Under the pieces are notes generated by a model. That model saw only the letters and a list, made by a program, of their open reading frames with translations, did not search any database and had not been told where the DNA came from. A stretch of DNA of 64,000 bases from NCBI RefSeq assembly GCF_000316625.1, contig NC_019676.1, forward strand, positions 5,288,501 through 5,352,500, read 5' to 3'. Of this stretch, positions 1-64,000 are shown one piece after another (position 1 is the stretch's first letter; the number at the start of each line of letters is the position of its first letter). The stretch comes from Nostoc sp. PCC 7107. GTDB taxonomy: Bacteria; Cyanobacteriota; Cyanobacteriia; Cyanobacteriales; Nostocaceae. The position numbers were made by a program, and so were the translations under genes.

Positions 1-1652
1 GCGATCGCATCACAACGCCTGAATTTTCCCAGCGTCTGGCTGCCATTAGCACAGAAATCAATCAACCAGTGTGTGCCTATCTCAACCGTCGCGGACAAGT
101 GATTCGTGTTGGGGTAGGCACACCGCGTCAGACACAAATCCCACCGCTAGAACTGCCCCGTTATGGTGCAGAACGTCTCAGCGGTATACGTTGTATTGCC
201 ACCCATCTCAAATCAGAACCACCAAATGAGGTGGCGCTGACAGCTATGGCAATGCAACGCTTAGACGCGTTGGTTATGTTGAATATTACTGGCACAGGAT
301 TTACCCGACGTGGTGGTGGCGCTACAGGTTATGTCAAAGAAGCTTATTTAGCTCATTTAGTATCTGATACTAAACAACTAGTAGCAGCCCAAAACTCAGC
401 ACTCGGTACACAAAACTCAGCAATTTACTCTAGCATTTCCCCTCCGATGAGCTTGGATATGCTGGCAGAACAGGACTTCATTGACTTAGTGGAAGGGCTA
501 GAAGAAGAATTCCGCCGAGAATTTGTCGCCCAGGAAGTAGATGCTGATCATGACCGCGTGCTAATTGTGGCAGTGATGACAGATCAATTGACTCCACAAC
601 AATTCCACGACACCATAGCGGAATTAGGGCGATTGGTAGATACTGCTGGCGGTGATGTACTCCACACAGTACAACAAAAGCGATCGCGCATTCATCCCCA
701 GACAGTCATTGGTGAAGGTAAGGTGCAAGAAGTCGCCTTAACTGCCCAAACCCTAGGATGTAATCTTGTTGTCTTTGACCGTGACCTGTCACCATCCCAA
801 GTCCGCAACTTAGAAGCGCAAATTGGTGTCCGGGTAGTTGACCGCACAGAAGTCATTCTAGATATCTTTGCCCAACGCGCCCAGTCCCGTGCAGGTAAAT
901 TGCAAGTAGAACTGGCACAGCTAGGATATATGCTGCCGCGACTGACTGGTAGAGGTCGGGCAATGTCACGTTTGGGTGGCGGTATCGGTACTCGTGGCCC
1001 TGGTGAAACCAAACTAGAAACAGAACGCCGGGCTATTCAGCGGCGGATTTCTCGACTGCAACAAGAAGTCGACCAGTTGCAAGCCCATCGTTCGCGGTTA
1101 CGGCAACGACGGCAACATCAAGAAGTTCCTTCAGTGGCTTTGGTTGGTTATACCAACGCTGGTAAATCGACCTCACTCAATGCCCTGACTAACGCTGAAG
1201 TCTACACTGCTGACCAGCTATTTGCTACTCTTGACCCGACTACACGTCGCTTGGTCATTCCCCACGCTGACACTAATGAACCCCAAGAAATTCTGATTAC
1301 AGATACTGTGGGGTTTATTCACGAATTACCCGCATCTTTAATGGATGCTTTCCGTGCAACCTTGGAAGAAGTCACAGAAGCTGATGCTTTATTGCATTTA
1401 GTGGATTTGTCTCATCCTGCTTGGTTAAGTCACATTCGCTCAGTGCGAGAAATTCTCGCCGCCATGCCTGTGACTCCTGGCCCAGCATTGGTGGCCTTTA
1501 ACAAAATTGATCAAGTAGATAGTGAAACGTTAGCCATAGCACGGGAAGAATTTCCTTTAGCTGTGTTCATTTCGGCCAGTGAACGTTTAGGCTTAGAAAC
1601 CTTGCGTTTACGTCTTAGCCAGTTGATTGCATACGCTGTTGAACCTAAGTAA
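1..1652 (+). CDS. hflX: GTPase HflX (5' end outside the window)
   Basis: Ribosome-associated GTPase of the HflX family, which in bacteria binds the 50S subunit and splits stalled ribosomes. The frame is open from base 3 to the stop at 1650-1652, so the GTG at 69 is not a real start and the gene begins upstream of the window. Seen: a long N-terminal region typical of cyanobacterial HflX; the HflX glycine-rich segment (GGGIGTRGPGETKLE, about nt 975-1020); G1 GYTNAGKST at 1146-1172; G3 DTVGF near 1302; G4 NKID near 1500; and an SA-type G5 motif near the C-terminus. The domain order is complete and no motif is missing. It ends at a stem-loop at 1689-1711. Only the 5' limit is uncertain. Confidence 0.95.
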   Translation, partial: DRITTPEFSQRLAAISTEINQPVCAYLNRRGQVIRVGVGTPRQTQIPPLELPRYGAERLSGIRCIATHLKSEPPNEVALTAMAMQRLDALVMLNITGTGFTRRGGGATGYVKEAYLAHLVSDTKQLVAAQNSALGTQNSAIYSSISPPMSLDMLAEQDFIDLVEGLEEEFRREFVAQEVDADHDRVLIVAVMTDQLTPQQFHDTIAELGRLVDTAGGDVLHTVQQKRSRIHPQTVIGEGKVQEVALTAQTLGCNLVVFDRDLSPSQVRNLEAQIGVRVVDRTEVILDIFAQRAQSRAGKLQVELAQLGYMLPRLTGRGRAMSRLGGGIGTRGPGETKLETERRAIQRRISRLQQEVDQLQAHRSRLRQRRQHQEVPSVALVGYTNAGKSTSLNALTNAEVYTADQLFATLDPTTRRLVIPHADTNEPQEILITDTVGFIHELPASLMDAFRATLEEVTEADALLHLVDLSHPAWLSHIRSVREILAAMPVTPGPALVAFNKIDQVDSETLAIAREEFPLAVFISASERLGLETLRLRLSQLIAYAVEPK

Positions 1653-2010
1653 ATACCGAAAATAAATTTTGAATATTTGATGCACAATGCCGTAGTTCTT
1701 ATAATTACGGCTTTCATTGTTTTATCTTGAATTACTGTGGTATTTCCTGAATGACAGGATGATCGAAAATATGCTAGAACCAATAGCTATCAGTATAAAA
1801 AGTACAAAGTAAAGAATCCAGATATCCCCAGCTTTTTCAGCATTTTCGACAGTCTGCTAATTTTTACAAAGTTGTACTAGATATTTTTATTGTTCTGTGA
1901 TTAAGAAAGTAAGTCGAGTTTTTGCCCAGATTTGAGGAAACCTAACATGACTTTTCTACTTTAATTTTTGCCCACTTTCGGGCGATCGCTATTCTAACCA
2001 CTAATAATTT
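1653..2010. other. Intergenic, hflX to dioxygenase
   Basis: 358 bases. It holds the hflX terminator at its left end and the promoter region of the dioxygenase. A HIP1 palindrome (GCGATCGC) lies at about 1982-1989. I saw no small gene or clear Shine-Dalgarno before the ATG at 2011. Confidence 0.5.
1689..1714 (+). terminator. Likely hflX terminator
   Basis: GCCGTAGTT pairs with AATTACGGC (one G-U) around a five-base CTTAT loop, followed by a T-rich stretch. The position just after the hflX stop fits an intrinsic terminator, though the T run is broken. Confidence 0.55.
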
Positions 2011-2901
2011 ATGTCAACCGATTCTCAACAAATAGAAAATAAGAAAGTCAAAGTTCAACTTCTGTTAGCTGGAGGACATCAGTACACAGTTTATTTGAAT
2101 CCAGATAACCCTGTACTACATAGCCTGTTAACAACTATCGTGGCTCGTGCTTATAAACAAGAATCTGCAAGTCACTGTTTATTTCAAATTCCCATCAATG
2201 AAGGACATTCCGCCTTATCTTTTGCCAGTGAAAATCTTGTTGGTTTAGTAACTGAACCACCTCTTTGGATACAGCAAACTGAAAATACCCAACCTGTAGC
2301 CAATGATATTTTGCATTCTAGTTATGTACAAATAGATAATTTTCTCTCACCTAATGAGCATGAGCGACTCATAAAGTACGTACTAGCTAACAAATCAAAT
2401 TTTGTCTCAACTAGTACTTCTACCAATGATCATAATTATCGTCGCTCAATGGTTCTGTACTCATTCCCTGAGTTTTCTGAACTAATAGTCAACAAAATCC
2501 AGAATATTATGCCTGATGTCATTAGTAAATTAGGAATGTCCCCATTTCCGATAGCTCAAATTGAAAGCCAACTGACATCACATAATGATGGAAATTTTTA
2601 CAAAATTCATAATGATAATGGTAGTCCAGACACTGCTACAAGAGAACTAACTTATGTTTATTACTTCAATCGAGAACCCAAGCGGTTTTCAGGAGGAGAG
2701 TTATTAATATACGACAGTAAGGTTGAAAATAACTTTTATATCAAAGCAGAATCTTTTAAAACTGTCGAACCGCGTAATAACAGTATTGTCTTTTTCCTCA
2801 GCCGATATATGCACGAGGTTCTCCAGGTAAAGTGTCCCTCTAAAGCCTTTGCAGATAGCCGCTTTACGATCAATGGTTGGGTACGCCGAGAAGCATCTTA
2901 A
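2011..2901 (+). CDS. 2OG-Fe(II) dioxygenase, prolyl 4-hydroxylase-like
   Basis: Predicted non-haem iron, 2-oxoglutarate-dependent oxygenase of the P4Hc superfamily, 296 aa, with no signal peptide, so probably cytoplasmic. The facial triad is visible as H200-x-D202 (IHNDNG) and H268 (MHEVL). The 2OG-binding arginine is most likely R284 (SRFTINGW). The catalytic barrel covers about residues 105-294. Residues 1-95 form an extra N-terminal domain (VKVQLLLAGG...) that I do not recognise. The ORF starts with ATG at 2011; no strong ribosome site is visible. It is followed by a clear terminator at 2932-2954. The next gene on the same strand encodes a secreted protein with long Pro-Ala repeats, a conceivable substrate, but that link is inference only. 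The residue hydroxylated cannot be told from sequence. Confidence 0.8.
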   Translation: MSTDSQQIENKKVKVQLLLAGGHQYTVYLNPDNPVLHSLLTTIVARAYKQESASHCLFQIPINEGHSALSFASENLVGLVTEPPLWIQQTENTQPVANDILHSSYVQIDNFLSPNEHERLIKYVLANKSNFVSTSTSTNDHNYRRSMVLYSFPEFSELIVNKIQNIMPDVISKLGMSPFPIAQIESQLTSHNDGNFYKIHNDNGSPDTATRELTYVYYFNREPKRFSGGELLIYDSKVENNFYIKAESFKTVEPRNNSIVFFLSRYMHEVLQVKCPSKAFADSRFTINGWVRREAS

Positions 2902-3409
2902 GGTAACTGTGTATTTTATTAAATTATCTTTAAGTGAGGCGCTCGCCTCACTTATTGCTTTTTATAAAGAAAGATTTGAAAATTAAATATCTAGTCCATG
3001 AAAATACTTAAATAAATTTTCTAAGTACAAATACAGACTATCTAGATAAATACATAAAAAATATTCTTTTTTCCTCTGAGATTAAAGTTCTTATAAAAAT
3101 ACTGCCAAACTATAGACTACTGATAATTTATTGTGGCAAATTATATTTATTAATCACTGAGAAAAAAGTTTCAGAGATTGCTATCAAGTGCATCCCAGAT
3201 TGAACTCCCTCCTAGACAATAGAATTTTTGGTTATACAAACTAACTGATATAGCAAAGTCGTAAATAATAAATTGCGAAAAGATTAGCTGTTAACAAGCA
3301 ATTTATAGAACTAGTTTGTCATAACTTAAAAGCTCTATTTTGAAGGGATATTTTATGCTGCAATGCGGTTTCATGAGGCTTTTTACAAGCAAAAAGGAGT
3401 TTTAAAGAA
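2902..3409. other. Intergenic before PEP-CTERM gene
   Basis: 508 AT-rich bases containing the dioxygenase terminator at 2932-2954 and, further right, the presumed promoter and leader of the PEP-CTERM gene with an AAGGAG ribosome site at 3394-3399. No other gene seen. Confidence 0.5.
2932..2966 (+). terminator. Intrinsic terminator after dioxygenase
   Basis: AAGTGAGGC at 2932-2940 pairs perfectly with GCCTCACTT at 2945-2953 around GCTC. It is followed by TTGCTTTTTAT. Confidence 0.75.
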
Positions 3410-4372
3410 GTGGTTCAAATGAATTCACACAAAGTAATAGGTTATATAACTTGTGGCTTGTCATTATTACCTGTAGTTATGGTTGGGCAAATGCCTCAAG
3501 CAAGTGCAAAATCATCACCAGCACCAGCACCGACACCATTACCAGCCCCAGCACCAGCACCCTCATCTACAGTACGCTTTGGATTTCAAAATATCACGGG
3601 TAATAGTGCCGTTAATGCCGCAACAGGTGAAAGTCAACTATTTTTAGATGTTTCTAAGGGCAGTAAATCGGATCAGGTTTTATTTACGTTCAACAACTTT
3701 GGGCAACAAGCCTCTTCCATCACCCAAATTTATTTTGACGAAACTACAAGCCTGTTACAAAATATCGCATCAATCACTGATAGCGGTAGCGGTGTAGACT
3801 TCGTAAAACCCAACAAAATAGGCACTCTACCAGGAAGCAATAATGCTCCTGGAGGTCGGTTTAACTCAGATTTTTCAGTTGTGGCTAATCAACCAGTATC
3901 ACAGATGGGTGTGAATCCTGGCGAATTTGTTAGTGTACTGTTTAATTTAGAATGCGATATCACATTTGATGACATCATTAAAAGCCTAAAAAACAGTGCC
4001 TTGCGTGTTGGATTCCACGTTCAAGCCTTTGGTGATGGCGGAAGTGAAGCTTTTGTAAATAAATCAGTAGCAATAACACCAGCGCCAGCACCCGCACCAG
4101 CACCCGCGCCAGCACCCGCGCCAGCACCCGCGCCAGCACCCGCGCCAGCGCCAGCACCAGCGCCAGCACCAGCACCAGCACCCGCGCCAGCACCAGCACC
4201 AGCACCCGCACCATCTCCCACAACTTACTATCAACCGACTACTTCTCAGCCTCAACCTAAAAAAGTACCTGAACCTAGCACACTAGCTGCTTTGGGCTTA
4301 TTCGGTCTCAGTACTATCAGGCTGAAGAAAATCAACAAAAAAATGATTTGTAAGCTTATACCAACTCTATAA
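3410..4372 (+). CDS. PEP-CTERM sorted secreted protein with Pro-Ala repeats
   Basis: 320-aa exported protein. Seen: an N-terminal hydrophobic signal segment (about residues 9-33, ending ASAKS); a short Pro-Ala stretch (about 37-52); a beta-rich domain of about 165 residues that I do not recognise; a pure (AP)n tract (about residues 223-268); and the C-terminal sorting signal VPEPSTLAALGLFGLS followed by a basic tail, the exosortase-recognised PEP-CTERM arrangement. No exosortase gene is in the window. The GTG at 3410 is preferred because AAGGAG lies ten bases upstream; an ATG at 3419 is the alternative. A strong terminator follows at 4459-4494. Likely role: surface or matrix protein. The Pro-Ala tract probably acts as an extended stalk. 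Confidence 0.8.
   Translation: MVQMNSHKVIGYITCGLSLLPVVMVGQMPQASAKSSPAPAPTPLPAPAPAPSSTVRFGFQNITGNSAVNAATGESQLFLDVSKGSKSDQVLFTFNNFGQQASSITQIYFDETTSLLQNIASITDSGSGVDFVKPNKIGTLPGSNNAPGGRFNSDFSVVANQPVSQMGVNPGEFVSVLFNLECDITFDDIIKSLKNSALRVGFHVQAFGDGGSEAFVNKSVAITPAPAPAPAPAPAPAPAPAPAPAPAPAPAPAPAPAPAPAPAPAPAPSPTTYYQPTTSQPQPKKVPEPSTLAALGLFGLSTIRLKKINKKMICKLIPTL
4078..4212 (+). repeat. CCAGCACC(C/A)GCG-type repeats encoding (Ala-Pro)n
   Basis: Imperfect tandem six- and twelve-base units (CCAGCACCCGCG and variants) coding for alternating Ala and Pro. Such tracts change length easily by slippage. They also create long spurious open frames on the minus strand. Confidence 0.85.
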
Positions 4373-4458
4373 GAAGTTGCACTCCATAAATTCTGTAGAG
4401 ACGTTGTATACAACAACCGATAAATTGCATCTTCATCCAGAAACAGTTTTATCTCTCT

Positions 4459-4500
4459 ATGGGTTGAGAAGTTGATTTCCACTTCTCAACCCATTTTTTT
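4459..4500 (+). terminator. Strong intrinsic terminator after PEP-CTERM gene
   Basis: ATGGGTTGAGAAGT pairs perfectly with ACTTCTCAACCCAT around an eight-base loop, followed by seven T. Confidence 0.9.
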
Positions 4501-4635
4501 GACCAATAATTTCGGGATGGTACAAGCCCCCAAATTTTTTAGATGCAAACATCCTAAACTTATATAGATTGATTTTTGGCGACACAGATGACGAAGTTTT
4601 AGAATTGAGAAGTATAAAACCAAATAGAGGACATT

Positions 4636-4896
4636 ATGGCTGCTAACGTAGAAATTTACACTTGGAGGACTTGCCCATTTTGCATCCGTGCCAAAAATTT
4701 GCTAACTAGTAAGGGTGTTGAATTTACAGAATACAGTATTGATGGTGACGAAGACGCACGGGATAAAATGGCTCAAAGAGCTAATGGTAAACGTTCTGTA
4801 CCACAAATTTTTATAAATGATCACCATATTGGTGGTTGTGATGATATTCACGCCCTAGACCGTCAAGGTAAGCTGGATGAGCTACTAGCTAGTTAA
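4636..4896 (+). CDS. grxC: Glutaredoxin 3-type, dithiol
   Basis: 86-aa glutaredoxin that uses glutathione to reduce disulfides or deglutathionylate proteins in the cytoplasm. The dithiol active site is C13-P-F-C16. The glutathione-binding SVPQIFIND (cis-proline loop) and GGCDD motifs follow, and the length is normal for the family. An AGAGGAC ribosome site sits just before the ATG. The next gene, gshB, 131 bases downstream on the same strand, makes glutathione, so the two form a thiol-redox unit and may be co-transcribed. Confidence 0.95.
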   Translation: MAANVEIYTWRTCPFCIRAKNLLTSKGVEFTEYSIDGDEDARDKMAQRANGKRSVPQIFINDHHIGGCDDIHALDRQGKLDELLAS

Positions 4897-5027
4897 AGGT
4901 AATTTATAAAACAAGCAAGTATTAAAATTACGCTACTGTCTGCTGCTAATGTTTGTGAGTTAGTTAAATCATCAGGCGTTAATCTAAATTGAAGAACTTA
5001 GATTTTCTGGCGATTGAGGCAAACAGC

Positions 5028-6002
5028 GTGAAACTGGCTTTTATTATTGATCCCATCCATCAGCTTGACCCGTGTCATGATACCAGCGTTGCTTTGATGG
5101 AAGCAGCACAAACTTTAGGACATGAAATCTGGATAACTCAGGCAAACTGGCTGAGTATGGTAGAAGGTAAGGCTTGGGCTATTCTGCAACAGGTAGAACT
5201 AGTACCAATACAGTTAGTAGCGGGACGTTGGGTAGCGGCGAATCCTTGGTATAAGTTAAGCCAACGTTCCTTAATGAATCTGGAAACAATGGATGCCGTA
5301 TTTATGCGGACAGATCCACCAGTTAATGATTCTTACCTATTTGCTACCTACATTCTCGATTATGTTGACCAAAACAAAACTTTGGTGATTAACAATCCCG
5401 ATGGTATCAGGAGGGCAAACGAAAAAATGTATGCCCTCCAATTTAGTGAAGTCATTCCCGAAACGATTGTCAGTGCTGATAAGCAGTTTATCCGACAATT
5501 TGTTGAAGCCAAAGGCGCGACGGTTCTCAAACCACTGGGTAACAAAGCTGGGGAAGGGATTTTATTTTTACAAGCAGGCGATCGCAACTTTAACTCCATA
5601 GTAGAACTCAGCACCTATCAAGGGAAATTACCCGTGATGGTGCAAACCTATCTACCAGAGGCTAAAGAGGGAGATAAACGCATCATCTTACTTTATGGTG
5701 AGCCAATGGGTGCTTTAAATCGTCTTTCTAGTTGCAGTGATTTTCGCAACAATATGGCTGCTGGTGGTACGGTTGCGGAAACTGAAATTACCCCCAGAGA
5801 ACATGAAATTTGTACTCGACTAGCTGATAAATTACGTCAAGATGGCTTAATTTTTGTAGGTATTGATGTGATTGGTGGCTACCTAACAGAAGTCAACGTT
5901 ACCAGCCCTACAGGAATTCGGGAAATCGATAGACTCAGTGGTACTCGTTTAGGTCATCAGGTAATTCAATGGTTGGAACAGAGTCTACAAGCTAAAAAAT
6001 AA
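5028..6002 (+). CDS. gshB: Glutathione synthetase
   Basis: ATP-grasp ligase joining gamma-glutamylcysteine and glycine to glutathione. The start is placed at GTG 5028 (reading VKLAFIIDP, the usual N-terminus of bacterial GshB) because GAGG lies eight bases upstream. An in-frame TTG at 4989 has no ribosome site and adds 13 unusual residues. This gives 324 aa, normal for the family. Seen: an N-terminal domain with the DP-substrate motif (MRTDPPVND), the ATP-grasp lid and binding residues (KPLGNKAGEGI), and the C-terminal NVTSPTGIREID Mg-ATP and glutathione-binding motif. It lies directly after grxC. A HIP1 palindrome is embedded in the coding sequence. Confidence 0.95.
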   Translation: MKLAFIIDPIHQLDPCHDTSVALMEAAQTLGHEIWITQANWLSMVEGKAWAILQQVELVPIQLVAGRWVAANPWYKLSQRSLMNLETMDAVFMRTDPPVNDSYLFATYILDYVDQNKTLVINNPDGIRRANEKMYALQFSEVIPETIVSADKQFIRQFVEAKGATVLKPLGNKAGEGILFLQAGDRNFNSIVELSTYQGKLPVMVQTYLPEAKEGDKRIILLYGEPMGALNRLSSCSDFRNNMAAGGTVAETEITPREHEICTRLADKLRQDGLIFVGIDVIGGYLTEVNVTSPTGIREIDRLSGTRLGHQVIQWLEQSLQAKK

Positions 6003-6013
6003 AATAATTGCGA

Positions 6014-6283
6014 TTATTTGGAATATTTCACGGTCAGCCTTGGTGATTGACTGTCAAGTAACTCTAGAATCAAGGGCATAATTTGAGCGATCGCACCTGT
6101 CAGGTAAGGCTTCTTGCTTTTGAGACAGGTGCTAATTACACAGAAATCAATCGTGACTCCGCTCAACATTTTTTCTAAATACAAAATTAGGACATAAAAG
6201 TCAGCAGACTCTTGCCCAAATAAATTTAGTCTGTAAGTAGTTTGGAGGAGTTGTTCACTAATTGGCAAATTCAAAAATGGCAA
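6014..6283 (-). CDS. Small hypothetical, doubtful
   Basis: An 89-codon frame between the convergent gshB and ftsZ ends, beginning at TTG 6283; the frame is open a further dozen codons upstream but has no ATG or GTG. The product is leucine-rich with no motif I recognise (ends LDSQSPRLTVKYSK). No ribosome site was found. The amino-acid composition looks protein-like, so it may be a real small gene or a decayed remnant. Confidence is low. Confidence 0.3.
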   Translation of the reverse strand: MPFLNLPISEQLLQTTYRLNLFGQESADFYVLILYLEKMLSGVTIDFCVISTCLKSKKPYLTGAIAQIMPLILELLDSQSPRLTVKYSK

Positions 6284-6394
6284 CAGAATTTTTTCTTCTG
6301 TACCTCGTGAAACTCAGGAATTAGCAAATTTTATACAGCGCTCAGTCTGAACTGAAACTGCAAATTTCATTTAACATCTCAAATTCACAATTAA

Positions 6395-7681
6395 TTATTT
6401 GCCTGGTGGAGTACGCCGTCTTTGCAGAAATTCAGGAATGTCTAAACCTGATTTTTCTTTAGGTTCCGCTACTGGTGTAGATGGATTAGCTGTTGGTGAT
6501 TGGGAGGCTGGTTTTTTTTGTGCAGGTGCTACACGAGGATTGCTGGCATTTTGTGGTGGTGCTGTTGGGCCTTCACCTGTGAAACCAGTTGCAATCACGG
6601 TAATTCTGACTTCACCTTGTAGTCTGTCATCAATTACTGCTCCAAAAATAATATTGGCGTTGGGATCAACTACCTCATAAATTGTTTCTGCGGCTGCGTT
6701 CACTTCATGCAAGGTTAAGTCGCTACCACCAGTAATGTTAAAGACTACTCCTCTAGCTCCTTCAATTGAAGATTCTAGTAAAGGGGAAGAAATAGCTGCG
6801 ATCGCCGCTTCTCTGGCGCGTGATTTTCCTGAGCTAATCCCGATCCCCATCAGTGCTGATCCTGCATCTGCCATCACAGCTCGCACATCTGCAAAGTCAA
6901 CGTTGACTAAACCAGGGATGGTGATGATATCAGAAATGCCTTGAACCCCTTGACGCAGCACATCATCTGCATAACGAAAAGCTTCCTGTACAGGTGTCTG
7001 TTCGGGAATCACTTCTAATAATTTGTTGTTGGGGATGATAATCAGTGTATCTACCCGACTTTTCAGTCCTTCAATACCTTGTTCTGCTTGGCTAGTGCGG
7101 CGGCGACCCTCAAACACAAAGGGACGTGTTACTACACCAACTGTCAGAGCGCCCATTTCTTTAGCTACTTCTGCAACTATTGGCGCAGCACCTGTTCCAG
7201 TTCCGCCACCCATCCCCGCAGTGATGAATACTAAATCAGCACCCTCTAAAGCTGTGGCAATTTCATCGCGGGATTCTTCAGCCGCCTTTTGACCAATCGC
7301 CGGATTACCGCCTGCACCTAAACCACGGGTTAACTTTTGTCCAATTTGCAGCCGACTTGGCGCTCCAGCTAAAGTTAAAGCTTGAGCATCAGTGTTAATT
7401 GACCAAAACTCCACGCCACTCACATCAGATTCGATCATGCGGTTCACGGCATTACCACCACCACCACCAACACCAATTACTTTGATGTTGGCAACTCTAC
7501 CTGGAACAATCTCGCCAATGCGGCTATTTTCTACTGATATTTTTTTACTGTCTTGGCCTTGAGCGAAGTTCAGCCCAGAATGATTAAAGGGATTATTTGA
7601 GTTAACTGCCAGTGAAAATCCTGATTGTCCCACAGATTGGGAGTTTTTATAGGTAAGCCCTTGGTTATTATCAAGCGTCAT
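6395..7681 (-). CDS. ftsZ: Cell division protein FtsZ
   Basis: Tubulin-like GTPase that polymerises into the Z ring at mid-cell. Start chosen at ATG 7681 (MTLDNNQ), giving 428 aa; a longer frame to 7816 exists but adds 45 residues without FtsZ character. Seen: an N-terminal extension of about 60 residues rich in Asn, Ser and Gln before [20 protein letters not shown]; the tubulin signature GGGTGTG around residue 158; the synergy region; a Pro/Ser-rich linker; and the C-terminal peptide [10 protein letters not shown] that binds membrane tethers. A conserved N-terminal extension is known from heterocyst-forming cyanobacteria. ftsQ lies upstream on the same strand across a long gap. Confidence 0.96.
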
Positions 7682-8574
7682 TGGATTTGTGAAAGGTAGA
7701 TAAACGACTTTTCCGGGTGTTTTCACCTCAGAATCAACTATAGTTTGACACTGCCAAAATCTATAGGTACTGCTCTTGATTGTGAACATGACTGACAACC
7801 TTAACAAGATTGTCAATCCAAAAGTTTGCTATGGCAGCAGCTATTAAAGCTGGCGATCGCATAGCTAATTCTAGAGAAGTATACCTACATTTACCTAAAG
7901 TTGATCTGTCTAACTTCAATAAGCTATTAATAGCTTTACTACTATGTTGCCGATTTGGCATAGTATAAATTTGGCATACTGAATGCCCTCCTATGATTTT
8001 TGTTAATGATTTAAGTTGGTCATTAATTTTACAACTACCTGTGATGGTTTTTTGTGTACTAACTTTCGCTTTTCTGGAGTTTAGTGAGTAAATTTTATTA
8101 TTTCTTAATATTAAATAATACTCAAAATTAGGGCGACTTTTACTTCTATCATATTTAGTATTGACTAGCTTTCCTTTGTAAAATCTAAACTCCATAAGCT
8201 TACAAAGCACACTAAGCTTATATATTTGAGCAAATAACATAACTGCTAAAGACGCAAGGTGTCGCGTCTTATCTGCTTTAATAATATAGTTGATAGATTT
8301 AACCATTGGCGATAATTGCAACCTAAAAACTTAAATTAATCTTCTACATACAGCATCACTAGATTTTAGAGACAAAGGAGAGTTTGGATTTATAGCCATA
8401 AAGGAGACTTGATAATTAAGCCTCCTGTTATCTCTCATTAAAAGTTCACGCTAATTTTTTGAGTGTGTTGTCAAAAAAAGTGAAAATTATCAATAGACTT
8501 ATATTTATCTGTTAGCATCAAATTTATTTATTACTGATAATATTTGATACCTAGAAATTAATATAGAGTGTTTG
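7682..8574. other. ftsQ-ftsZ intergenic region
   Basis: 893 bases between ftsQ and ftsZ. A 186-codon minus-strand frame (7761-8321) overlaps the ftsZ upstream region but has no protein-family character and is not called. A small imperfect hairpin (AGGAGACTT / AAGCCTCCT) lies near 8405-8428. The region should hold the ftsZ promoter(s); I could not place them with confidence. Confidence 0.4.
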
Positions 8575-9420
8575 TTAGCGAATTTGAGAGTCAATTTTTG
8601 GACTTTTTTGGATCATATGTACTATGGGAGAGTCAGGATTTTTGAGATCAATATACTCTATTTGATTGGGATTAATTTTGGCAGGTAAATTTCGCAGTTG
8701 TGTCAGTACCTTGATTTGTTCTGCTAATAGTGAACTGGGAGTACCAAAATGTACATTGCCGATTTCGGTTTTCAGGATTAAATTCGTTAAATCTTGAAAA
8801 TTAACTTCCATTATTTTCACAGAACTTTGACTTAGTGAGGGATACAGTTGACTCCAATATTCCTGATATTGTTCTGGTGTGCCAATAACTTTCAGACTTG
8901 GTAATTTTAACTTCGGATTCACCAACGTATATTTTTCTAACGGTATCCAAACACCATTGGCATCTAGCAAACCAGCAGAAGACTGTTTATTTTTAGCTGA
9001 AGTATTGGCTTCTGTAAGTCTTTGGGCTATTGCGACAGGTACACGTTCTTTAATTTCGATAATTAACCCAGGCGGAAACAAGCGCCGATTAACAATTGCT
9101 TGAGCAATTGTCGGTTGTTTTTTCAAAGAATCAGCGATCGCCCCAGGTTCAACTTTCCATAAAGATTGAGGATAAGATAGCTTTAGCATTGACTTAATTG
9201 CCTTCTCTGGAAGGATTTGATTCCCTGACTTGATCACAATTTGGTTGGGATCATTTAGTACCCATACAGGTTGAAGTGCTACCCAAAGCAACCCTCCCGC
9301 TAAACCGCTAATGGCCAGAGTTCGCCAAATAGCTTGAATAATTTTCATTTGTCTATGCCGACGTAATTTTTTGCGGCGTTGGGCTAAATCTGTCTGAGAA
9401 ACGGATACAATACCTGCCAT
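8575..9420 (-). CDS. ftsQ: Cell division protein FtsQ
   Basis: Bitopic inner-membrane divisome protein linking early and late division proteins. ATG 9420 is preferred over GTG 9426 because the AGAGGTGAG ribosome site immediately precedes it and would overlap the GTG. This gives 281 aa. Seen: a basic cytoplasmic segment (QRRKKLRRHRQMK); one membrane segment (about residues 33-52, LAISGLAGGLLWVAL); a POTRA domain (about 60-130, with the usual LFPPGLIIEIKERVPVA); and the FtsQ beta domain. Cyanobacterial FtsQ is normally divergent, and this length fits. ftsZ follows downstream on the same strand. Confidence 0.9.
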   Translation of the reverse strand: MAGIVSVSQTDLAQRRKKLRRHRQMKIIQAIWRTLAISGLAGGLLWVALQPVWVLNDPNQIVIKSGNQILPEKAIKSMLKLSYPQSLWKVEPGAIADSLKKQPTIAQAIVNRRLFPPGLIIEIKERVPVAIAQRLTEANTSAKNKQSSAGLLDANGVWIPLEKYTLVNPKLKLPSLKVIGTPEQYQEYWSQLYPSLSQSSVKIMEVNFQDLTNLILKTEIGNVHFGTPSSLLAEQIKVLTQLRNLPAKINPNQIEYIDLKNPDSPIVHMIQKSPKIDSQIR

Positions 9421-10317
9421 TCTCACCTCTTGTTAATTACAATCTAAATTTTTGGCTCGGCTGATAAAGTTGGTTCAGTGTAGAATTTCCTCGGATTTTT
9501 AGTACCACCTTACAACAACAACAGCAAAATTTAGCTATGAGACACTTTACCTATTTTATTTTGCAGTGTTAAGTAGCCATTAAGTGAATTCTGGTGAACT
9601 TCAGTTACTGCGATCGCTTACGAATATTGACAAAATATTACTCTATGTGAGCGTAATGTATAAATACTCTACAGTAAATATGCAGTTATGCAAAAAATAT
9701 AGCTAATTTTGTAGATACAGATGTTCCGCGGCAAAAGCAATCTTGTGATCCACATTCACTCAAATGACAAAACATAATCTTGAGTTTGACATTATAGCAA
9801 TCCTATTTGATTTGTAAACATCGTGTAGATAAGAAGAGTATTTGTTATAACTATGCTTCTCGGTTCTTATGAATGATTGAGAACGGCAAATATTGATTCT
9901 GTCTTAATCTAAGAAGTAAAAATTTTACCAGCATTTGTATCTGAGATTGATTATAAATTAATCTCAGAGTAAATACTTAAATTACTAATTAAATAAATAC
10001 ATATCGAAATTTTGCTCTCTGCTAATTCTCTTGACGACATTAACAACTGCATATAAGTTTGTATTCAGTCAAGTAAAAGCTTAAAGATTGTCAAAAGCTA
10101 AACAAAATAAGGCTAAAAGACAGATATACTGAACGTATCAGGGACAATTGTATCTCTAGTATTGTTTAATAATCACTGGTAGCAAAAGCTTACCTAGTGA
10201 GGCTCATCCAAAATTCAAAATACAAAGGTGAGTTCAGAGAATCGCCATAACTTGCTAGAGATATTTTGTATATAAATAGACAAACAACACAGTATCTACA
10301 ACTGCATCTACATCTCA
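9421..10317. other. Intergenic, ftsQ to ATPase module
   Basis: 897 AT-rich bases between divergent genes (ftsQ on minus, ATPase on plus). Must carry both promoters. I saw no ORF of quality, no RNA gene and no long inverted repeat. Confidence 0.4.
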
Positions 10318-11649
10318 ATGATTAATACAGAGTATTTGTCACGCTTTTATAAAGCGTGTAACCCCAGCTACGCCCTCAACATGAGCGATCGGCTTGATCG
10401 GCAGTATTATATAGATTTCGCCAATGTACGTGGCTGCAAGATTGTCGAAGAATTACAACGTACAATCAGCCGTATTTCTCCCGATGAACCTACCTGTCAG
10501 TTATTTACAGGTCATATTGGCTGTGGTAAGTCTACAGAATTACAACGCCTCAAAGCAGAACTAGAAGCTGTAGGATTTCATGTAGTTTACTTTGAATCTA
10601 GTCAAGACTTAGATATGGCGGATATCGATGTCAGCGATATTTTGCTGAGTGTAGCTCGTCAAGTCAGCGCTAGTTTAGAAGCAATTAAGATCCAAGTTCA
10701 ACCACATTACTTTATCAATCTCTTCAAAGAAATTGGAGATTTTTTGCAAAGCCCCATAGAACTTTCTGGACAAGCAGAGTTGTCCTTGGGAATTGCGAAA
10801 ATTACAGCCAAAACCAAAGATAGCGCCCAGGTAAGAAATCAACTCAGGCAATATTTAGAACCACGTACTAATAGTATTTTGCAAGCAATTAACGAAGAGG
10901 TTCTAGAAAAAGCTATTGAACAACTTAAACTCAGAGGTCAAAAAGGTTTGGTTGTTATCGTTGATAATTTAGATCGAGTAGATATGCGTCCTTTAGCATC
11001 TGGGCGGACACAACCAGAATATCTATTCATCGACAGAGGTGAACAATTACGCCGCCTCAAATGCCACGTAGTCTACACTATTCCTCTAGCGTTAATTTTT
11101 TCTAATGAGTATGAAACACTCAAAAATCGCTTGGGTGGAGGTATTGCGCCTAAAGTATTACCAATGGTAAGAGTTAGACAAAGAGATAGTAGTGACTACG
11201 AACCAGGGATGTTACTACTGCGCCAGTTAGTTTTAGCCAGAGCATTTCCAGAAGTTTCCTATAACGAAAGGCTGTCGTTAATCACAGAATTATTTGAGCA
11301 TCATGAAACCCTCGACCGTTTATGTCGTGTGAGTGGCGGCCACATCCGTAACTTATTAGGATTGCTCTATAGCTGTCTGCAACGACAAGACCCTCCTTTT
11401 TCTGGGGACTGTTTAGAAGCAGTAATTAAAGACTACCGAGATGACTTGCTATTAGCTATTGATGAATACCAGTGGGAACTATTATTTGAGGTTGTACAAC
11501 AGCAGAGCGTAAAAGGAGAATCTGAGTATCAAAGCTTGCTGCGAAGTATGTATTTATTTGAATACCGTGATCCTGTTGGTCGTTGGTTTGGGATTAGTCC
11601 AGCATTAGCAGAGACAGAAAAAGTTATTGCTTGGCAGCAAAAAATATAA
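10318..11649 (+). CDS. P-loop ATPase, gene A of module 1
   Basis: 443-aa P-loop NTPase. Seen: Walker A GHIGCGKST at residues 65-73, Walker B LVVIVDNLDRVD at 211-222 (aspartate 216), a following strand HVVYTIPLAL like an AAA/KAP-type sensor 1, GGHIRNLLGL as a possible arginine/sensor region, and a C-terminal winged-helix-like tail (LFEYRDPVGRWFGISPAL). No membrane segment or signal peptide is seen. It is paralogous to the gene at 29909: same Walker motifs, same TIP/TVP strand, and same C-terminal FEYR/LEYR. In both places the next gene carries the same N-terminal domain, so the two proteins probably work as a pair. No effector motif (nuclease, protease, TIR) was found. Specific function unknown; probably a regulator or switch using ATP. 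Confidence 0.8.
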   Translation: MINTEYLSRFYKACNPSYALNMSDRLDRQYYIDFANVRGCKIVEELQRTISRISPDEPTCQLFTGHIGCGKSTELQRLKAELEAVGFHVVYFESSQDLDMADIDVSDILLSVARQVSASLEAIKIQVQPHYFINLFKEIGDFLQSPIELSGQAELSLGIAKITAKTKDSAQVRNQLRQYLEPRTNSILQAINEEVLEKAIEQLKLRGQKGLVVIVDNLDRVDMRPLASGRTQPEYLFIDRGEQLRRLKCHVVYTIPLALIFSNEYETLKNRLGGGIAPKVLPMVRVRQRDSSDYEPGMLLLRQLVLARAFPEVSYNERLSLITELFEHHETLDRLCRVSGGHIRNLLGLLYSCLQRQDPPFSGDCLEAVIKDYRDDLLLAIDEYQWELLFEVVQQQSVKGESEYQSLLRSMYLFEYRDPVGRWFGISPALAETEKVIAWQQKI

Positions 11650-11682
11650 TCGTACTGAGTGAGTTAATAGTTCTTAGCATCA

Positions 11683-11713
11683 GTCATTAGTCCATCTTCA
11701 TTTGACTAATGAC
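11683..11713 (+). repeat. Hairpin between module genes A and B
   Basis: GTCATTAGTC at 11683-11692 pairs perfectly with GACTAATGAC at 11704-11713 around eleven bases. There is no T run after it, so it is not a standard terminator. It could tune expression of the downstream gene or be a repeat remnant. Confidence 0.5.
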
Positions 11714-11765
11714 TAATTTATAATGAGCAATTTTTTCTGTTGAGGCTGTATTCCGGTTTTGAGAT

Positions 11766-14700
11766 ATGACCAAATCCCCATTCACAGTAGATAGTGTTAA
11801 TCATAATAATAATTCTCTGCAAAGGTTAGTGCGCTCAATCAAGCTTTCTAAGGATCAATTTGCTCTTATTCTTGTGCGATGTAACTATCAGCAATTAAGA
11901 GAGCAAATGTTAGAAAATATTCGCTCTCTGACAAAAGATATAAACTTACAGGAAATCTATCTCCAACCAGCGACTAAAGCTTTACATACAACAATCATTA
12001 CAAAACTAAGTCTAGATCATCCTGCCGTAATTACAGATTCTCCACCATCAGCGGTGATGGTCTTTGGTTTAGAGTCAATTCTGGCGCTGGAAGACTTATT
12101 AACTAGTCTTAATCAAGCGAGAGATATCTATACAGCAACCTTTCCTTTTCCTGTGGTGTTGTGGCTACAAGATGAAGTGGCAACAATGCTGACAAAACTA
12201 GCACCCGATTTCAAAAGTTGGGCGGCAACTACTATCAAGTTTGAATTGTCAAAAGAAGATTTAATTGCCTTAATACGTCAAGAGACAGAATCACTGTTTG
12301 CTAAATTTTTAGAAGCAGGTGCAGAAAAATTTTTATCTAATGCTGCTCTTAATTTAGCACCTAAATCTCAACATCGTCACGAAATTGAGTCTGCTCGTAA
12401 TGATTTATTACGTCTGTATAGTGTTCAACTAGAGCCAGGGTTAGAAGCTAGTTTAGAATTTGTTTTAGGACGAGATAAATATGCAAATGACCAAATTAAT
12501 AGTGCATTAGCTCATTATCAAAGAAGCTTAAGTTTATGGCAGAGAGAGGCTAAACGAGAGAATGAAATAGTTCAAAAAATAGAAGTTTCTGAGGAAAAAA
12601 ATGAACATATTTATGCGTATCGCATTCGACAGGCAATAGTCTTATTTCATGTAGGTTTATGTTATCGCCGAATGGCTGACTTACATCAAATCACTAATAG
12701 TCACTATTGTCAACATGCCCTTTCATGGTTTCAGAGATGTTTAGATTTATTAGAACAATTACAAAGGCAAGATTTAGTAGCAAAATTTATTTTGCCTGTT
12801 TGTGAAATGCTGCAACGTTTAAAATATTTAGACGAGCTAGAAGTATTAGCACAAAAGTCTTTACATCTACATGAAATGTATGGTAATACTGCTAAAGTAG
12901 CACAAGATTATGGTTTTTTAGCAGATGTAGCAGCATCACGTAATAATTGGGTGTTGGCTCATGAGTTAGCAAATACCGCACTTTCTATTGCCGAATTAGC
13001 AACAGAAGTTTCTCGACAACAAGAAAGCTGGTATCTTTTATTGCTGGCTCGGACTCAGAAACATCTAGGGCAATGGGAAGAAGCAATTAGTAATTTAGAA
13101 TGGGCCAGGGTGGTTTGTGAACTACAGTATGAACCATCGCTATATTTAGAAATATTAGAAGAATTGCGATCGCTGTACTTATTTGAGCGCCATGATTATG
13201 CAGAAGCATTCAATCTCAAGCAAGAAAAAGTTCAAATAGAACACCAATATGGCTTTCGTGTATTTATTGGAGCCAGTCAATTACAGCCAAAACGTTACAG
13301 AATTAACCCTGTTTTAGAAACCCAAAAAATTTCATTTATTCCAGAAGATATTGCTCAAGAAATAGCGGCTTCTGGACGGTTGCAAGATGTTAACCGTTTA
13401 ATTGAAAGAATTACCCGCGCTGATCATAAATTAACGATCATACATGGACAATCAGGAGTTGGTAAAAGTTCAACTATTAAGGCAGGTTTAGTACCTGCTT
13501 TAAAGGGAAGAGTTATTGGTGAAAGAATTCCTTTACCAATTGTTTTATCAGGATATACAGATTGGGTAACAGCTTTGGGACGTAGTATCAACCAAACTTT
13601 AGCACAATCAGAATTACCAATTGCTGTAGAATTTACACCTACTATCCTTATAGAAAAGCTACGTTTAGCAACTGAATATAATCATATAATAGTTATTGTA
13701 TTTGACCAGTTTGAAGAATTTTTCTTTACCAGTAACTCCAGCCAAAGATTAGAATTTTATAAATTTTTTATTGCTTGTCTTAATATTCCTTATGTAAAAA
13801 TAATTCTTGCCTTAAGAGAAGATTATTTACATTATTTATTGGAATTTGAACGTTTTAGTAAAGAAAATAATGATTATTTATATGATTTAGGTGTAATTAA
13901 TAAAAATATTCTCGATAAAGATATTCGTTATTTTTTAGGTAAATTTTCTATAGAAGATACGAGAGGAATTATTTACAGTTTTACAAAACGCTCCCACTAT
14001 GAAATGAGTGATGAATTAATTCATCAGCTAGTCCAGGATTTAGCTGGAGAATCAGGAGAAGTAAATCCAATCGAATTACAAATAGTTGGAGTGCAGTTAC
14101 AAGCAGAAAATATTACTACACTCGAACAATATAAAAATTGTGGTAGTTCAGCAAAGCTGGTCGAGCGCTGGCTTGAGGAAGTGATCAAAGATTGTGGCGA
14201 AGAAAATGAAGATTTAAGTTGGCAATTACTATTTGAACTCACTGATGAAAAAGGCTTTCGTCCCCTCAAGACTAAATCTGATTTAGCCATTGCTTTAGGA
14301 AAGAATATCCATACAACATCTGGCACACAATCAGACTGGGAGCTAATTCTCGAAATTTTAGTCGGTTCAGGTTTAATATTGCGCTTGCGTGAAGAATTAG
14401 GCGATCGCTATCAATTAGTCCATGATTATTTGGTAGAGCCAATTCGCCAGAAAAATAGTTATGGCATAGTTGCTGAACTCGAAAAAGTCAAATCTGAAAA
14501 AAAACGTGCAGAAGTCGCCCAAAAGCTTTCTCAAGAACATCTTAATTTAATTTTGCAACGGCGGTTGCGCGAAGCACGTATAGCAGGTGTGGTATTGGCA
14601 ATTATGGGCGGAACTATTGCAGCCTTATGGTGGCAAGCCGATTTGCAAAAAAGAGCCGCAATTCGCCAAACAATTCGCGCCGAACGTAGTGAAACTAATT

Positions 14701-16772
14701 TAAAAATTAGTGCGATCGCCGCAACAAGTGAAGCTTTATTTGCTTCTAACAAAGAGTTTGATGCCCTTTTAGAAGGTTTACGCGCCTGGAGAAAATTGAA
14801 GCAGGCAGACGAAGTACTACCAGAAACTCGAATGCGTGTAGTCACTGCTTTACAACAGGCAGTCTATGGAGTGTCGGAGTTAAATCGTTTGGAAGGACAC
14901 ACTGATATTGTTTGGGGTGTCGCTTTTAGTCCCGATGGCAAATTATTGGCTTCAGGTAGCCGCGATCAAACCGTGAAACTTTGGCGATCTGATGGAACTT
15001 TGCTACAAACCCTGAAAGGTCATACTGAGTCAGTCACCAGCGTGAGTTTTAGCCCCGATGGTCAAAGTCTCGCATCTTCCAGCCTCGATAAAACTGTACA
15101 AATCTGGCAGAGAAACCCAATTACGGGCGAATTTGATTTACAACCAGCCAAAACTATAGTAGATCGAGGCTGGGTTTATTGCGTAAGTTATAGTCCCGAT
15201 GGAGAATTGCTGGCGACAGGCAATAAAGATGCCACAGTCAAACTTTGGCGTAAGGATGGTACTTTAGTCAAAGTTCTTAAAGGACATCAAGGGTGGGTGA
15301 ATTGGGTCAGCTTTAGCCCTGATGGTCAATTGATTGCTTCAGCTAGTGATGATCGCACAGTAAAAATCTGGCGGCGGGATGGCACTTTAGTCAAAACACT
15401 TTCTGGACATCAGCAGGGTGTAACTGTTGTGACTTTTAGTCCTGATGGGCAAATGATTGCATCAGCAGGTAGAGATAAAATTATCAAATTGTGGCAGCTA
15501 CAGCCAAATAGTGACAATAATTTTGACTTTCAAGCTTATAAAAATTTAGAGCAGCATACCAGCACAATTTGGAGCTTGAGTTTCAGCATCGATGGACAAA
15601 GGTTAGCGTCAGGAAGTGATGACAATACAGTCAACCTCTGGAGTAGCACTGGCACATTACTCAAAACCTTTAAAGGTCATAGTGATGCGGTGGCCAGTGT
15701 GGCTTTTAGCCCAGATAACAAAATATTGGCATCAGGAAGTTATGACAAAAGCGTCAAAATCTGGAGTTTGGATGCACCAATATTACCCGTTCTGCGGGGG
15801 CATCAAGATAGAGTTTTGAGTGTGGCGTGGAGTCCTGATGGGCAGATGTTGGCTTCTGGTAGCCGCGATCGCACCGTGAAACTCTGGCAAAGAGAAACAA
15901 TTCATGGCGAAGCTACCACCCGACTTTACAAAACTTTAGTAGGGCATACAGATAAAGTTCCGAGTGTGAGTTTTGACCCCTTCGGTGAACTTCTGGCATC
16001 AGGCAGTTATGACAAAACAGTCAAAATTTGGCGGCGGGATGGCACTTTACTCAAGACCTTACAAGGACATACTGATAGTGTGATGAGTGTCAGTTTTAGT
16101 CCTGATGGCCAGTTATTAGCATCAGCCAGTAAAGACAAAACAATTAAACTGTGGAGTCGTGACGGTCAATTACTCACAACCTTGGTAGGACACCAAGGTT
16201 GGGTGAACAGCGTTAATTTTAGTCCTGATAGCCAGCTGCTTGCCTCTGCTAGTGATGATCAAACAGTCAAACTTTGGCGACGGGATGGTACTTTGATCAA
16301 AACGTTTTCACCCCATGACAGTTGGGTATTGGGTGTTAGCTTCAGCCCAACTGACCAATTAATCGCTTCTGCTAGTTGGGATAACACCGTGAGACTATGG
16401 CGGCGCGATGGTACGTTGTTAAAAACGTTGTTAAAAGGCTACAGCGATAGTGTTAATTCTGTGACTTTCAACCCCAATGGTGAATTACTGGCGGCAGCTA
16501 GTTGGGACAGCACAGTCAAACTGTGGAGCCGTGATGGCAAGTTAATTAAAACTCTCAATGGACATCGCGCCCCAGTCTTGAGTGTGAGTTTTAGCCCTGA
16601 TGGTCATACATTAGCATCGGCAAGTGATGACAACACAATCATTTTGTGGAATTTGCATTTGGAAGACTTGCTGCTGCGTGGTTGTAACTGGGCAGACAAT
16701 TACCTCAGTCACAACCACAATGTTGAAGAACGCGATCGCTTTTTGTGTGATGGCATTAGTCACGGGCAGTAA
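11766..16772 (+). CDS. STAND NTPase with 14 WD40 repeats, gene B of module 1
   Basis: 1668-aa multidomain protein. Residues 15-190 form an N-terminal domain shared with the protein at 31198, looking like an NTPase fold without a Walker A (LILVRC..., VMVFGLESI, FPFPVVLWLQDEV, LAPDFKSW). Residues about 190-500 are helical, TPR-like. A STAND NTPase follows: Walker A GQSGVGKSS at 561-569, Walker B VIVFDQFEEFF with D647, then the GESGEVNPIELQIVG region. One hydrophobic segment lies at about 940-957 (AGVVLAIMGGTIAALWW). From about 1038 to 1645 there are 14 WD40 repeats, enough for two seven-bladed propellers. STAND proteins are ATP-dependent switches that respond to ligand binding by the repeats. 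No CHAT, TIR or caspase effector is visible. Expressed with the ATPase 116 bases upstream. Confidence 0.85.
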   Translation: MTKSPFTVDSVNHNNNSLQRLVRSIKLSKDQFALILVRCNYQQLREQMLENIRSLTKDINLQEIYLQPATKALHTTIITKLSLDHPAVITDSPPSAVMVFGLESILALEDLLTSLNQARDIYTATFPFPVVLWLQDEVATMLTKLAPDFKSWAATTIKFELSKEDLIALIRQETESLFAKFLEAGAEKFLSNAALNLAPKSQHRHEIESARNDLLRLYSVQLEPGLEASLEFVLGRDKYANDQINSALAHYQRSLSLWQREAKRENEIVQKIEVSEEKNEHIYAYRIRQAIVLFHVGLCYRRMADLHQITNSHYCQHALSWFQRCLDLLEQLQRQDLVAKFILPVCEMLQRLKYLDELEVLAQKSLHLHEMYGNTAKVAQDYGFLADVAASRNNWVLAHELANTALSIAELATEVSRQQESWYLLLLARTQKHLGQWEEAISNLEWARVVCELQYEPSLYLEILEELRSLYLFERHDYAEAFNLKQEKVQIEHQYGFRVFIGASQLQPKRYRINPVLETQKISFIPEDIAQEIAASGRLQDVNRLIERITRADHKLTIIHGQSGVGKSSTIKAGLVPALKGRVIGERIPLPIVLSGYTDWVTALGRSINQTLAQSELPIAVEFTPTILIEKLRLATEYNHIIVIVFDQFEEFFFTSNSSQRLEFYKFFIACLNIPYVKIILALREDYLHYLLEFERFSKENNDYLYDLGVINKNILDKDIRYFLGKFSIEDTRGIIYSFTKRSHYEMSDELIHQLVQDLAGESGEVNPIELQIVGVQLQAENITTLEQYKNCGSSAKLVERWLEEVIKDCGEENEDLSWQLLFELTDEKGFRPLKTKSDLAIALGKNIHTTSGTQSDWELILEILVGSGLILRLREELGDRYQLVHDYLVEPIRQKNSYGIVAELEKVKSEKKRAEVAQKLSQEHLNLILQRRLREARIAGVVLAIMGGTIAALWWQADLQKRAAIRQTIRAERSETNLKISAIAATSEALFASNKEFDALLEGLRAWRKLKQADEVLPETRMRVVTALQQAVYGVSELNRLEGHTDIVWGVAFSPDGKLLASGSRDQTVKLWRSDGTLLQTLKGHTESVTSVSFSPDGQSLASSSLDKTVQIWQRNPITGEFDLQPAKTIVDRGWVYCVSYSPDGELLATGNKDATVKLWRKDGTLVKVLKGHQGWVNWVSFSPDGQLIASASDDRTVKIWRRDGTLVKTLSGHQQGVTVVTFSPDGQMIASAGRDKIIKLWQLQPNSDNNFDFQAYKNLEQHTSTIWSLSFSIDGQRLASGSDDNTVNLWSSTGTLLKTFKGHSDAVASVAFSPDNKILASGSYDKSVKIWSLDAPILPVLRGHQDRVLSVAWSPDGQMLASGSRDRTVKLWQRETIHGEATTRLYKTLVGHTDKVPSVSFDPFGELLASGSYDKTVKIWRRDGTLLKTLQGHTDSVMSVSFSPDGQLLASASKDKTIKLWSRDGQLLTTLVGHQGWVNSVNFSPDSQLLASASDDQTVKLWRRDGTLIKTFSPHDSWVLGVSFSPTDQLIASASWDNTVRLWRRDGTLLKTLLKGYSDSVNSVTFNPNGELLAAASWDSTVKLWSRDGKLIKTLNGHRAPVLSVSFSPDGHTLASASDDNTIILWNLHLEDLLLRGCNWADNYLSHNHNVEERDRFLCDGISHGQ

Positions 16773-16816
16773 AGATTTGAATTGATCAAACCAAGCGCGA
16801 TCGCTTTGCAAATTTT

Positions 16817-17131
16817 TTAATCACTGTTTTCTTTCGTCACCTCTGGTAGCAAATTTCCAAGAAAAGCTTTGATTCTCATCCTCTCAATGTAAGGCCAGCC
16901 ACCCTCAGACTCAATATCTTTCAGTAGTGAGTAAAGTTGCTGGCGATTATCGGGCAGACTCTCCTGAAAAACACCATCCCGAATTGCTCGATGTAAATAC
17001 TCCAACTGCCGTAGCAAGTTTAAAAGAGCGAGTGGATCTCCTTGGCAATCCCTCGCTACATCATTCACTGCTGAGGCAATTTTTTCCAATTCCTCAGAAA
17101 AATCTGTCGATTCAAAACTTTTGTTGCTCAT
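16817..17131 (-). CDS. Conserved-looking small hypothetical
   Basis: 104-aa acidic helical protein ending ...GNLLPEVTKENSD, convergent with the WD40 gene. ATG 17131 is preferred (GAGAG just upstream) over an in-frame TTG at 17164. It contains LLNLLRQLEYLHRAIRDG and GGWPYIERMRIKAFL. I do not recognise the family. No membrane segment. The gap to the WD40 gene is 44 bases and holds a HIP1 palindrome. Confidence 0.65.
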   Translation of the reverse strand: MSNKSFESTDFSEELEKIASAVNDVARDCQGDPLALLNLLRQLEYLHRAIRDGVFQESLPDNRQQLYSLLKDIESEGGWPYIERMRIKAFLGNLLPEVTKENSD

Positions 17132-17777
17132 GCAACTCTCTCTGTCAAAATTAGGTCTACTCAAATTTACCGAAGATTGTGAGCTTTCAGGCGCGATCGC
17201 CAGTGGTTAATACATAATCCTTACATTCACAAATATCAAGCTTCTGTAAGCTTCTGGGAGTTGCTCATGGCTGATTTTGAAGTATTTGCTACTACTATTC
17301 GTTTTCACTGTCTCAGAGGAACTTAGTCAGCCTAGTTCAAAATCTCCTTTTTGCCAGATTAGTCTCACAAATAATTTTGTGAACTCAGTACAAATCAAAA
17401 GCAATAGCAATCTCTCGCAAAAGAGAGTGGTGGCTTTGATTACAGCCTCCTAGGAAGCTAGATAGGATCAAAGACTTCCTACTTTAAACTAGAGTGCTTT
17501 GATTTTGAGTTAAAAAAAATCGTATGATCTGGCTGATTTCCCTATAAAGCAATGGGCTGTATGTAGTGGCAATACATACATAATACAGAAAGGCTTCCAA
17601 AACCCTGCAAATGCCTACGGTATTTACAAGGTGTGAAGCCTGACGTTAAAAGCATCAACGACAGCAAGCCTAGCCTTTGGGAAAAGCTGGCTGTCAGTGA
17701 ATACAGCTTTTCGTCAGAGATCAAAACTTCGTGCAGTTTTACAACTTAGATATTAATTTTTGACATTGAGGTTGACC
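17132..17777. other. Intergenic upstream of psbO
   Basis: 646 bases. Contains the alternating CTTTGAT/ATCAAAG region at 17391-17507 (listed separately) and the psbO leader. GAGG at 17768-17771 is the psbO ribosome site. A 60-codon minus-strand frame at 17542-17724 is not supported. Confidence 0.5.
17391..17507 (+). promoter_or_regulatory. Possible structured leader or small RNA upstream of psbO
   Basis: Four alternating complementary blocks: ATCAAAAGC (17394), GCTTTGAT (17433), ATCAAAG (17467) and GCTTTGAT (17496). The first and third can each pair with the second or the fourth, giving mutually exclusive stems. A CTCTC/GAGAG hairpin lies between blocks one and two. It could be a leader RNA or an independent small RNA; no conserved RNA family was recognised and orientation is assumed from psbO. 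Confidence 0.35.
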
Positions 17778-18611
17778 ATGAGGTATCGCGCTTTAATTGT
17801 TGCATTCTTGGCTTTATGTCTGGGGCTATTAACTGCTTGTAGTGATGCTCCAGAGTCTAGTAGTAGAGATGTACTAACCTACGAACAAATTCGTGGGACT
17901 GGCTTGGCTAACAAATGCCCTCAATTGGCAGAAACAAGCCGTGGCTCCATTCCCATTGATGGTAGCCAGTCATACAGCATCAAAGAACTCTGCTTAGAAC
18001 CAACTAATTTCTTTGTCAAAGAAGAACCAGCTAATAAACGGCAAACAGCCGAATTTGTAGCTGGAAAACTGTTAACTAGATACACTTCCACCATTGACCA
18101 AGTGCAAGGGCCACTAAAGTTTAACTCAGACGGTAGCTTGACTTTTGTTGAAGAAGATGGTTTGGACTTCCAAGCCATAACAGTTCAACTTCCTGGTGGT
18201 GAGCGAGTACCTTTCCTCTTCACCATTAAAGACTTAGTTGCTCAAACACAATCTGGTTTAACCAGTATCAATACTTCTACTGACTTTGAAGGTGAATTTA
18301 AAGTGCCTTCTTATCGTGGTGCTGCCTTCCTAGATCCCAAAGGTCGTGGTATCGTTAGTGGTTATGACAACGCTGTTGCTCTTCCTGCTCAAGCAGATGA
18401 TGAAGAACTCACCCGTGCTAATGTCAAGCGTGCTGAAATTCTGAAAGGCAAAATTTCTCTGCAAGTAGCCAAAATAGATAACTCTAGTGGTGAAATTGCT
18501 GGCACATTTGAAAGTGAACAGCCATCTGATACTGACTTGGGAGCCGGTGAACCCAAGGAAGTGAAGATTCGCGGTTTGTTTTACGCCAGAGTTGAACCAA
18601 CTCGTTCTTAA
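17778..18611 (+). CDS. psbO: Photosystem II manganese-stabilising protein PsbO
   Basis: Lumenal extrinsic subunit that stabilises the Mn4CaO5 water-oxidising cluster. Start at ATG 17778 (MRYRALIVAF), with GAGG just upstream; the TTG at 17760 would only add six residues. 277 aa, normal length. Seen: a signal peptide ending in a lipobox L18-T19-A20-C21, suggesting a lipid-anchored form; the conserved start LTYEQIRGTGLANKCP; the second cysteine in KELCLEP that makes the family disulfide; and the GRGIVSGYDNAVALP motif. It is followed by a strong terminator and, after a 646-base gap, by sigF on the same strand. Confidence 0.97.
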   Translation: MRYRALIVAFLALCLGLLTACSDAPESSSRDVLTYEQIRGTGLANKCPQLAETSRGSIPIDGSQSYSIKELCLEPTNFFVKEEPANKRQTAEFVAGKLLTRYTSTIDQVQGPLKFNSDGSLTFVEEDGLDFQAITVQLPGGERVPFLFTIKDLVAQTQSGLTSINTSTDFEGEFKVPSYRGAAFLDPKGRGIVSGYDNAVALPAQADDEELTRANVKRAEILKGKISLQVAKIDNSSGEIAGTFESEQPSDTDLGAGEPKEVKIRGLFYARVEPTRS

Positions 18612-19257
18612 ACTCAGCACATTCTGGCATTTAAGTATCACAATTTTGAGCCATTAGGCTTGATCACAAAATTTCATATCAGTCTTTAGGGAATGGATAG
18701 GTGAATTTTGAACTAAATTGACCTAAATGGCAACATATTTCACTATAAAAGGGCGATCAGCCCTTTTTTTATTGTTTTAGCAAAAAAGTAAACTTTTCCT
18801 CTGTTTAATTAATTACTATAAATTCTTCAATTGTACATAATCTGTGTTTACGCTTAGTTACTGAACAATTTTTAAAATCATATTAATTATTTGCTCTGAA
18901 TACAGTATCTTCACTGATAATAAAATTTTTATTCATGCAGCAAAATCATAAGAGATACACTTCATATTTGATTAAATAAATTAAGTACAATCTCGGTTTT
19001 AAATTAAGTAAATTATTTCATATTTTGTTTATATGTAGTTTAAATCAGCTACAGCTAATACCAAATCACAATAAATAAAAAACAATTTCGTTTATTTAAA
19101 TATTGCTCGATTATTAAAATTTTCATAGTGATAGCAATGCAGTATGACAGAGGAAACCTCTGGTTAATATAGCAGGCTATGTGCTGTGAAATTTTGTAAT
19201 CTTAGCTTGTTTAAAAGTGCCTAATTAACTGTTTATTTGCTAAATAAACGCGGTGCT
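18612..19257. other. Intergenic psbO to sigF
   Basis: 646 very AT-rich bases. Contains the psbO terminator (18747-18770) and then the presumed long leader of sigF. No ORF or RNA gene recognised. Confidence 0.45.
18747..18770 (+). terminator. psbO intrinsic terminator
   Basis: AAAAGGGC pairs perfectly with GCCCTTTT around GATCA and runs into further T. Confidence 0.9.
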
Positions 19258-20034
19258 ATGCCTACCACAGCAACCAATGAACTAAAGCATGAAATTTGGC
19301 AGTTGTTGCGAGAATATAAGGAATCTCGCTCAGAAAACGTCCGCAATCAATTGGTAAAACTCAATTTTGGACTGGTAAGAAAAGAAGCTCACTACTGGAT
19401 TAACCAATGTCGTGAAAGCTATGATGATTTGCTCCAAGTTGGTTGTTTAGGTTTAATTCGAGCTATTGAAAGATTTGAGATTTCTAAAGGACACGCTTTC
19501 AGTTCCTTTGCTATTCCCTATATTCGTGGTGAAATTCAACATTACCTGCGGGATAAAGGTGTGACAGTCAGAATTCCTAGGCGCTATTTGGCACTACAAC
19601 AGCAAGCCATTGGAGTTTCTCGTTCTTTACGAGAAAAATATAACCGCCAACCTACAGACTCTGAATTAGCAGCAGCCTTGGATATTACTCTTAGTGAGTG
19701 GCAAGAAATCAAATTAGCATGGATTAATCGCGCTCCTCTGAGCCTAGATGTGCCAATTCAAGACTCAGAAGAAGGAGCTACCAGTTTAGGAGAATTAGTT
19801 CCCGATCCTCACTACCGTAGCTTTCAATTAGCTCAAGAAGACCAACTGCGGTTACAACAAGCCTTGTTTCAGCTAGAAAAGTGTACTCGTGAAGTTTTAG
19901 AATGTGTGTTTTTGCAAGATTTGACACAAAAACAGGTAGCTGAACATTTGGGCATTAGTGTAGTTACGGTTTCTCGGAGAGTTAAAAAAGGGTTGGATTT
20001 ATTAAAACATCTGATGTGTACAACAGATGATTAA
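19258..20034 (+). CDS. sigF: Group 3 RNA polymerase sigma factor, SigF type
   Basis: 258-aa alternative sigma factor of the sigma-70 family, flagellar/sporulation-like class. Seen: region 2 (VKLNFGLVRKEAHYW, DDLLQVGCLGLIRAIERFE, FSSFAIPYIRGEIQHYLRD), region 3 (RIPRRYLALQQQAIGVSRSL, RQPTDSELAAALDI) and region 4 (LTQKQVAEHLGISVVTVSRRVKKGL). There is no region 1.1. ATG 19258 is chosen; a TTG at 19237 would add seven residues, and neither has a clear ribosome site. In other cyanobacteria SigF directs pilus and cell-envelope genes. The next gene downstream resembles the pilus assembly protein PilP, which fits that role but does not prove it. Confidence 0.9.
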   Translation: MPTTATNELKHEIWQLLREYKESRSENVRNQLVKLNFGLVRKEAHYWINQCRESYDDLLQVGCLGLIRAIERFEISKGHAFSSFAIPYIRGEIQHYLRDKGVTVRIPRRYLALQQQAIGVSRSLREKYNRQPTDSELAAALDITLSEWQEIKLAWINRAPLSLDVPIQDSEEGATSLGELVPDPHYRSFQLAQEDQLRLQQALFQLEKCTREVLECVFLQDLTQKQVAEHLGISVVTVSRRVKKGLDLLKHLMCTTDD

Positions 20035-20198
20035 ATTTAAGCAAAATAAAACCGTATTTTTACTGGTTTAATTATGCTAAGAAAAACCCTTAAAATTTAA
20101 TAGTTTAGGTTATAAAAGGAAAATACTTTGTCTGAAATAAAAACAGGCTGTGTAGATTTTCCCAAGCAAATTTTTCCTATAGCTTTTGAGAACGGCTA

Positions 20199-21068
20199 AT
20201 GGCCATAAATTCTAAAATTGCAATTGCAACTATTTTAACTTTGGCGATCGCTGGATGCGCCTCAGAAAACACTCCACAAGCCAGTACTCCGGCGGCTCCA
20301 GCAGCGCCACCAGCAGCAGCGCCACCAGCAGCAGCGCCACCAGCAGCAGCGCCAGCGACTCAGGCTCAATCTTTTAATAATCCTGTGGTGTCTACGAAAA
20401 AGGCAACTAACGTTGTTTATCTCACTCCTACCTTAATTCAGCCTACTAATGGCAAAACCCGGATAGATTTAGTGTCTAAAGGGCGGCCTGATCCATTTGC
20501 ACAAATTGTTAGCCCGATTGGTTCTGAAGTGGGACAAAATCCTAACGCCAAGCAAATTCCTCGATTACCTCGCTTACCAATAACTATTGCTAAAAATCCC
20601 AAAGTGCCAATCAGCAGTGCTGCTGCCATGACGAAAAAACCTAAAATTCAATTGGCACAAGCTTCTACATCTATCTTGCCCAGGGTTTTGCCGCAAGTTG
20701 TTCCCAGTAACCCTTTTGGATCTGTATTACCACCTGCACCCCAACCTGATTTAGCAAAAGCAGTGGTGGTGACTGGCGTAGTTTTGATTGGTAGAGAACC
20801 CCAAGCTATTATTCAAATTCCCAATGAGCCTTCCAGCCGCTATGTCCAAGCGGGACAGAGATTAGCAAATGGTCTGTTGATTAAACGGATTGAAATGAAT
20901 CAGGGTTCAAATCCGATCGTGATTCTGGAACAATACGGTATTGAAGTTGCCAGAATGGTAGGTGAAGCTCCTGCTAACTCAACGCCATCAGTGACATCTG
21001 CCACTGCTGGTAAATTGATTTCATCAATCATACCAACTCAAAATCTTATTGCTGTCGGAGCATCTTAA
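20199..21068 (+). CDS. PilP-like lipoprotein with Ala/Pro linker
   Basis: 289-aa predicted lipoprotein. Seen: a signal peptide with lipobox I17-A18-G19-C20, an Ala/Pro-rich linker (about residues 29-52) made by three copies of a 15-base repeat, a GRPDPFA motif (about 94), and a C-terminal beta domain (about 188-255, VVVTGVVLIGREPQAIIQI...RYVQAGQRLANGLLIKRIE). The DPF motif and small beta domain resemble type IV pilus alignment protein PilP, but similarity is weak by eye. An 81-codon gene starts two bases after its stop, so translation is probably coupled. sigF lies upstream. Confidence 0.6.
   Translation: MAINSKIAIATILTLAIAGCASENTPQASTPAAPAAPPAAAPPAAAPPAAAPATQAQSFNNPVVSTKKATNVVYLTPTLIQPTNGKTRIDLVSKGRPDPFAQIVSPIGSEVGQNPNAKQIPRLPRLPITIAKNPKVPISSAAAMTKKPKIQLAQASTSILPRVLPQVVPSNPFGSVLPPAPQPDLAKAVVVTGVVLIGREPQAIIQIPNEPSSRYVQAGQRLANGLLIKRIEMNQGSNPIVILEQYGIEVARMVGEAPANSTPSVTSATAGKLISSIIPTQNLIAVGAS
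20304..20348 (+). repeat. Three 15-base repeats (GCGCCACCAGCAGCA)
   Basis: Three exact tandem copies inside the lipoprotein gene, encoding APPAA units. In frame, so copy-number change would only lengthen the linker. Confidence 0.9.
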
Positions 21069-21070
21069 GG

Positions 21071-21316
21071 ATGGATACTCAAGAAAAATTTGAATTTGCT
21101 GGTTTACCTCTAGCTGTCTATCGAGAGATAGCTGCTCATCTACGCCAAGTGGAAGGAGTGGAAGCGGGTTTAATTCCCCAGTCATCTCCACAATTTGATT
21201 ACAATCAAAGCCAAATTAATGGTTTGTGGATATCTTGGTCTCCTAACTCTCGTCTTGCAAGCCGACAACGGGTGCAGCAAATTTTGGCTTACTACCAGAG
21301 CCTTTATGGAGTTTGA
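21071..21316 (+). CDS. Small hypothetical, coupled to lipoprotein gene
   Basis: 81-aa soluble protein beginning MDTQEKFEFAGLPLAVYREI, two bases after the preceding stop, with AAGGATG serving as a ribosome site inside the end of that gene. It contains VEGVEAGLIPQ and INGLWISWSPNSRLASRQRVQQILAYY. I do not recognise the family; the coupling suggests a shared function with the PilP-like protein. Confidence 0.75.
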   Translation: MDTQEKFEFAGLPLAVYREIAAHLRQVEGVEAGLIPQSSPQFDYNQSQINGLWISWSPNSRLASRQRVQQILAYYQSLYGV

Positions 21317-21643
21317 GTACTGAAATTTCAGTAGGTGGCTCAATTACATTAATACTTTTTAGTTTGCTGGGTGAAGCCAATCTATCCAATCGAGTAACTG
21401 ATGATTGGGTAATATTTGTCTTGACCCTGTTTAATTTTCTGAAAAAATATCAGTTTCTGTCTCACAATCAGTGTTGTATCCGTTTTGGTAGATGCGGTTG
21501 GTTATGGATTTTGATAAAAAAATGTCAGTGTTTGACTCAAAACATGATAATAAGTGATGCAATTATAAATTGCTGAGGTAAACTTGCAAGCAAAGTAATG
21601 CAAAATATTACTCAGCTGCTCTTCGGTCTGGGCATCACTCAAA
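21317..21643. other. Intergenic before the long repeat protein
   Basis: 327 bases. An 87-codon TTG-started frame here (21313-21576) lacks protein character and is not called. No terminator or repeat stood out. Confidence 0.4.
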
Positions 21644-24600
21644 ATGGAACACTGGCAATTTCTCATCCAGAAACAGGGCGATCGCTCTTGGCACACCTTG
21701 GAATCGCCAAATATACAAATTTTAGAAGGTCGGTATAGAGTTTTAGCTCGTTCTGACCTTCCCAATACGGATGTGGAAGTGCGGGTAACTCACTCTTCAA
21801 CTCAAGAAGTTCCCCCTAAACGGCGAATTCAAAAGCAATCGCGGCGCACTACCTCGGAAGGTTTAATGGCGGTAATTCCTTTTACGCTCCTCAAGCCGGG
21901 AATATGGGAATTACGCTGTTCTGGCGATTTGATGTCAGATATTTTTGGTAAATCATGGCAACAGAGTGTCTATCTGCAAGTCTTGTCTACTTTGGCAGAT
22001 GGCGAAATCGACAAATTAACAGGTGGTGGCAATTTAGAGTCAAATTCTCCTGAATTTTTCATGATTCCATTGCCACATACACAAAATTTTTATGAGCCAG
22101 ACAGTAGTGCTGGTAAACAGCCGATTTCCCTAGGTTCAGAGTCTCATAAACAGAGCAATTTAGTTACTAACGAACTTTCTGCCGAAATTGCATCAATAGC
22201 CAGTGATGATACTGTCCTCACAACAACAGAAGAAATCCCAGCTAGTGATGCGGTTGTCAGTGAAGAAGCTTTATCTACAAGCGATCGCATTCCCAGCGCC
22301 ACAGAAGAAATCCCAGCTAGTGATGCGGTTATTAGTGAAGAAGCTTTACCTGCAAGCGATCGCATTCCCAGCGCCACAGAAGAAATCCCAGCTAGTGATG
22401 CGGTTATTAGTGAAGAAGCTTTATCTACAAGCGATCGCACTTTATCAGTCCCAGAAGAAATTCCTGCTAGTGACTCGGTTATTAGTGAAGAAGCTTTACC
22501 TGCAAGCGATCGCATTCAAACCGCCACAGAGGAAATTCTTTCTACTGACTCGGTTATTAGTGAAGAAGCTTTATCTACAAGCGATCGCATTCAAACCGCC
22601 ACAGAGGAAATTCTTTCTACTGACTCGGTTATTAGTGAAGAAACTTTACCTACAAGCGATCGCACTTTATCAGTGACCACAGAGGAAATTACTGATAACA
22701 AATCGTTTATTAGTGAATTGCCTGTCGAAGAAGCGGTATTTTCTGATGATCGCACTCTATCAGTCTCCACAGAAGAAATCCCTGATAGTAGTTTGGTGAT
22801 TTTTCAACAGACAGTTGAAAAATATGAAGATGGAATGATCGATCAGCCTGTTAATCCGGTATGGTTGAAAGGCGAAACGGCAGAGCAAATATTACAAAGT
22901 TTAATAGATCAAGCTTTACCTACCTCATTATTAGAGGATGAACAGCTTGAAGAAGTGGAAACGATACAACCAGTACCACCACTCAGGCTGACTTTAGAGC
23001 AAGAAAACTATATTGCTCGTTGGGGAGAAGGACTGAGTATTAATGCTTATGTAGAGTTACAAACACAGCCAAATCTGAAAGATGAGCCACAGTACTCAAC
23101 TACTTTTCATACACTGGAGGTTAAAATTGAGCTACGCTCACCTTTGAGTTCGGGAATTTTAGCTCAGGTACGGCAACCTTTAGCAGATAATTTACTGCCT
23201 TTTACGATTAACTCTGCCATTAATATTCCGATTGATTGCGAATCTAAGCTGCTTTTGGGGGAACTCAGTTTATATGGCGCAATTAGTGATTTTGATGATG
23301 TCATACTTTTAGCTAGTCGCTCTTTTACAATTACTGCGGATGTAACAGAATTACTGGCGATGACAGCAGTGGCTAAATTTAATCAGCAAAACTTTTTAGA
23401 TAACTCTAGCGCTGTAGCAGTTTCTCTAACGAGTCAAGAGCCAGAAACATCACTGAGTCTGGGTTTAGAACTTTTTAACTTAGTCAAAACTTCTTTAATA
23501 CAACCTCAAACTATTCTGCCATCGCCGAACCAGCCATTACCAGCCCAAATTAATCTTTTATCTCTCAAAAAATCAGGAGATTTGCGATCGCCACAACTAC
23601 CGCAATTGCCAAAGTTCCCAGAAAATCAAACTAGTGCGATCGCCATTAATGATGATCTCACCGAGGTGACTGCGGAAGGGAAGGAGGAAATTGAGCCGCA
23701 AGATCATTCTTTACCCGCCCAAACTACAATCCCCTTAGCACCCATTAACTTGGAACAGCTATCAATTAGAACTCGTCCTGGATGGATGTTGGGTAATATC
23801 TTCCCTTATCTCAAACGCCTCAAAAGTGTTCCGGTTGAGACAACAGAAGAGACAAATAATTTACTAGATGTATCTGAACCTGCGATCATTGAAGATTCTT
23901 TAGCAAATGTATCTGAACCTTTAATAGCTGAAGATTCTTTACAAGATGTGTCTGAAGCTGTGATCGTTGAAGATTCTCTACCAGATGTGTCTGAACCTCC
24001 AGTAGTTGAATATTCTCTGTTAGTTGAGCCAGCGATTACAGCGGATGAGAACCTAGATGTAGATGATTCTGCAATTGAAACATCAGTTGAGACCAATTCC
24101 GAGTTATTTGCTGTGTCTATATTAGAAATGCCTGTCACACCAAGTTTAGAATTTAGTGATGACTCAATTTTAGAACCAGCTGCTCCTTTAACCTCGGAAT
24201 TGATAGCAGAGGTGAATCCTTACTCATCTCCGTTAATTAGGAGGTGGATGCAGAGCCAAGGATACGTTGTGCCTGAACTTCCTCTTGTGCCAGAGCAAAA
24301 TCATCAAATTGAAGTTGTAGAGCCGGAAATTGCCTCTGAAGAAGCAATAGAGCCTGACTTATTCATACCAAGTGTTGATGTTCAATTGTCATCAAATCTA
24401 GATACGGATTTAGAAAATCTTGATGGTGAATTAGAAGACAATATTGAAGAACAGAGCCATTCAAGTATCTCTGAACCTCAAAATGACACTGAAATTAGTA
24501 CAATTACTGAAGAATCTGAAGAGTTCAATATCTCAGCAGAAGTTGAAACAGAAAACATTCAGCAAAAATTGTCTACCGATTCATCGCCATTAACCCAGCT

Positions 24601-25129
24601 ACCGCTGACTCAAAAAATTAAAATACCGAGGGCTTGGCTGGGGCAAGAGATTGTTGTTGATGATACTGATAGTGAACCCGAAGAGGACTTTGCTAGAGCG
24701 CAAAAACAACAGCAATCTATCTCGGCTGTATCAAACTCATTACCTGTGGATGGGGAAATGGTTGAGGCTTTACCTACTCCTCAACTGCATATACCAGAAG
24801 GTGAACTGATTGCTGGCCAGTCTGTACGTGTGCGTGTAGAACTACCAGAAGTTCCTCCGCAGGTGGTGGTGAAATTATGGATTGAGGATTGCCAAACTCG
24901 TGGGTTGTTAGATGGCCCTCATTTATTAAAAGATTTGCTACCTAAAGCCTTGGGTGGTGTAGAGGTAATGACTCAAATCAATATTCCCTTCGGCTGCGTG
25001 GAGATTCGCTTAGAGGCGATCGCCTTCCATACCTCTACTCAGCAGGAAAGTCACAAAGCCACGACGGTGCGGACTGTAATTCCACCAGACTTGCCAAATT
25101 ATCAGTTAGATGAATTGCTGGGTTTGTGA
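21644..25129 (+). CDS. Long acidic repeat protein, unknown function
   Basis: 1161-aa protein without signal peptide or membrane segment. Seen: an N-terminal beta-rich domain (residues 1-115, GDRSWHTLESPNIQILEGRYRV); six 25-residue tandem repeats of the EEIPASDAVISEEALSTSDR type plus degenerate ones (about 196-385); a central beta domain (about 440-580, LRLTLEQENYIARWGEGLSI); an acidic linker with DVSEP..EDSL repeats (about 745-800); and a C-terminal beta domain (about 1045-1150, IPEGELIAGQSVRVRVELPEVPPQVVVKLWIED). It reads as three beta-sandwich domains held by long disordered acidic linkers. I cannot name the family. The strand and position after the PilP-like pair could mean a shared envelope role. 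Confidence 0.75.
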   Translation: MEHWQFLIQKQGDRSWHTLESPNIQILEGRYRVLARSDLPNTDVEVRVTHSSTQEVPPKRRIQKQSRRTTSEGLMAVIPFTLLKPGIWELRCSGDLMSDIFGKSWQQSVYLQVLSTLADGEIDKLTGGGNLESNSPEFFMIPLPHTQNFYEPDSSAGKQPISLGSESHKQSNLVTNELSAEIASIASDDTVLTTTEEIPASDAVVSEEALSTSDRIPSATEEIPASDAVISEEALPASDRIPSATEEIPASDAVISEEALSTSDRTLSVPEEIPASDSVISEEALPASDRIQTATEEILSTDSVISEEALSTSDRIQTATEEILSTDSVISEETLPTSDRTLSVTTEEITDNKSFISELPVEEAVFSDDRTLSVSTEEIPDSSLVIFQQTVEKYEDGMIDQPVNPVWLKGETAEQILQSLIDQALPTSLLEDEQLEEVETIQPVPPLRLTLEQENYIARWGEGLSINAYVELQTQPNLKDEPQYSTTFHTLEVKIELRSPLSSGILAQVRQPLADNLLPFTINSAINIPIDCESKLLLGELSLYGAISDFDDVILLASRSFTITADVTELLAMTAVAKFNQQNFLDNSSAVAVSLTSQEPETSLSLGLELFNLVKTSLIQPQTILPSPNQPLPAQINLLSLKKSGDLRSPQLPQLPKFPENQTSAIAINDDLTEVTAEGKEEIEPQDHSLPAQTTIPLAPINLEQLSIRTRPGWMLGNIFPYLKRLKSVPVETTEETNNLLDVSEPAIIEDSLANVSEPLIAEDSLQDVSEAVIVEDSLPDVSEPPVVEYSLLVEPAITADENLDVDDSAIETSVETNSELFAVSILEMPVTPSLEFSDDSILEPAAPLTSELIAEVNPYSSPLIRRWMQSQGYVVPELPLVPEQNHQIEVVEPEIASEEAIEPDLFIPSVDVQLSSNLDTDLENLDGELEDNIEEQSHSSISEPQNDTEISTITEESEEFNISAEVETENIQQKLSTDSSPLTQLPLTQKIKIPRAWLGQEIVVDDTDSEPEEDFARAQKQQQSISAVSNSLPVDGEMVEALPTPQLHIPEGELIAGQSVRVRVELPEVPPQVVVKLWIEDCQTRGLLDGPHLLKDLLPKALGGVEVMTQINIPFGCVEIRLEAIAFHTSTQQESHKATTVRTVIPPDLPNYQLDELLGL
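22229..22678 (+). repeat. Six 75-base in-frame tandem repeats
   Basis: Six 75-base units with identities dropping from left to right, each carrying a HIP1-type GCGATCGC in the same position (the SDR codons). The unit is a multiple of three, so all six frames stay fairly open, giving shadow frames on both strands. Two degenerate copies follow to about 22800. Confidence 0.9.
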
Positions 25130-25238
25130 ACACCTGCTTCACATAACTGTGTTAAAAATCTTGAGAATTTCAAAAATTTGTCTGAATTTGCAGTAAGCTC
25201 ATCTTGAATTGTAGTGTGATTTAACAGGAAACTTTACC

Positions 25239-25382
25239 ATGTCTACTGAATTTTTGCCTCACATTTTGGCTTATTCTGCATCGTACTTGTCTCCTATCTT
25301 TGTTCCCATCATTGGTTGGGTTTTACCAATTGCAACATTCTCGTTTCTTTTGGTATACATTGAACGCGATGACATTGCTTAA
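25239..25382 (+). CDS. psaI: Photosystem I subunit VIII, PsaI
   Basis: 47-aa single-span membrane protein of photosystem I that helps assemble PsaL and the trimer or tetramer. The sequence reads MSTEFLPHILAYSASYLSP, then a hydrophobic helix IFVPIIGWVLPIATFSFLLVYIE and the typical end RDDIA. ACAGGAAAC upstream serves as ribosome site. It is convergent with psbJ and shares the terminator at 25481-25514. Confidence 0.92.
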   Translation: MSTEFLPHILAYSASYLSPIFVPIIGWVLPIATFSFLLVYIERDDIA

Positions 25383-25480
25383 TTAGGTATTTAGTAATCA
25401 GTAATTGGCTACTGCAATTTTTACCAATTATTTATTACTAACTTCCAATTCACCAGATTGTGAAGTCAATTAATGATTAT

Positions 25481-25518
25481 AAAACCGTCTGACTCCTAGA
25501 GTCAGACGGTTTTTTTGT
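25481..25518. terminator. Shared bidirectional terminator, psaI and psbEFLJ
   Basis: AAAACCGTCTGACTC pairs with GAGTCAGACGGTTTT around three bases, flanked by T on the plus side and by A (T on the minus side), so it can stop both convergent transcripts. Confidence 0.85.
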
Positions 25519-25580
25519 ACTGTTTTCTAAACAAGTGCTAGAAAATTCAGTCAATATATATTATTAGGTTCAAACCGCTT

Positions 25581-25703
25581 TTATAGCGAAGAACCGATTC
25601 CAGCGTAGGCTCCGTAGAAGAAGATACCTACAACCGTAATGACACCTAAACCTGCGATTGTAGCTACAACCCACAGGGGAATTCTTCCAGTTCCAGAAGA
25701 CAC
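25581..25703 (-). CDS. psbJ: Photosystem II protein PsbJ
   Basis: 40-aa single-span photosystem II subunit near the QB site, involved in electron flow and assembly. It starts with GTG at 25703, preceded by an excellent AGGAGG. It reads [20 protein letters not shown] and ends [10 protein letters not shown]. Last gene of the psbEFLJ operon. Confidence 0.95.
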
Positions 25704-25775
25704 AGTTTTTCCTCCTCCCTTAATAAAAATCAACTCAGATTTTAGATAAACAAAGTTTCACAAAAACAGTTCCAG

Positions 25776-25895
25776 TTAGTTAAAGAAGTAACTGGAAAAG
25801 AGAATACCGAGAACAAAGATCAGTAGCAATCCCAGGTATAAAGAAGTACGGTTGAGTTCAACCGGCTGATTATTAGTATTGGGCGTTCTTTCCAT
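25776..25895 (-). CDS. psbL: Photosystem II protein PsbL
   Basis: 39-aa single-span subunit at the photosystem II dimer interface. It begins [20 protein letters not shown] and ends FSSYFFN, both characteristic of the family. An AGGAGC ribosome site precedes ATG 25895. Nine bases separate it from psbF. Confidence 0.95.
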
Positions 25896-25904
25896 GATTT
25901 GCTC

Positions 25905-26042
25905 CTAGCGTTGAATAAATTGCATTGCGGCGATCGCGCCTAAGAAAAACACGGTTGGCACACCTAAAGTATGAACTGCCAGCCATCTAACTGTAAAAAT
26001 TGGATAGGTAACTGGTTGATTGATGTTATTTCCGCTAGTCAT
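25905..26042 (-). CDS. psbF: Cytochrome b559 beta subunit
   Basis: 45-aa single-span protein that ligates the haem of cytochrome b559 together with PsbE. The haem-binding histidine is H24 in [12 protein letters not shown]. It ends AMQFIQR as usual. It follows psbE by nine bases in one operon. Confidence 0.95.
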
Positions 26043-26051
26043 GATCTCAAA

Positions 26052-26300
26052 CTACTTTCCGATAAATTTTTCAACTTGCTGTTTGGCTTCATAACGATTC
26101 TTCACAATTGGCACTTCTTGCCGTGTTTGTGTGTAATATTCGTTAGGGCGAGGTGTGCCAAATACATCATAAGCCAGCCCAGTGCTAACAAATAGCCAGC
26201 CTGCAATAAATAATGCTGGGATGGTGATGCTGTGAATTACCCAATAACGAATGCTGGTAATAATGTCCGAAAACGGACGCTCTCCAGTGGTACCTGACAT
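26052..26300 (-). CDS. psbE: Cytochrome b559 alpha subunit
   Basis: 82-aa photosystem II core subunit. The haem ligand is H23 in [14 protein letters not shown], followed by one membrane helix and a lumenal tail ([13 protein letters not shown]). First gene of psbEFLJ; ycf48 lies 120 bases upstream on the same strand, the conserved cyanobacterial order rubredoxin-ycf48-psbEFLJ. Confidence 0.97.
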
Positions 26301-26420
26301 TTAGATCCCTACCTTCACAAAGACTGTTATTGAGTTTATTATCCTACAAAGTTTAGAAAGAGTTACAAGTTGCAACGCACTTCTCATAAATCAGCGTGAA
26401 CACCTAAACTTTCGCTAGGT

Positions 26421-27443
26421 CTAAGCGGCTTTTTGGAGAGTAGCTTTTTCGGCATTGGCGTTATATTTCAGCAATACACCGCGATCGCCAATAATAAATC
26501 CTTGATCTGGCTTGAGAAACACTATCTTATATAGATTAGCGGCTACCTGCTCCACGTCCCGGTCTTTCTCCCAGGTTTTGCCACCATCAGTACTCCGCAG
26601 CAAATTACCGCTACCGCCGCCTATCCATAGTTCTTCCGGTGTGCGATATGCCAAATCCAGTAAACCCCAACTTGTGGATAACTCTGGATATACAGCTTCT
26701 TGCCATTCTTCGGCGTTATTGGGTTCGCTAAATTGAATTTGACCACCCCGTGCTAATAACCACAGTTGGCCATTGTTATTGAAACCCATGTTTTCTACCC
26801 GCCGAGAACTATTACGGTTATGGGGAACCCACGCATTTTGTCCTGGTTCCCAAGTTGAGTAAAAGCTACCCTTGGCGGAAACAGCGACATATTTGCCATC
26901 AGCAGAACGTTGCATATTGCGAACTACGCCGACGGCTGCTTCTACTTGAGCTTTCCAATTTTTACCACCATCGATGGTTTTGTAAATTGCGCCTACATCA
27001 GTAGCCATTTCCGCTGAGTCAGACCCCAGGGCGTGAACAGTTATGGGATTACCTGGTAACTTTTCGCTCAAGGGAATCCGTGACCAAGAACGGCCTTCAT
27101 CGGTGGTATGTAGTAAAAGAGAGGGTTCGCCGACAATCCAGCCTTCTTCCCCAGAAAAACTTACGGAATCAAAACGATACCGAGAATCATCCAGTGCCAA
27201 AGACAAAGGTTGCCAATTTTTACCACCGTCTTTGGTTTCTAAAAGCGTGGCGTTGCTTCCTACTAAAAAACCATGTTGAGAATCTTGAGTAAAAGCAATA
27301 TCCAGCAACTTTTCGTTGCTTGGTACAGCAATGATTTCCCAAGGGTTGAAGCTAGTGGAAGGCACTTTGCTACAACCGATACACAAAACAATTACTATCA
27401 AAAAGGCAATTATGCGTTGCCAGCTTTTCACAATGGACTGCAT
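26421..27443 (-). CDS. ycf48: Photosystem II assembly factor Ycf48/HCF136
   Basis: 340-aa lumenal seven-bladed propeller that assists D1 insertion and early photosystem II assembly. Seen: a signal peptide with lipobox ending I22-G23-C24, and repeated Asp-box-like motifs (KDGGKNW, DEGRSW, IDGGKNW, TDGGKTW), one per blade. Length is normal. It lies between rubredoxin and psbE on the same strand. Confidence 0.96.
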   Translation of the reverse strand: MQSIVKSWQRIIAFLIVIVLCIGCSKVPSTSFNPWEIIAVPSNEKLLDIAFTQDSQHGFLVGSNATLLETKDGGKNWQPLSLALDDSRYRFDSVSFSGEEGWIVGEPSLLLHTTDEGRSWSRIPLSEKLPGNPITVHALGSDSAEMATDVGAIYKTIDGGKNWKAQVEAAVGVVRNMQRSADGKYVAVSAKGSFYSTWEPGQNAWVPHNRNSSRRVENMGFNNNGQLWLLARGGQIQFSEPNNAEEWQEAVYPELSTSWGLLDLAYRTPEELWIGGGSGNLLRSTDGGKTWEKDRDVEQVAANLYKIVFLKPDQGFIIGDRGVLLKYNANAEKATLQKAA

Positions 27444-27533
27444 CAGTATTTCTTAGTATTTTCTAAATTCGTTTAGGTTTTACCTTAAGAGTTGCGATCG
27501 CTCTCTAAATTAGGTAAAAAAAGATAGCGGGTC

Positions 27534-27869
27534 TTATTGTAAGCCGTAAAGACTGATAAAGAACAAGAAAGCCAGAGCTAAAGCCCCGAAAATCAAGATA
27601 TTCTTTTGCCCTGGAGTCAGCTTATTAACACCCAAACCAAAACCGAGATTTTCTTTAAAACCGGATGCTGTACCAGACGGGCCAATGTTGGCAAAAGCAG
27701 TTTTCTTAGCACTACAAACTGGACAACGCCAATTTATAGGCAGTTCTGTAAACAGTGTCCCGGAGGGGATATCATGCTTATCATCTCCCTTCTCAGGTTC
27801 ATAAACATAACCGCAGGCGCGACACTCATAGCGGTCTAACGCTGGAGTCTCAACAGCTTGTTCGCTCAT
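27534..27869 (-). CDS. rub: Membrane-anchored rubredoxin
   Basis: 111-aa rubredoxin needed for photosystem assembly. Start chosen at ATG 27869 (MSEQAVETPALDRY) with GGGAG upstream; the longer frame to 27944 adds 25 unrelated residues. The iron is bound by C16-x2-C19 and C49-x2-C52. A linker leads to a C-terminal membrane helix (NILIFGALALAFLFFISLYG). First gene of the rubredoxin-ycf48-psbEFLJ cluster, divergent from ndhC. Confidence 0.95.
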   Translation of the reverse strand: MSEQAVETPALDRYECRACGYVYEPEKGDDKHDIPSGTLFTELPINWRCPVCSAKKTAFANIGPSGTASGFKENLGFGLGVNKLTPGQKNILIFGALALAFLFFISLYGLQ

Positions 27870-28064
27870 GGCTAGGGTCTCCCAGAGGGGAATTATTAAA
27901 TATACGTTAAAAATTATGACATAACTGTTAGACTTTTCTATCACTTACACAAACGAATCAAATACCTGAAATCCGTTTGTTTCCCAGATTTCAGAAAACT
28001 CGAAAAGATATAATGTAAAAGAAAGTAACAGCCTTATTTACACCATAAGCGGTAGAAATTCATT

Positions 28065-28427
28065 GTGTTTGTCCTCAGCGGTTACGAGTACTTTCTAGGC
28101 TTCTTAATTATCTGTAGCCTAGTGCCTGCCCTGGCGCTTTCTGCTTCCAAGCTTCTCAGACCCAGTGGTAACAGCCTGGAACGCCTCACCACATACGAAT
28201 CTGGGATGGAACCAATTGGGGGAGCCTGGATTCAGTTCAATATCCGCTACTACATGTTTGCGCTAGTTTTTGTCGTCTTTGACGTAGAAACTGTGTTTTT
28301 GTATCCTTGGGCGGTGGCTTTCCACCGTTTAGGGCTATTAGCATTCATCGAGGCGCTAATTTTTATTGCAATTCTTGTAGTTGCCTTAGTTTACGCATGG
28401 CGTAAAGGAGCTTTGGAATGGTCTTGA
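28065..28427 (+). CDS. ndhC: NAD(P)H dehydrogenase subunit NdhC
   Basis: 120-aa membrane subunit of the NDH-1 complex, homologous to NuoA. Three membrane helices; conserved [20 protein letters not shown] loop and [12 protein letters not shown]. The start is GTG 28065. The last ten bases overlap ndhK. Confidence 0.96.
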
Positions 28428-29152
28428 ATTCTGATTTAAGCACCCAAGACAAAGAGCGAATCATCAACCCGATTGAGCGTCCGACAGTCACTCAAGAACT
28501 TTCCGAAAATATTATCTTGACAACGGTTGATGACCTCTACAACTGGGCTAGGCTTTCAAGTCTTTGGCCTTTACTTTTTGGTACAGCTTGCTGCTTTATT
28601 GAGTTTGCAGCGTTAATTGGCTCTCGTTTTGACTTTGACCGCTTTGGGTTAATTCCCCGTTCTAGTCCTCGTCAAGCTGACTTGATTATTACAGCCGGCA
28701 CAATCACCATGAAGATGGCACCCCAGTTGGTGCGTCTTTATGAACAAATGCCTGAGCCGAAGTATGTGATTGCAATGGGCGCTTGTACAATTACTGGCGG
28801 GATGTTCAGCGTGGATTCTCCCACTGCTGTACGCGGAGTTGATAAATTGATTCCGGTGGATGTGTACTTGCCTGGTTGTCCTCCCCGTCCCGAAGCGATT
28901 ATTGATGCGATCATTAAGCTACGGAAGAAGATAGCTAATGATTCCATGCAGGAACGTGACCAATCCAAGCAAACCCACCGCTTTTACAGTACGACTCATA
29001 ACTTGAAGCCAGTAGCAGAAATTTTAACTGGCAAGTATATGCAGTCAGAAACTCGCTTCACGCCACCAAAAGAATTGACAGAAGCAATTGGTCTACCAGT
29101 ACCACCTGCGCTGCTAACTTCCAAAACCAAGGAGGAACAAAGCCGTGGCTGA
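28418..29152 (+). CDS. ndhK: NAD(P)H dehydrogenase subunit NdhK
   Basis: 244-aa NuoB homologue carrying the terminal [4Fe-4S] cluster N2 of NDH-1. The ligands are C58, C59, C123 and C154 ([21 protein letters not shown]). It overlaps ndhC by ten bases and ndhJ by eight, so translation is coupled. The C-terminal extension after residue 175 is typical of cyanobacteria. Confidence 0.97.
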
Positions 29153-29672
29153 TGAAGAAACTAAACCAGTACCAGCAGGGGCAGATGCTTTAGTTCCATC
29201 TGGGCCAATTTCTCAGTGGTTAGCAGAAAATGGCTTTGATCATGAATCTTTAGCCCCTGATAAAAATGGGGTAGAGATTATTAAAGTGGGGCCAGAATTT
29301 TTGCTTCCCATTGCTACGGCTTTGTATGCTTATGGGTTTAATTATCTCCAGTTTCAAGCTGGTATTGACCTTGGCCCAGGACAGGATTTGGTCAGTGTGT
29401 ATCACTTAGTCAAAGTTGGTGATAATGCTGATAGACCAGAAGAAGTGCGAGTGAAGGTATTCTTGCCACGAGAAAATCCTAGTGTGCCTTCAGTATATTG
29501 GATTTGGAAAACCGCCGACTGGCAAGAACGGGAAACCTACGATATGTTGGGCATTATCTACGAAGGACATCCTAACCTGAAGCGGATTTTGATGCCGGAA
29601 GATTGGGTGGGTTGGCCTTTGCGGAAAGATTACATCTCGCCTGATTTTTACGAGTTGCAAGACGCTTATTAA
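29145..29672 (+). CDS. ndhJ: NAD(P)H dehydrogenase subunit NdhJ
   Basis: 175-aa NuoC homologue of the NDH-1 peripheral arm. The family signature is [29 protein letters not shown] followed by PLRKDY. GGAGGAAC lies just upstream of the GTG start, inside ndhK. Last gene of ndhCKJ; a G-C-rich hairpin with a T run follows at 29741. Confidence 0.96.
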
Positions 29673-29674
29673 AA

Positions 29675-29709
29675 AGTGCTGAGTGCTAAGTGCTGAGTGC
29701 TGAGTGTCA
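29675..29709 (+). repeat. Heptanucleotide tandem repeat (AGTGCTG)
   Basis: About five consecutive seven-base units (AGTGCTG, AGTGCTA, AGTGCTG twice, then AGTGTCA). Short tandem heptamers of this kind are a known feature of heterocystous cyanobacterial genomes. Confidence 0.8.
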
Positions 29710-29740
29710 GCTAGTGGAGATTTTAATGTCTCATCTTTAA

Positions 29741-29776
29741 CCCCTCTCCGGCGGCGGAGGGGGGTAATGTTTTTTT
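29741..29776 (+). terminator. Likely ndhCKJ terminator
   Basis: CCCCTCTCC pairs with GGAGGGGGG (one G-U) around GGCGGC, followed by TAATG and a run of seven T. Confidence 0.7.
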
Positions 29777-29908
29777 GGCGTTAATATGAAAGGAAGTAAT
29801 ATTTCCTTTTCCAGCAGAGATACGAAAAAATAAAGGAAAGATTTTTGAGTTGAAGCTAGGTAGGCAGTAACATAAATAGGCAGTAAAAATATTATTTTGT
29901 CAGAGCCA

Positions 29909-31195
29909 ATGTCTAACGAATTACAAGAATCTTTTAAACAAGCGTATGCCAATCTCGAATTATTTCCACTGCTAGAAAAGAAAGAAACAGAAAGTTTTAG
30001 AGTGGATTATGGTAATGATTCTATAGAAAAGTTAATTCAATACATTGAGTATAGTCCTAATGGTGATGCGAAGATTATCTTTACTGGACATACGGGATGT
30101 GGTAAATCGACTTTATTAGCTGAGTTAAGTAGACAAATTGAAGATAATTATTTTGTAGTGTTATTTTCTATTGCTGACAGTATTGAAAGGTCGGCTGTTG
30201 ATCATATTAATATCTTGTTTGCGATCGCGCTTAATTTAATGTCTGAAGCCGAAGCCCGCAAAGTAGAAATCCCTAAATCTACTAAAGAGCAAATCTATGG
30301 GTGGTTTGCGACTCGCACTCGGACTACAGAGACAGAGTTAGGAAGTGGGCTTGAATTGGGTTTTGATTTGCTCAAAGTTATTAAAGCCCAATTAAAAGCT
30401 GATGCTAAAGTTAGAGAAGAAATTACACAGGAATTTGAACGTAAAATATCTGATTTAGTCGCCCGAATTAATGAAATTGCAGCCTTGATTCAAGTTGCGA
30501 CTAAAAAAGAAACTATAGTCATTATTGATGACTTAGATAAACTAGATTTAGAAAGAGTCAATGAAATTTATGGAAACAATATTAAATCCCTCTTTCAACC
30601 TAATATTAGGATTATTTACACTGTCCCGATTGCGGTAATGTGTAACACTTTTCTCTGGAATATTATTAAGGCAGAAAGCAACTACCGAATTGTGGTGATG
30701 CCTGTTATCAAAATTTTTAGTAAGGGCGACAATCGCTTAATTGATGCCAAGCCTCGGACTGAAGCAAATAATATTTTATGTGAAATCTTACAAAAACGCA
30801 TTTCTAGTGAATTAATAGATAAGTCAGCCGCAGAAAAGATTGTTGTTTACAGTGGTGGAGTGCTGCGGGAGTTGATTCGTATAGCTAATGTATGCTGTCT
30901 GATTTGTTTACGGCTTATCAGGCAGACACCAGAAGCAAGAATTGTAATTGATAGCCAAGTTATAGAACAAGCAATTAAAGAAATTCGTAATGAACTTTCT
31001 CTGCGTTTAGGAAAAGAAGATTTTAAAATTTTGAAAACTATTTATGAAGATTTTGAACCTGACGATGTAAAGCAGTCGGAGTTTTTAGAATTACTGCATG
31101 GGTTGTTTATCTTGGAATATCGTAATGATGAAACTTGGTATGATGTACACCCCATTCTTGTAGAAACTTTGAGACGTAGGAGGTTGCTTAATTAA
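29909..31195 (+). CDS. P-loop ATPase, gene A of module 2
   Basis: 428-aa P-loop NTPase, paralogue of the gene at 10318. ATG 29909 is chosen; a TTG at 29897 adds four residues. Walker A GHTGCGKST at 60-68, Walker B IVIIDDLDKLD at about 203-213 with D207/D208, a following strand RIIYTVPIAV, then GGVLRELIRIANVC and a C-terminal winged-helix-like tail (LFILEYRNDETWYDVHPILVETL). The DDLD motif is KAP/STAND-like. The gap to the TPR gene is two bases, a tighter operon than in module 1. No membrane segment or effector motif was seen. The pairing with a B gene carrying the same N-terminal domain in both loci implies that A and B act together; what they do is unknown. Confidence 0.82.
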   Translation: MSNELQESFKQAYANLELFPLLEKKETESFRVDYGNDSIEKLIQYIEYSPNGDAKIIFTGHTGCGKSTLLAELSRQIEDNYFVVLFSIADSIERSAVDHINILFAIALNLMSEAEARKVEIPKSTKEQIYGWFATRTRTTETELGSGLELGFDLLKVIKAQLKADAKVREEITQEFERKISDLVARINEIAALIQVATKKETIVIIDDLDKLDLERVNEIYGNNIKSLFQPNIRIIYTVPIAVMCNTFLWNIIKAESNYRIVVMPVIKIFSKGDNRLIDAKPRTEANNILCEILQKRISSELIDKSAAEKIVVYSGGVLRELIRIANVCCLICLRLIRQTPEARIVIDSQVIEQAIKEIRNELSLRLGKEDFKILKTIYEDFEPDDVKQSEFLELLHGLFILEYRNDETWYDVHPILVETLRRRRLLN

Positions 31196-31197
31196 TT

Positions 31198-32823
31198 ATG
31201 AATGAAGACTTGCTGACAGATGATGAAAATAGAGAAGCTTATGAGTACTTAACTGTTTCTATTGAGGCTAAAGCAAATCGGTTGAATTTGCTAATAGGTG
31301 TTTGTGATGATGCTAGTTTTAGAGATGAACTTATTGCTCAGTATGAGGCAGAATTACAGTCGCAAATTCATTGTTATCGGGTGACATTGGCAAGGGGCGA
31401 ACCTAGTTTGAGGGCGGCTGTTGCTAAACTAGTGGAATCTGAAGAATATTTGCAGCAACATAACCCAGCAGTAATTAGCGTGACTGGTGCAGAACAGCTT
31501 CATTTTTTGAAACTGGGTGAGGAACGTTCAGAACAAGAGATTTTTTTCGGTTATTTGCAGTGGACTAGGGAAGGGTTAAGAGAATTTCCTTTTGCGATTG
31601 TCTTGTGGGTGACTAATCAAATATTGGTTGAATTAATTAAAAAAGCGCCTGATTTTTGGAGTTGGCGTAATGGTGTTTTTCGGTTTGCATCTACAAGGAA
31701 AAATACTGTTTCTGCTAAAGAATTAGAGCCGATTCGGTTTGCTTTTACAGGTAATGAATTATCAGGTTTTGATGATGACAATGATTATTTATTGCCTATA
31801 GAAGATTTACAAGGATTTATTCAAGATTTAGAACAGCGTGGTGTAAAAGATACAACGTTAGCGACTTTATACTTTAGCTTAGGCGATATTTATAGAAAAA
31901 GACTCAACCGGAGTGAGTGTCAAGATTATAAAAAAGAGCAAGAATTAGGCATTAAGTATTTAAATAAAGCTGTAGAATTGCAAAAAGAGTTAGGTTTAGA
32001 AAAAGACTTAGCCACCAGCCTCAACAATTTAGCCACACTCTACAATTCCCAAGGCAGATACAGCGAAGCCGAACCTTTGTACATTCAAGCATTAGTACTG
32101 TACCGCAAACTCCTGGGTGAAAAACATCCTTATGTAGCCACCAGCTTCAACAATTTAGCCGCACTCTACGAATCCCAAGGCAGATACAACGAAGCTGAAT
32201 CTTTGTACATTCAAACATTGGCACTGAGGCGCAAACTCCTGGGTGAAGAACATCCAGATATCGCACAAAGTCTCAACAATTTAGCCACACTCTACAATTC
32301 CCAAGGCAGATACAGCGAAGCCGAACCTTTGTACATTCAAGCATTAGTACTGTACCGCAAACTCCTGGGTGAAAAACATCCTTATGTAGCCACCAGCTTC
32401 AACAATTTAGCCGCACTCTACAAATCCCAAGGTAGATACAGCGAAGCCGAACCTTTGTACATTCAAACATTGGCACTGAGGCGCAAACTCCTGGGTGAAG
32501 AACATCCCGATGTCGCTGCCAGCCTCAACAATTTAGCAGGACTCTACGATTCCCAATGCAAATACAGTGAAGCCGAACCTTTGTACATCCAAGCATTGGC
32601 ACTGAGGCGCAAACTCATGGGTGAAGAACATCCGGATGTTGCCGCCAGCCTCAACAATTTAGCCGCACTCTACAAATCCCAAGGTAGATACAGCGAAGCC
32701 GAACCTTTGTACATTCAAGCTTTAGATATTTTAGAGAAACGGTTAGGGATAGATCATCCCAATACTGTTACTGTGCGTAAAAACTTAGCAAATTTGCGCG
32801 ATCGCCTGTCCTCAGAATCATAA
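31198..32823 (+). CDS. TPR sensor protein, gene B of module 2
   Basis: 541-aa protein. Residues 15-185 are the same N-terminal domain as in the WD40 protein at 11766: LLIGVCDDASFRDEL, AVISVTGAEQLHFL, FPFAIVLWVTNQI, APDFWSW, with no Walker A. Residues about 220-270 hold one TPR-like hairpin. Six 42-residue kinesin-light-chain-type TPRs run from residue 272 to about 523, then a partial one. Units one-two and three-four are a near-identical pair at the nucleotide level, so the array grew recently. There is no STAND domain, WD40 repeats or signal peptide. ATG 31198 starts two bases after the ATPase stop, so translation is probably coupled. Likely role: ligand or protein recognition by the TPRs, signalled through the ATPase; inference. 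Confidence 0.85.
   Translation: MNEDLLTDDENREAYEYLTVSIEAKANRLNLLIGVCDDASFRDELIAQYEAELQSQIHCYRVTLARGEPSLRAAVAKLVESEEYLQQHNPAVISVTGAEQLHFLKLGEERSEQEIFFGYLQWTREGLREFPFAIVLWVTNQILVELIKKAPDFWSWRNGVFRFASTRKNTVSAKELEPIRFAFTGNELSGFDDDNDYLLPIEDLQGFIQDLEQRGVKDTTLATLYFSLGDIYRKRLNRSECQDYKKEQELGIKYLNKAVELQKELGLEKDLATSLNNLATLYNSQGRYSEAEPLYIQALVLYRKLLGEKHPYVATSFNNLAALYESQGRYNEAESLYIQTLALRRKLLGEEHPDIAQSLNNLATLYNSQGRYSEAEPLYIQALVLYRKLLGEKHPYVATSFNNLAALYKSQGRYSEAEPLYIQTLALRRKLLGEEHPDVAASLNNLAGLYDSQCKYSEAEPLYIQALALRRKLMGEEHPDVAASLNNLAALYKSQGRYSEAEPLYIQALDILEKRLGIDHPNTVTVRKNLANLRDRLSSES
32011..32766 (+). repeat. Six 126-base TPR repeats with a 252-base duplication
   Basis: Units start at 32011, 32137, 32263, 32389, 32515 and 32641. 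The two-unit block 32011-32262 is almost identical to 32263-32514, seen in repeated ALVLYRKLLGEKHPYV and TLALRRKLLGEEHPD. This points to one recent duplication of two units. Confidence 0.9.
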
Positions 32824-32851
32824 CAGCGATCGCCTAATCTCGGCTCTTCAC

Positions 32852-32998
32852 GTTCCAAGCAAGAATATTCTTGTTTCAAATAAGAACGTTCCTGTTTCAA
32901 GTGAGAACATTCTTGTTTTAAGTGAGAACGTTCTCGTTTTAAGTGAGAATGTTTCTGTTTCAAGTGAGAACGTTCTCGTTTCAAACTAAAAGTTTCGT
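32852..32998. repeat. Seven 21-base tandem repeats with a palindromic core
   Basis: Units start at 32852, 32873, 32894, 32915, 32936, 32957 and 32978; the consensus is GTTTCAAGTGAGAACGTTCTC. The core GAGAACGTTCTC is a perfect twelve-base palindrome in the best copies. The first and last copies are degenerate. There are no spacers. Lies 29 bases after the TPR gene. Confidence 0.92.
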
Positions 32999-33100
32999 GT
33001 TCTGAAGTGGAATGATGGAGTTATAAAGGCGATCGCTCAACCTTTGTACTCGGAGTTTCGTGTTCTGAGGTGGAATGCTGGAGTTATGAAGGCGATCGCT
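32991..33100 (+). repeat. Two 47-base direct repeats, 63-base period
   Basis: Copies at 32991-33037 and 33054-33100 with four mismatches, each ending in GGCGATCGCT (HIP1). The 63-base spacing is exactly three times the 21-base unit on its left and overlaps the last unit. Confidence 0.85.
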
Positions 33101-33309
33101 ATCGTTGAAAAATCCTCTGTGAAATATTATGTCATCTATTCCAGCAAGATATGCGATCGCCTGCCTTGATTTTGTGGATTCTTGCGTAAGCTATAAATGT
33201 GTAAAGTTGATACAGCAGATAGCCATCAAGCTTTTATATATGCAAAATAGAAATTTGTAGGAACTGCAATTTAAACCTAAAGTTAGTAAATCGATATTTT
33301 TCAGCCAGT

Positions 33310-33543
33310 ATGATGGAGCAAAATGATCATCAACAGCGCCGCACCGCTGACCAAGAGTTGGAACAATCTCTCAATGAATGGAAAGGTATTTTACACAACG
33401 AAAATCTGGCTGAGAATGAGGAAGCAGAGACTGAGGAAATAACTGATGCCGAATTAGTGGATGAGTTGGGCAATATTGATTTAGCGGCTTTTGAGGACGC
33501 AGTGGCCGATATTGAAAAATATTTTCAAGAAAAGACAAAGTGA
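33310..33543 (+). CDS. Small acidic hypothetical
   Basis: 77-aa, strongly acidic, helical, no membrane segment (EENEEAETEEITDAELVDELG). ATG 33310, or the adjacent ATG 33313. It is convergent with the RNA methyltransferase, seven bases apart. I do not recognise the family. Translated composition supports a real gene but nothing shows function. Confidence 0.6.
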   Translation: MMEQNDHQQRRTADQELEQSLNEWKGILHNENLAENEEAETEEITDAELVDELGNIDLAAFEDAVADIEKYFQEKTK

Positions 33544-33550
33544 TACTTGT

Positions 33551-34333
33551 CTAGCCATCTGTTATTTGTCGCCGAGCTTCATACAACATTAAAGCAGCTG
33601 CGATCGCCACATTCAAAGACTCTACTCCCGGACTCAGGGGAATATTTACTTGTTTATCTGCCATCTTTGCCAAGTCTGCTGATAAACCAGCACCTTCATT
33701 CCCCAATAAAATTAAACTGGGTTTGCGCCAGTCTATTTCCCAATAAGTTAATTTTGCTGTCGGCAAGGTAGCTATAACTTGCATTCCCGCTTGCTGACTT
33801 TGTTGGACTGTTGCTGCTAAATCTTCGCTCACCGCCATATTTAAGCGAAACCATTGTCCAGCACTAGCACGCAGCACTTTAGGGTTATCTAAATCTACAC
33901 TATCGTCACTCAGCCATAATCCCGATGCTCCCGCCGCTGCTGCTGTACGGATAATTGTCCCCAAATTACCGGGGTCTTGAATGGTTTCTAAAGCTAAAAC
34001 AATCCCCGTAAATGGTAATTGATTGAGAGATTTGCTGCGTCTTGCTGTGGCGACTACTCCATCTGGTTGTATTGTAGTGGCGATCGCTCCTAAAACTTCA
34101 TCACTGACAATTTCGGCGCGATCGCACCGACTACACACTTCTTGCCACAATGCTGTGTGACTGGCTTGCCAATCTGCTGTACAACAAACCGTTTCTAAGG
34201 GATAATCTACCGCACAAGCTTCCTCTAACAAATGCGTCCCTTCCAGTAAAAAGAGTTCCTGCTTATGACGCTCTTTAGTAGAGTGCAGCTTGCGAATTTG
34301 CTTAACGAGAGAATTTTGTAAACTAGTTAACAC
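33551..34333 (-). CDS. SpoU/TrmH-family RNA 2'-O-methyltransferase
   Basis: About 260-aa SPOUT-fold methyltransferase that methylates ribose 2'-OH in rRNA or tRNA using SAM. The TrmH signature motifs are visible: motif 1 IQDPGNLGTIIRTAAAAGA, motif 2 LLGNEGAGL, motif 3 IPLSPGVESLNVAIAAALMLYE. An N-terminal substrate-binding domain (KLHSTKERHKQELFLLEGTHLL) precedes it. The start is uncertain: GTG 34333 reads VLTSLQNSLVKQ, typical of the family; TTG 34345 is an alternative. The target site cannot be told from sequence. Confidence 0.9.
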   Translation of the reverse strand: MLTSLQNSLVKQIRKLHSTKERHKQELFLLEGTHLLEEACAVDYPLETVCCTADWQASHTALWQEVCSRCDRAEIVSDEVLGAIATTIQPDGVVATARRSKSLNQLPFTGIVLALETIQDPGNLGTIIRTAAAAGASGLWLSDDSVDLDNPKVLRASAGQWFRLNMAVSEDLAATVQQSQQAGMQVIATLPTAKLTYWEIDWRKPSLILLGNEGAGLSADLAKMADKQVNIPLSPGVESLNVAIAAALMLYEARRQITDG

Positions 34334-34337
34334 AATT

Positions 34338-34414
34338 AAAGGCAAAAGTAAAAAGTAAAAAGTAAAAAGTAAAAGTTTCTTTCTTTTGCCTTTTAACTTT
34401 TACTTTTTAACTTT
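34338..34414. repeat. Heptamer repeat (AAAAGTA) within an inverted repeat
   Basis: Four tandem AAAAGTA units at 34344-34371. The flanking AAAGGCAAAAG (34338-34348) pairs with CTTTTGCCTTT (34384-34394). It sits between the leucine tRNA and the methyltransferase on the minus strand and may end the tRNA transcript. Confidence 0.65.
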
Positions 34415-34417
34415 GAA

Positions 34418-34499
34418 TGCGGAACCCGGGACTTGAACCCGGAAGCCTTGCGGCACTAGAACCTGAATCTAGCGCGTCTGCCAATTCCGCCAGTTCCGC
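34418..34499 (-). tRNA. tRNA-Leu(CAG)
   Basis: 82-base class II tRNA. Acceptor GCGGAAC pairs with GTTCCGC plus discriminator A; the anticodon stem CTAGA/TCTAG encloses TTCAGGT, giving anticodon CAG; long variable arm; T arm CCGGG..TTCAAGT..CCCGG. The CCA end is not encoded. Confidence 0.95.
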
Positions 34500-34847
34500 T
34501 GGCATCGATTTTATATCGACAGCTTACTATTGTTACTCAATTATTTATTTTTGTCAAGTAATATCCAAATATCCGTGTTATGGATGTTGCAGATCAAAAA
34601 TTGGGAACTATGATGGGTGTTTGGGTTTTCCCGCAACCAAGGTTCAGTATTAAATGAGGATGGCGATCGCTACTGAGCGTAATTTCCCAATTCACCTTAG
34701 ACTAAACTATGGTTATTTTCAGCCCTCAGTTCACTAGCTAAAAAATATATTGATTAATAGCAAGATGTAGACAAATTAAATCTTTACTGTAGAATCAAAA
34801 CCAACTTCAACCCTTGAAAACTCAGTATTATTTTTGGAGGTAGGCTT
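34500..34847. other. Intergenic upstream of murA
   Basis: 348 bases between the tRNA (minus) and murA (plus). A HIP1 palindrome lies near 34663. The region ends with the strong GGAGG ribosome site at 34836-34840. No other feature seen. Confidence 0.5.
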
Positions 34848-36221
34848 ATCAATCCTTCTACCAGCTTACCAGATGCCAAGCTTGCACCTCAAGCAGACTC
34901 CTCAGTCTTGCAAATTTGGGGTGGGCATCCTTTGCAAGGTCATGTAAAGATTAGTGGTGCAAAAAATTCAGCACTGGTAATCATGGCTGGAGCATTGCTT
35001 TGTTCTGGAGATTGTCACATCCGCAATGTTCCTATGTTGGCGGATGTGGAAAAAATGGGACAAGTTTTATCAGCTTTGGGTGTAAACGTCTCACACCAAG
35101 ATGACATTTTAGATATTAATGCCAGCAGCATTACTACATCTAAAGCTCCCTACGAACTCGTTACTCAACTACGCGCCAGCTTTTTTGCCATTGGTTCGAT
35201 ACTGGCAAGGCTAGGGGTAGCCCAAATGCCCTTACCTGGGGGCTGTGCCATTGGCGCTAGACCAGTTGATTTGCACGTCCGGGGACTGCAAGCAATGGGA
35301 GCCGAAGTGCAGATTGAACATGGCATTTGTAATGCCTATGTTCCCGGTGGCGGCAGATTAAAAGGGGCCAAAATTTACCTCGACACTCCCAGTGTAGGAG
35401 CAACGGAAACGTTGATGATGGCTGCTACGCTTGCTGATGGTGAAACCATCATCGAAAATGCCGCCCGTGAGCCAGAAGTTGCTGATTTGGCGAATTTCTG
35501 TAACGCAATGGGAGCCAAAATTCACGGTGCTGGTACTAGCATAATTACAATTGTGGGTGTTCCCCAATTGCATTCTGTTGACTACAGCATTATCCCCGAT
35601 CGCATTGAAACCGGAACTTTTTTGGTAGCAGGTGCGATTACCCGTTCCGAAATCTTACTATCCCCAGTCATCCCCGACCATTTAATTCCCGTGATTGCCA
35701 AACTCCGAGAAATCGGCGTACCCATCATTGAGGAAGGCCCAGATTGTTTGCGACTGCTACCTGCGGAAACCCTCAAGGCCACATATATTGAAACCTTGCC
35801 CCATCCCGGTTTTCCCACAGATATGCAAGCACCGTTTATGGCGTTGCTCACCTTAGCCGAAGGTGACAGCATCATTAACGAATCTGTGTTTGAAAATCGC
35901 TTGCGCCATGCTTCCGAGTTAAATCGCTTGGGGGCAGAGATTCGCGTTAAAGGCAATGCGGCCTTTGTCCGGGGAGTCCCGATGTTATCAGGTGCGCCTG
36001 TATTAGGCACAGACTTACGTGCATCAGCAGCCCTAGTCTTAGCTGGATTAGCAGCTGAAGGTTTAACTACCTTTCAGGGATTGCATCACCTTGATCGCGG
36101 CTACGATCGCCTTGATCTCAAGTTGCTGCAACTGGGCGCTAAAATCAAGCGTGTACAAGAAATCCCCACACCAGAATTAACATCTAATGGCAGTAACCCG
36201 CCAGTAACAACTTCGACTTAG
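34848..36221 (+). CDS. murA: UDP-N-acetylglucosamine 1-carboxyvinyltransferase MurA
   Basis: First committed enzyme of peptidoglycan synthesis, moving enolpyruvate from PEP to UDP-GlcNAc. Seen: [13 protein letters not shown] near the N-terminus, the loop cysteine in [12 protein letters not shown] (the PEP-adduct residue), [30 protein letters not shown] and the C-terminal [17 protein letters not shown]. The start is unusual. The only good ribosome site, GGAGG at 34836-34840, is seven bases before an in-frame ATC (34848), giving 457 aa; no ATG, GTG or TTG exists between the upstream in-frame TGA (34815) and TTG 34908. TTG 34908 (437 aa) has no ribosome site. I prefer ATC 34848 but mark it uncertain. 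Confidence 0.93.
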
Positions 36222-36223
36222 TA

Positions 36224-36250
36224 GTAGGGTGGGCATTGCCCACCCTACTT
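36224..36250 (+). terminator. Palindromic stem-loop after murA
   Basis: GTAGGGTGGGC pairs perfectly with GCCCACCCTAC around ATT. There is little T after it, so it may be a dispersed palindrome acting as a terminator or mRNA end. A shorter related palindrome (TGGGCAA / TTGCCCA) lies near 44767-44785. Confidence 0.55.
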
Positions 36251-36366
36251 AATCGTTATAATGATGAGTGTTTGCTTATTTACTTGCAAAAATATACAAA
36301 TTAGCTTCAATTAGACAGCCTAAAGTTGGTTTTTTTATTCAGTCACTTTAAAAAAGGTAAGAAAAA

Positions 36367-37473
36367 ATGTTTAAGCCCATCAAGATGATGACGGAATCAT
36401 TTGCACCTGCTTTAATGCGTGACTTAATTAAACTAATAAAATTTAGAATAACTCAATTAGTCAATAATGCAGTTAGGTTTTATTGGCAAATCATGAGGAT
36501 TTCGCCTCACAGTAATTTGGTCGGATTAACCTATGCAAATGATAAATTCACTGATGGTGCTGGAGCGCAAATTCAAAGAATATATGGTATTTATGCTGCT
36601 GCCAGATTTCTTCAGGTGCCATATATTCATTCACCGTTAACTAAATTAAACTATCAAGGATTGGTTGCTCTTGAGCAAAATAATACAAATCAAGATATTG
36701 TTAGTGAATATAATAAAATATTTAAAATATCCTCTGATATAAAATTGCCTGTCGATTACACTACTGAATATATTAAAAATTTAGATTTATTAACTTTTGA
36801 AAAGCTGAGAAGAAAGGCTGTAAAAAGCAAAAGTTTCATTTTGGCTAAAGTTTTGCTTCCCTATAAAATCACAGATACTTATCCAGAAACTTTACAATGT
36901 ATCAAGGATATCTCTCCTTTCTCTTTACAGAAATCACCAGTGATTCGCATTGCCATCCATGTGAGAAGAGGAGATTTATTATTTGTTGCTTCTCACAGAA
37001 TGCTGTCTAATAAATATTATATTTCCGTAGCTCAAAAAATCAGCGCTATTTTGGATCAACTGAAACTTGAATATGTGTTTGAATTGCATACCGAACTGCC
37101 TACACAATCTTTTACGGTAACAGCAAGTCAACATAGCATGTTAAAAAGTAATGTGGTTGTTGATCCCAAATCAACTCAGTTGGCAGAATTTGATGTCATA
37201 CCGAATCTAGAAAAGTTTATTAACGCTGATCCAATAGAAACTCTTCAAAGAATGTCATCAGCGAACGTACTTGTAATGAGCCACTCTTCCTTTAGCTATT
37301 TATCAGCTATTTTAAATGTAAAAGGAGTGATTCTTTACCATAAATTTTGGCATACTCCCCTGAAAAGTTGGTTAATAACTAACAATTCAGGTGATTTTTC
37401 CCAAGAGAAATTTATTCAGCAACTCCAAAAAAATGTAGTAGCACTTGAACCAATTTCTAGTTTGGTAGAATAA
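36367..37473 (+). CDS. Fucosyltransferase-like glycosyltransferase
   Basis: 368-aa predicted sugar transferase. The key motif IAIHVRRGDLL (about residues 196-206) is the GDP-fucose-binding motif I of the alpha-1,2/alpha-1,6-fucosyltransferase group. The later MSSANVLVMSHSSFSYLSA resembles motif III, and AGAQIQRIYGIYAAARFL resembles the N-terminal region of GT11 enzymes. No signal peptide. Lower GC than its neighbours and no partner glycosyltransferase next to it, so recent acquisition is possible. Acceptor unknown. Confidence 0.7.
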   Translation: MFKPIKMMTESFAPALMRDLIKLIKFRITQLVNNAVRFYWQIMRISPHSNLVGLTYANDKFTDGAGAQIQRIYGIYAAARFLQVPYIHSPLTKLNYQGLVALEQNNTNQDIVSEYNKIFKISSDIKLPVDYTTEYIKNLDLLTFEKLRRKAVKSKSFILAKVLLPYKITDTYPETLQCIKDISPFSLQKSPVIRIAIHVRRGDLLFVASHRMLSNKYYISVAQKISAILDQLKLEYVFELHTELPTQSFTVTASQHSMLKSNVVVDPKSTQLAEFDVIPNLEKFINADPIETLQRMSSANVLVMSHSSFSYLSAILNVKGVILYHKFWHTPLKSWLITNNSGDFSQEKFIQQLQKNVVALEPISSLVE

Positions 37474-37508
37474 CAATAAGTTATTCCATTTTTTCAACTT
37501 GCTACATC

Positions 37509-38384
37509 ATGTCATTTATTAAAACCCCGCTGATTGGTTTAAAAGCCGACTCCTTTCGTCATCCCTTAGATTTGGAATCTACCAAAGCTCTCAAACAGAT
37601 ACCAGGTATTGATTTGATGGTGCGAAATTGGTTGGGGCCAATGGCGGAGCAAGTTTTTTATGTAGAAAATATTGCCTCTAGTATTTTAGTCAGTGAAAAT
37701 CAACTGCCTGATTTACATAAATTATTACTAGAAGCTTGCAGAACTTTAGATATTGAGCCACCACAATTATATGTGCGGCAACATCCGGCTCCTAATGCTT
37801 ATACTTTTGCTATGCGAGGTAAGCAGCCTTTTGTGGTACTGCATACTTCTTTGATAGATATCTTGACACCAGAAGAAATTCAGGCGGTAATTGCCCATGA
37901 ATTAGGACATCTCAAATGTGACCACAGCGTTTATTTAACGCCTGTCAATTTATTAATCTTAGCTGCGGCAATTGTGCCAAATGTGGGGAATTTGCTGGCG
38001 CAAGCCATCCAAACACAACTTTTAGAATGGGTACGCTGTGCTGAGTTTACCTGCGATCGCGCCGCTTTGTTAGCTACTCAAAATCCGAAAGTTGTCATGT
38101 CTGTACTGATGAAACTTGCAGGCGGTTCACCCACCCTCGCACCCAAACTCAATCTTGATGCCTTTGTTGACCAAGCCCGTGCTTATGATGATATTAGTAA
38201 AACAGAATTGGGTGAAATGGTGAAAGCAGCCCGCACAGCCCAATTGAGTCATCCTGTCCCAGTGTTACGCGCCAGAGAAATTGACCGTTGGGCTAGTAGT
38301 CAAGAATATCAAACTTTATTGCAAACTCACGAGTCGAAAATTTCTGGTGAACTACCAGCTAAAGGCGGTTGGCGTAACTGGTAA
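37509..38384 (+). CDS. M48-family zinc metalloprotease
   Basis: 291-aa metallopeptidase of the Ste24/HtpX-like M48 family. The zinc motif is H130-E131-L-G-H134 followed by the third-ligand region EWVRCAEFTCDRAALL, where the glutamate should be the third ligand. A hydrophobic stretch after it (VNLLILAAAIVPNVGNLLAQA) may contact the membrane. The N-terminal VENIASSILV, DIEPPQLYVRQHPAPNAYTFAM fit the family. Role probably in membrane-protein quality control. Confidence 0.88.
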   Translation: MSFIKTPLIGLKADSFRHPLDLESTKALKQIPGIDLMVRNWLGPMAEQVFYVENIASSILVSENQLPDLHKLLLEACRTLDIEPPQLYVRQHPAPNAYTFAMRGKQPFVVLHTSLIDILTPEEIQAVIAHELGHLKCDHSVYLTPVNLLILAAAIVPNVGNLLAQAIQTQLLEWVRCAEFTCDRAALLATQNPKVVMSVLMKLAGGSPTLAPKLNLDAFVDQARAYDDISKTELGEMVKAARTAQLSHPVPVLRAREIDRWASSQEYQTLLQTHESKISGELPAKGGWRNW

Positions 38385-38457
38385 ATCAAGATAATCTGCG
38401 GTGGGTCGTAGGCGATCGCCCTCATGTAAGATATGGGTAAAGTGCCAAAATTATTTC

Positions 38458-39378
38458 ATGACCAGGTTTCCCTACGACCAATTTGCGAAAGATTATCTTC
38501 AAGAACTATTACAACCATTGGGTAAAGTAGAAACTAGCCGCAAGGTTTCTGCGGAAATCCGCGAGATTGACGTTTATTTTGCACCGACATCTCCAGCAAC
38601 CAGTGATAAAATAGAATTAGGTTTATTAGGAAAAATTGCATCTGCACCTGTATTAATTGAACCTTTTAGAAATGCCGCTACAATTGCGGAAATTCGCAGT
38701 TGTATGAACAAGTTATTCGATATATTTGCCCAAATCAAGCGTCAGGCTAAAGTTGATAACAATCGGGTTGCCGAATCAGAATTACCTCGATTATGGATTT
38801 TATCACCTACGGCTTCTGAATCCATCTTAGAGGGTTTTAGAACCAGCGAAGACCTAGAAAACTGGGAAATAGGTGTACATTTTCTGGGTAATTATTTCAG
38901 AACAGCGATCGTCGCAATTCATCAATTACCATGTATTGAAGAAACATTATGGCTGAGGATTTTAGGAAAAGGCAGAGTACAGCAACAAGCCATAGATGAA
39001 CTAGAAGAACTGCCACCAGAAAATCCCTTACGTGCTAAAGCCATTGATTTATTATTGAGTTTGAAGACGACCTTGGAAGTAAATCAAAATATAGATGCAG
39101 AGGACAGAGATTTGATTATGCGATTATCACCTATTTACGAACAAAAATTAGCAGAAGCTAAACAAGAAGGTATTCAAGAAGGTATTCAAGAAGGTATTCA
39201 AGAAGGTATTCAAGCAGAACGCCGTAAGCTGATAGAGAATTTATTGAGATTTCGGTTTGGTTCTTTAGATACAGAACTAACTAGGATTGTAGAACCTTTA
39301 TTAGCATTATCCCCAGAAGAATTTACGCCTTTATTACTACAACTATCGCGTGAAGAACTGTTAGATAGATTTCTGTAG
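38458..39378 (+). CDS. Rpn/PD-(D/E)XK-like protein with DUF4351 tail
   Basis: 306-aa protein of the cyanobacterial family annotated as Rpn-type nuclease or transposase relative. ATG 38458 starts MTRFPYDQFAKDYLQELL; an earlier GTG frame adds 19 residues across a HIP1 site. Seen: a nuclease-like core with EIREIDVYFAPT (aspartate of the PD-DxxK fold), then a coiled-coil linker with four QEGI repeats, then a C-terminal DUF4351 (LLRFRFGSLDTELTRIVEPLL...SREELLDRF). Members are numerous in these genomes and probably spread by horizontal transfer. Activity not provable here. Confidence 0.75.
   Translation: MTRFPYDQFAKDYLQELLQPLGKVETSRKVSAEIREIDVYFAPTSPATSDKIELGLLGKIASAPVLIEPFRNAATIAEIRSCMNKLFDIFAQIKRQAKVDNNRVAESELPRLWILSPTASESILEGFRTSEDLENWEIGVHFLGNYFRTAIVAIHQLPCIEETLWLRILGKGRVQQQAIDELEELPPENPLRAKAIDLLLSLKTTLEVNQNIDAEDRDLIMRLSPIYEQKLAEAKQEGIQEGIQEGIQEGIQAERRKLIENLLRFRFGSLDTELTRIVEPLLALSPEEFTPLLLQLSREELLDRFL
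39163..39210 (+). repeat. Four 12-base repeats (CAAGAAGGTATT)
   Basis: Four exact tandem units encoding QEGI in the coiled-coil linker of the Rpn-like gene. In frame and prone to slippage. Confidence 0.92.
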
Positions 39379-39477
39379 AGGATGTGGAAAAAAATTTTAG
39401 GTAATTGAGAAAAAGCTTTTTGGTATGCTAACTTGAGCAGACTTAAAAAAGTAATTTTTCACATCAAAAACGCTTTT

Positions 39478-40584
39478 ATGACAGATGTCTCTCAGCCTAT
39501 TAACCTCTGGGAATATGAACAGTTAGCCAAACAGCATCTCTCACAGATGGCTTTTGATTATTACAGTAGTGGCGCTTGGGATGAAATTACATTACGTGAT
39601 AACCGTGCAGCTTTTGAAAGGGTGAAATTGCGTCCGCGGATGTTTGTAGATGTGAGCGATCGCAACTTAACTACTTCTATTTTAGGACAGCCGCTACAAC
39701 TACCCCTATTAATTGCACCAATGGCTTTTCAGTGTCTAGCCCATCCACAGGGAGAACTAGCCACAGCCTTAGCAGCCGCTACCGCAGGTGTAGGTATGGT
39801 ATTGAGTACAATGGCAACTAAGAGCCTAGAAGAAGTCGCTGCGGTAGGTTACAAACATAATGCCTTGCAATGGTTCCAGCTTTATATCCACAAAGACCGA
39901 GGCTTGACGCGGAATTTAGTTGAAAGGGCTTACGCAGCAGGTTATCAAGGTTTATGTTTGACGGTGGATGCGCCGATTTTAGGACGACGGGAGCGTGATT
40001 TACGTAACGAATTTACTTTACCATCGGGGTTACATTTGGCGAATATTGTAAATATCTCAGGGTTGAATATTCCCCAAGAACAAGGAGAATCTGGCTTATT
40101 TACCTATTTTGCCCAGCAATTAAACCCCGCAGTAACTTGGCGTGACTTGGAATGGTTACAGTCATTATCGCCATTACCTTTGGTACTCAAAGGCATTTTA
40201 CGCGGTGATGATGCTGTGCGTGCTGTGGAGCATGGAGCCAAAGCAATTGTAGTTTCTAATCATGGTGGCAGACAACTTGATGGCGCGATCGCATCTCTAG
40301 ATGCACTGACTGAAATAGTTGCAGCTGTCGATAATCAAGCAGAAGTTTTATTAGATGGGGGTATCCGTCGTGGAACAGATATCCTTAAAGCCTTAGCTGT
40401 TGGTGCAAAAGCCGTACTCATCGGTCGCCCTGTACTCTGGGCATTAGCTGTCGCTGGACAAGTTGGTGTATCTCACATTATCTCGCTATTAGAAAATGAA
40501 TTAAGTGTGGCAATGGCTTTGAGTGGTTGTACATCTATACAAGATATTGACCCTAGTTTAGTGAGTGGAAATTACTTGCATTAA
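39478..40584 (+). CDS. FMN-dependent alpha-hydroxy acid oxidase (lactate/glycolate oxidase type)
   Basis: 368-aa flavoenzyme of the LldD/glycolate oxidase family, a TIM barrel that oxidises a 2-hydroxy acid and passes electrons to oxygen. ATG 39478 (MTDVSQPINLWEYEQLAK) is chosen over a TTG at 39433. Seen: FDYYSSGAWDE, the FMN-binding PMAFQCLAHPQGE, QLYIHKDRG, LTVDAPILGRRERD, VLKGILRGDDA (active-site lysine), SNHGGRQLDG (catalytic His and Arg), LLDGGIRRGTDILKAL and IGRPVLWAL. In nitrogen-fixing Nostoc relatives this clade acts as an L-lactate oxidase; sequence alone cannot separate lactate from glycolate. Confidence 0.93.
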   Translation: MTDVSQPINLWEYEQLAKQHLSQMAFDYYSSGAWDEITLRDNRAAFERVKLRPRMFVDVSDRNLTTSILGQPLQLPLLIAPMAFQCLAHPQGELATALAAATAGVGMVLSTMATKSLEEVAAVGYKHNALQWFQLYIHKDRGLTRNLVERAYAAGYQGLCLTVDAPILGRRERDLRNEFTLPSGLHLANIVNISGLNIPQEQGESGLFTYFAQQLNPAVTWRDLEWLQSLSPLPLVLKGILRGDDAVRAVEHGAKAIVVSNHGGRQLDGAIASLDALTEIVAAVDNQAEVLLDGGIRRGTDILKALAVGAKAVLIGRPVLWALAVAGQVGVSHIISLLENELSVAMALSGCTSIQDIDPSLVSGNYLH

Positions 40585-40622
40585 CTTGAAAATATATGTT
40601 ATATTAGGAAAGTTGCACCCAA

Positions 40623-40706
40623 GGGCGGGTGGCGAAATTGGTAGACGCACCACACTCAAAATGTGGCGACCTTGCGGTCATAGGAGTTCGATTCTCCTCC
40701 TGCCCA
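40623..40706 (+). tRNA. tRNA-Leu(CAA)
   Basis: 84-base class II tRNA. Acceptor GGGCGGG pairs with CCTGCCC (one G-U) plus discriminator A; anticodon stem CCACA/TGTGG encloses CTCAAAA, anticodon CAA; long variable arm; T-loop TTCGATT. No encoded CCA. Confidence 0.95.
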
Positions 40707-40748
40707 TTCTTAATAGTTTTTTAAGCTTTTCATTCATTATTATCGCTA

Positions 40749-41216
40749 CTATCTGTCCTGTTCTGCGGCGCTGCGTTCTCGTGCCAAGCTATCAATAGCA
40801 TCACCCAAGGCGGTGGTGAGACTTTTGCGTGTTTGGGAGTGACTTTCTTGTTCAATTTTCAATGCTTGCAATAGGCGATCGCGCTCTTTAATCGCTGCAA
40901 TCAGTTTTGTCTGCAATTCATCCACCGCTTGGATTTGGGTAATTTCAGCTTGAATGGCGGCTGTTGCTTTACCGTCAGCCAGTGTTGCAGCTTCAATACC
41001 TTGGAGTTTGTGAATATTGGCTTTGAGAGATGCGATCGTTTGTTGGAATAGATGCGCGTCTGTCCGGCGTTGTTCTGCTTCCGTGTTGTAGAGTTTGCGC
41101 CATTTTTCCGCACTTTCCCAAGCTGTGGCTAAATCAACTTTTTGTTCTGCTAGTTGGCGTTTGAGTGCTTGAATTTCAGCTAACCACTGCTGTGTTAAAG
41201 ATGTACTTTCACTCAT
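40749..41216 (-). CDS. Coiled-coil hypothetical
   Basis: 155-aa protein, nearly all helix with heptad pattern (QWLAEIQALKRQLAEQKVDLATAWESAEKW), charged, no membrane segment. The C-terminus RKSLTTALGDAIDSLARE may be a short helical cap. I do not recognise it by name. It is convergent with the leucine tRNA and in the same direction as, 98 bases downstream of, ahcY, so it could be carried on the same transcript. Confidence 0.75.
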   Translation of the reverse strand: MSESTSLTQQWLAEIQALKRQLAEQKVDLATAWESAEKWRKLYNTEAEQRRTDAHLFQQTIASLKANIHKLQGIEAATLADGKATAAIQAEITQIQAVDELQTKLIAAIKERDRLLQALKIEQESHSQTRKSLTTALGDAIDSLARERSAAEQDR

Positions 41217-41314
41217 TTTTTTCCTCTTCTTTGCGCCTTTGCGTGAGGCAAATAAATATTTACCAAAACGGGATAGGCTAACCTATCCCGTCAACGTATC
41301 CTATCGCTTAAACT

Positions 41315-43059
<1,745 letters not shown>

Positions 43060-44709
43060 GTGCGTTGGCATTTTTTAGCGATTTTTGGTTCAATAACGGT
43101 CTCTGTTGTATCTCTACCACCAGTGACAGCCCAGATTCCTTTGTTACCACTGTTGCAAACTCCCAGCAGTCCCAGTAATGACTCTGATAGTAGAACTGTT
43201 TCTGACTGGATTTATTTAGATGGTCGGCGTTTGTTTCAGATCAGCGCCACGAAGACTAATTTATCAGAGCGTTTACAAGACATTCAGCAGAATTTAAATC
43301 AAATTAGCGAGAATTACTTGCGATCGCCTAAACTAGAAGTCAAGGTAGAGGTGCGGAAAGTTAATGAAATACCAGTCATTCGGGTGAATGGCGAATATTT
43401 GATGACTGTCACCGCTGAAGATGCGAAACTCCGACAGGAAGATCCACTGATATCGGCGAATCAAATTGCTGAGGCTTTACAAGAAGATTTACAAAGGGCA
43501 AAGCAAGAACGACAAACTCAATATCTCCTGAATCAAGGTAAAATTGCTGCTGGCGTTGGACTGGTAATGGTGGTCACAAGTTGGGGTGTATATTATTGGC
43601 AGTGTCGTTCACGCAAAGAACCAGCACAGTCAGTTCCCTCAATCTCTTCAACGGCGCAACCAATTACTACGCAACTGAATCAACAGCAGCATCGTCATTT
43701 CCAAGAAGTTAAGAAACGGTTGTTTCAGTTAACCCAAGCCGGAATTTGGGGAGGGGGCAATTTTCTGATTTTGGGGCTATTTCCCTACACACGCCCGTTT
43801 CAAGTAGCTATTCTCTCCGCCGCGCAAATTCCTCTCAAACTTGCTGTTGTGGTGTTGGGGACTTACGTAGCTACCCGTTTCAGCTATGCTTTAATTGATC
43901 GCTTCACTACTACACTCATCAGTAGTGGTGCTTTGTTGACCACCGATACTTCTGAACGTCTGCGTTTACGCGTCTCTACTTTTTCGGGCGTGACTAAAAG
44001 TATTGTCACTATTATCTGGGTGGGAGTTGGAATTTTACTCGCCCTTGTTTCTTTGGGTATCGATATTGTTCCCTTACTTGCCGGTGCAGGTTTAGTTGGT
44101 GTGGCTGTATCCCTGGCTTCCCAAAACCTAATTAAAGATGCAATTAACGGCTTCTTGATTATTCTGGAAGACCAGTATGCGTTGGGTGATGTGATTAATG
44201 TGGGCAATGTTGGCGGTTTGGTCGAAAATCTCAATTTGCGGATGACACAATTGCGTGATTCCGAAGGACGCTTAATTACAATTCCCAATAGTGAGATTAA
44301 AATTGTTGCCAATCTTTCTAGCCGTTGGTCACGCGCCGATTTAACTGTTCCCATCGCCTATGAAGCTGATGTTGACCATGCTTTGAACTTGATTAAAAAA
44401 GTAGCTTTAGAAATGGATCAAGATTTACAATGGAAACATCAAATTATTGAAACTCCGCAAGTTTTGGGTATTGATAATTTTGGCGATCGCGGTTTAATTA
44501 TCCGTGTTTGGATTAAAACCCAACCTCTCAAACAATGGGATGTCGCCCGCGAATACCGCCGCCGCCTGAAAGTTACCCTTGACCAAGCTGGAATTAATAT
44601 CCCCGTACCACAACAAGCAATCTGGGTGAACGATGCACAGCTATTGAATGCACAGATAAATGGTAAGGGTGATGAGTCAATAGTCAATGGTCAATATAGC
44701 AGGGAATAG
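43060..44709 (+). CDS. MscS-family mechanosensitive channel
   Basis: 549-aa inner-membrane channel that opens on membrane tension to release solutes. It starts with GTG 43060, preceded by AAGGAGG. Seen: a signal peptide; a periplasmic coiled-coil region (about residues 45-150); membrane segments at about 160-175, 235-255, 265-285, 315-335 and 340-355; the MscS pore helix AGLVGVAVSLASQNLIKDAINGFLIILEDQY, then GDVINVGNVGGLVENLNLRMTQLRDSEGRLITIPNSEI of the beta domain. The large N-terminal extension resembles YnaI/MscK-type relatives. Confidence 0.92.
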   Translation: MRWHFLAIFGSITVSVVSLPPVTAQIPLLPLLQTPSSPSNDSDSRTVSDWIYLDGRRLFQISATKTNLSERLQDIQQNLNQISENYLRSPKLEVKVEVRKVNEIPVIRVNGEYLMTVTAEDAKLRQEDPLISANQIAEALQEDLQRAKQERQTQYLLNQGKIAAGVGLVMVVTSWGVYYWQCRSRKEPAQSVPSISSTAQPITTQLNQQQHRHFQEVKKRLFQLTQAGIWGGGNFLILGLFPYTRPFQVAILSAAQIPLKLAVVVLGTYVATRFSYALIDRFTTTLISSGALLTTDTSERLRLRVSTFSGVTKSIVTIIWVGVGILLALVSLGIDIVPLLAGAGLVGVAVSLASQNLIKDAINGFLIILEDQYALGDVINVGNVGGLVENLNLRMTQLRDSEGRLITIPNSEIKIVANLSSRWSRADLTVPIAYEADVDHALNLIKKVALEMDQDLQWKHQIIETPQVLGIDNFGDRGLIIRVWIKTQPLKQWDVAREYRRRLKVTLDQAGINIPVPQQAIWVNDAQLLNAQINGKGDESIVNGQYSRE

Positions 44710-44798
44710 GGAACAGAATTGAAAATCAATCCATTTGAGTACCTACCGCTATAGTCAATAGTAGTGTGGGCAAGATTTTGCCCACCTCTGGGCAATGT

Positions 44799-44817
44799 GG
44801 TACATTTGTACTATAAT
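44799..44817 (+). promoter_or_regulatory. LexA-like box overlapping a -10 element
   Basis: GGTACATTTGTACT at 44799-44812 fits the cyanobacterial LexA consensus RGTACNNNDGTWCB base for base. TATAAT at 44812-44817 overlaps its end, so a bound repressor would block the promoter. The same 25-base block recurs at 49884-49908 with one change. Confidence 0.5.
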
Positions 44818-44853
44818 AGATATAGCGTCCAGAAATCCTAGTGCAGTGCAACT

Positions 44854-45117
44854 ATGATCAAGCATTATATTCTCAACCTCAATCCAACTGCCAAGCACGA
44901 ATGGGATCGCTGTATTTTACGTGACCCACTGACAGCAAAACGCCCAGATTTCTCACGATTAATTGCCGAAGCGGTTGGTGCTGATACAGGAAGTTATTTA
45001 ATCAGCATAAATATTGAAGTACAGGTATTAGAACAGGCCGCAGTACCGCAAGCTGAACAACTTTCACTTTCTTTTCCAGAGGTAGCTGTTCCGACACAAA
45101 TGAGGGAAGCGGCATAA
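44854..45117 (+). CDS. Small hypothetical behind LexA-like box
   Basis: 87-aa soluble protein beginning MIKHYILNLNPTAKHEWDRC and ending in an Ala/Pro/Gln-rich tail. I recognise no domain. The ATG lies 37 bases after a TATAAT, with no strong ribosome site. It is convergent with the SDR gene, 15 bases apart. The LexA-like box suggests DNA-damage control; that is inference from the box only. Confidence 0.6.
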   Translation: MIKHYILNLNPTAKHEWDRCILRDPLTAKRPDFSRLIAEAVGADTGSYLISINIEVQVLEQAAVPQAEQLSLSFPEVAVPTQMREAA

Positions 45118-45132
45118 AGGGGGAGGAGAAAC

Positions 45133-45879
45133 TTACCACTGTAATGGAATTGGCCCACCAAACTTCCGCATCTCTGCAAAAAATTTTCCTTGCGCTCCTC
45201 CATCTGGTAGGGTTGCTAAATAAACAGCTGTTTCTGCACCTTCTTCTGCGGTGAATGGCGCATTCTCACCTCCCATATCAGTTTTCATCCAACCAGGAGA
45301 ATAGGCATTCACAAGAATATTCTCATGTTGGAGTTCCCTAGCCAGAAGTATAGTTAGCCCGTTAATCCCGACTTTGGAAAGTCTATAGGAAGGTGCTAGG
45401 GAGTAGTAGTCACCACCCATTGTATGCAAAGAGGCCATTTCGGTAGAAACATTCACAATGCGACCGTAGTTGTTGACTTTCATCAATGGTATTAAAGCTT
45501 GAGAAATTCTGAGTACCGCTAAAACATTAGTGTTAAATGTGGCTTGCATCGTTTCTAGCTGAACGGTTAATAAGCTGGCTTCTTCTGACTTGGCTGTAGG
45601 ATTAATACCAGCGTTGTTCACCAGAATATCGACCTTACCGTAGGTTTGTTGTAGCCATTGGGTAAATTCGGCAACACTAGTATCACTATTGACATCGAGT
45701 ACATGATAACTAACATCTAGTCCTTCACTAGATAACTGCTGCTTGGCTGTTAGACCATCTGTTTCATTACGGCTGGTTAACACAACATGAATACCTTTTT
45801 GAGCCAATTTTCGGGAGATAGCATATCCTAAGCCACGATTACTACCTGTAACCACAGCTATCTTGGGTTGAGTTGTCAT
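45133..45879 (-). CDS. Short-chain dehydrogenase/reductase
   Basis: 248-aa NAD(P)-dependent oxidoreductase. Rossmann motif T11-G-S-N-R-G16-L-G, NNAG motif (LVNNAGINPTAK), and the active-site Y-x3-K (SYRLSK). It is divergent from a LysR-type regulator 85 bases away, the usual arrangement of a regulator and its target. An AATCAA-A-TTGATT palindrome lies in the gap. Substrate unknown. Confidence 0.9.
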   Translation of the reverse strand: MTTQPKIAVVTGSNRGLGYAISRKLAQKGIHVVLTSRNETDGLTAKQQLSSEGLDVSYHVLDVNSDTSVAEFTQWLQQTYGKVDILVNNAGINPTAKSEEASLLTVQLETMQATFNTNVLAVLRISQALIPLMKVNNYGRIVNVSTEMASLHTMGGDYYSLAPSYRLSKVGINGLTILLARELQHENILVNAYSPGWMKTDMGGENAPFTAEEGAETAVYLATLPDGGAQGKFFAEMRKFGGPIPLQW

Positions 45880-45932
45880 GTTGATAACTTTTAAATAACT
45901 GTTAGTTTTACTTTACTGAGATGTTATAAATT

Positions 45933-45945
45933 AATCAAATTGATT
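45933..45945. promoter_or_regulatory. Candidate LysR operator
   Basis: Perfect palindrome AATCAA-A-TTGATT in the 85-base gap between the divergent SDR and LysR genes. LysR proteins usually bind such dyads and control both directions. Confidence 0.5.
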
Positions 45946-45964
45946 GAAATAATATGTTTCATCG

Positions 45965-46882
45965 ATGGGATTAATAGATTTATCTGCTGTTGATCTAAAC
46001 TTACTAGTTGCCTTTGAGGCACTTTTTGAAGAAAAAAGTGTGACAGCCGCAGCTACAAAGCTGTATTTAGGGCAACCAGCCATGAGTGCGGCTTTGGGAA
46101 GATTACGCACACTATTTCAAGATGAGTTATTTATCCGAATTGGCAGAGAAATGCAGCCTACAGCAAAAGCAGTGGCAATTGCACCCAGTATAAAAGCTGC
46201 TTTACAACAAATTCGGCAGACATTAGCAGCCAGCCAAACATTTGACTCAACAACATCTAAAAACACATTTACAATTGGGAGTTCAGATTACACCAGCTAT
46301 GTTGTGATGCCCAAACTTTTGGAAGTTTGTCATCAAATTGCACCAAACATTAATTTTCGCTTGATTGGTTTTGCCAAAGACTCGGTAGGAGAGCTACTAG
46401 AAAATCGAGAGATTGATTTAGCCTTGGGTGTGTTCCAAAATCCGCCCAGACAAACGATACAGATGCCATTATTTCCAGAACACTTTGTTGGCATCTGTCG
46501 TCGAGGGCATCCCATGATTACTCAAGATGCGATCGCACCAGAAATTTTTGCTAATCTTCTCCATGCTCTGTTCACCATCAGACAAGATGAAGTTGGTGAA
46601 ATCGACAAAGTTCTGGCTCAGTCCAATCTCCAACGTCGCGTTGTGTTGACGACTCCACATTTACTAGTGCTACCTGCAATTATTTCATCTAGTGACTTAG
46701 TGGCTGCTGTTCCATCACTGTTAGTAACATCCTTGGCATATCAAGGTGCTGTAGAAATTTTTGAACTACCTGTACAAACGCAACCGTGGATGATTTCAAT
46801 GTTGTGGAGCCGACTGACAGATCAAGATCAGGCAAATTGTTGGTTACGACAGACGCTCAAAAGTATTTGTGAGGGAATTTAA
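45965..46882 (+). CDS. LysR-family transcriptional regulator
   Basis: 305-aa regulator. The N-terminal winged helix-turn-helix (residues about 8-70, NLLVAFEALFEEKSVTAAATKLYLGQPAMSAALGRLR) resembles the NodD/LeuO-type subgroup, followed by a periplasmic-binding-like co-inducer domain. It is divergent from the SDR gene and probably controls it. The last four bases overlap the end of the convergent beta-helix gene. Confidence 0.92.
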   Translation: MGLIDLSAVDLNLLVAFEALFEEKSVTAAATKLYLGQPAMSAALGRLRTLFQDELFIRIGREMQPTAKAVAIAPSIKAALQQIRQTLAASQTFDSTTSKNTFTIGSSDYTSYVVMPKLLEVCHQIAPNINFRLIGFAKDSVGELLENREIDLALGVFQNPPRQTIQMPLFPEHFVGICRRGHPMITQDAIAPEIFANLLHALFTIRQDEVGEIDKVLAQSNLQRRVVLTTPHLLVLPAIISSSDLVAAVPSLLVTSLAYQGAVEIFELPVQTQPWMISMLWSRLTDQDQANCWLRQTLKSICEGI

Positions 46883-49395
46883 AACACAAAATTCTTAGAG
46901 TCGTTCAAAGTGTTCGCCGATACATTGCGTAATCTTAGCAACTCTAAAGGGAGACGTTGACCAGCAGCACCATCTAGGTCAATAAAAACTAAGGTTTCTG
47001 TTCCTTCAGTTTGCAACTGCAAGTAACCACCAGCAATGGCTGTGGCAAAGTTTAGGCTGCCCAAACTTAAACTCCGCCAGAGTGCTTGTAAGACAATTTT
47101 GTCTGTACCAACGGCAAAGTCTGTAATTGTATCACCGCTATCAACAATGCTGGTATAAACAAAACTATCTGCACCAGCACCGCCTGTCAGCACATCTGCG
47201 CCTCTCAAGCCTGCAATCAGATCATTGATAGCCGTACCGCGGAGATTATCAGAATATTGTGTGCCGTTAATGACAGATGCTTCATAGGCTCCGATATCTA
47301 CTCGACCATTAGAAATACGTCTATAACCAGTGCCGCGTTGATCAAAAGGTATACCTTCGGTAGTATTGCCATCTCTATCTAAGTCTGCAATGTCGGCAGA
47401 GATATCGGCGTTATTACCTCCGTTGATGGCGGGACTGCCATAAACTAAGGCGTGGGTTTTTACTAGACCGCCATTGTCACGTAGGATAGTATCAATAACT
47501 TGAGAAATGCTGACTTGCAGTTGTTCACTGGGGTTAAAGCCTGTACTGCCATTCAGGTTGCCGATGAGGTTATAGCCGTTGCTGATAAAGTTACCGACGA
47601 CATCAGGGTTAACTGCACCAGAGATACCATCATTGTTACCTGCGATGATGCTGTTTTTGATTGTGGCTGTACCCGTTGCTGTGTTGTATATCCCTGCACC
47701 GCTAGATACAGTATTTTCATCATCATAGTAAGACTTGTTAAAGGCGATCGTGCTATTGCTAACGGTTAAAGTACCAGAGTTATAAATTCCGCCACCTTCG
47801 GAGTATGACTGGTTGCTACTAATGGTAGTGTTAACTAGAGTTAAAGTTCCAGAGTTGTTGATGCCACCGCCAATTCCTGCGGTGTTGTTGTTAATTGTAG
47901 AGTTAACGACGATCGCAGTGCCGTTGTTAAGAATACCACCTCCCAACCCTGCTGAGTTATCACTGATAGTAGAGCTAATGATGGTAACAGTGCCATCATT
48001 AACAATCGTGCCGTTTGCGGCTCCATCTGGATTGGAATTACCTGTGATAGTACTTCTAATAACTGTAAGATTGCCAGATGCAGAGTTATAAATGCTGTTA
48101 CTGTTAATATCTCCCGTGAAATTTAAGCCTCCTATGTTACTGCTGATAGTGCTGTTGCTTATCGTTACATTGCCACTGTTACGGAGACCTGCACTCCCAG
48201 AGTTTGAAGAGTTATTACTAATAGTGCTATTATTTACCCTCACTGTGCCACGGACAACAAGACCAGCATTGCTAAAGTCGTAGTCTGAAGTGTTGCCATT
48301 GATAGTGCTTCTGTCTATGGTGATAGTACCATTGGCAACAAGTCCACTAGAATTTCTGCCGCTATTGTAATTAATCGAGCTATTAGTTACTGTCAGGGTT
48401 CCTGAGTGCAGTACTCCACTAGACCAAAATGACTGATTATTATCTATGTTGCTGTTGCTGATAATCAGTGTGCCTGAGCTATCAATACCAGATGAAGCAC
48501 CATTAACATCAATTGCTCTATTACTACTTACACTACTATTTCTGATGGTGAGGCTGCCGTTACTCACAATGCCACTGAATGCGTTGTAGAATGGGTTGCT
48601 GGATTCATTGTTATCAACACTGCCATAACTCAAGGTGACAGTACCAGTGCTGTAGATACCAGTACCATCACCTGTGCCTCTGTTATTGTTAATAGTGCTG
48701 TTGTTAGCTGTTAAAGTCCCAGTGTTATATACACCTGCACCATTACCTAAATTATCAGGGAAGTAAAAGTCATTGTAATAGCCAGCAGAGTTTCCATTGA
48801 TGGCACTGTTGTTGAGAGTGACGATACCAGCGTTATAAATGCCCCCGCCATCGCTTGTATATAATATGCCGTCAGCATCAACTTGGCCTGCATAGTTAGC
48901 TGTAACAGTGCTGTTGTTGAGCCTTAAAACTCCAGAGTTGGAATTATAGATCCCACCACCATTGTTGCCGGAACTGTCTTGACCGCCAGAAAAGTTATTG
49001 CTAATGGTGACGTTTCTTAATGTCAGATTACCAGCATTGTAAACGCCGCCACCTCCTCTTGTATCTGCTGCATAACCATTAGCAATTGTCAACCCTTCAA
49101 TGTCAACGGTGATACCACTAGCAATTTCAAATACACGGGAGAGATTGTTGTCTTGAGCAAAATTGTAGTTACCACTGATTGTGAGTAAGTTTGAACCTCT
49201 ACCATCAATACTGAGGTCATCGGTGATGAACAAACTACTCCCACCAAGGCTGATAGTATCGGCGATGTTGTCTGTGAAGAGTCCGCCTGTAAATCTGATT
49301 AAGTCTTTGCCGGCTGAGGTATTGGCATTCAGAATTGCTTGCTGTAATGAACCAAGTCCGCTATTTTTAGTGTTGGTGACGTTAAAGGTAGCCAT
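46879..49395 (-). CDS. Secreted beta-helix protein with RTX-like C-terminus
   Basis: 838-aa extracellular or surface protein. Seen: an N-terminal ATFNVTNTKNSGLGSLQQAILNAN motif of the CSLREA/choice-of-anchor type; about 600 residues of right-handed beta-helix repeats (NSTINNN, NAGTLT, GGGIYNSG); a choice-of-anchor-like ending (SPAINGGN...DQRGTGYRR); then RTX-like glycine/aspartate repeats (GLRGADVLTGGAGADSF) that bind calcium and usually go with type I secretion. No N-terminal signal peptide, in line with that route. No transporter is next to it. Its end overlaps the LysR end by four bases. Confidence 0.85.
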   Translation of the reverse strand: MATFNVTNTKNSGLGSLQQAILNANTSAGKDLIRFTGGLFTDNIADTISLGGSSLFITDDLSIDGRGSNLLTISGNYNFAQDNNLSRVFEIASGITVDIEGLTIANGYAADTRGGGGVYNAGNLTLRNVTISNNFSGGQDSSGNNGGGIYNSNSGVLRLNNSTVTANYAGQVDADGILYTSDGGGIYNAGIVTLNNSAINGNSAGYYNDFYFPDNLGNGAGVYNTGTLTANNSTINNNRGTGDGTGIYSTGTVTLSYGSVDNNESSNPFYNAFSGIVSNGSLTIRNSSVSSNRAIDVNGASSGIDSSGTLIISNSNIDNNQSFWSSGVLHSGTLTVTNSSINYNSGRNSSGLVANGTITIDRSTINGNTSDYDFSNAGLVVRGTVRVNNSTISNNSSNSGSAGLRNSGNVTISNSTISSNIGGLNFTGDINSNSIYNSASGNLTVIRSTITGNSNPDGAANGTIVNDGTVTIISSTISDNSAGLGGGILNNGTAIVVNSTINNNTAGIGGGINNSGTLTLVNTTISSNQSYSEGGGIYNSGTLTVSNSTIAFNKSYYDDENTVSSGAGIYNTATGTATIKNSIIAGNNDGISGAVNPDVVGNFISNGYNLIGNLNGSTGFNPSEQLQVSISQVIDTILRDNGGLVKTHALVYGSPAINGGNNADISADIADLDRDGNTTEGIPFDQRGTGYRRISNGRVDIGAYEASVINGTQYSDNLRGTAINDLIAGLRGADVLTGGAGADSFVYTSIVDSGDTITDFAVGTDKIVLQALWRSLSLGSLNFATAIAGGYLQLQTEGTETLVFIDLDGAAGQRLPLELLRLRNVSANTLNDSKNFVF

Positions 49396-50047
49396 TGTTT
49401 ATCTAACTCCTATTGGTTTTATCTGTGTCAGCAATATGAGCAAGCTTTTTGGCTGCTTACTTTTGCTAAACACGCAAAATGACGATACTGTTAGGAACAG
49501 TGCTTTTTTGGGTATGGGAACAATTAATGACAATTCTGGAGAGACACCAGTTAGATGAGGCTGGTGTAGACTGATTGCATAAATTGAAGCAGGGAAAAGT
49601 GAATTAGGATTAAGAAGTTAAAATCGCCTATTTTTTGATTTTTCCCGTAAAAAACCAAAATTTGATTTTGTAATAAGTCTAATTTGGGAGTTGATAAGCA
49701 CTAGTTTTTGAGGGTAATCCCGAAAATTTACTTAACCCAATGAATTTAGGTGATGATTAAAATTTTACTAATACTCTTTTGAGAGGATATTAAGTAAGAT
49801 TACGTAATTGGTTTGGGATGCGATCGCCCTCTCTCATCTGCGTCAAAATCAAGTCGGCAAATACAGTTTTTTGTGGCGATTTTAGTACATTTTTACTATA
49901 ATAGATATATCAAGTAAAGTTCTCAAACAAGCAATCTTTTCGCTACTCCTAGAAGAAGTTTGAAAGCAGAGAAGAGAAGTATTTTCTGATACTTCTGATG
50001 TTTTTTTGCTGTGTAAAAAATTGAGATTTTCAGAGGAAGAATAGTTG
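49396..50047. other. Intergenic, beta-helix gene to small coiled-coil gene
   Basis: 652 bases between divergent genes. Carries the beta-helix gene promoter on the left and the second copy of the LexA-like block at 49884-49908 on the right. A HIP1-type GCGATCGC lies near 49820. A 125-codon plus-strand frame (49181-49558) is a shadow of the beta-helix gene. Confidence 0.45.
49884..49902 (+). promoter_or_regulatory. Second copy of the LexA-like promoter block
   Basis: AGTACATTTTTACT at 49884-49897 followed by TATAAT at 49897-49902. One base in the second half departs from the LexA consensus. Matches the block at 44800-44824 at 24 of 25 bases. Confidence 0.4.
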
Positions 50048-50419
50048 ATGATGCAAATGAGTCATTATCCATCTGCGATCGCTCAGGCTGCTCAACGTGT
50101 AAATGAACTAGACTCGCAGTTGATGGCCGTACAGCACCAAATTAACCGCTTTGAAGGGAATGCAGATCGGGCGGCGGCTTTTGATGTAGATTTGAAAAAT
50201 GATGCTCAACGCAAGGCGCGGCGCTTTGAGGTGTTGTTGCTGAATCACGAATATCAAAAGGCGATGGACGCACAAATTCAACTGACTATGGAAAAAGCCA
50301 ATGCGATCGCGCATTTAGAATATCTGCGTAACCAGCTTAGTGTAGCGAAGTTAGAAGCGAGATTAGCGATCGCGCAACAACTGACTGATTATGAATCACG
50401 GGAATTAGTTGGTTTGTAG
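50048..50419 (+). CDS. Small coiled-coil hypothetical
   Basis: About 123-aa helical protein starting MMQMSHYPSAIAQAAQRVNEL; the ATG at 50048 or 50051 follows AGAGGAAGA. Charged heptad-like helices (LRNQLSVAKLEARLAIAQQL), no membrane segment. Family not recognised. Shares its upstream promoter block with the gene at 44854, so both may belong to one regulon. Confidence 0.65.
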   Translation: MMQMSHYPSAIAQAAQRVNELDSQLMAVQHQINRFEGNADRAAAFDVDLKNDAQRKARRFEVLLLNHEYQKAMDAQIQLTMEKANAIAHLEYLRNQLSVAKLEARLAIAQQLTDYESRELVGL

Positions 50420-50430
50420 TTAATAAATAT

Positions 50431-50463
50431 AGATCCCCGACTTCTTGAAGAAGTTGGGGATCT
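50431..50463. terminator. Bidirectional stem-loop between convergent genes
   Basis: AGATCCCCGACTTCTT pairs with AAGAAGTTGGGGATCT (one G-U) almost without loop. A related hairpin stands at 55848-55876, so this is a dispersed palindrome family reused as a terminator. Confidence 0.7.
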
Positions 50464-50471
50464 AAATATGA

Positions 50472-51614
50472 CTATTTTTGTGGAAAAATTAAAAGTTGAG
50501 CAATTTGCTGATTAATAGTTGAGATATCAAAACGCTGACTAGCCATATTTCTGGCATTGTTAGCGATCGTTGCAGTTATTTCTATTTCTTGAAGACAGGT
50601 GTTAATTACTTTGGCTAGTTCTTCAGAATCACCAGGTGTGGTTAAAAAACCATTTACGCCATGTTCTACTAATTCCATAGCGCCGCCGGCTTTAGCTGCG
50701 ATTACAGGTGTACCGCACAACATCGCCTCAATGATGACTCTACCAAAGGGTTCTGGTGCAGTGGAAGTATGGGTAACTAAATTACAAGCTGACATTAACT
50801 GCGGAATATTAGCACGAAATCCTAAAAATTTAACGCGGTTTTCTAAACCTAGTGTTTTAACTTGTTGGTGTAATTCTCGTACATAATCTTGCTCACCAAA
50901 TAAGGCATCACCTACTAAAATTACTGTGACTTGCGGCGGACACTCCGCTAATGCTGCAATTAAAATATGTTGTCCTTTCCACGGTGCGAGGCGACTGAAA
51001 TGTCCGATAACAAATTTACCGTTTAACTCTAACTCTTGCTGAATTTTTTGAATTTCAATATCAGGTATTTGATATTTTTTACTATCAAAACCGTTATAAA
51101 CAATTTCTGTTAGTTCCGCCTTACCTCCAGCTTGGACAAATGCTGTTTGACTAGCCTGAGAATTAGCAATGACTAATGATGCGAAAGTATTAGCCAAGGT
51201 AACAGCAACGCGCAAGTTAATTGGGCTAAAGTGTTCTAATGAAAGAATATCGTGTAAATGATAAACTAAGGGGCGACGAGCTAAAATACTGGCCAATGCA
51301 CCGACAACTAATGCTTTTTGAGTATTGGCATAAATTAAATCGTATTTTCTGGCAATTTTAGTAACTTTAATTAGTAGAGGTATTAGCTTTGTAAAACTTG
51401 CTAATGCTTGGAAGAAATTACTTTGCTTTTGGACTTTAATTGGTTGTGTTGCTAATACTTCTACAGAGATTTGATTTTGCTGGAGCAATGTTTTAAAATC
51501 ACCATCAGCAAACAAGCCAACTAAAGAGCGATCGCAGTATGGTTTGGCAATATCAATTAAACAAAGTTCTGCACCACCTAGTTTACCGCTTTGGTCTAAA
51601 AATAAAATTTTCAT
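50472..51614 (-). CDS. GT4 glycosyltransferase
   Basis: 380-aa family-1 (GT4) retaining sugar transferase with GT-B fold. Seen: N-terminal DQSGKLGGAELCLIDIAKPY, the acceptor-side YANTQKALVVGALA, HFSRLAPWKGQHILIAAL, GDALFGEQDYV, LGFRANIPQLMSACNLVTHTSTAPEPFGRVIIEAMLCGTPVIAAKAGG (EX7E-type motif). No membrane segment. It lies in the same direction as the next glycosyltransferase (30 bases apart). Donor sugar unknown. Confidence 0.9.
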   Translation of the reverse strand: MKILFLDQSGKLGGAELCLIDIAKPYCDRSLVGLFADGDFKTLLQQNQISVEVLATQPIKVQKQSNFFQALASFTKLIPLLIKVTKIARKYDLIYANTQKALVVGALASILARRPLVYHLHDILSLEHFSPINLRVAVTLANTFASLVIANSQASQTAFVQAGGKAELTEIVYNGFDSKKYQIPDIEIQKIQQELELNGKFVIGHFSRLAPWKGQHILIAALAECPPQVTVILVGDALFGEQDYVRELHQQVKTLGLENRVKFLGFRANIPQLMSACNLVTHTSTAPEPFGRVIIEAMLCGTPVIAAKAGGAMELVEHGVNGFLTTPGDSEELAKVINTCLQEIEITATIANNARNMASQRFDISTINQQIAQLLIFPQK

Positions 51615-51644
51615 ATAATATTTATACTTGATAAAATTGCAATT

Positions 51645-52814
51645 TTAATTTAAAATAACATTTCTCACTTTTTCAGCTATTAAAGACCAATCATAGTGAG
51701 TTATGGCATACTTACGACAAGCGTGACGAGAAGGAATTTGAATTTGTCCTGAGAGGATATTTTCTAACTTTTCAGCAATAGCTGAAACTTCGATTGAACT
51801 AGTAATTAAATCTGGAGAAAATTGAGTTAAAATTTCTGGCATTCCGCCAATTGGTGTACATATAACTGGGGTTCCACAGGCTAAAGATTCAACAACTGCT
51901 AAACCAAAACCTTCAAAAGATTGACTAGGCATAACAGTTAATTCAGCAGCCTGGTAAGCTATAGGTAATTGCTCATCAGGTAGAAATCCTAAAAATTTTA
52001 CTGTATCTTCTAAGCCTAATTCTTTAGCTTGCTGTTGGAGTGAATCTTGCATGTAACCACGCCCAGCAATTGCTAACCAAACATCGGGAATCTTGGGCTT
52101 AATTATTGCTAAAGCTTGTAATAATTTATCAATCCCCATGCGATAAACTAAGCGGCGAGATGTAAATAATATCCGCCGATTATCTGGCCAGCCTAGTTGT
52201 TGTCGTGCTTCTTGTTGTGATAAATTTGGCTGAAAGCGATGAATATTTACACCACCTGGAATGATATGAATTTTTTCCCAAGGTACTTGATATTGCTGAT
52301 GTAAAATATTACCAAATGCTTTGCTCAAAACAATAAAGCGATCGCAGCGATTATAAGTGTTTTTTTCGATTAACCAACGCTTAATAATCAGACTAATTTT
52401 ATTCCTAGCAACTTCCTGTTGACTTTCTGATGCCCAAGGGCCATGAAAGTTAAAGGTAATAGGGATATTTTGCGGTAAAATATCCATAATTGGGAAGCTA
52501 TATAATGCAAAATGCAAATTAATTGCATCTGGTTTTTTGATTTTTCGGTGCTGAAAGTTCCTGCGGATATACCAAAGTCTTTGCCAAATTACAGTATCAG
52601 GATTGGCTAAGTTAGTTAAGTGAATTGGGGAATTTAAGTTATTTTCTGGTAAACCAACTCCACATAATTCTATTTGGTCTTGACGGTCTGCTAATTGATG
52701 AGTTAGTTCATAAATATACCTTTCTAACCCTCCTGGTGTTTTAGGAAACCAGCCTAAACCCAGTGTAAGTATAGATGCAGAGTTAGAATTGAAATTTTCT
52801 TTTTTACATTCCAC
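51645..52814 (-). CDS. GT4 glycosyltransferase
   Basis: 389-aa GT4 transferase. Seen: LGWFPKTPGGLERYIYELTHQL, INLHFALYSFPI, FNFHGPWASES, TSRRLVYRMGIDKLLQAL, GRGYMQDSLQQQAKELGLEDTVKFLGFLPDEQL and PSQSFEGFGLAVVESLACGTPVI. First gene of a two-gene unit with the transferase at 50472. Fits synthesis of an exopolysaccharide or O-antigen. Confidence 0.9.
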   Translation of the reverse strand: MECKKENFNSNSASILTLGLGWFPKTPGGLERYIYELTHQLADRQDQIELCGVGLPENNLNSPIHLTNLANPDTVIWQRLWYIRRNFQHRKIKKPDAINLHFALYSFPIMDILPQNIPITFNFHGPWASESQQEVARNKISLIIKRWLIEKNTYNRCDRFIVLSKAFGNILHQQYQVPWEKIHIIPGGVNIHRFQPNLSQQEARQQLGWPDNRRILFTSRRLVYRMGIDKLLQALAIIKPKIPDVWLAIAGRGYMQDSLQQQAKELGLEDTVKFLGFLPDEQLPIAYQAAELTVMPSQSFEGFGLAVVESLACGTPVICTPIGGMPEILTQFSPDLITSSIEVSAIAEKLENILSGQIQIPSRHACRKYAITHYDWSLIAEKVRNVILN

Positions 52815-53604
52815 TGACTTCTCTCCTATGATTTTTTGAGTGTGCGTATTTTTACTATCACCCTCAGATTAAATACTTTTTCAATTTTGCAGCGGATTAA
52901 TTCGACTAATACTTATTTCCTGTGATTTTTACAAAAATCAGCACTCTTTGTGTCTTACTATGTGCAGATTCTGATTCTAGATATCTAACTACTAAAATTT
53001 AAAAAGCGAACCATCAAAGAAAAGATTTTTTTTGCAGAGGACAATAATTTATAAACTATTTATATGCTGGTGTCAAGCAGGATTTTTGTTGTTTAAATCA
53101 CATCATTTTTCCCCTAAATTTTCAACAAGTAATAAAAAATGTTGATTTTGGGTATAATCGTTGATGCTATGTATTCAGGTTTACCGTTTTTAGCTATTTA
53201 TAAGTAAAGCTTGATACAAATATAAAGATTTTTCTAGGAATTACTCATAGTTATTTGAACGATATATGTGTTTTTCATGAATTTTAGGTAAATATCAATT
53301 TTAAAATACCCAGTGTTTGTTATCTATGTAATATGTCCTGCAAAAATTAAGGTTAGCTGCGAATCTAAGTTTTTGAAACTTTTAGCAGACAGACTGATAT
53401 CGGGTGACACTACACATAACATCTCACTATAGACAGCAGTCTATTTTCATACCGTAATATACCAGGGTTTTGAGCATTATCTATTGATACTTATTTGTGT
53501 TGATTATCTTAGTCAGCACAAAAATATCCGCACGCAATTTTTTGATTGATGAAATTGTGATATCTGTCTTCAATTAAAAATATAATTTAAATATTAAGTA
53601 GATT
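52815..53604. other. Intergenic, glycosyltransferases to NHL protein
   Basis: 790 AT-rich bases between divergent genes; both promoters must be here. I saw no ORF of quality, RNA gene, or strong inverted repeat. Confidence 0.4.
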
Positions 53605-55818
53605 ATGCAAAAAAATACACATAAACGGTTTAGACAAAAATATCAACAACTTAATCAATACATTCAAAAAGTATTTAAATCAGGCAATAATCGGCAGCTA
53701 AAACCAATTTATTTTATGTTATTGGGAATAACTGTTATATTTATTGCTTTTACCCTGGATATAACATCTGAAATAAGTGTCACGGGTGTAGCTGCAAGTA
53801 CTTATAAAACATCTTGGATAGGAAATACTTTTGGCGGTGGCGATAAGTGGGTACAAAATAATATTGAAGCAATGTATGTTGCACCTAATGGCACAGTTTA
53901 TACTAATAGCCATTGGGATGAAGCAGGTAGAGAAGCAGGTATATATAAAGATGGTAATGTAATTGGGATTGTAGAAGATACTCACGGCTGGAGTCGCAGT
54001 GGTGGTAAGGCGGTAACAGCTAATAGTAAATATATTTATATTACTTTAGGACAAGGAGCAATTGGTAAAACAGATAAAGATTACCCGCCAGAAGGAACTA
54101 CTTGGTATACAGTCCGACGCTATAACTTAGCAGGAAAACCAGCACCTTTTAATAAAGGAAGGGGTTGGGATAAAAGTATGTTGATTGTCAGTAATCAAAG
54201 TGAAGTTACTGGATTAGCAACTGTAGGAAATGAGTTATATGTGAGTGATTATGCGACTAATAAAATCCGCGTTTACAATAGCGAAACTATGCAGGAACTA
54301 CGCAGTTTTAGTGTAGCTAATCCAGGTGCGATCGCTATTGATAAACAAGCAAATATCTGGGTTCTGCAAAATCAAAATAAAATTTTGCGCTATTCACCCA
54401 CAGGTAAGCAATTACCGCAACAAATTACCAATATTCCCAAGCCAACGGCGATCGCAATTGATCATCAAGGTAGACTTTTAGTTGCAGACAACAGCCAGCG
54501 TCAGCAAGTATTAATTTACAACATCAAAAATCAGCCTGTACAGGTGGGGACTTTTGGGACTAAAGGCGGCGTTTACGCAAATACTCCTGGGGAAGTGCAA
54601 GCATTGAAATTATATGGAATTACCGGAATTGGTGGTGATAGTTCTGGGAATATCTATGTCAATAGCAATGGTTTTAACAAATCCGGTACAGATTTACGCA
54701 AGTTTTCTGCATCAGGAAAACCAATATGGCAATTACACGGATTATTATTTGTGGATAATGCTGATGTAGATCCGCAAACCGATGGTTTAGAAGTCTTCAC
54801 CAAGCAAGAACACTTCTTGATGGACTACAACCAGCCGTCAGGTAAGCAATGGACTTATAAAGCTTACACCTTAAATCCCTTCAAATATCCCCAAGATCCG
54901 CGCTTACACACTTCCCCAGATGCTACCTTTGTTCGTCGCATTCAAGGTAAGCGGTTTTTGTTCATGACAAATATGTATGCCAGCTTTATGCAAATTTACC
55001 GCTTTGATTCTGCCAAGGATGGTAAGATTGCGATTCCAGCGGGGATGTTTGTTGGTACACACGGCGGTGGGGAAAAATCAGTCAGCGGAAATTGGCCGCC
55101 CCATCAACCAAATAAAGGAGAATGGATTTGGCGCGATCGCAATGGTAACGGTAAATTTGATCAAGGTGAATATGATCAGAGTGAAGACTATCCCTACTTG
55201 GGTGGTTGGTGGGTAGACAATAAAGGTGATATTTGGAAAACCTTGCGAACTCAAGATGGAATTGGAATTCGCCATTATCCCCTCCAAGGATTAGATCAAC
55301 ATGGTAATCCTATGTATAGCTATAGTTCGATGCAGAAGCAGAAAACTCCTAGCATGATCACCGATTTGCGGCGAATTGAATACTTTCCCGAAACCGATAC
55401 GATGTATTTATCAGGCTTCACTGTTGATCATCCGGCGGTTGGTGATGATAGCGGAGTAGTTGGTTCTGAAATTATCCGCTTTGACAATTGGCGTAAAGGT
55501 AATAATCCCACACTCCGTTGGCGCACTGTCATTCCCCATGACACCACAGGTAAACGGGAAGTCTCTACCGCTGCGATGAGTGTTGCTGGTGATTATGTAT
55601 TTGCAGTGAAAATGAAAACCGCAGAGGTTTACGTTTACAATGCCAAAACAGGCGCTACTGTCAAAACATTAAAACCAGGCGCAGAAGTTGCAGGTGAAAG
55701 TGGTTGGATTGATATACCCCAAGGTATCCGCGCTTTTCGACGTTCTAATGGTGAGTATGTGGTGTTTGTTGAAGAAGATTGGAAAGGTAAAGTGATTATG
55801 TATCGCTTCAACAGTTAA
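53605..55818 (+). CDS. Membrane-anchored NHL beta-propeller protein
   Basis: 737-aa exported protein. An N-terminal basic segment and one membrane helix (about residues 37-53, FMLLGITVIFIAFTLDI) anchor it; the rest is predicted outside. Seen: NHL-type repeats (VTGLATVGNELYVSDYATNKIRVYN; AIAIDHQGRLLVADNSQRQQVLIY) and later propeller-like blades with a FDQGEYDQSEDYPY segment and an EF-hand-like DRNGNGKFDQGE. Position among glycosyltransferases suggests a polysaccharide or cell-surface role. Activity unknown. Confidence 0.75.
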   Translation: MQKNTHKRFRQKYQQLNQYIQKVFKSGNNRQLKPIYFMLLGITVIFIAFTLDITSEISVTGVAASTYKTSWIGNTFGGGDKWVQNNIEAMYVAPNGTVYTNSHWDEAGREAGIYKDGNVIGIVEDTHGWSRSGGKAVTANSKYIYITLGQGAIGKTDKDYPPEGTTWYTVRRYNLAGKPAPFNKGRGWDKSMLIVSNQSEVTGLATVGNELYVSDYATNKIRVYNSETMQELRSFSVANPGAIAIDKQANIWVLQNQNKILRYSPTGKQLPQQITNIPKPTAIAIDHQGRLLVADNSQRQQVLIYNIKNQPVQVGTFGTKGGVYANTPGEVQALKLYGITGIGGDSSGNIYVNSNGFNKSGTDLRKFSASGKPIWQLHGLLFVDNADVDPQTDGLEVFTKQEHFLMDYNQPSGKQWTYKAYTLNPFKYPQDPRLHTSPDATFVRRIQGKRFLFMTNMYASFMQIYRFDSAKDGKIAIPAGMFVGTHGGGEKSVSGNWPPHQPNKGEWIWRDRNGNGKFDQGEYDQSEDYPYLGGWWVDNKGDIWKTLRTQDGIGIRHYPLQGLDQHGNPMYSYSSMQKQKTPSMITDLRRIEYFPETDTMYLSGFTVDHPAVGDDSGVVGSEIIRFDNWRKGNNPTLRWRTVIPHDTTGKREVSTAAMSVAGDYVFAVKMKTAEVYVYNAKTGATVKTLKPGAEVAGESGWIDIPQGIRAFRRSNGEYVVFVEEDWKGKVIMYRFNS

Positions 55819-56212
55819 CTTTTCCTATAAAAATTAGTATGCTTCAAATCCCCGACTTCTTTAAGAATTCGGGGATATATTTGTCTAGCAATAATTTTCA
55901 AAAAAGTAGGATATTGATACTAAAAAACTATATTTATTAAGATGAGAAATTGCTTTACATTGCTGGTTGTTTTTTCATCAAATAAATAAATATTGAGCTT
56001 CCATCTATGCGATAAGTGAATTATCATACTAAATACATTTTACGATGCTCACTCAATAAACTTTATGTACAGTTGTAAAAAACAAGCTGAAATCTTTGAA
56101 ATAAAAAGTAAATATATATAGTTATTATTTATTTGAGTTTAATAGATGAGCAACTATCAAAACCATCAAAAATAAATCTATTTATACCCATATTAATTGA
56201 CAAAATATATAT
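55819..56212. other. Intergenic, NHL gene to deacetylase
   Basis: 394 AT-rich bases with the stem-loop at 55848-55876 at the left end. No other feature found. Confidence 0.4.
55848..55876 (+). terminator. Stem-loop after NHL gene
   Basis: ATCCCCGA pairs with TCGGGGAT, with further partial pairing inside. Same sequence family as the hairpin at 50431. Confidence 0.55.
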
Positions 56213-56998
56213 ATGAAAATTAAACTTTATTTACAACAATTACAAAAACTAGTTCCTGGAGTTTTTCTGGAAAGAATGCAGTATATTCATTCCAGTTTAA
56301 TCATGCGCTGGATTTTGCTTAGAGGTAGCCAGCCATTAACATTTAACCAAAAATCTGCTATGGTATTTTCTCCTCACCAAGATGATGAAACATTTGGTTG
56401 TGGAGGGATGATTGCTTGCAAATGTGAGCAGGGTATTCCAGTAATTGTGGTGTTTATTACCAATGGTCAAGGTTCAGGAGATATAGATACAGAATCGAGC
56501 AATAAAATTATTCAAATTCGCAAACAAGAAGCTATCAAAGCATTAAATATTTTGGGGGTACAGACATCAGCAATTCACTTTTTAGATAAAGCAGATGGAG
56601 GTTTACAAGCTTTAAAAACGGCAGAAAAACAAGAAGTGATCGCTCAAATATCAGAACTTCTCCAACATTATCAGCCTGAAGAAGTTTATGTACCCCACAG
56701 CAAAGACTGTCACCGCGATCATGAAGCGACATATCATTTAGTAAAAACCGCAATTCAGCAAGCAAATATTAAAGTTGACCTGCTGCAATATCCTATTTGG
56801 TTATTTTGGCGATCGCCATTATTTATTATGCTCAAACTATCCGATATAGCCGCAGCTTACAGTTTTTCCATTACCTCAGTGCAGCAGAAGAAAAATCAGG
56901 CGATCGCAGCCTATACTTCTCAACTTACAAGTCTACCTCATGGTTTTGTTAATCGCTTCTTGGGTGCTTATGAAATATTTTTTAAAGTTGAATCTTAA
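56213..56998 (+). CDS. PIG-L/LmbE-family deacetylase
   Basis: 261-aa zinc-dependent N-deacetylase acting on GlcNAc-type sugars. Metal and catalytic residues: H55-Q-D57-D58-E (SPHQDDETFGCGG) and the second histidine region HSKDCHRDHEAT. It sits 48 bases before a GT4 transferase on the same strand, so the two probably act in one pathway: one adds the sugar, the other removes its acetyl group. Product unknown. Confidence 0.88.
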   Translation: MKIKLYLQQLQKLVPGVFLERMQYIHSSLIMRWILLRGSQPLTFNQKSAMVFSPHQDDETFGCGGMIACKCEQGIPVIVVFITNGQGSGDIDTESSNKIIQIRKQEAIKALNILGVQTSAIHFLDKADGGLQALKTAEKQEVIAQISELLQHYQPEEVYVPHSKDCHRDHEATYHLVKTAIQQANIKVDLLQYPIWLFWRSPLFIMLKLSDIAAAYSFSITSVQQKKNQAIAAYTSQLTSLPHGFVNRFLGAYEIFFKVES

Positions 56999-57046
56999 TT
57001 ATTATCTACCTCCTATTATCAATGACATCTATAGAGAAAAAATCCT

Positions 57047-58186
57047 ATGAGAATATTACATATTACAAATCATGTCGAAAAAATTGGTAATGGAATTGTT
57101 AACGTAGCCGTAGACTTAGCCTGTCTACAATCTCAAGATGGTCATGATGTGGCTGTTGCTTCTGCTGGTGGAGAATTTGAAACATTACTAGCACGTCATA
57201 ACATCAAACACTTCCAATTAGATCAATCCAGACAACCACTCAATTTACTCAAAGCTGCTTGGCGTTTTAGCGAGATTATCCAGCAGTTTCAACCAGATAT
57301 TGTCCACGCACACATGATGACAGGTGTCGTCCTGGCAGGTATTCTCCGCCAAGCCCACAAGTATCATTTAGTATCTACCGTTCACAACGAATTTCAACGC
57401 AGTGCTGTCTTAATGGGATTGGCAGATCGAGTCATCGCTGTTAGCCAAGCAGTATCCGATTCAATGGTAAAGCGTGGTATACCTGAGAATAAATTACGCG
57501 TAGTTTCCAACGGCACATTAGGTAGTCCCCGTCATCCCAACATTCAAGATTACCAACCCCTACCCTTACATCGCCCAGCTATTACTACTGTTGCCGGGAT
57601 GTATACTCGTAAAGGCATTGCAGAGTTAATCGCAGCATTTATAAAAATTGCACCTAAGTTTCCCGAAGCACACTTATATTTAGTTGGCGACGGGCCAGAC
57701 CGTTCTATATTTGAAGCAATAGTAGAAAATATCCCCTGCGCGAAACTGCGTCAACGCATTCATTTTGAAGGTTTTCAGCCAGAACCGCAACGTTATATGC
57801 TGGCAACTGACATCTTTGTCCTGGCTTCTTACTGCGAATCTTTTGGTTTAGTGCTAACAGAAGCGCGTGAAGCTAGTTGTGCCATTGTTGCCAGCGATGT
57901 AGACGGTATTCCCGAAACATTAGATAATCGCCAAGCTGGTATTTTAGTACCACCAAAAGATAGTCAATCTTTAGCCAATGTTTTAACGCAAATACTTGGT
58001 GATCCTGTCCAACTCCAGTATTGGCAAAACCGCGCCAAACAAAATTTAGAACGGTTCAAAGCAGCGCGAGTGCATGAAGAAACAATGAATGTGTACCGTG
58101 AATTAGTCAAAAACTACAACGTTCGTACAGTTATGGATACCAAAGAAGTCTTACTCATGAAAACTCCCACCGCCCCAATGCGTTAA
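57047..58186 (+). CDS. GT4 glycosyltransferase
   Basis: 379-aa GT4 enzyme. Seen: HITNHVEKIGNGIVNVAVDLACLQ, IVHAHMMTGVVLAGIL, TVAGMYTRKGIAELIAAF, YLVGDGPDRSIFEAI, FEGFQPEPQRYMLATDIFVLASYCESFGLVLTEAREASCAIVASDVDGIPE. Follows the PIG-L gene by 48 bases. Third GT4 of the 50-58 kb neighbourhood. Confidence 0.9.
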   Translation: MRILHITNHVEKIGNGIVNVAVDLACLQSQDGHDVAVASAGGEFETLLARHNIKHFQLDQSRQPLNLLKAAWRFSEIIQQFQPDIVHAHMMTGVVLAGILRQAHKYHLVSTVHNEFQRSAVLMGLADRVIAVSQAVSDSMVKRGIPENKLRVVSNGTLGSPRHPNIQDYQPLPLHRPAITTVAGMYTRKGIAELIAAFIKIAPKFPEAHLYLVGDGPDRSIFEAIVENIPCAKLRQRIHFEGFQPEPQRYMLATDIFVLASYCESFGLVLTEAREASCAIVASDVDGIPETLDNRQAGILVPPKDSQSLANVLTQILGDPVQLQYWQNRAKQNLERFKAARVHEETMNVYRELVKNYNVRTVMDTKEVLLMKTPTAPMR

Positions 58187-58233
58187 ATTAACTGGGAAGT
58201 TCTGGTTATGTTGCGATCGCCACGCAATTGGGG

Positions 58234-58368
58234 CTAATTTTGTGGAGACTCATTCAGTTGCTGTTGAAGTTGTTGGACTTCTGTGATCGACAATCCAGTA
58301 ATCCGAGCCACAACTTCAACTGGAAAACCTTCTCGTAAAGAATTATTGGCATAATTCAAAATTATAGC
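58234..58368 (-). pseudogene. Remnant of a Rpn-type transposase/nuclease gene
   Basis: A short open stretch on the minus strand reads REGFPVEVVARITGLSITEV and stops at 58234. This is the usual C-terminus of Rpn family genes. Nothing else of the gene is present upstream, so it is a broken remnant. Confidence 0.6.
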
Positions 58369-58610
58369 TATTCACCTTCTTTGAAACGAAAAACCACAAC
58401 GCCGCGCTTTCCTTTAACCCAACCCTCTTCAACCTTCAAACAGTAGTCTTGATATGCTGACTCTTGTAACCAACCTTTGCAGGTTTCAACATCTACAACA
58501 GACCCGTCAGGCAGCAAGCAACTCACTTGATATCTCTCTCCAACAATATCAAATAAATCGTTCCAAGCGTTGATCCATCGCTCTTCAATTTCAATATTTG
58601 TGTTGTCCAA
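58368..58610 (-). CDS. Small hypothetical
   Basis: 80-aa soluble protein beginning MDNTNIEIEERWINAWNDLF and ending VVVFRFKEGE. No motif recognised. It borders the Rpn remnant and could be part of the same inserted piece. Composition looks protein-like. Confidence 0.55.
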   Translation of the reverse strand: MDNTNIEIEERWINAWNDLFDIVGERYQVSCLLPDGSVVDVETCKGWLQESAYQDYCLKVEEGWVKGKRGVVVFRFKEGE

Positions 58611-58649
58611 CCTATTAATAATCTTTAAAATCTATCTCTAGCATAACCT

Positions 58650-58822
58650 TATCCCTCTTTTGTTACCTTTGTTGAGAATAATCCGAAACTCCTAGTTTTA
58701 CGTTTATTCTCAACAAAGGTGTTTAAATGATAAAGTGGGCTGGCGATCGCTCAATTCATTAATTTGTTTAGCATTCATAAGTGGGTTAGTATTTTTCTCT
58801 CCCCGTAATAACAAAAGAGGGA
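58650..58822. repeat. Interrupted long palindrome
   Basis: A perfect 17-base inverted repeat (ACCTTTGTTGAGAATAA at 58665-58681, complement at 58704-58720) is extended on its left by ATCCCTCTTTTGTTA (58650-58664), whose complement TAACAAAAGAGGGAT lies displaced at 58808-58822. It looks like a longer palindrome whose right arm was split by about 85 bases. Lies in the 363-base gap between the 80-aa gene and the epimerase; no ORF in it is supported. Confidence 0.75.
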
Positions 58823-58973
58823 TTACATGAATCATATTGTACATAAGAAACAAGAGAATTTTCCGTAACTCTTTGCGCGACAGTTCCTTCAAGTCGGTAA
58901 AACCGCGCAATGCACTCGCTCCTCTGCGTGAGATAATTTAACCCTGTTGGTGTTGATACAAGGGTGAAAATTT

Positions 58974-60155
58974 ATGGAGTACGACTTCAAAGCATTGGCG
59001 GAACTTTACAAAAACGCACTCCTAAATGACGTACTCCCGTTTTGGGAACAGCACTCTTTAGACTTAGAACAAGGCGGTTACTTTACCTGCTTAAATCGGG
59101 AAGGCCAAGTTTACGACACCGATAAATTTATTTGGTTGCAAAACCGCCAAGTCTGGACTTTTTCGATGCTTTGCAACCAGCTAGAAAAACGCGAAAACTG
59201 GCTCGAAATTGCCAGAAATGGCGCTAAATTTCTTTCTCAACATGGCAGAGATGAGGAAGGAAATTGGTATTTTGCCCTGACGCGCGAAGGTCAACCCCTA
59301 GTCCAGCCTTATAATATTTTTTCTGATTGCTTTGCCGCAATGGCATTTAGCCAATATGCCTTAGCCTCCGGTGAAGAATGGGCGAAAGATGTGGCAATGC
59401 AAGCTTACAATAATGTGTTGCGTCGCCAAGATAATCCCAAAGGTAAATATACTAAAACTTATCCTGGCACACGCCCAATGAAAGCCTTGGCTGTGCCGAT
59501 GATTTTAGCTAACCTGACGCTAGAAATGGAATGGTTACTCCCCAGTGAAACTTTAGAAAGCGTTTTGGGGAAAACTGTTCAGGAAGTGATGAGTGATTTC
59601 CTCGACCAAGAACGGGGATTAATGTATGAAAATGTTGCCCTCGATGGTTCTCACATCAATTGTTTTGACGGCAGATTAATTAATCCTGGTCACGGTATCG
59701 AAGCGATGTGGTTTATTATGGATATCGCCCGCCGGAAAAATGATCTTCAAACGATTAACCAAGCGGTTGATGTGGTATTGAATATCTTGAATTTTGCTTG
59801 GGATGAAGAATACGGCGGGTTGTATTACTTTATGGATGCAGATGGACATCCCCCACAACAATTGGAATGGGATCAAAAGTTGTGGTGGGTACATCTTGAA
59901 TCTTTGGTTGCATTAGCAATGGGTTATCGTCTGACAAAACGTGCAGCTTGCTGGGAATGGTATGAAAAAATGCACGATTACGCCTGGAAGCACTTTGCAG
60001 ATCCCGAATATGGGGAGTGGTTCGGCTACCTCAATCGGCGTGGAGAAGTATTATTAAATCTCAAAGGCGGGAAATGGAAGGGATGTTTTCATATACCCCG
60101 CGCTTTATACCTATGTTGGCAGCAGTTTGAGGCTTTAAGTTCCGTGCTAACTTGA
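58974..60155 (+). CDS. N-acylglucosamine 2-epimerase family enzyme
   Basis: 393-aa AGE-family isomerase with an alpha6/alpha6 barrel, like renin-binding protein. Such enzymes interconvert N-acetylglucosamine and N-acetylmannosamine or related sugars. Seen: [13 protein letters not shown]-like start ([18 protein letters not shown]), [28 protein letters not shown] (catalytic His), [21 protein letters not shown] (second catalytic His), [14 protein letters not shown]. Full length. Near the sugar-transferase cluster, but separated from it by remnants. Confidence 0.92.
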
Positions 60156-60196
60156 AATGAGTGCTGAGTAGGTAAAACTAAAATCAGTGATGTGCC

Positions 60197-60754
60197 ATGA
60201 ATATTGTAACAACCAAGCGATTTACTATTGATGAGTATCATCGGCTGATTGAATTGGGGTTTTTGCAGGAGAACGAACGCATTGAATTGATTCAAATTGT
60301 CGCCAAGAGAACGGCGCATACAGTTTGTGGTTCTATCTTATGTCGGCAACATCGATTGCTAGGCGATCGCGCAGTTATTCGTGGCCAATATCCAATTACT
60401 TTACCAAATCAAAGTGAACCAGAACCAGATGTAGCGATCGCCCGCGGAATCGATGAAGATATTCTCTTGGTGATTGAAATCTCAGACACAACTCTAGATT
60501 ACGACCAAACCACAAAACTAGAAATTTACGCAGAAGCCGGAATTTCTCATTATTGGATTGTTAATTTAAATGCGCGTCAGCTTGAGCATTACAATCAACC
60601 CTATCAAAATGCTCAAGGTAAATTTAACTATCTCAGCAAACAAATTTCCTTACCCTGTCAGTCCGTTGCCATTCCTGGGTTTGAAGATGTTTTCTTGGAG
60701 TTGAATCGGATTTTTCCTCCTGTCGTCAGTGAATCAGGACTTACGCAAAAGTAA
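60197..60754 (+). CDS. Uma2-type (DUF820) nuclease-like protein, probably damaged
   Basis: 185-aa member of the Uma2 PD-(D/E)XK family. Seen: FTIDEYHRLIELGFLQENERIELI, SEPEPDVAIARG and LLVIEISDTTLDYDQTTKLEIYAEAGISHYWIVNL. Compared from memory with other family members, two short pieces look missing in frame: the GEI..M part after ELI, and the Y(L)..HP.P part before DILLVIE. The last residues SGLTQK and the stop are read from the end of a palindromic element beginning at 60736. Probably a degraded copy; still an open frame. Confidence 0.7.
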   Translation: MNIVTTKRFTIDEYHRLIELGFLQENERIELIQIVAKRTAHTVCGSILCRQHRLLGDRAVIRGQYPITLPNQSEPEPDVAIARGIDEDILLVIEISDTTLDYDQTTKLEIYAEAGISHYWIVNLNARQLEHYNQPYQNAQGKFNYLSKQISLPCQSVAIPGFEDVFLELNRIFPPVVSESGLTQK

Positions 60755-60886
60755 CGTAACTCCGTCATTACGTAGGCGTTAGCCTTCCCGTAGGGTACGA
60801 TAGGGAAGTAATCTCCCCTGACGCTGAGATTGCTTCCCTACACTTCGTTTCGGTCGCAATGACATTATCGGCGTTGCGTAAGTCCT
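60736..60886. mobile_element. MITE-like palindromic element
   Basis: 151 bases with perfect 13-base terminal inverted repeats (AGGACTTACGCAA / TTGCGTAAGTCCT) and an inner 15-base inverted repeat (60801-60815 / 60826-60840, one G-U). No ORF inside. No clear target duplication. It overlaps the Uma2 gene's 3' end and supplies its stop. Confidence 0.8.
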
Positions 60887-60899
60887 ATGAATAGCAAAA

Positions 60900-60922
60900 A
60901 CCCCGGCGAAACTAACCAGGGT
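60900..60922 (-). terminator. psb34 terminator
   Basis: On the minus strand ACCCTGG pairs with CCGGGGT (one G-U), then TTTTTG. It lies 50 bases after the psb34 stop. Confidence 0.7.
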
Positions 60923-60971
60923 CAAAGGAGAAGGTCTAAATGTCGATGGGAGATACCGAAGTTAAAAAATC

Positions 60972-61142
60972 TTAGCTAACGGCAAAAGCAAATAAAACGA
61001 AAGCTGTTACAACCACTGTTGCAACTGCACCTTGGATAACGTAGCGGCGCTGTTCCCAAATTGCTGGATACTCGGCGTAATACATCTGAGGTTCGGTTGC
61101 ATAGTTATTTAAAACGCCATCTTCGTTAATAGTGGTATACAT
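60972..61142 (-). CDS. psb34: Psb34/ssl1498-family light-harvesting-like protein
   Basis: 56-aa single-span thylakoid protein. It reads MYTTINEDGVLNNYATEPQM, then YPAIWEQRRYVIQG and a membrane helix VATVVVTAFVLFAFAVS. This matches the small Hlip-related family that binds photosystem II intermediates during assembly. AAGGAAA just upstream of ATG 61142. It has its own terminator. Confidence 0.85.
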   Translation of the reverse strand: MYTTINEDGVLNNYATEPQMYYAEYPAIWEQRRYVIQGAVATVVVTAFVLFAFAVS

Positions 61143-61315
61143 AATTTTTTTCCTTGGTTGTTAACTTATGTAACTAAATTTAACAATATTGTTACAAAAC
61201 GTCAAGTCTACTTGACAAAAAATGTTTTATTGCTTTCATTACATTGACTTATCGATGCTGGTGTTGAGGAAAATGTACTATCCTACATCTTGGTCTTACA
61301 CTGAAGTCTGGAGTG

Positions 61316-61807
61316 ATGAGGAAAACGTTGATGCGATTGTTAATGAGTACATTACTTACCAGTGTTAGCTTTGGAGTATCTGCATTAGCTGTTCCAGCAC
61401 AACAGTCTGTTTCTGAGACGCAAGTTGCAGCAATGGTAGAAGCGCTGCGAAAAGCTGCACCCCAAACTGGTAAAGTCAACGATGGACTTTATAGTGATTG
61501 GCAAGTTCAACCTGGTACAGTCAAAGCTTGGTCGAAATTTTGCCTCAAAAAAGAACTTACACCAACGCAGTTTGAAAATAATCCAGCAACTGCACGCCAA
61601 ATTATTTCTTGCATTACCCGCCGCGAGTTAAACCAACAGTTACGCGCTACTAACAATAATGAAACTGCGGCAGTTAATGGTGTTGCTTGTTGGTGGATGA
61701 CTGGTAACTATAGCGGCTGTAACAGTGGTTTTACGGCTGCTTACGTCCGAAAAGTTGTTGCTTTTTATCAGCAGCAGCGTACTAAACCTACGGCGATTCA
61801 ATCATAG
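61316..61807 (+). CDS. Secreted small protein, unknown
   Basis: 163-aa exported protein; signal peptide MRKTLMRLLMSTLLTSVSFG..ALA. Mature part is helical with cysteines in SKFCLKK, IISCITRRE, ACWWMTGNYSGCNSGF (likely disulfides). ATG 61316, next to a GTG. Stop codon TAG overlaps the end of a small palindromic element. I do not know the function. Confidence 0.75.
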   Translation: MRKTLMRLLMSTLLTSVSFGVSALAVPAQQSVSETQVAAMVEALRKAAPQTGKVNDGLYSDWQVQPGTVKAWSKFCLKKELTPTQFENNPATARQIISCITRRELNQQLRATNNNETAAVNGVACWWMTGNYSGCNSGFTAAYVRKVVAFYQQQRTKPTAIQS

Positions 61808-61894
61808 GACTTACAAATCAAAAGTTTGGGGGAGGGTGTAAGGGTGAAAACCCTTACACCCATTCTGAACAGACAACCTTTGTGGATAAGTCCT
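61806..61894. mobile_element. Small palindromic element, MITE-like
   Basis: 89 bases with 8-base terminal repeats (AGGACTTA / TAAGTCCT) and an inner perfect 12-base hairpin GGGTGTAAGGGT / ACCCTTACACCC with a GAAA loop. Its ends share AGGACTTA with the element at 60736. It starts inside the stop codon of the preceding gene and may act as its terminator. Confidence 0.65.
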
Positions 61895-62290
61895 GAATCG
61901 TATAAATAGCGTTTCTCTTGATATATTATTAATGCAATAATATGACATTGATGTATAGATAAATATCAATGATCATCTATTAGAAATTAAGATAGTAAAT
62001 TCTGACAAAAAAATATAAAAATAAGCGAAAATACTTATTGAAAGTGAATTTTATTTTAAATTCACAATTGAATAGCGTCTAAAAAAATTATATCCCCAAA
62101 CTCATCCTGATTTAGGGAATATTTAGGAGTATGCAAAATTTTCCATACTTCAAACATTGTTGTTAAATTTTTTAAAAAAATATCCAATGTATTTTCTTTT
62201 GAGAATAAAAGCTGATTAAGACTACACCTAAATATAGGAAATTTTTATAAAAGGAAATTACATTCAAATCTCATACCACAGGCAATTATC
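61808..62290. other. Intergenic upstream of the mrp operon
   Basis: 483 bases: the palindromic element, then about 390 AT-rich bases that must hold the promoter of the antiporter operon. An AAAGGAAA near 62251 is too far from the GTG start to be its ribosome site. Confidence 0.4.
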
Positions 62291-62626
62291 GTGTTAGAAG
62301 CATGTATACTCGCAACAATATTTTGCGGATTTTTTGGCATAATTTTCAAAAAGAATCTGGTGATGAAAATCATCTCGATGGATGTTATGAGTACGGGGGT
62401 GATTGCCTATTATGTGCTGATTGCTTCACGGGATGGTTTGTTTACGCCAATTCTCTCAGATGTTAAACATGGTGCTTACGCCGATCCAGTTCCACAAGCA
62501 GTCATATTAACTGCGATAGTGATTGGCTTTTCGATTCAAGCTTTAATGCTGGTTGGTGTGATGAAGTTGGCACGAGATAACCCAACTTTAGAAAGTAATG
62601 AAATTGAGAAAAACAATACGCCATGA
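62291..62626 (+). CDS. mrpC: Mrp-type cation/proton antiporter subunit MrpC
   Basis: 111-aa membrane protein, NuoK/MnhC homologue with three helices (LEACILATIFCGFFGIIF; MDVMSTGVIAYYVLIA; PQAVILTAIVIGFSIQALMLVGVM). It starts with GTG 62291. Stop overlaps the next gene by four bases (ATGA), so translation is coupled. First gene of a multi-subunit Na+/H+ antiporter operon. Confers salt or pH tolerance in other cyanobacteria. Confidence 0.88.
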   Translation: MLEACILATIFCGFFGIIFKKNLVMKIISMDVMSTGVIAYYVLIASRDGLFTPILSDVKHGAYADPVPQAVILTAIVIGFSIQALMLVGVMKLARDNPTLESNEIEKNNTP

Positions 62627-64000
62627 ATACCATCACGATCGCCTGGATTGGCTTACCATTTTTTATTGGGTTCGTGATTTATCTCCTACCCAAACTTGAC
62701 CGCTATCTCGCCTTAGTTATGGCTTTTGTTTCGGCGGGGTATGCTTTACAGCTATTTGTCACACCACCCCTCACTCTGAAGTTACTAGATAATTTTGGCG
62801 TAACTTTAACAGTAGACCAATTAAGTGGCTACTTTATTTTGACCAATGCTTTGGTAACAGCCGCCGTCATTCTTTATTGTTGGCAAAGCGGCAAGACAGC
62901 TTTTTTTTACGCCCAGATTATTATCTTGCATGGTAGTGTGAATGCTGCCTTCGTTGGTTCAGACTTAATCAGTTTATACGTAGCCCTAGAAGTTAGTGGT
63001 ATTGCGGCCTTTCTGTTGATTGCCTATCCCCGAACTGACCGTTCGATTTGGGTGGGTTTGCGCTATTTATTTGTCAGCAACGTGGCAATGCTGTTTTATC
63101 TGATAGGTGCAGTGCTAGTTTATCAAGCAGATCATTCCTTTAGTTTTGCAGGTTTGCGAGAAGCACCACCAGAAGCACTGGCATTGATTTTTTTGGGACT
63201 ATTGACAAAGGGCGGAATTTTTGTATCAGGATTATGGTTGCCATTAACTCATTCCGAATCAGAAACCCCAGTATCAGCATTGATGTCGGGAGTGGTGGTG
63301 AAAGCTGGTGTTTATCCCTTAGTGCGATGTGCGCTGATGGTAGAAGAAGTTGACCCCATAGTCAGAATCTTTGGCGTGGGTACGGCACTTTTGGGAGTAT
63401 CCTATGCCGTCTTGGAAAAAGATACTAAGCGGATGTTGGCATTTCACACAGTTTCCCAGTTAGGTTTTATTTTGGCCGCGCCATCTGTCGGGGGCTTTTA
63501 TGCCTTAACTCACGGACTTGTGAAATCGGCACTGTTTTTGATTGCAGGTTGCTTACCCAGTCGGAACTTCAAGGAACTGCAACATCAACCAATCAATACT
63601 GCGGTATGGATTGCTCTAGTGATCGCTAGTTTCTCGATTTCTGGCTTTCCCTTGTTGTCTGGGTTTGGGGCGAAGGTATTGACAACGAAAAATCTCTTAC
63701 CTTGGCAAGCGATCGCGATGAATATAGCAGCCCTGGGAACAGCCATATCCTTTGCCAAATTCATCTTTCTGCCGTTTGGGGGTGAAGGTAAGACTAAACC
63801 CGGTTTCTGGGCAGCCATGAGCTTGTTAATTGGTGGGCTGTTTCTGGCCAATATTGCCTATTACGAGGCTTATACCGTCGAAAATATCATCAAACCCCTC
63901 TTAACCATTGGCATTGGCTGGTTAGCATACCTGCTAATTTTCAAACGCTTAGTAATTAAACTACCGCGTGTGCTGGAGCAATTTGATCATCTGATTGGTG
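62623..64000 (+). CDS. mrpD: Mrp-type antiporter subunit MrpD (3' end outside the window)
   Basis: Large membrane protein of the NuoL/M/N proton-channel family, beginning MNTITIAWIGLPFFIGFVIY at ATG 62623 and open to the window edge (about 459 codons). Seen: LYVALEVSGIAAFLLIAYP, a TKGGIFVSGLWLPLTHSESETPVSALMSG loop typical of the family (lysine and histidine), KRMLAFHTVSQLGFI and GFYALTHGLVKSALFLIAGCLPSRNFKEL. Overlaps mrpC by four bases. Confidence 0.92.
   Translation, partial: MNTITIAWIGLPFFIGFVIYLLPKLDRYLALVMAFVSAGYALQLFVTPPLTLKLLDNFGVTLTVDQLSGYFILTNALVTAAVILYCWQSGKTAFFYAQIIILHGSVNAAFVGSDLISLYVALEVSGIAAFLLIAYPRTDRSIWVGLRYLFVSNVAMLFYLIGAVLVYQADHSFSFAGLREAPPEALALIFLGLLTKGGIFVSGLWLPLTHSESETPVSALMSGVVVKAGVYPLVRCALMVEEVDPIVRIFGVGTALLGVSYAVLEKDTKRMLAFHTVSQLGFILAAPSVGGFYALTHGLVKSALFLIAGCLPSRNFKELQHQPINTAVWIALVIASFSISGFPLLSGFGAKVLTTKNLLPWQAIAMNIAALGTAISFAKFIFLPFGGEGKTKPGFWAAMSLLIGGLFLANIAYYEAYTVENIIKPLLTIGIGWLAYLLIFKRLVIKLPRVLEQFDHLIG

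Follow-up and report, generated by a model that had tools for sequence, protein, structure and literature searches.

Two A–B gene pairs in the window

The window is the whole analysed stretch of 64,000 nucleotides of Nostoc sp. PCC 7107. It contains two copies of a gene arrangement in which gene A, encoding an ATPase, is directly followed by gene B, whose product starts with a domain referred to here as BN. The four open reading frames proposed in the initial annotation (A1, B1, A2 and B2) were present, and the STAND NTPase and 14 WD40 repeats ascribed to B1 were recovered by Pfam and repeat scans, the NTPase as nSTAND1. The features are as follows.

10318..11649, + strand: A1, 443 aa, the conserved copy, a predicted Orc/Cdc6-STAND-type ATPase (family motifs; fold taken from the A2 model)
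11766..16772, + strand: B1, 1668 aa, with BN, degenerate TPRs, nSTAND1, a predicted TM segment and 14 WD40 repeats
11781..12305, + strand: BN domain of B1 (residues 6-180), a predicted inactive AAA+ core, the modelled fold being that of the BN of B2
13341..14534, + strand: nSTAND1 NTPase of B1 (residues 526-923), Pfam PF20703 at 1.2e-28 and a custom profile
14574..14630, + strand: predicted membrane segment of B1 (residues 937-955), from the hydropathy scan alone
14889..16682, + strand: the 14 WD40 repeats of B1, from domain and repeat scans
29740..31220, + strand: approximate exchange unit, comprising the A2 upstream region, the entire A2 and the first B2 codons (identity profiles, lineage-segregating B2 codons)
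29909..31195, + strand: A2, 428 aa, of the same ATPase family as A1, with deep allele lineages swapped between genomes
31198..32823, + strand: B2, 541 aa, with BN and an array of 42-residue TPRs
31201..31743, + strand: BN domain of B2 (residues 2-182), AAA+ fold in an AlphaFold2 model (pLDDT 83.9)
32009..32812, + strand: tandem 126-nt repeats that encode the B2 TPRs, each sharing 73-92% identity with the reference copy

An alternative TTG start of A2 at 29897 is possible. Upstream of A2 lies ndhJ (Complex1_30kDa), giving the locus order ndhJ-A2-B2. The scanned neighbours of the two pairs encode FtsQ, FtsZ, SpoU, EPSP synthase, NdhK, NdhJ, the manganese-stabilising protein and one ORF without a match; no Pfam match was obtained for the 186-aa ORF at 7761-8321. 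Beyond the window, the same genome carries a third A–B pair (A3–B3) at position 2418488 (2.418 Mb), together with two BN genes that lack an A gene, namely one for a 165-residue single-domain protein and one for a BN-TPR protein whose BN is divergent.

An ATPase with intact motifs and a partner domain lacking Walker A

A1 and A2 are homologous across most of their length (BLASTP, 24% identity over 428 columns, E 1e-25), which agrees with the shared ATPase gene proposed earlier. The Walker A, Walker B and sensor residues are kept across the family alignment, and the hallmarks of the Orc/Cdc6-STAND clade, namely intact Walker A and Walker B, a sensor-2 arginine and a C-terminal winged helix, are all found in A. 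We predict an intact Orc/Cdc6-STAND-type ATPase for A, with a structural model for A2 alone and the family motifs as the basis for A1. In predicted fold, motif set and winged helix, A resembles Orc/Cdc6, TnsC, archaeal ATPase and CED-4/Apaf-1. It differs from them in its partner and gene context, and identity is 9-15% among the structural matches listed. The KAP NTPase family (PF07693) scored 31.2 and 32.9 bits against A (curated cut-off 20), covering only about 165 of 293 positions.

The common N-terminal domain that had been suggested for the B proteins is borne out by alignment: BN of B1 and BN of B2 are 21% identical over 164 columns (E 3e-8), and their homology comprises the first ~165 residues. 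A profile built from these two sequences alone matched 77 ORFs at E<=0.01 among 2062 neighbourhood ORFs. The Walker A motif is missing from the BN sequence, and the domain is predicted to be an inactive AAA+ core. No Pfam family was found for BN. Family alignments reveal invariant arginines in both partners (Arg297 and Arg320 in A, Arg124 in BN), which are candidate arginine fingers. BN is new to the libraries searched, and the A–B module is real.

Distribution and pairing

Pairing was first counted in a neighbourhood set consisting of the window, another stretch of the same genome and 80 hand-chosen stretches of related genomes around A relatives, with 85 A ORFs in all. With the partner defined as the first same-strand ORF of at least 150 aa downstream of A, BN was located at or near the N-terminus in 77 of 82 distinct ORFs. 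The five BN-less ORFs are glyS (L043), a Clp-type ATPase gene (L048), a second A (L052), an ORF at L063 and a 496-aa ORF at L091. At this last locus (L091 2500-4460), BN is shortened to 60 aa and is followed by the 496-aa ORF, which has no Pfam match.

An even sample of 98 cyanobacterial genomes, the own genome included, contained BN in at least 27 (E<=1e-3) and A in at least 27 (E<=1e-8); these counts are lower bounds, as in many genomes only part of the first-look candidates was scored. BN lies within 1.5 kb downstream in 82 of 95 A rows and A lies upstream in 82 of 116 BN rows, with fragments and four weak partial A matches included among them. Among named records, BN follows A in 68 of the best 80 of at least 94 loci, and three of the 12 loci without BN stop at or near a contig end. 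These adjacency sets share genomes and are not independent. Outside the cyanobacteria, seven loci were recovered, from two Anaerolineae (Chloroflexota), three archaea, one Clostridiales and one Acidobacteria, and the pair is present in six of them, with some BN scores as weak as 1e-4. In the two Anaerolineae, an MraZ gene lies just upstream of A (L133 4660-5100, Pfam 1.4e-15; L134 995-1432, 6.8e-25).

The initial annotation had made the module depend on the two N-termini aligning and on A and B being frequent neighbours elsewhere. The profile search, adjacency count and module list that it called for returned conserved neighbours with variable B C-termini, and both points came out in favour of a module. 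Judged by gene neighbourhood, A and BN form a widespread bacterial two-gene module. No published description of the pair was recognised in titles, abstract openings and passages of the papers listed from the open-access PMC literature.

The pairing has its exceptions. One A gene accompanies two BN genes at three loci, so the pairing is not strictly 1:1; a fixed 1:1 stoichiometry is contradicted by these loci, while two loci fit it, and the two tandem loci are possibly not independent. A single-domain BN protein of ~160-170 aa without A is encoded in this genome (1632215-1632697; L009 1471-1968) and recurs at eight loci of related genomes (L294-L301). Such a protein could be a free regulator of A. 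With these included, 34 of the 116 BN rows have no upstream A; a neighbouring A gene is thus not a requirement of BN in every case. A natural fusion of A with BN was absent from 4380 ORFs, in which neither the 183 A ORFs nor the 175 BN ORFs have both domains.

Variable C-termini of the B proteins

The two B proteins had been thought to diverge fully after BN. This is not the case: degenerate TPRs (TPR_12, E 6.9e-9) lie between BN and nSTAND1 in B1 too. Across the family, the modules behind BN include TPR, TPR+nSTAND1, TPR+nSTAND1+WD40, NACHT+TPR, TPR+DUF3727 (in the B protein of L105, by Pfam) and nSTAND1+HEAT with an AsnC-type domain, and A is followed by BN alone at L051, L067 and L079. Custom profiles detected nSTAND1 in 31 of 77 B proteins, 21 of these with at least four WD40 matches, and left 46 without nSTAND1. 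In a Pfam analysis of 29 B proteins, the one of L133 identified by position only, TPRs occur nearly throughout, accompanied by nSTAND1 with or without WD40, or by NACHT+TPR in proteins of up to 2433 aa. The Pfam matches listed for these 29 proteins (up to 25 families for many of them) include no domain with a killing function, whether nuclease, peptidase, TIR or other, as had already been remarked for the window. The C-terminus of the B protein at L119 (2725-6414) consists of HEAT repeats and two stretches of the AsnC ligand-binding type, which suggests a small-molecule sensor.

A membrane-like segment was detected by hydropathy scan in 20 of the 21 WD40-class B proteins, in 18 of them behind the nSTAND1 match by manual count. 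The scan is crude: hits also arise within nSTAND1 and, mostly within BN, in 14 of the 46 B proteins that lack nSTAND1.

In B2, the number of TPR copies varies among orthologues, and repeat DNA is more alike within arrays (identity 0.784) than between them (0.674). Positions 2, 9, 12 and 13 of the repeat, which we take to be the ligand positions, have a pN/pS of 1.20, as against 0.34 for the rest; within the B2 class, position 13 alone gives 0.70, and positions 31 and 41, not among the ligand positions, are also high. Since the motif NN[LMI][AG] served to delimit the repeats, positions 5-8 are constant partly by construction. A sensor hypervariability peculiar to B2 is ruled out by six other 42-residue TPR arrays of the genome, in which the same four positions also give 1.20 (rest 0.45). 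Hypervariability thus marks a ligand-binding surface and is not special to the A–B system. The control arrays lie at 1.217, 1.238 and 5.902 Mb and at three more places (L273-L275, L277, L278, L282), and some of the proteins that carry them have NB-ARC-like sequence by eye.

Exchange of A2 between genomes

In the nine congeners with A2 at the locus, the lineages of this gene disregard relatedness. Between G000 and G004, for instance, dS is 0.20 for ndhJ, 0.13 for A1 and 0.28 for BN2, the BN of B2, but 1.51 for A2, whose proteins are 65% identical, about the level that separates the deep A2 lineages. One A2 type is common to G000, G005 and G008 at 96-97% and another to G002, G004 and G007 at 97-98%. 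In identity profiles, the drop begins between ndhJ and A2 and stops at the A2/B2 junction, and B2 codons 1-3, 6 and 7, which segregate with the A2 lineage, mark the exchange boundary. Some A2 genes have a mosaic look (G000 against G009). No BN2 core residue separates the lineages in the nine congeners, and no coevolution between this core and A2 was found.

Trees of 24 syntenic loci from eight genera (by genus codes) extend this pattern. In the ndhJ tree, the window's genus stays together (96/97), as does genus g51 (96/97), whereas a single clade for the window's genus is rejected by A2 (lnL difference 790.6, AU p 4e-6) and, far more weakly, by BN2 (53.7, p 0.002). The closest A2 relatives across genera are G010-G307 (92%), G176-G002 (93%) and G157-G000 (88%). 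For G157, the window's genus is also where BN2 falls, and the piece transferred there may have been larger than A2. Two of the 11 genomes of the genus have no intact A2, and a broken copy is found at L104. Within the genus, the median dN/dS is 0.035 for A1, 0.075 for ndhJ and 0.155 for A2, and A1 is 93-99% identical.

As read from these profiles and trees, the piece exchanged at the locus between species and genera is the ATPase A2 with its upstream region, BN2 departing far less. The earlier proposal of a sensor end exchanged on a constant ATPase core consequently stands for deep divergence, where B modules vary, and fails on the short time scale at A2–B2, where the ATPase is swapped. A2–B2 appears to evolve like a recognition locus and A1–B1 like conserved signalling.

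The same pattern might reflect neutral recombination at a permissive locus, A–B then being an ordinary signalling pair. The dN/dS of A2 is still purifying and BN2 too departs weakly from the genus grouping, as this explanation would have it, but flanks a few hundred bases off and the A1 copy show the pattern far less or not at all, and we consider it somewhat unlikely.

Plasmids, phages and a possible link to conflict systems

On plasmid p057_J of Nostoc sp. C057 (L302 7351-10275), a SAV_2336-related protein ends in an A domain (E 1.4e-106). The fusion gene adjoins MoxR and VMAP genes, near an XcyI-family restriction gene, and occupies the place where PMC7159879 (eLife 2020), in the passages available, puts a vWA component with C-terminal effectors; a Pfam search of the fusion for a vWA domain found none. 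A recurrent class of such fusions was rejected, because close A relatives (16 matches in 15 of 291 genomes of the order) lie in frames of 344-468 aa, too short for a SAV_2336 fusion. By the single p057_J fusion, the A family appears to be linked to conflict systems. Whole A–B pairs (A, then BN+nSTAND1+14 WD40) occur on plasmids of Nostoc sp. UHCC 0302 and ATCC 53789 (L303, L304), so the pairs are not confined to chromosomes. Relatives of A2 were present in five of 72,556 plasmid records, all less than 60% identical, with a complete pair in two. None of 50,697 phage records held an A1 relative, and a pattern scan of viral contigs returned 49 stretches, none a relative. A mobile or phage origin was discarded on these grounds.

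Could the pairs be conflict systems, directed against phages or other elements, that act by arresting the cell through proteins encoded at other loci? Repeat modules and NTPases fit the vocabulary of published conflict systems, A2 is exchanged across genera as deep lineages and is broken or missing in some congeners, and the plasmid pairs and the neighbours of the SAV_2336 fusion point the same way. This fusion was, however, met once, the phage and viral searches gave no A1 relative, A1 is under strong purifying selection and no effector domain was seen among the Pfam matches listed for the 29 B proteins. PADLOC models gave no full-length match to A, only weak partial ones such as PDC-S20, mad8 and VakA. 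We regard this explanation as somewhat unlikely.

Proposed mechanism and comparison with known systems

Our preferred reading, held with moderate confidence, is that the A–B pair is a two-subunit switch, a sensor-gated ATPase with a pseudo-AAA+ docking domain. A would be the working Orc/Cdc6-STAND-type ATPase with its C-terminal winged helix, and BN, as a catalytically dead AAA+ core, would dock on A as a pseudo-subunit through a putative A–BN contact. The C-terminal repeats of B would bind a ligand, either in a TPR groove or by TPRs and a probably membrane-tethered nSTAND1 with a WD40 propeller. Ligand on B would alter the hold of BN on A and so switch ATP-dependent assembly or winged-helix contacts; we infer both the direction of this regulation and its output. 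A2–B2 may recognise something variable, with A1–B1 and A3–B3 as presumed conserved signalling copies. The pairing, the motifs of A, the missing Walker A of BN, the exchange of modules and the diversified TPR positions can be read from the sequences, and the folds of A and BN are predicted. The switch reading is weakened by the lack of an A–BN fusion, the A-less BN genes, the loci with one A and two BN, the lack of a lineage-specific BN2 core residue and a TPR variability that is not specific to B2.

A bolder version seems to us unlikely: A–BN as an ancient and so far undescribed heteromeric AAA+ switch, and A2–B2 as a recognition locus under balancing selection, with the ATPase and not the sensor carrying an exchangeable, cross-genus specificity. 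The definition of a two-gene ATPase/pseudo-ATPase module, with BN as a domain for which no Pfam family was found, allows many cyanobacterial WD40 or tetratricopeptide repeat proteins to be linked to a partner gene. Natural allele swaps at the fixed A2 position make possible a direct test of what such switches recognise, and A2 allele swapping may help to reveal the recognition targets of filamentous cyanobacteria.

Among known systems, the nSTAND2 two-gene system likewise places intact and eroded STAND-type NTPases side by side, the eroded one fused to variable modules (eLife 2021, PMC8195603, available passages). In A–B, too, adjacent NTPase genes are found of which one is inactive, BN being AAA+ by predicted fold only. 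In the excerpts of PMC8195603, the inactive partner carries a variety of effectors, of which GT4 or HEPN is the commonest, whereas the modules seen in B are TPR, WD40 and NTPase, and BN is a minimal core without a lid. The nSTAND2 system also has a conserved arginine finger in each protein, for which the invariant arginines of A and BN named above are candidates. Neither GT4 nor HEPN was seen among the Pfam matches listed for the 29 B proteins. The full Pfam list of A1, to E<=1, has no nSTAND2 match; for A2, the list comprised the best 25 of 32 rows. A PF20702 search of the genome gave no match, but control genomes gave none either.

With iSTAND and the VMAP MoxR-vWA ternary systems, as presented in parts of PMC7159879, the pair shares an inactive P-loop NTPase component (iSTAND), modularity and frequency in multicellular cyanobacteria. 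It differs from the ternary systems in having two components instead of three; one A domain is fused to a protein of such a locus. The neighbours scanned for A1–B1 and A2–B2 include neither a MoxR nor a vWA gene.

A role of A2–B2 in kin or self/non-self recognition, with ATPase alleles setting specificity, seems to us quite unlikely: deep A2 lineages do coexist within the genus and cross genera while ndhJ holds the genera together, but the sample has one genome per species, an intact A2 is missing from two of the 11 genomes of the genus, recombination between relatives could alone produce the pattern, and we know of no incompatibility phenotype for the locus. In its favour are fungal NLR/HET proteins with TPR or WD repeats, which, in the portions of PMC4986451 available, similarly display repeat-number polymorphism, high internal repeat identity and diversified repeat positions. 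These fungal proteins are single chains with an N-terminal effector, whereas the ATPase of the A–B pair is a separate, exchanged gene.
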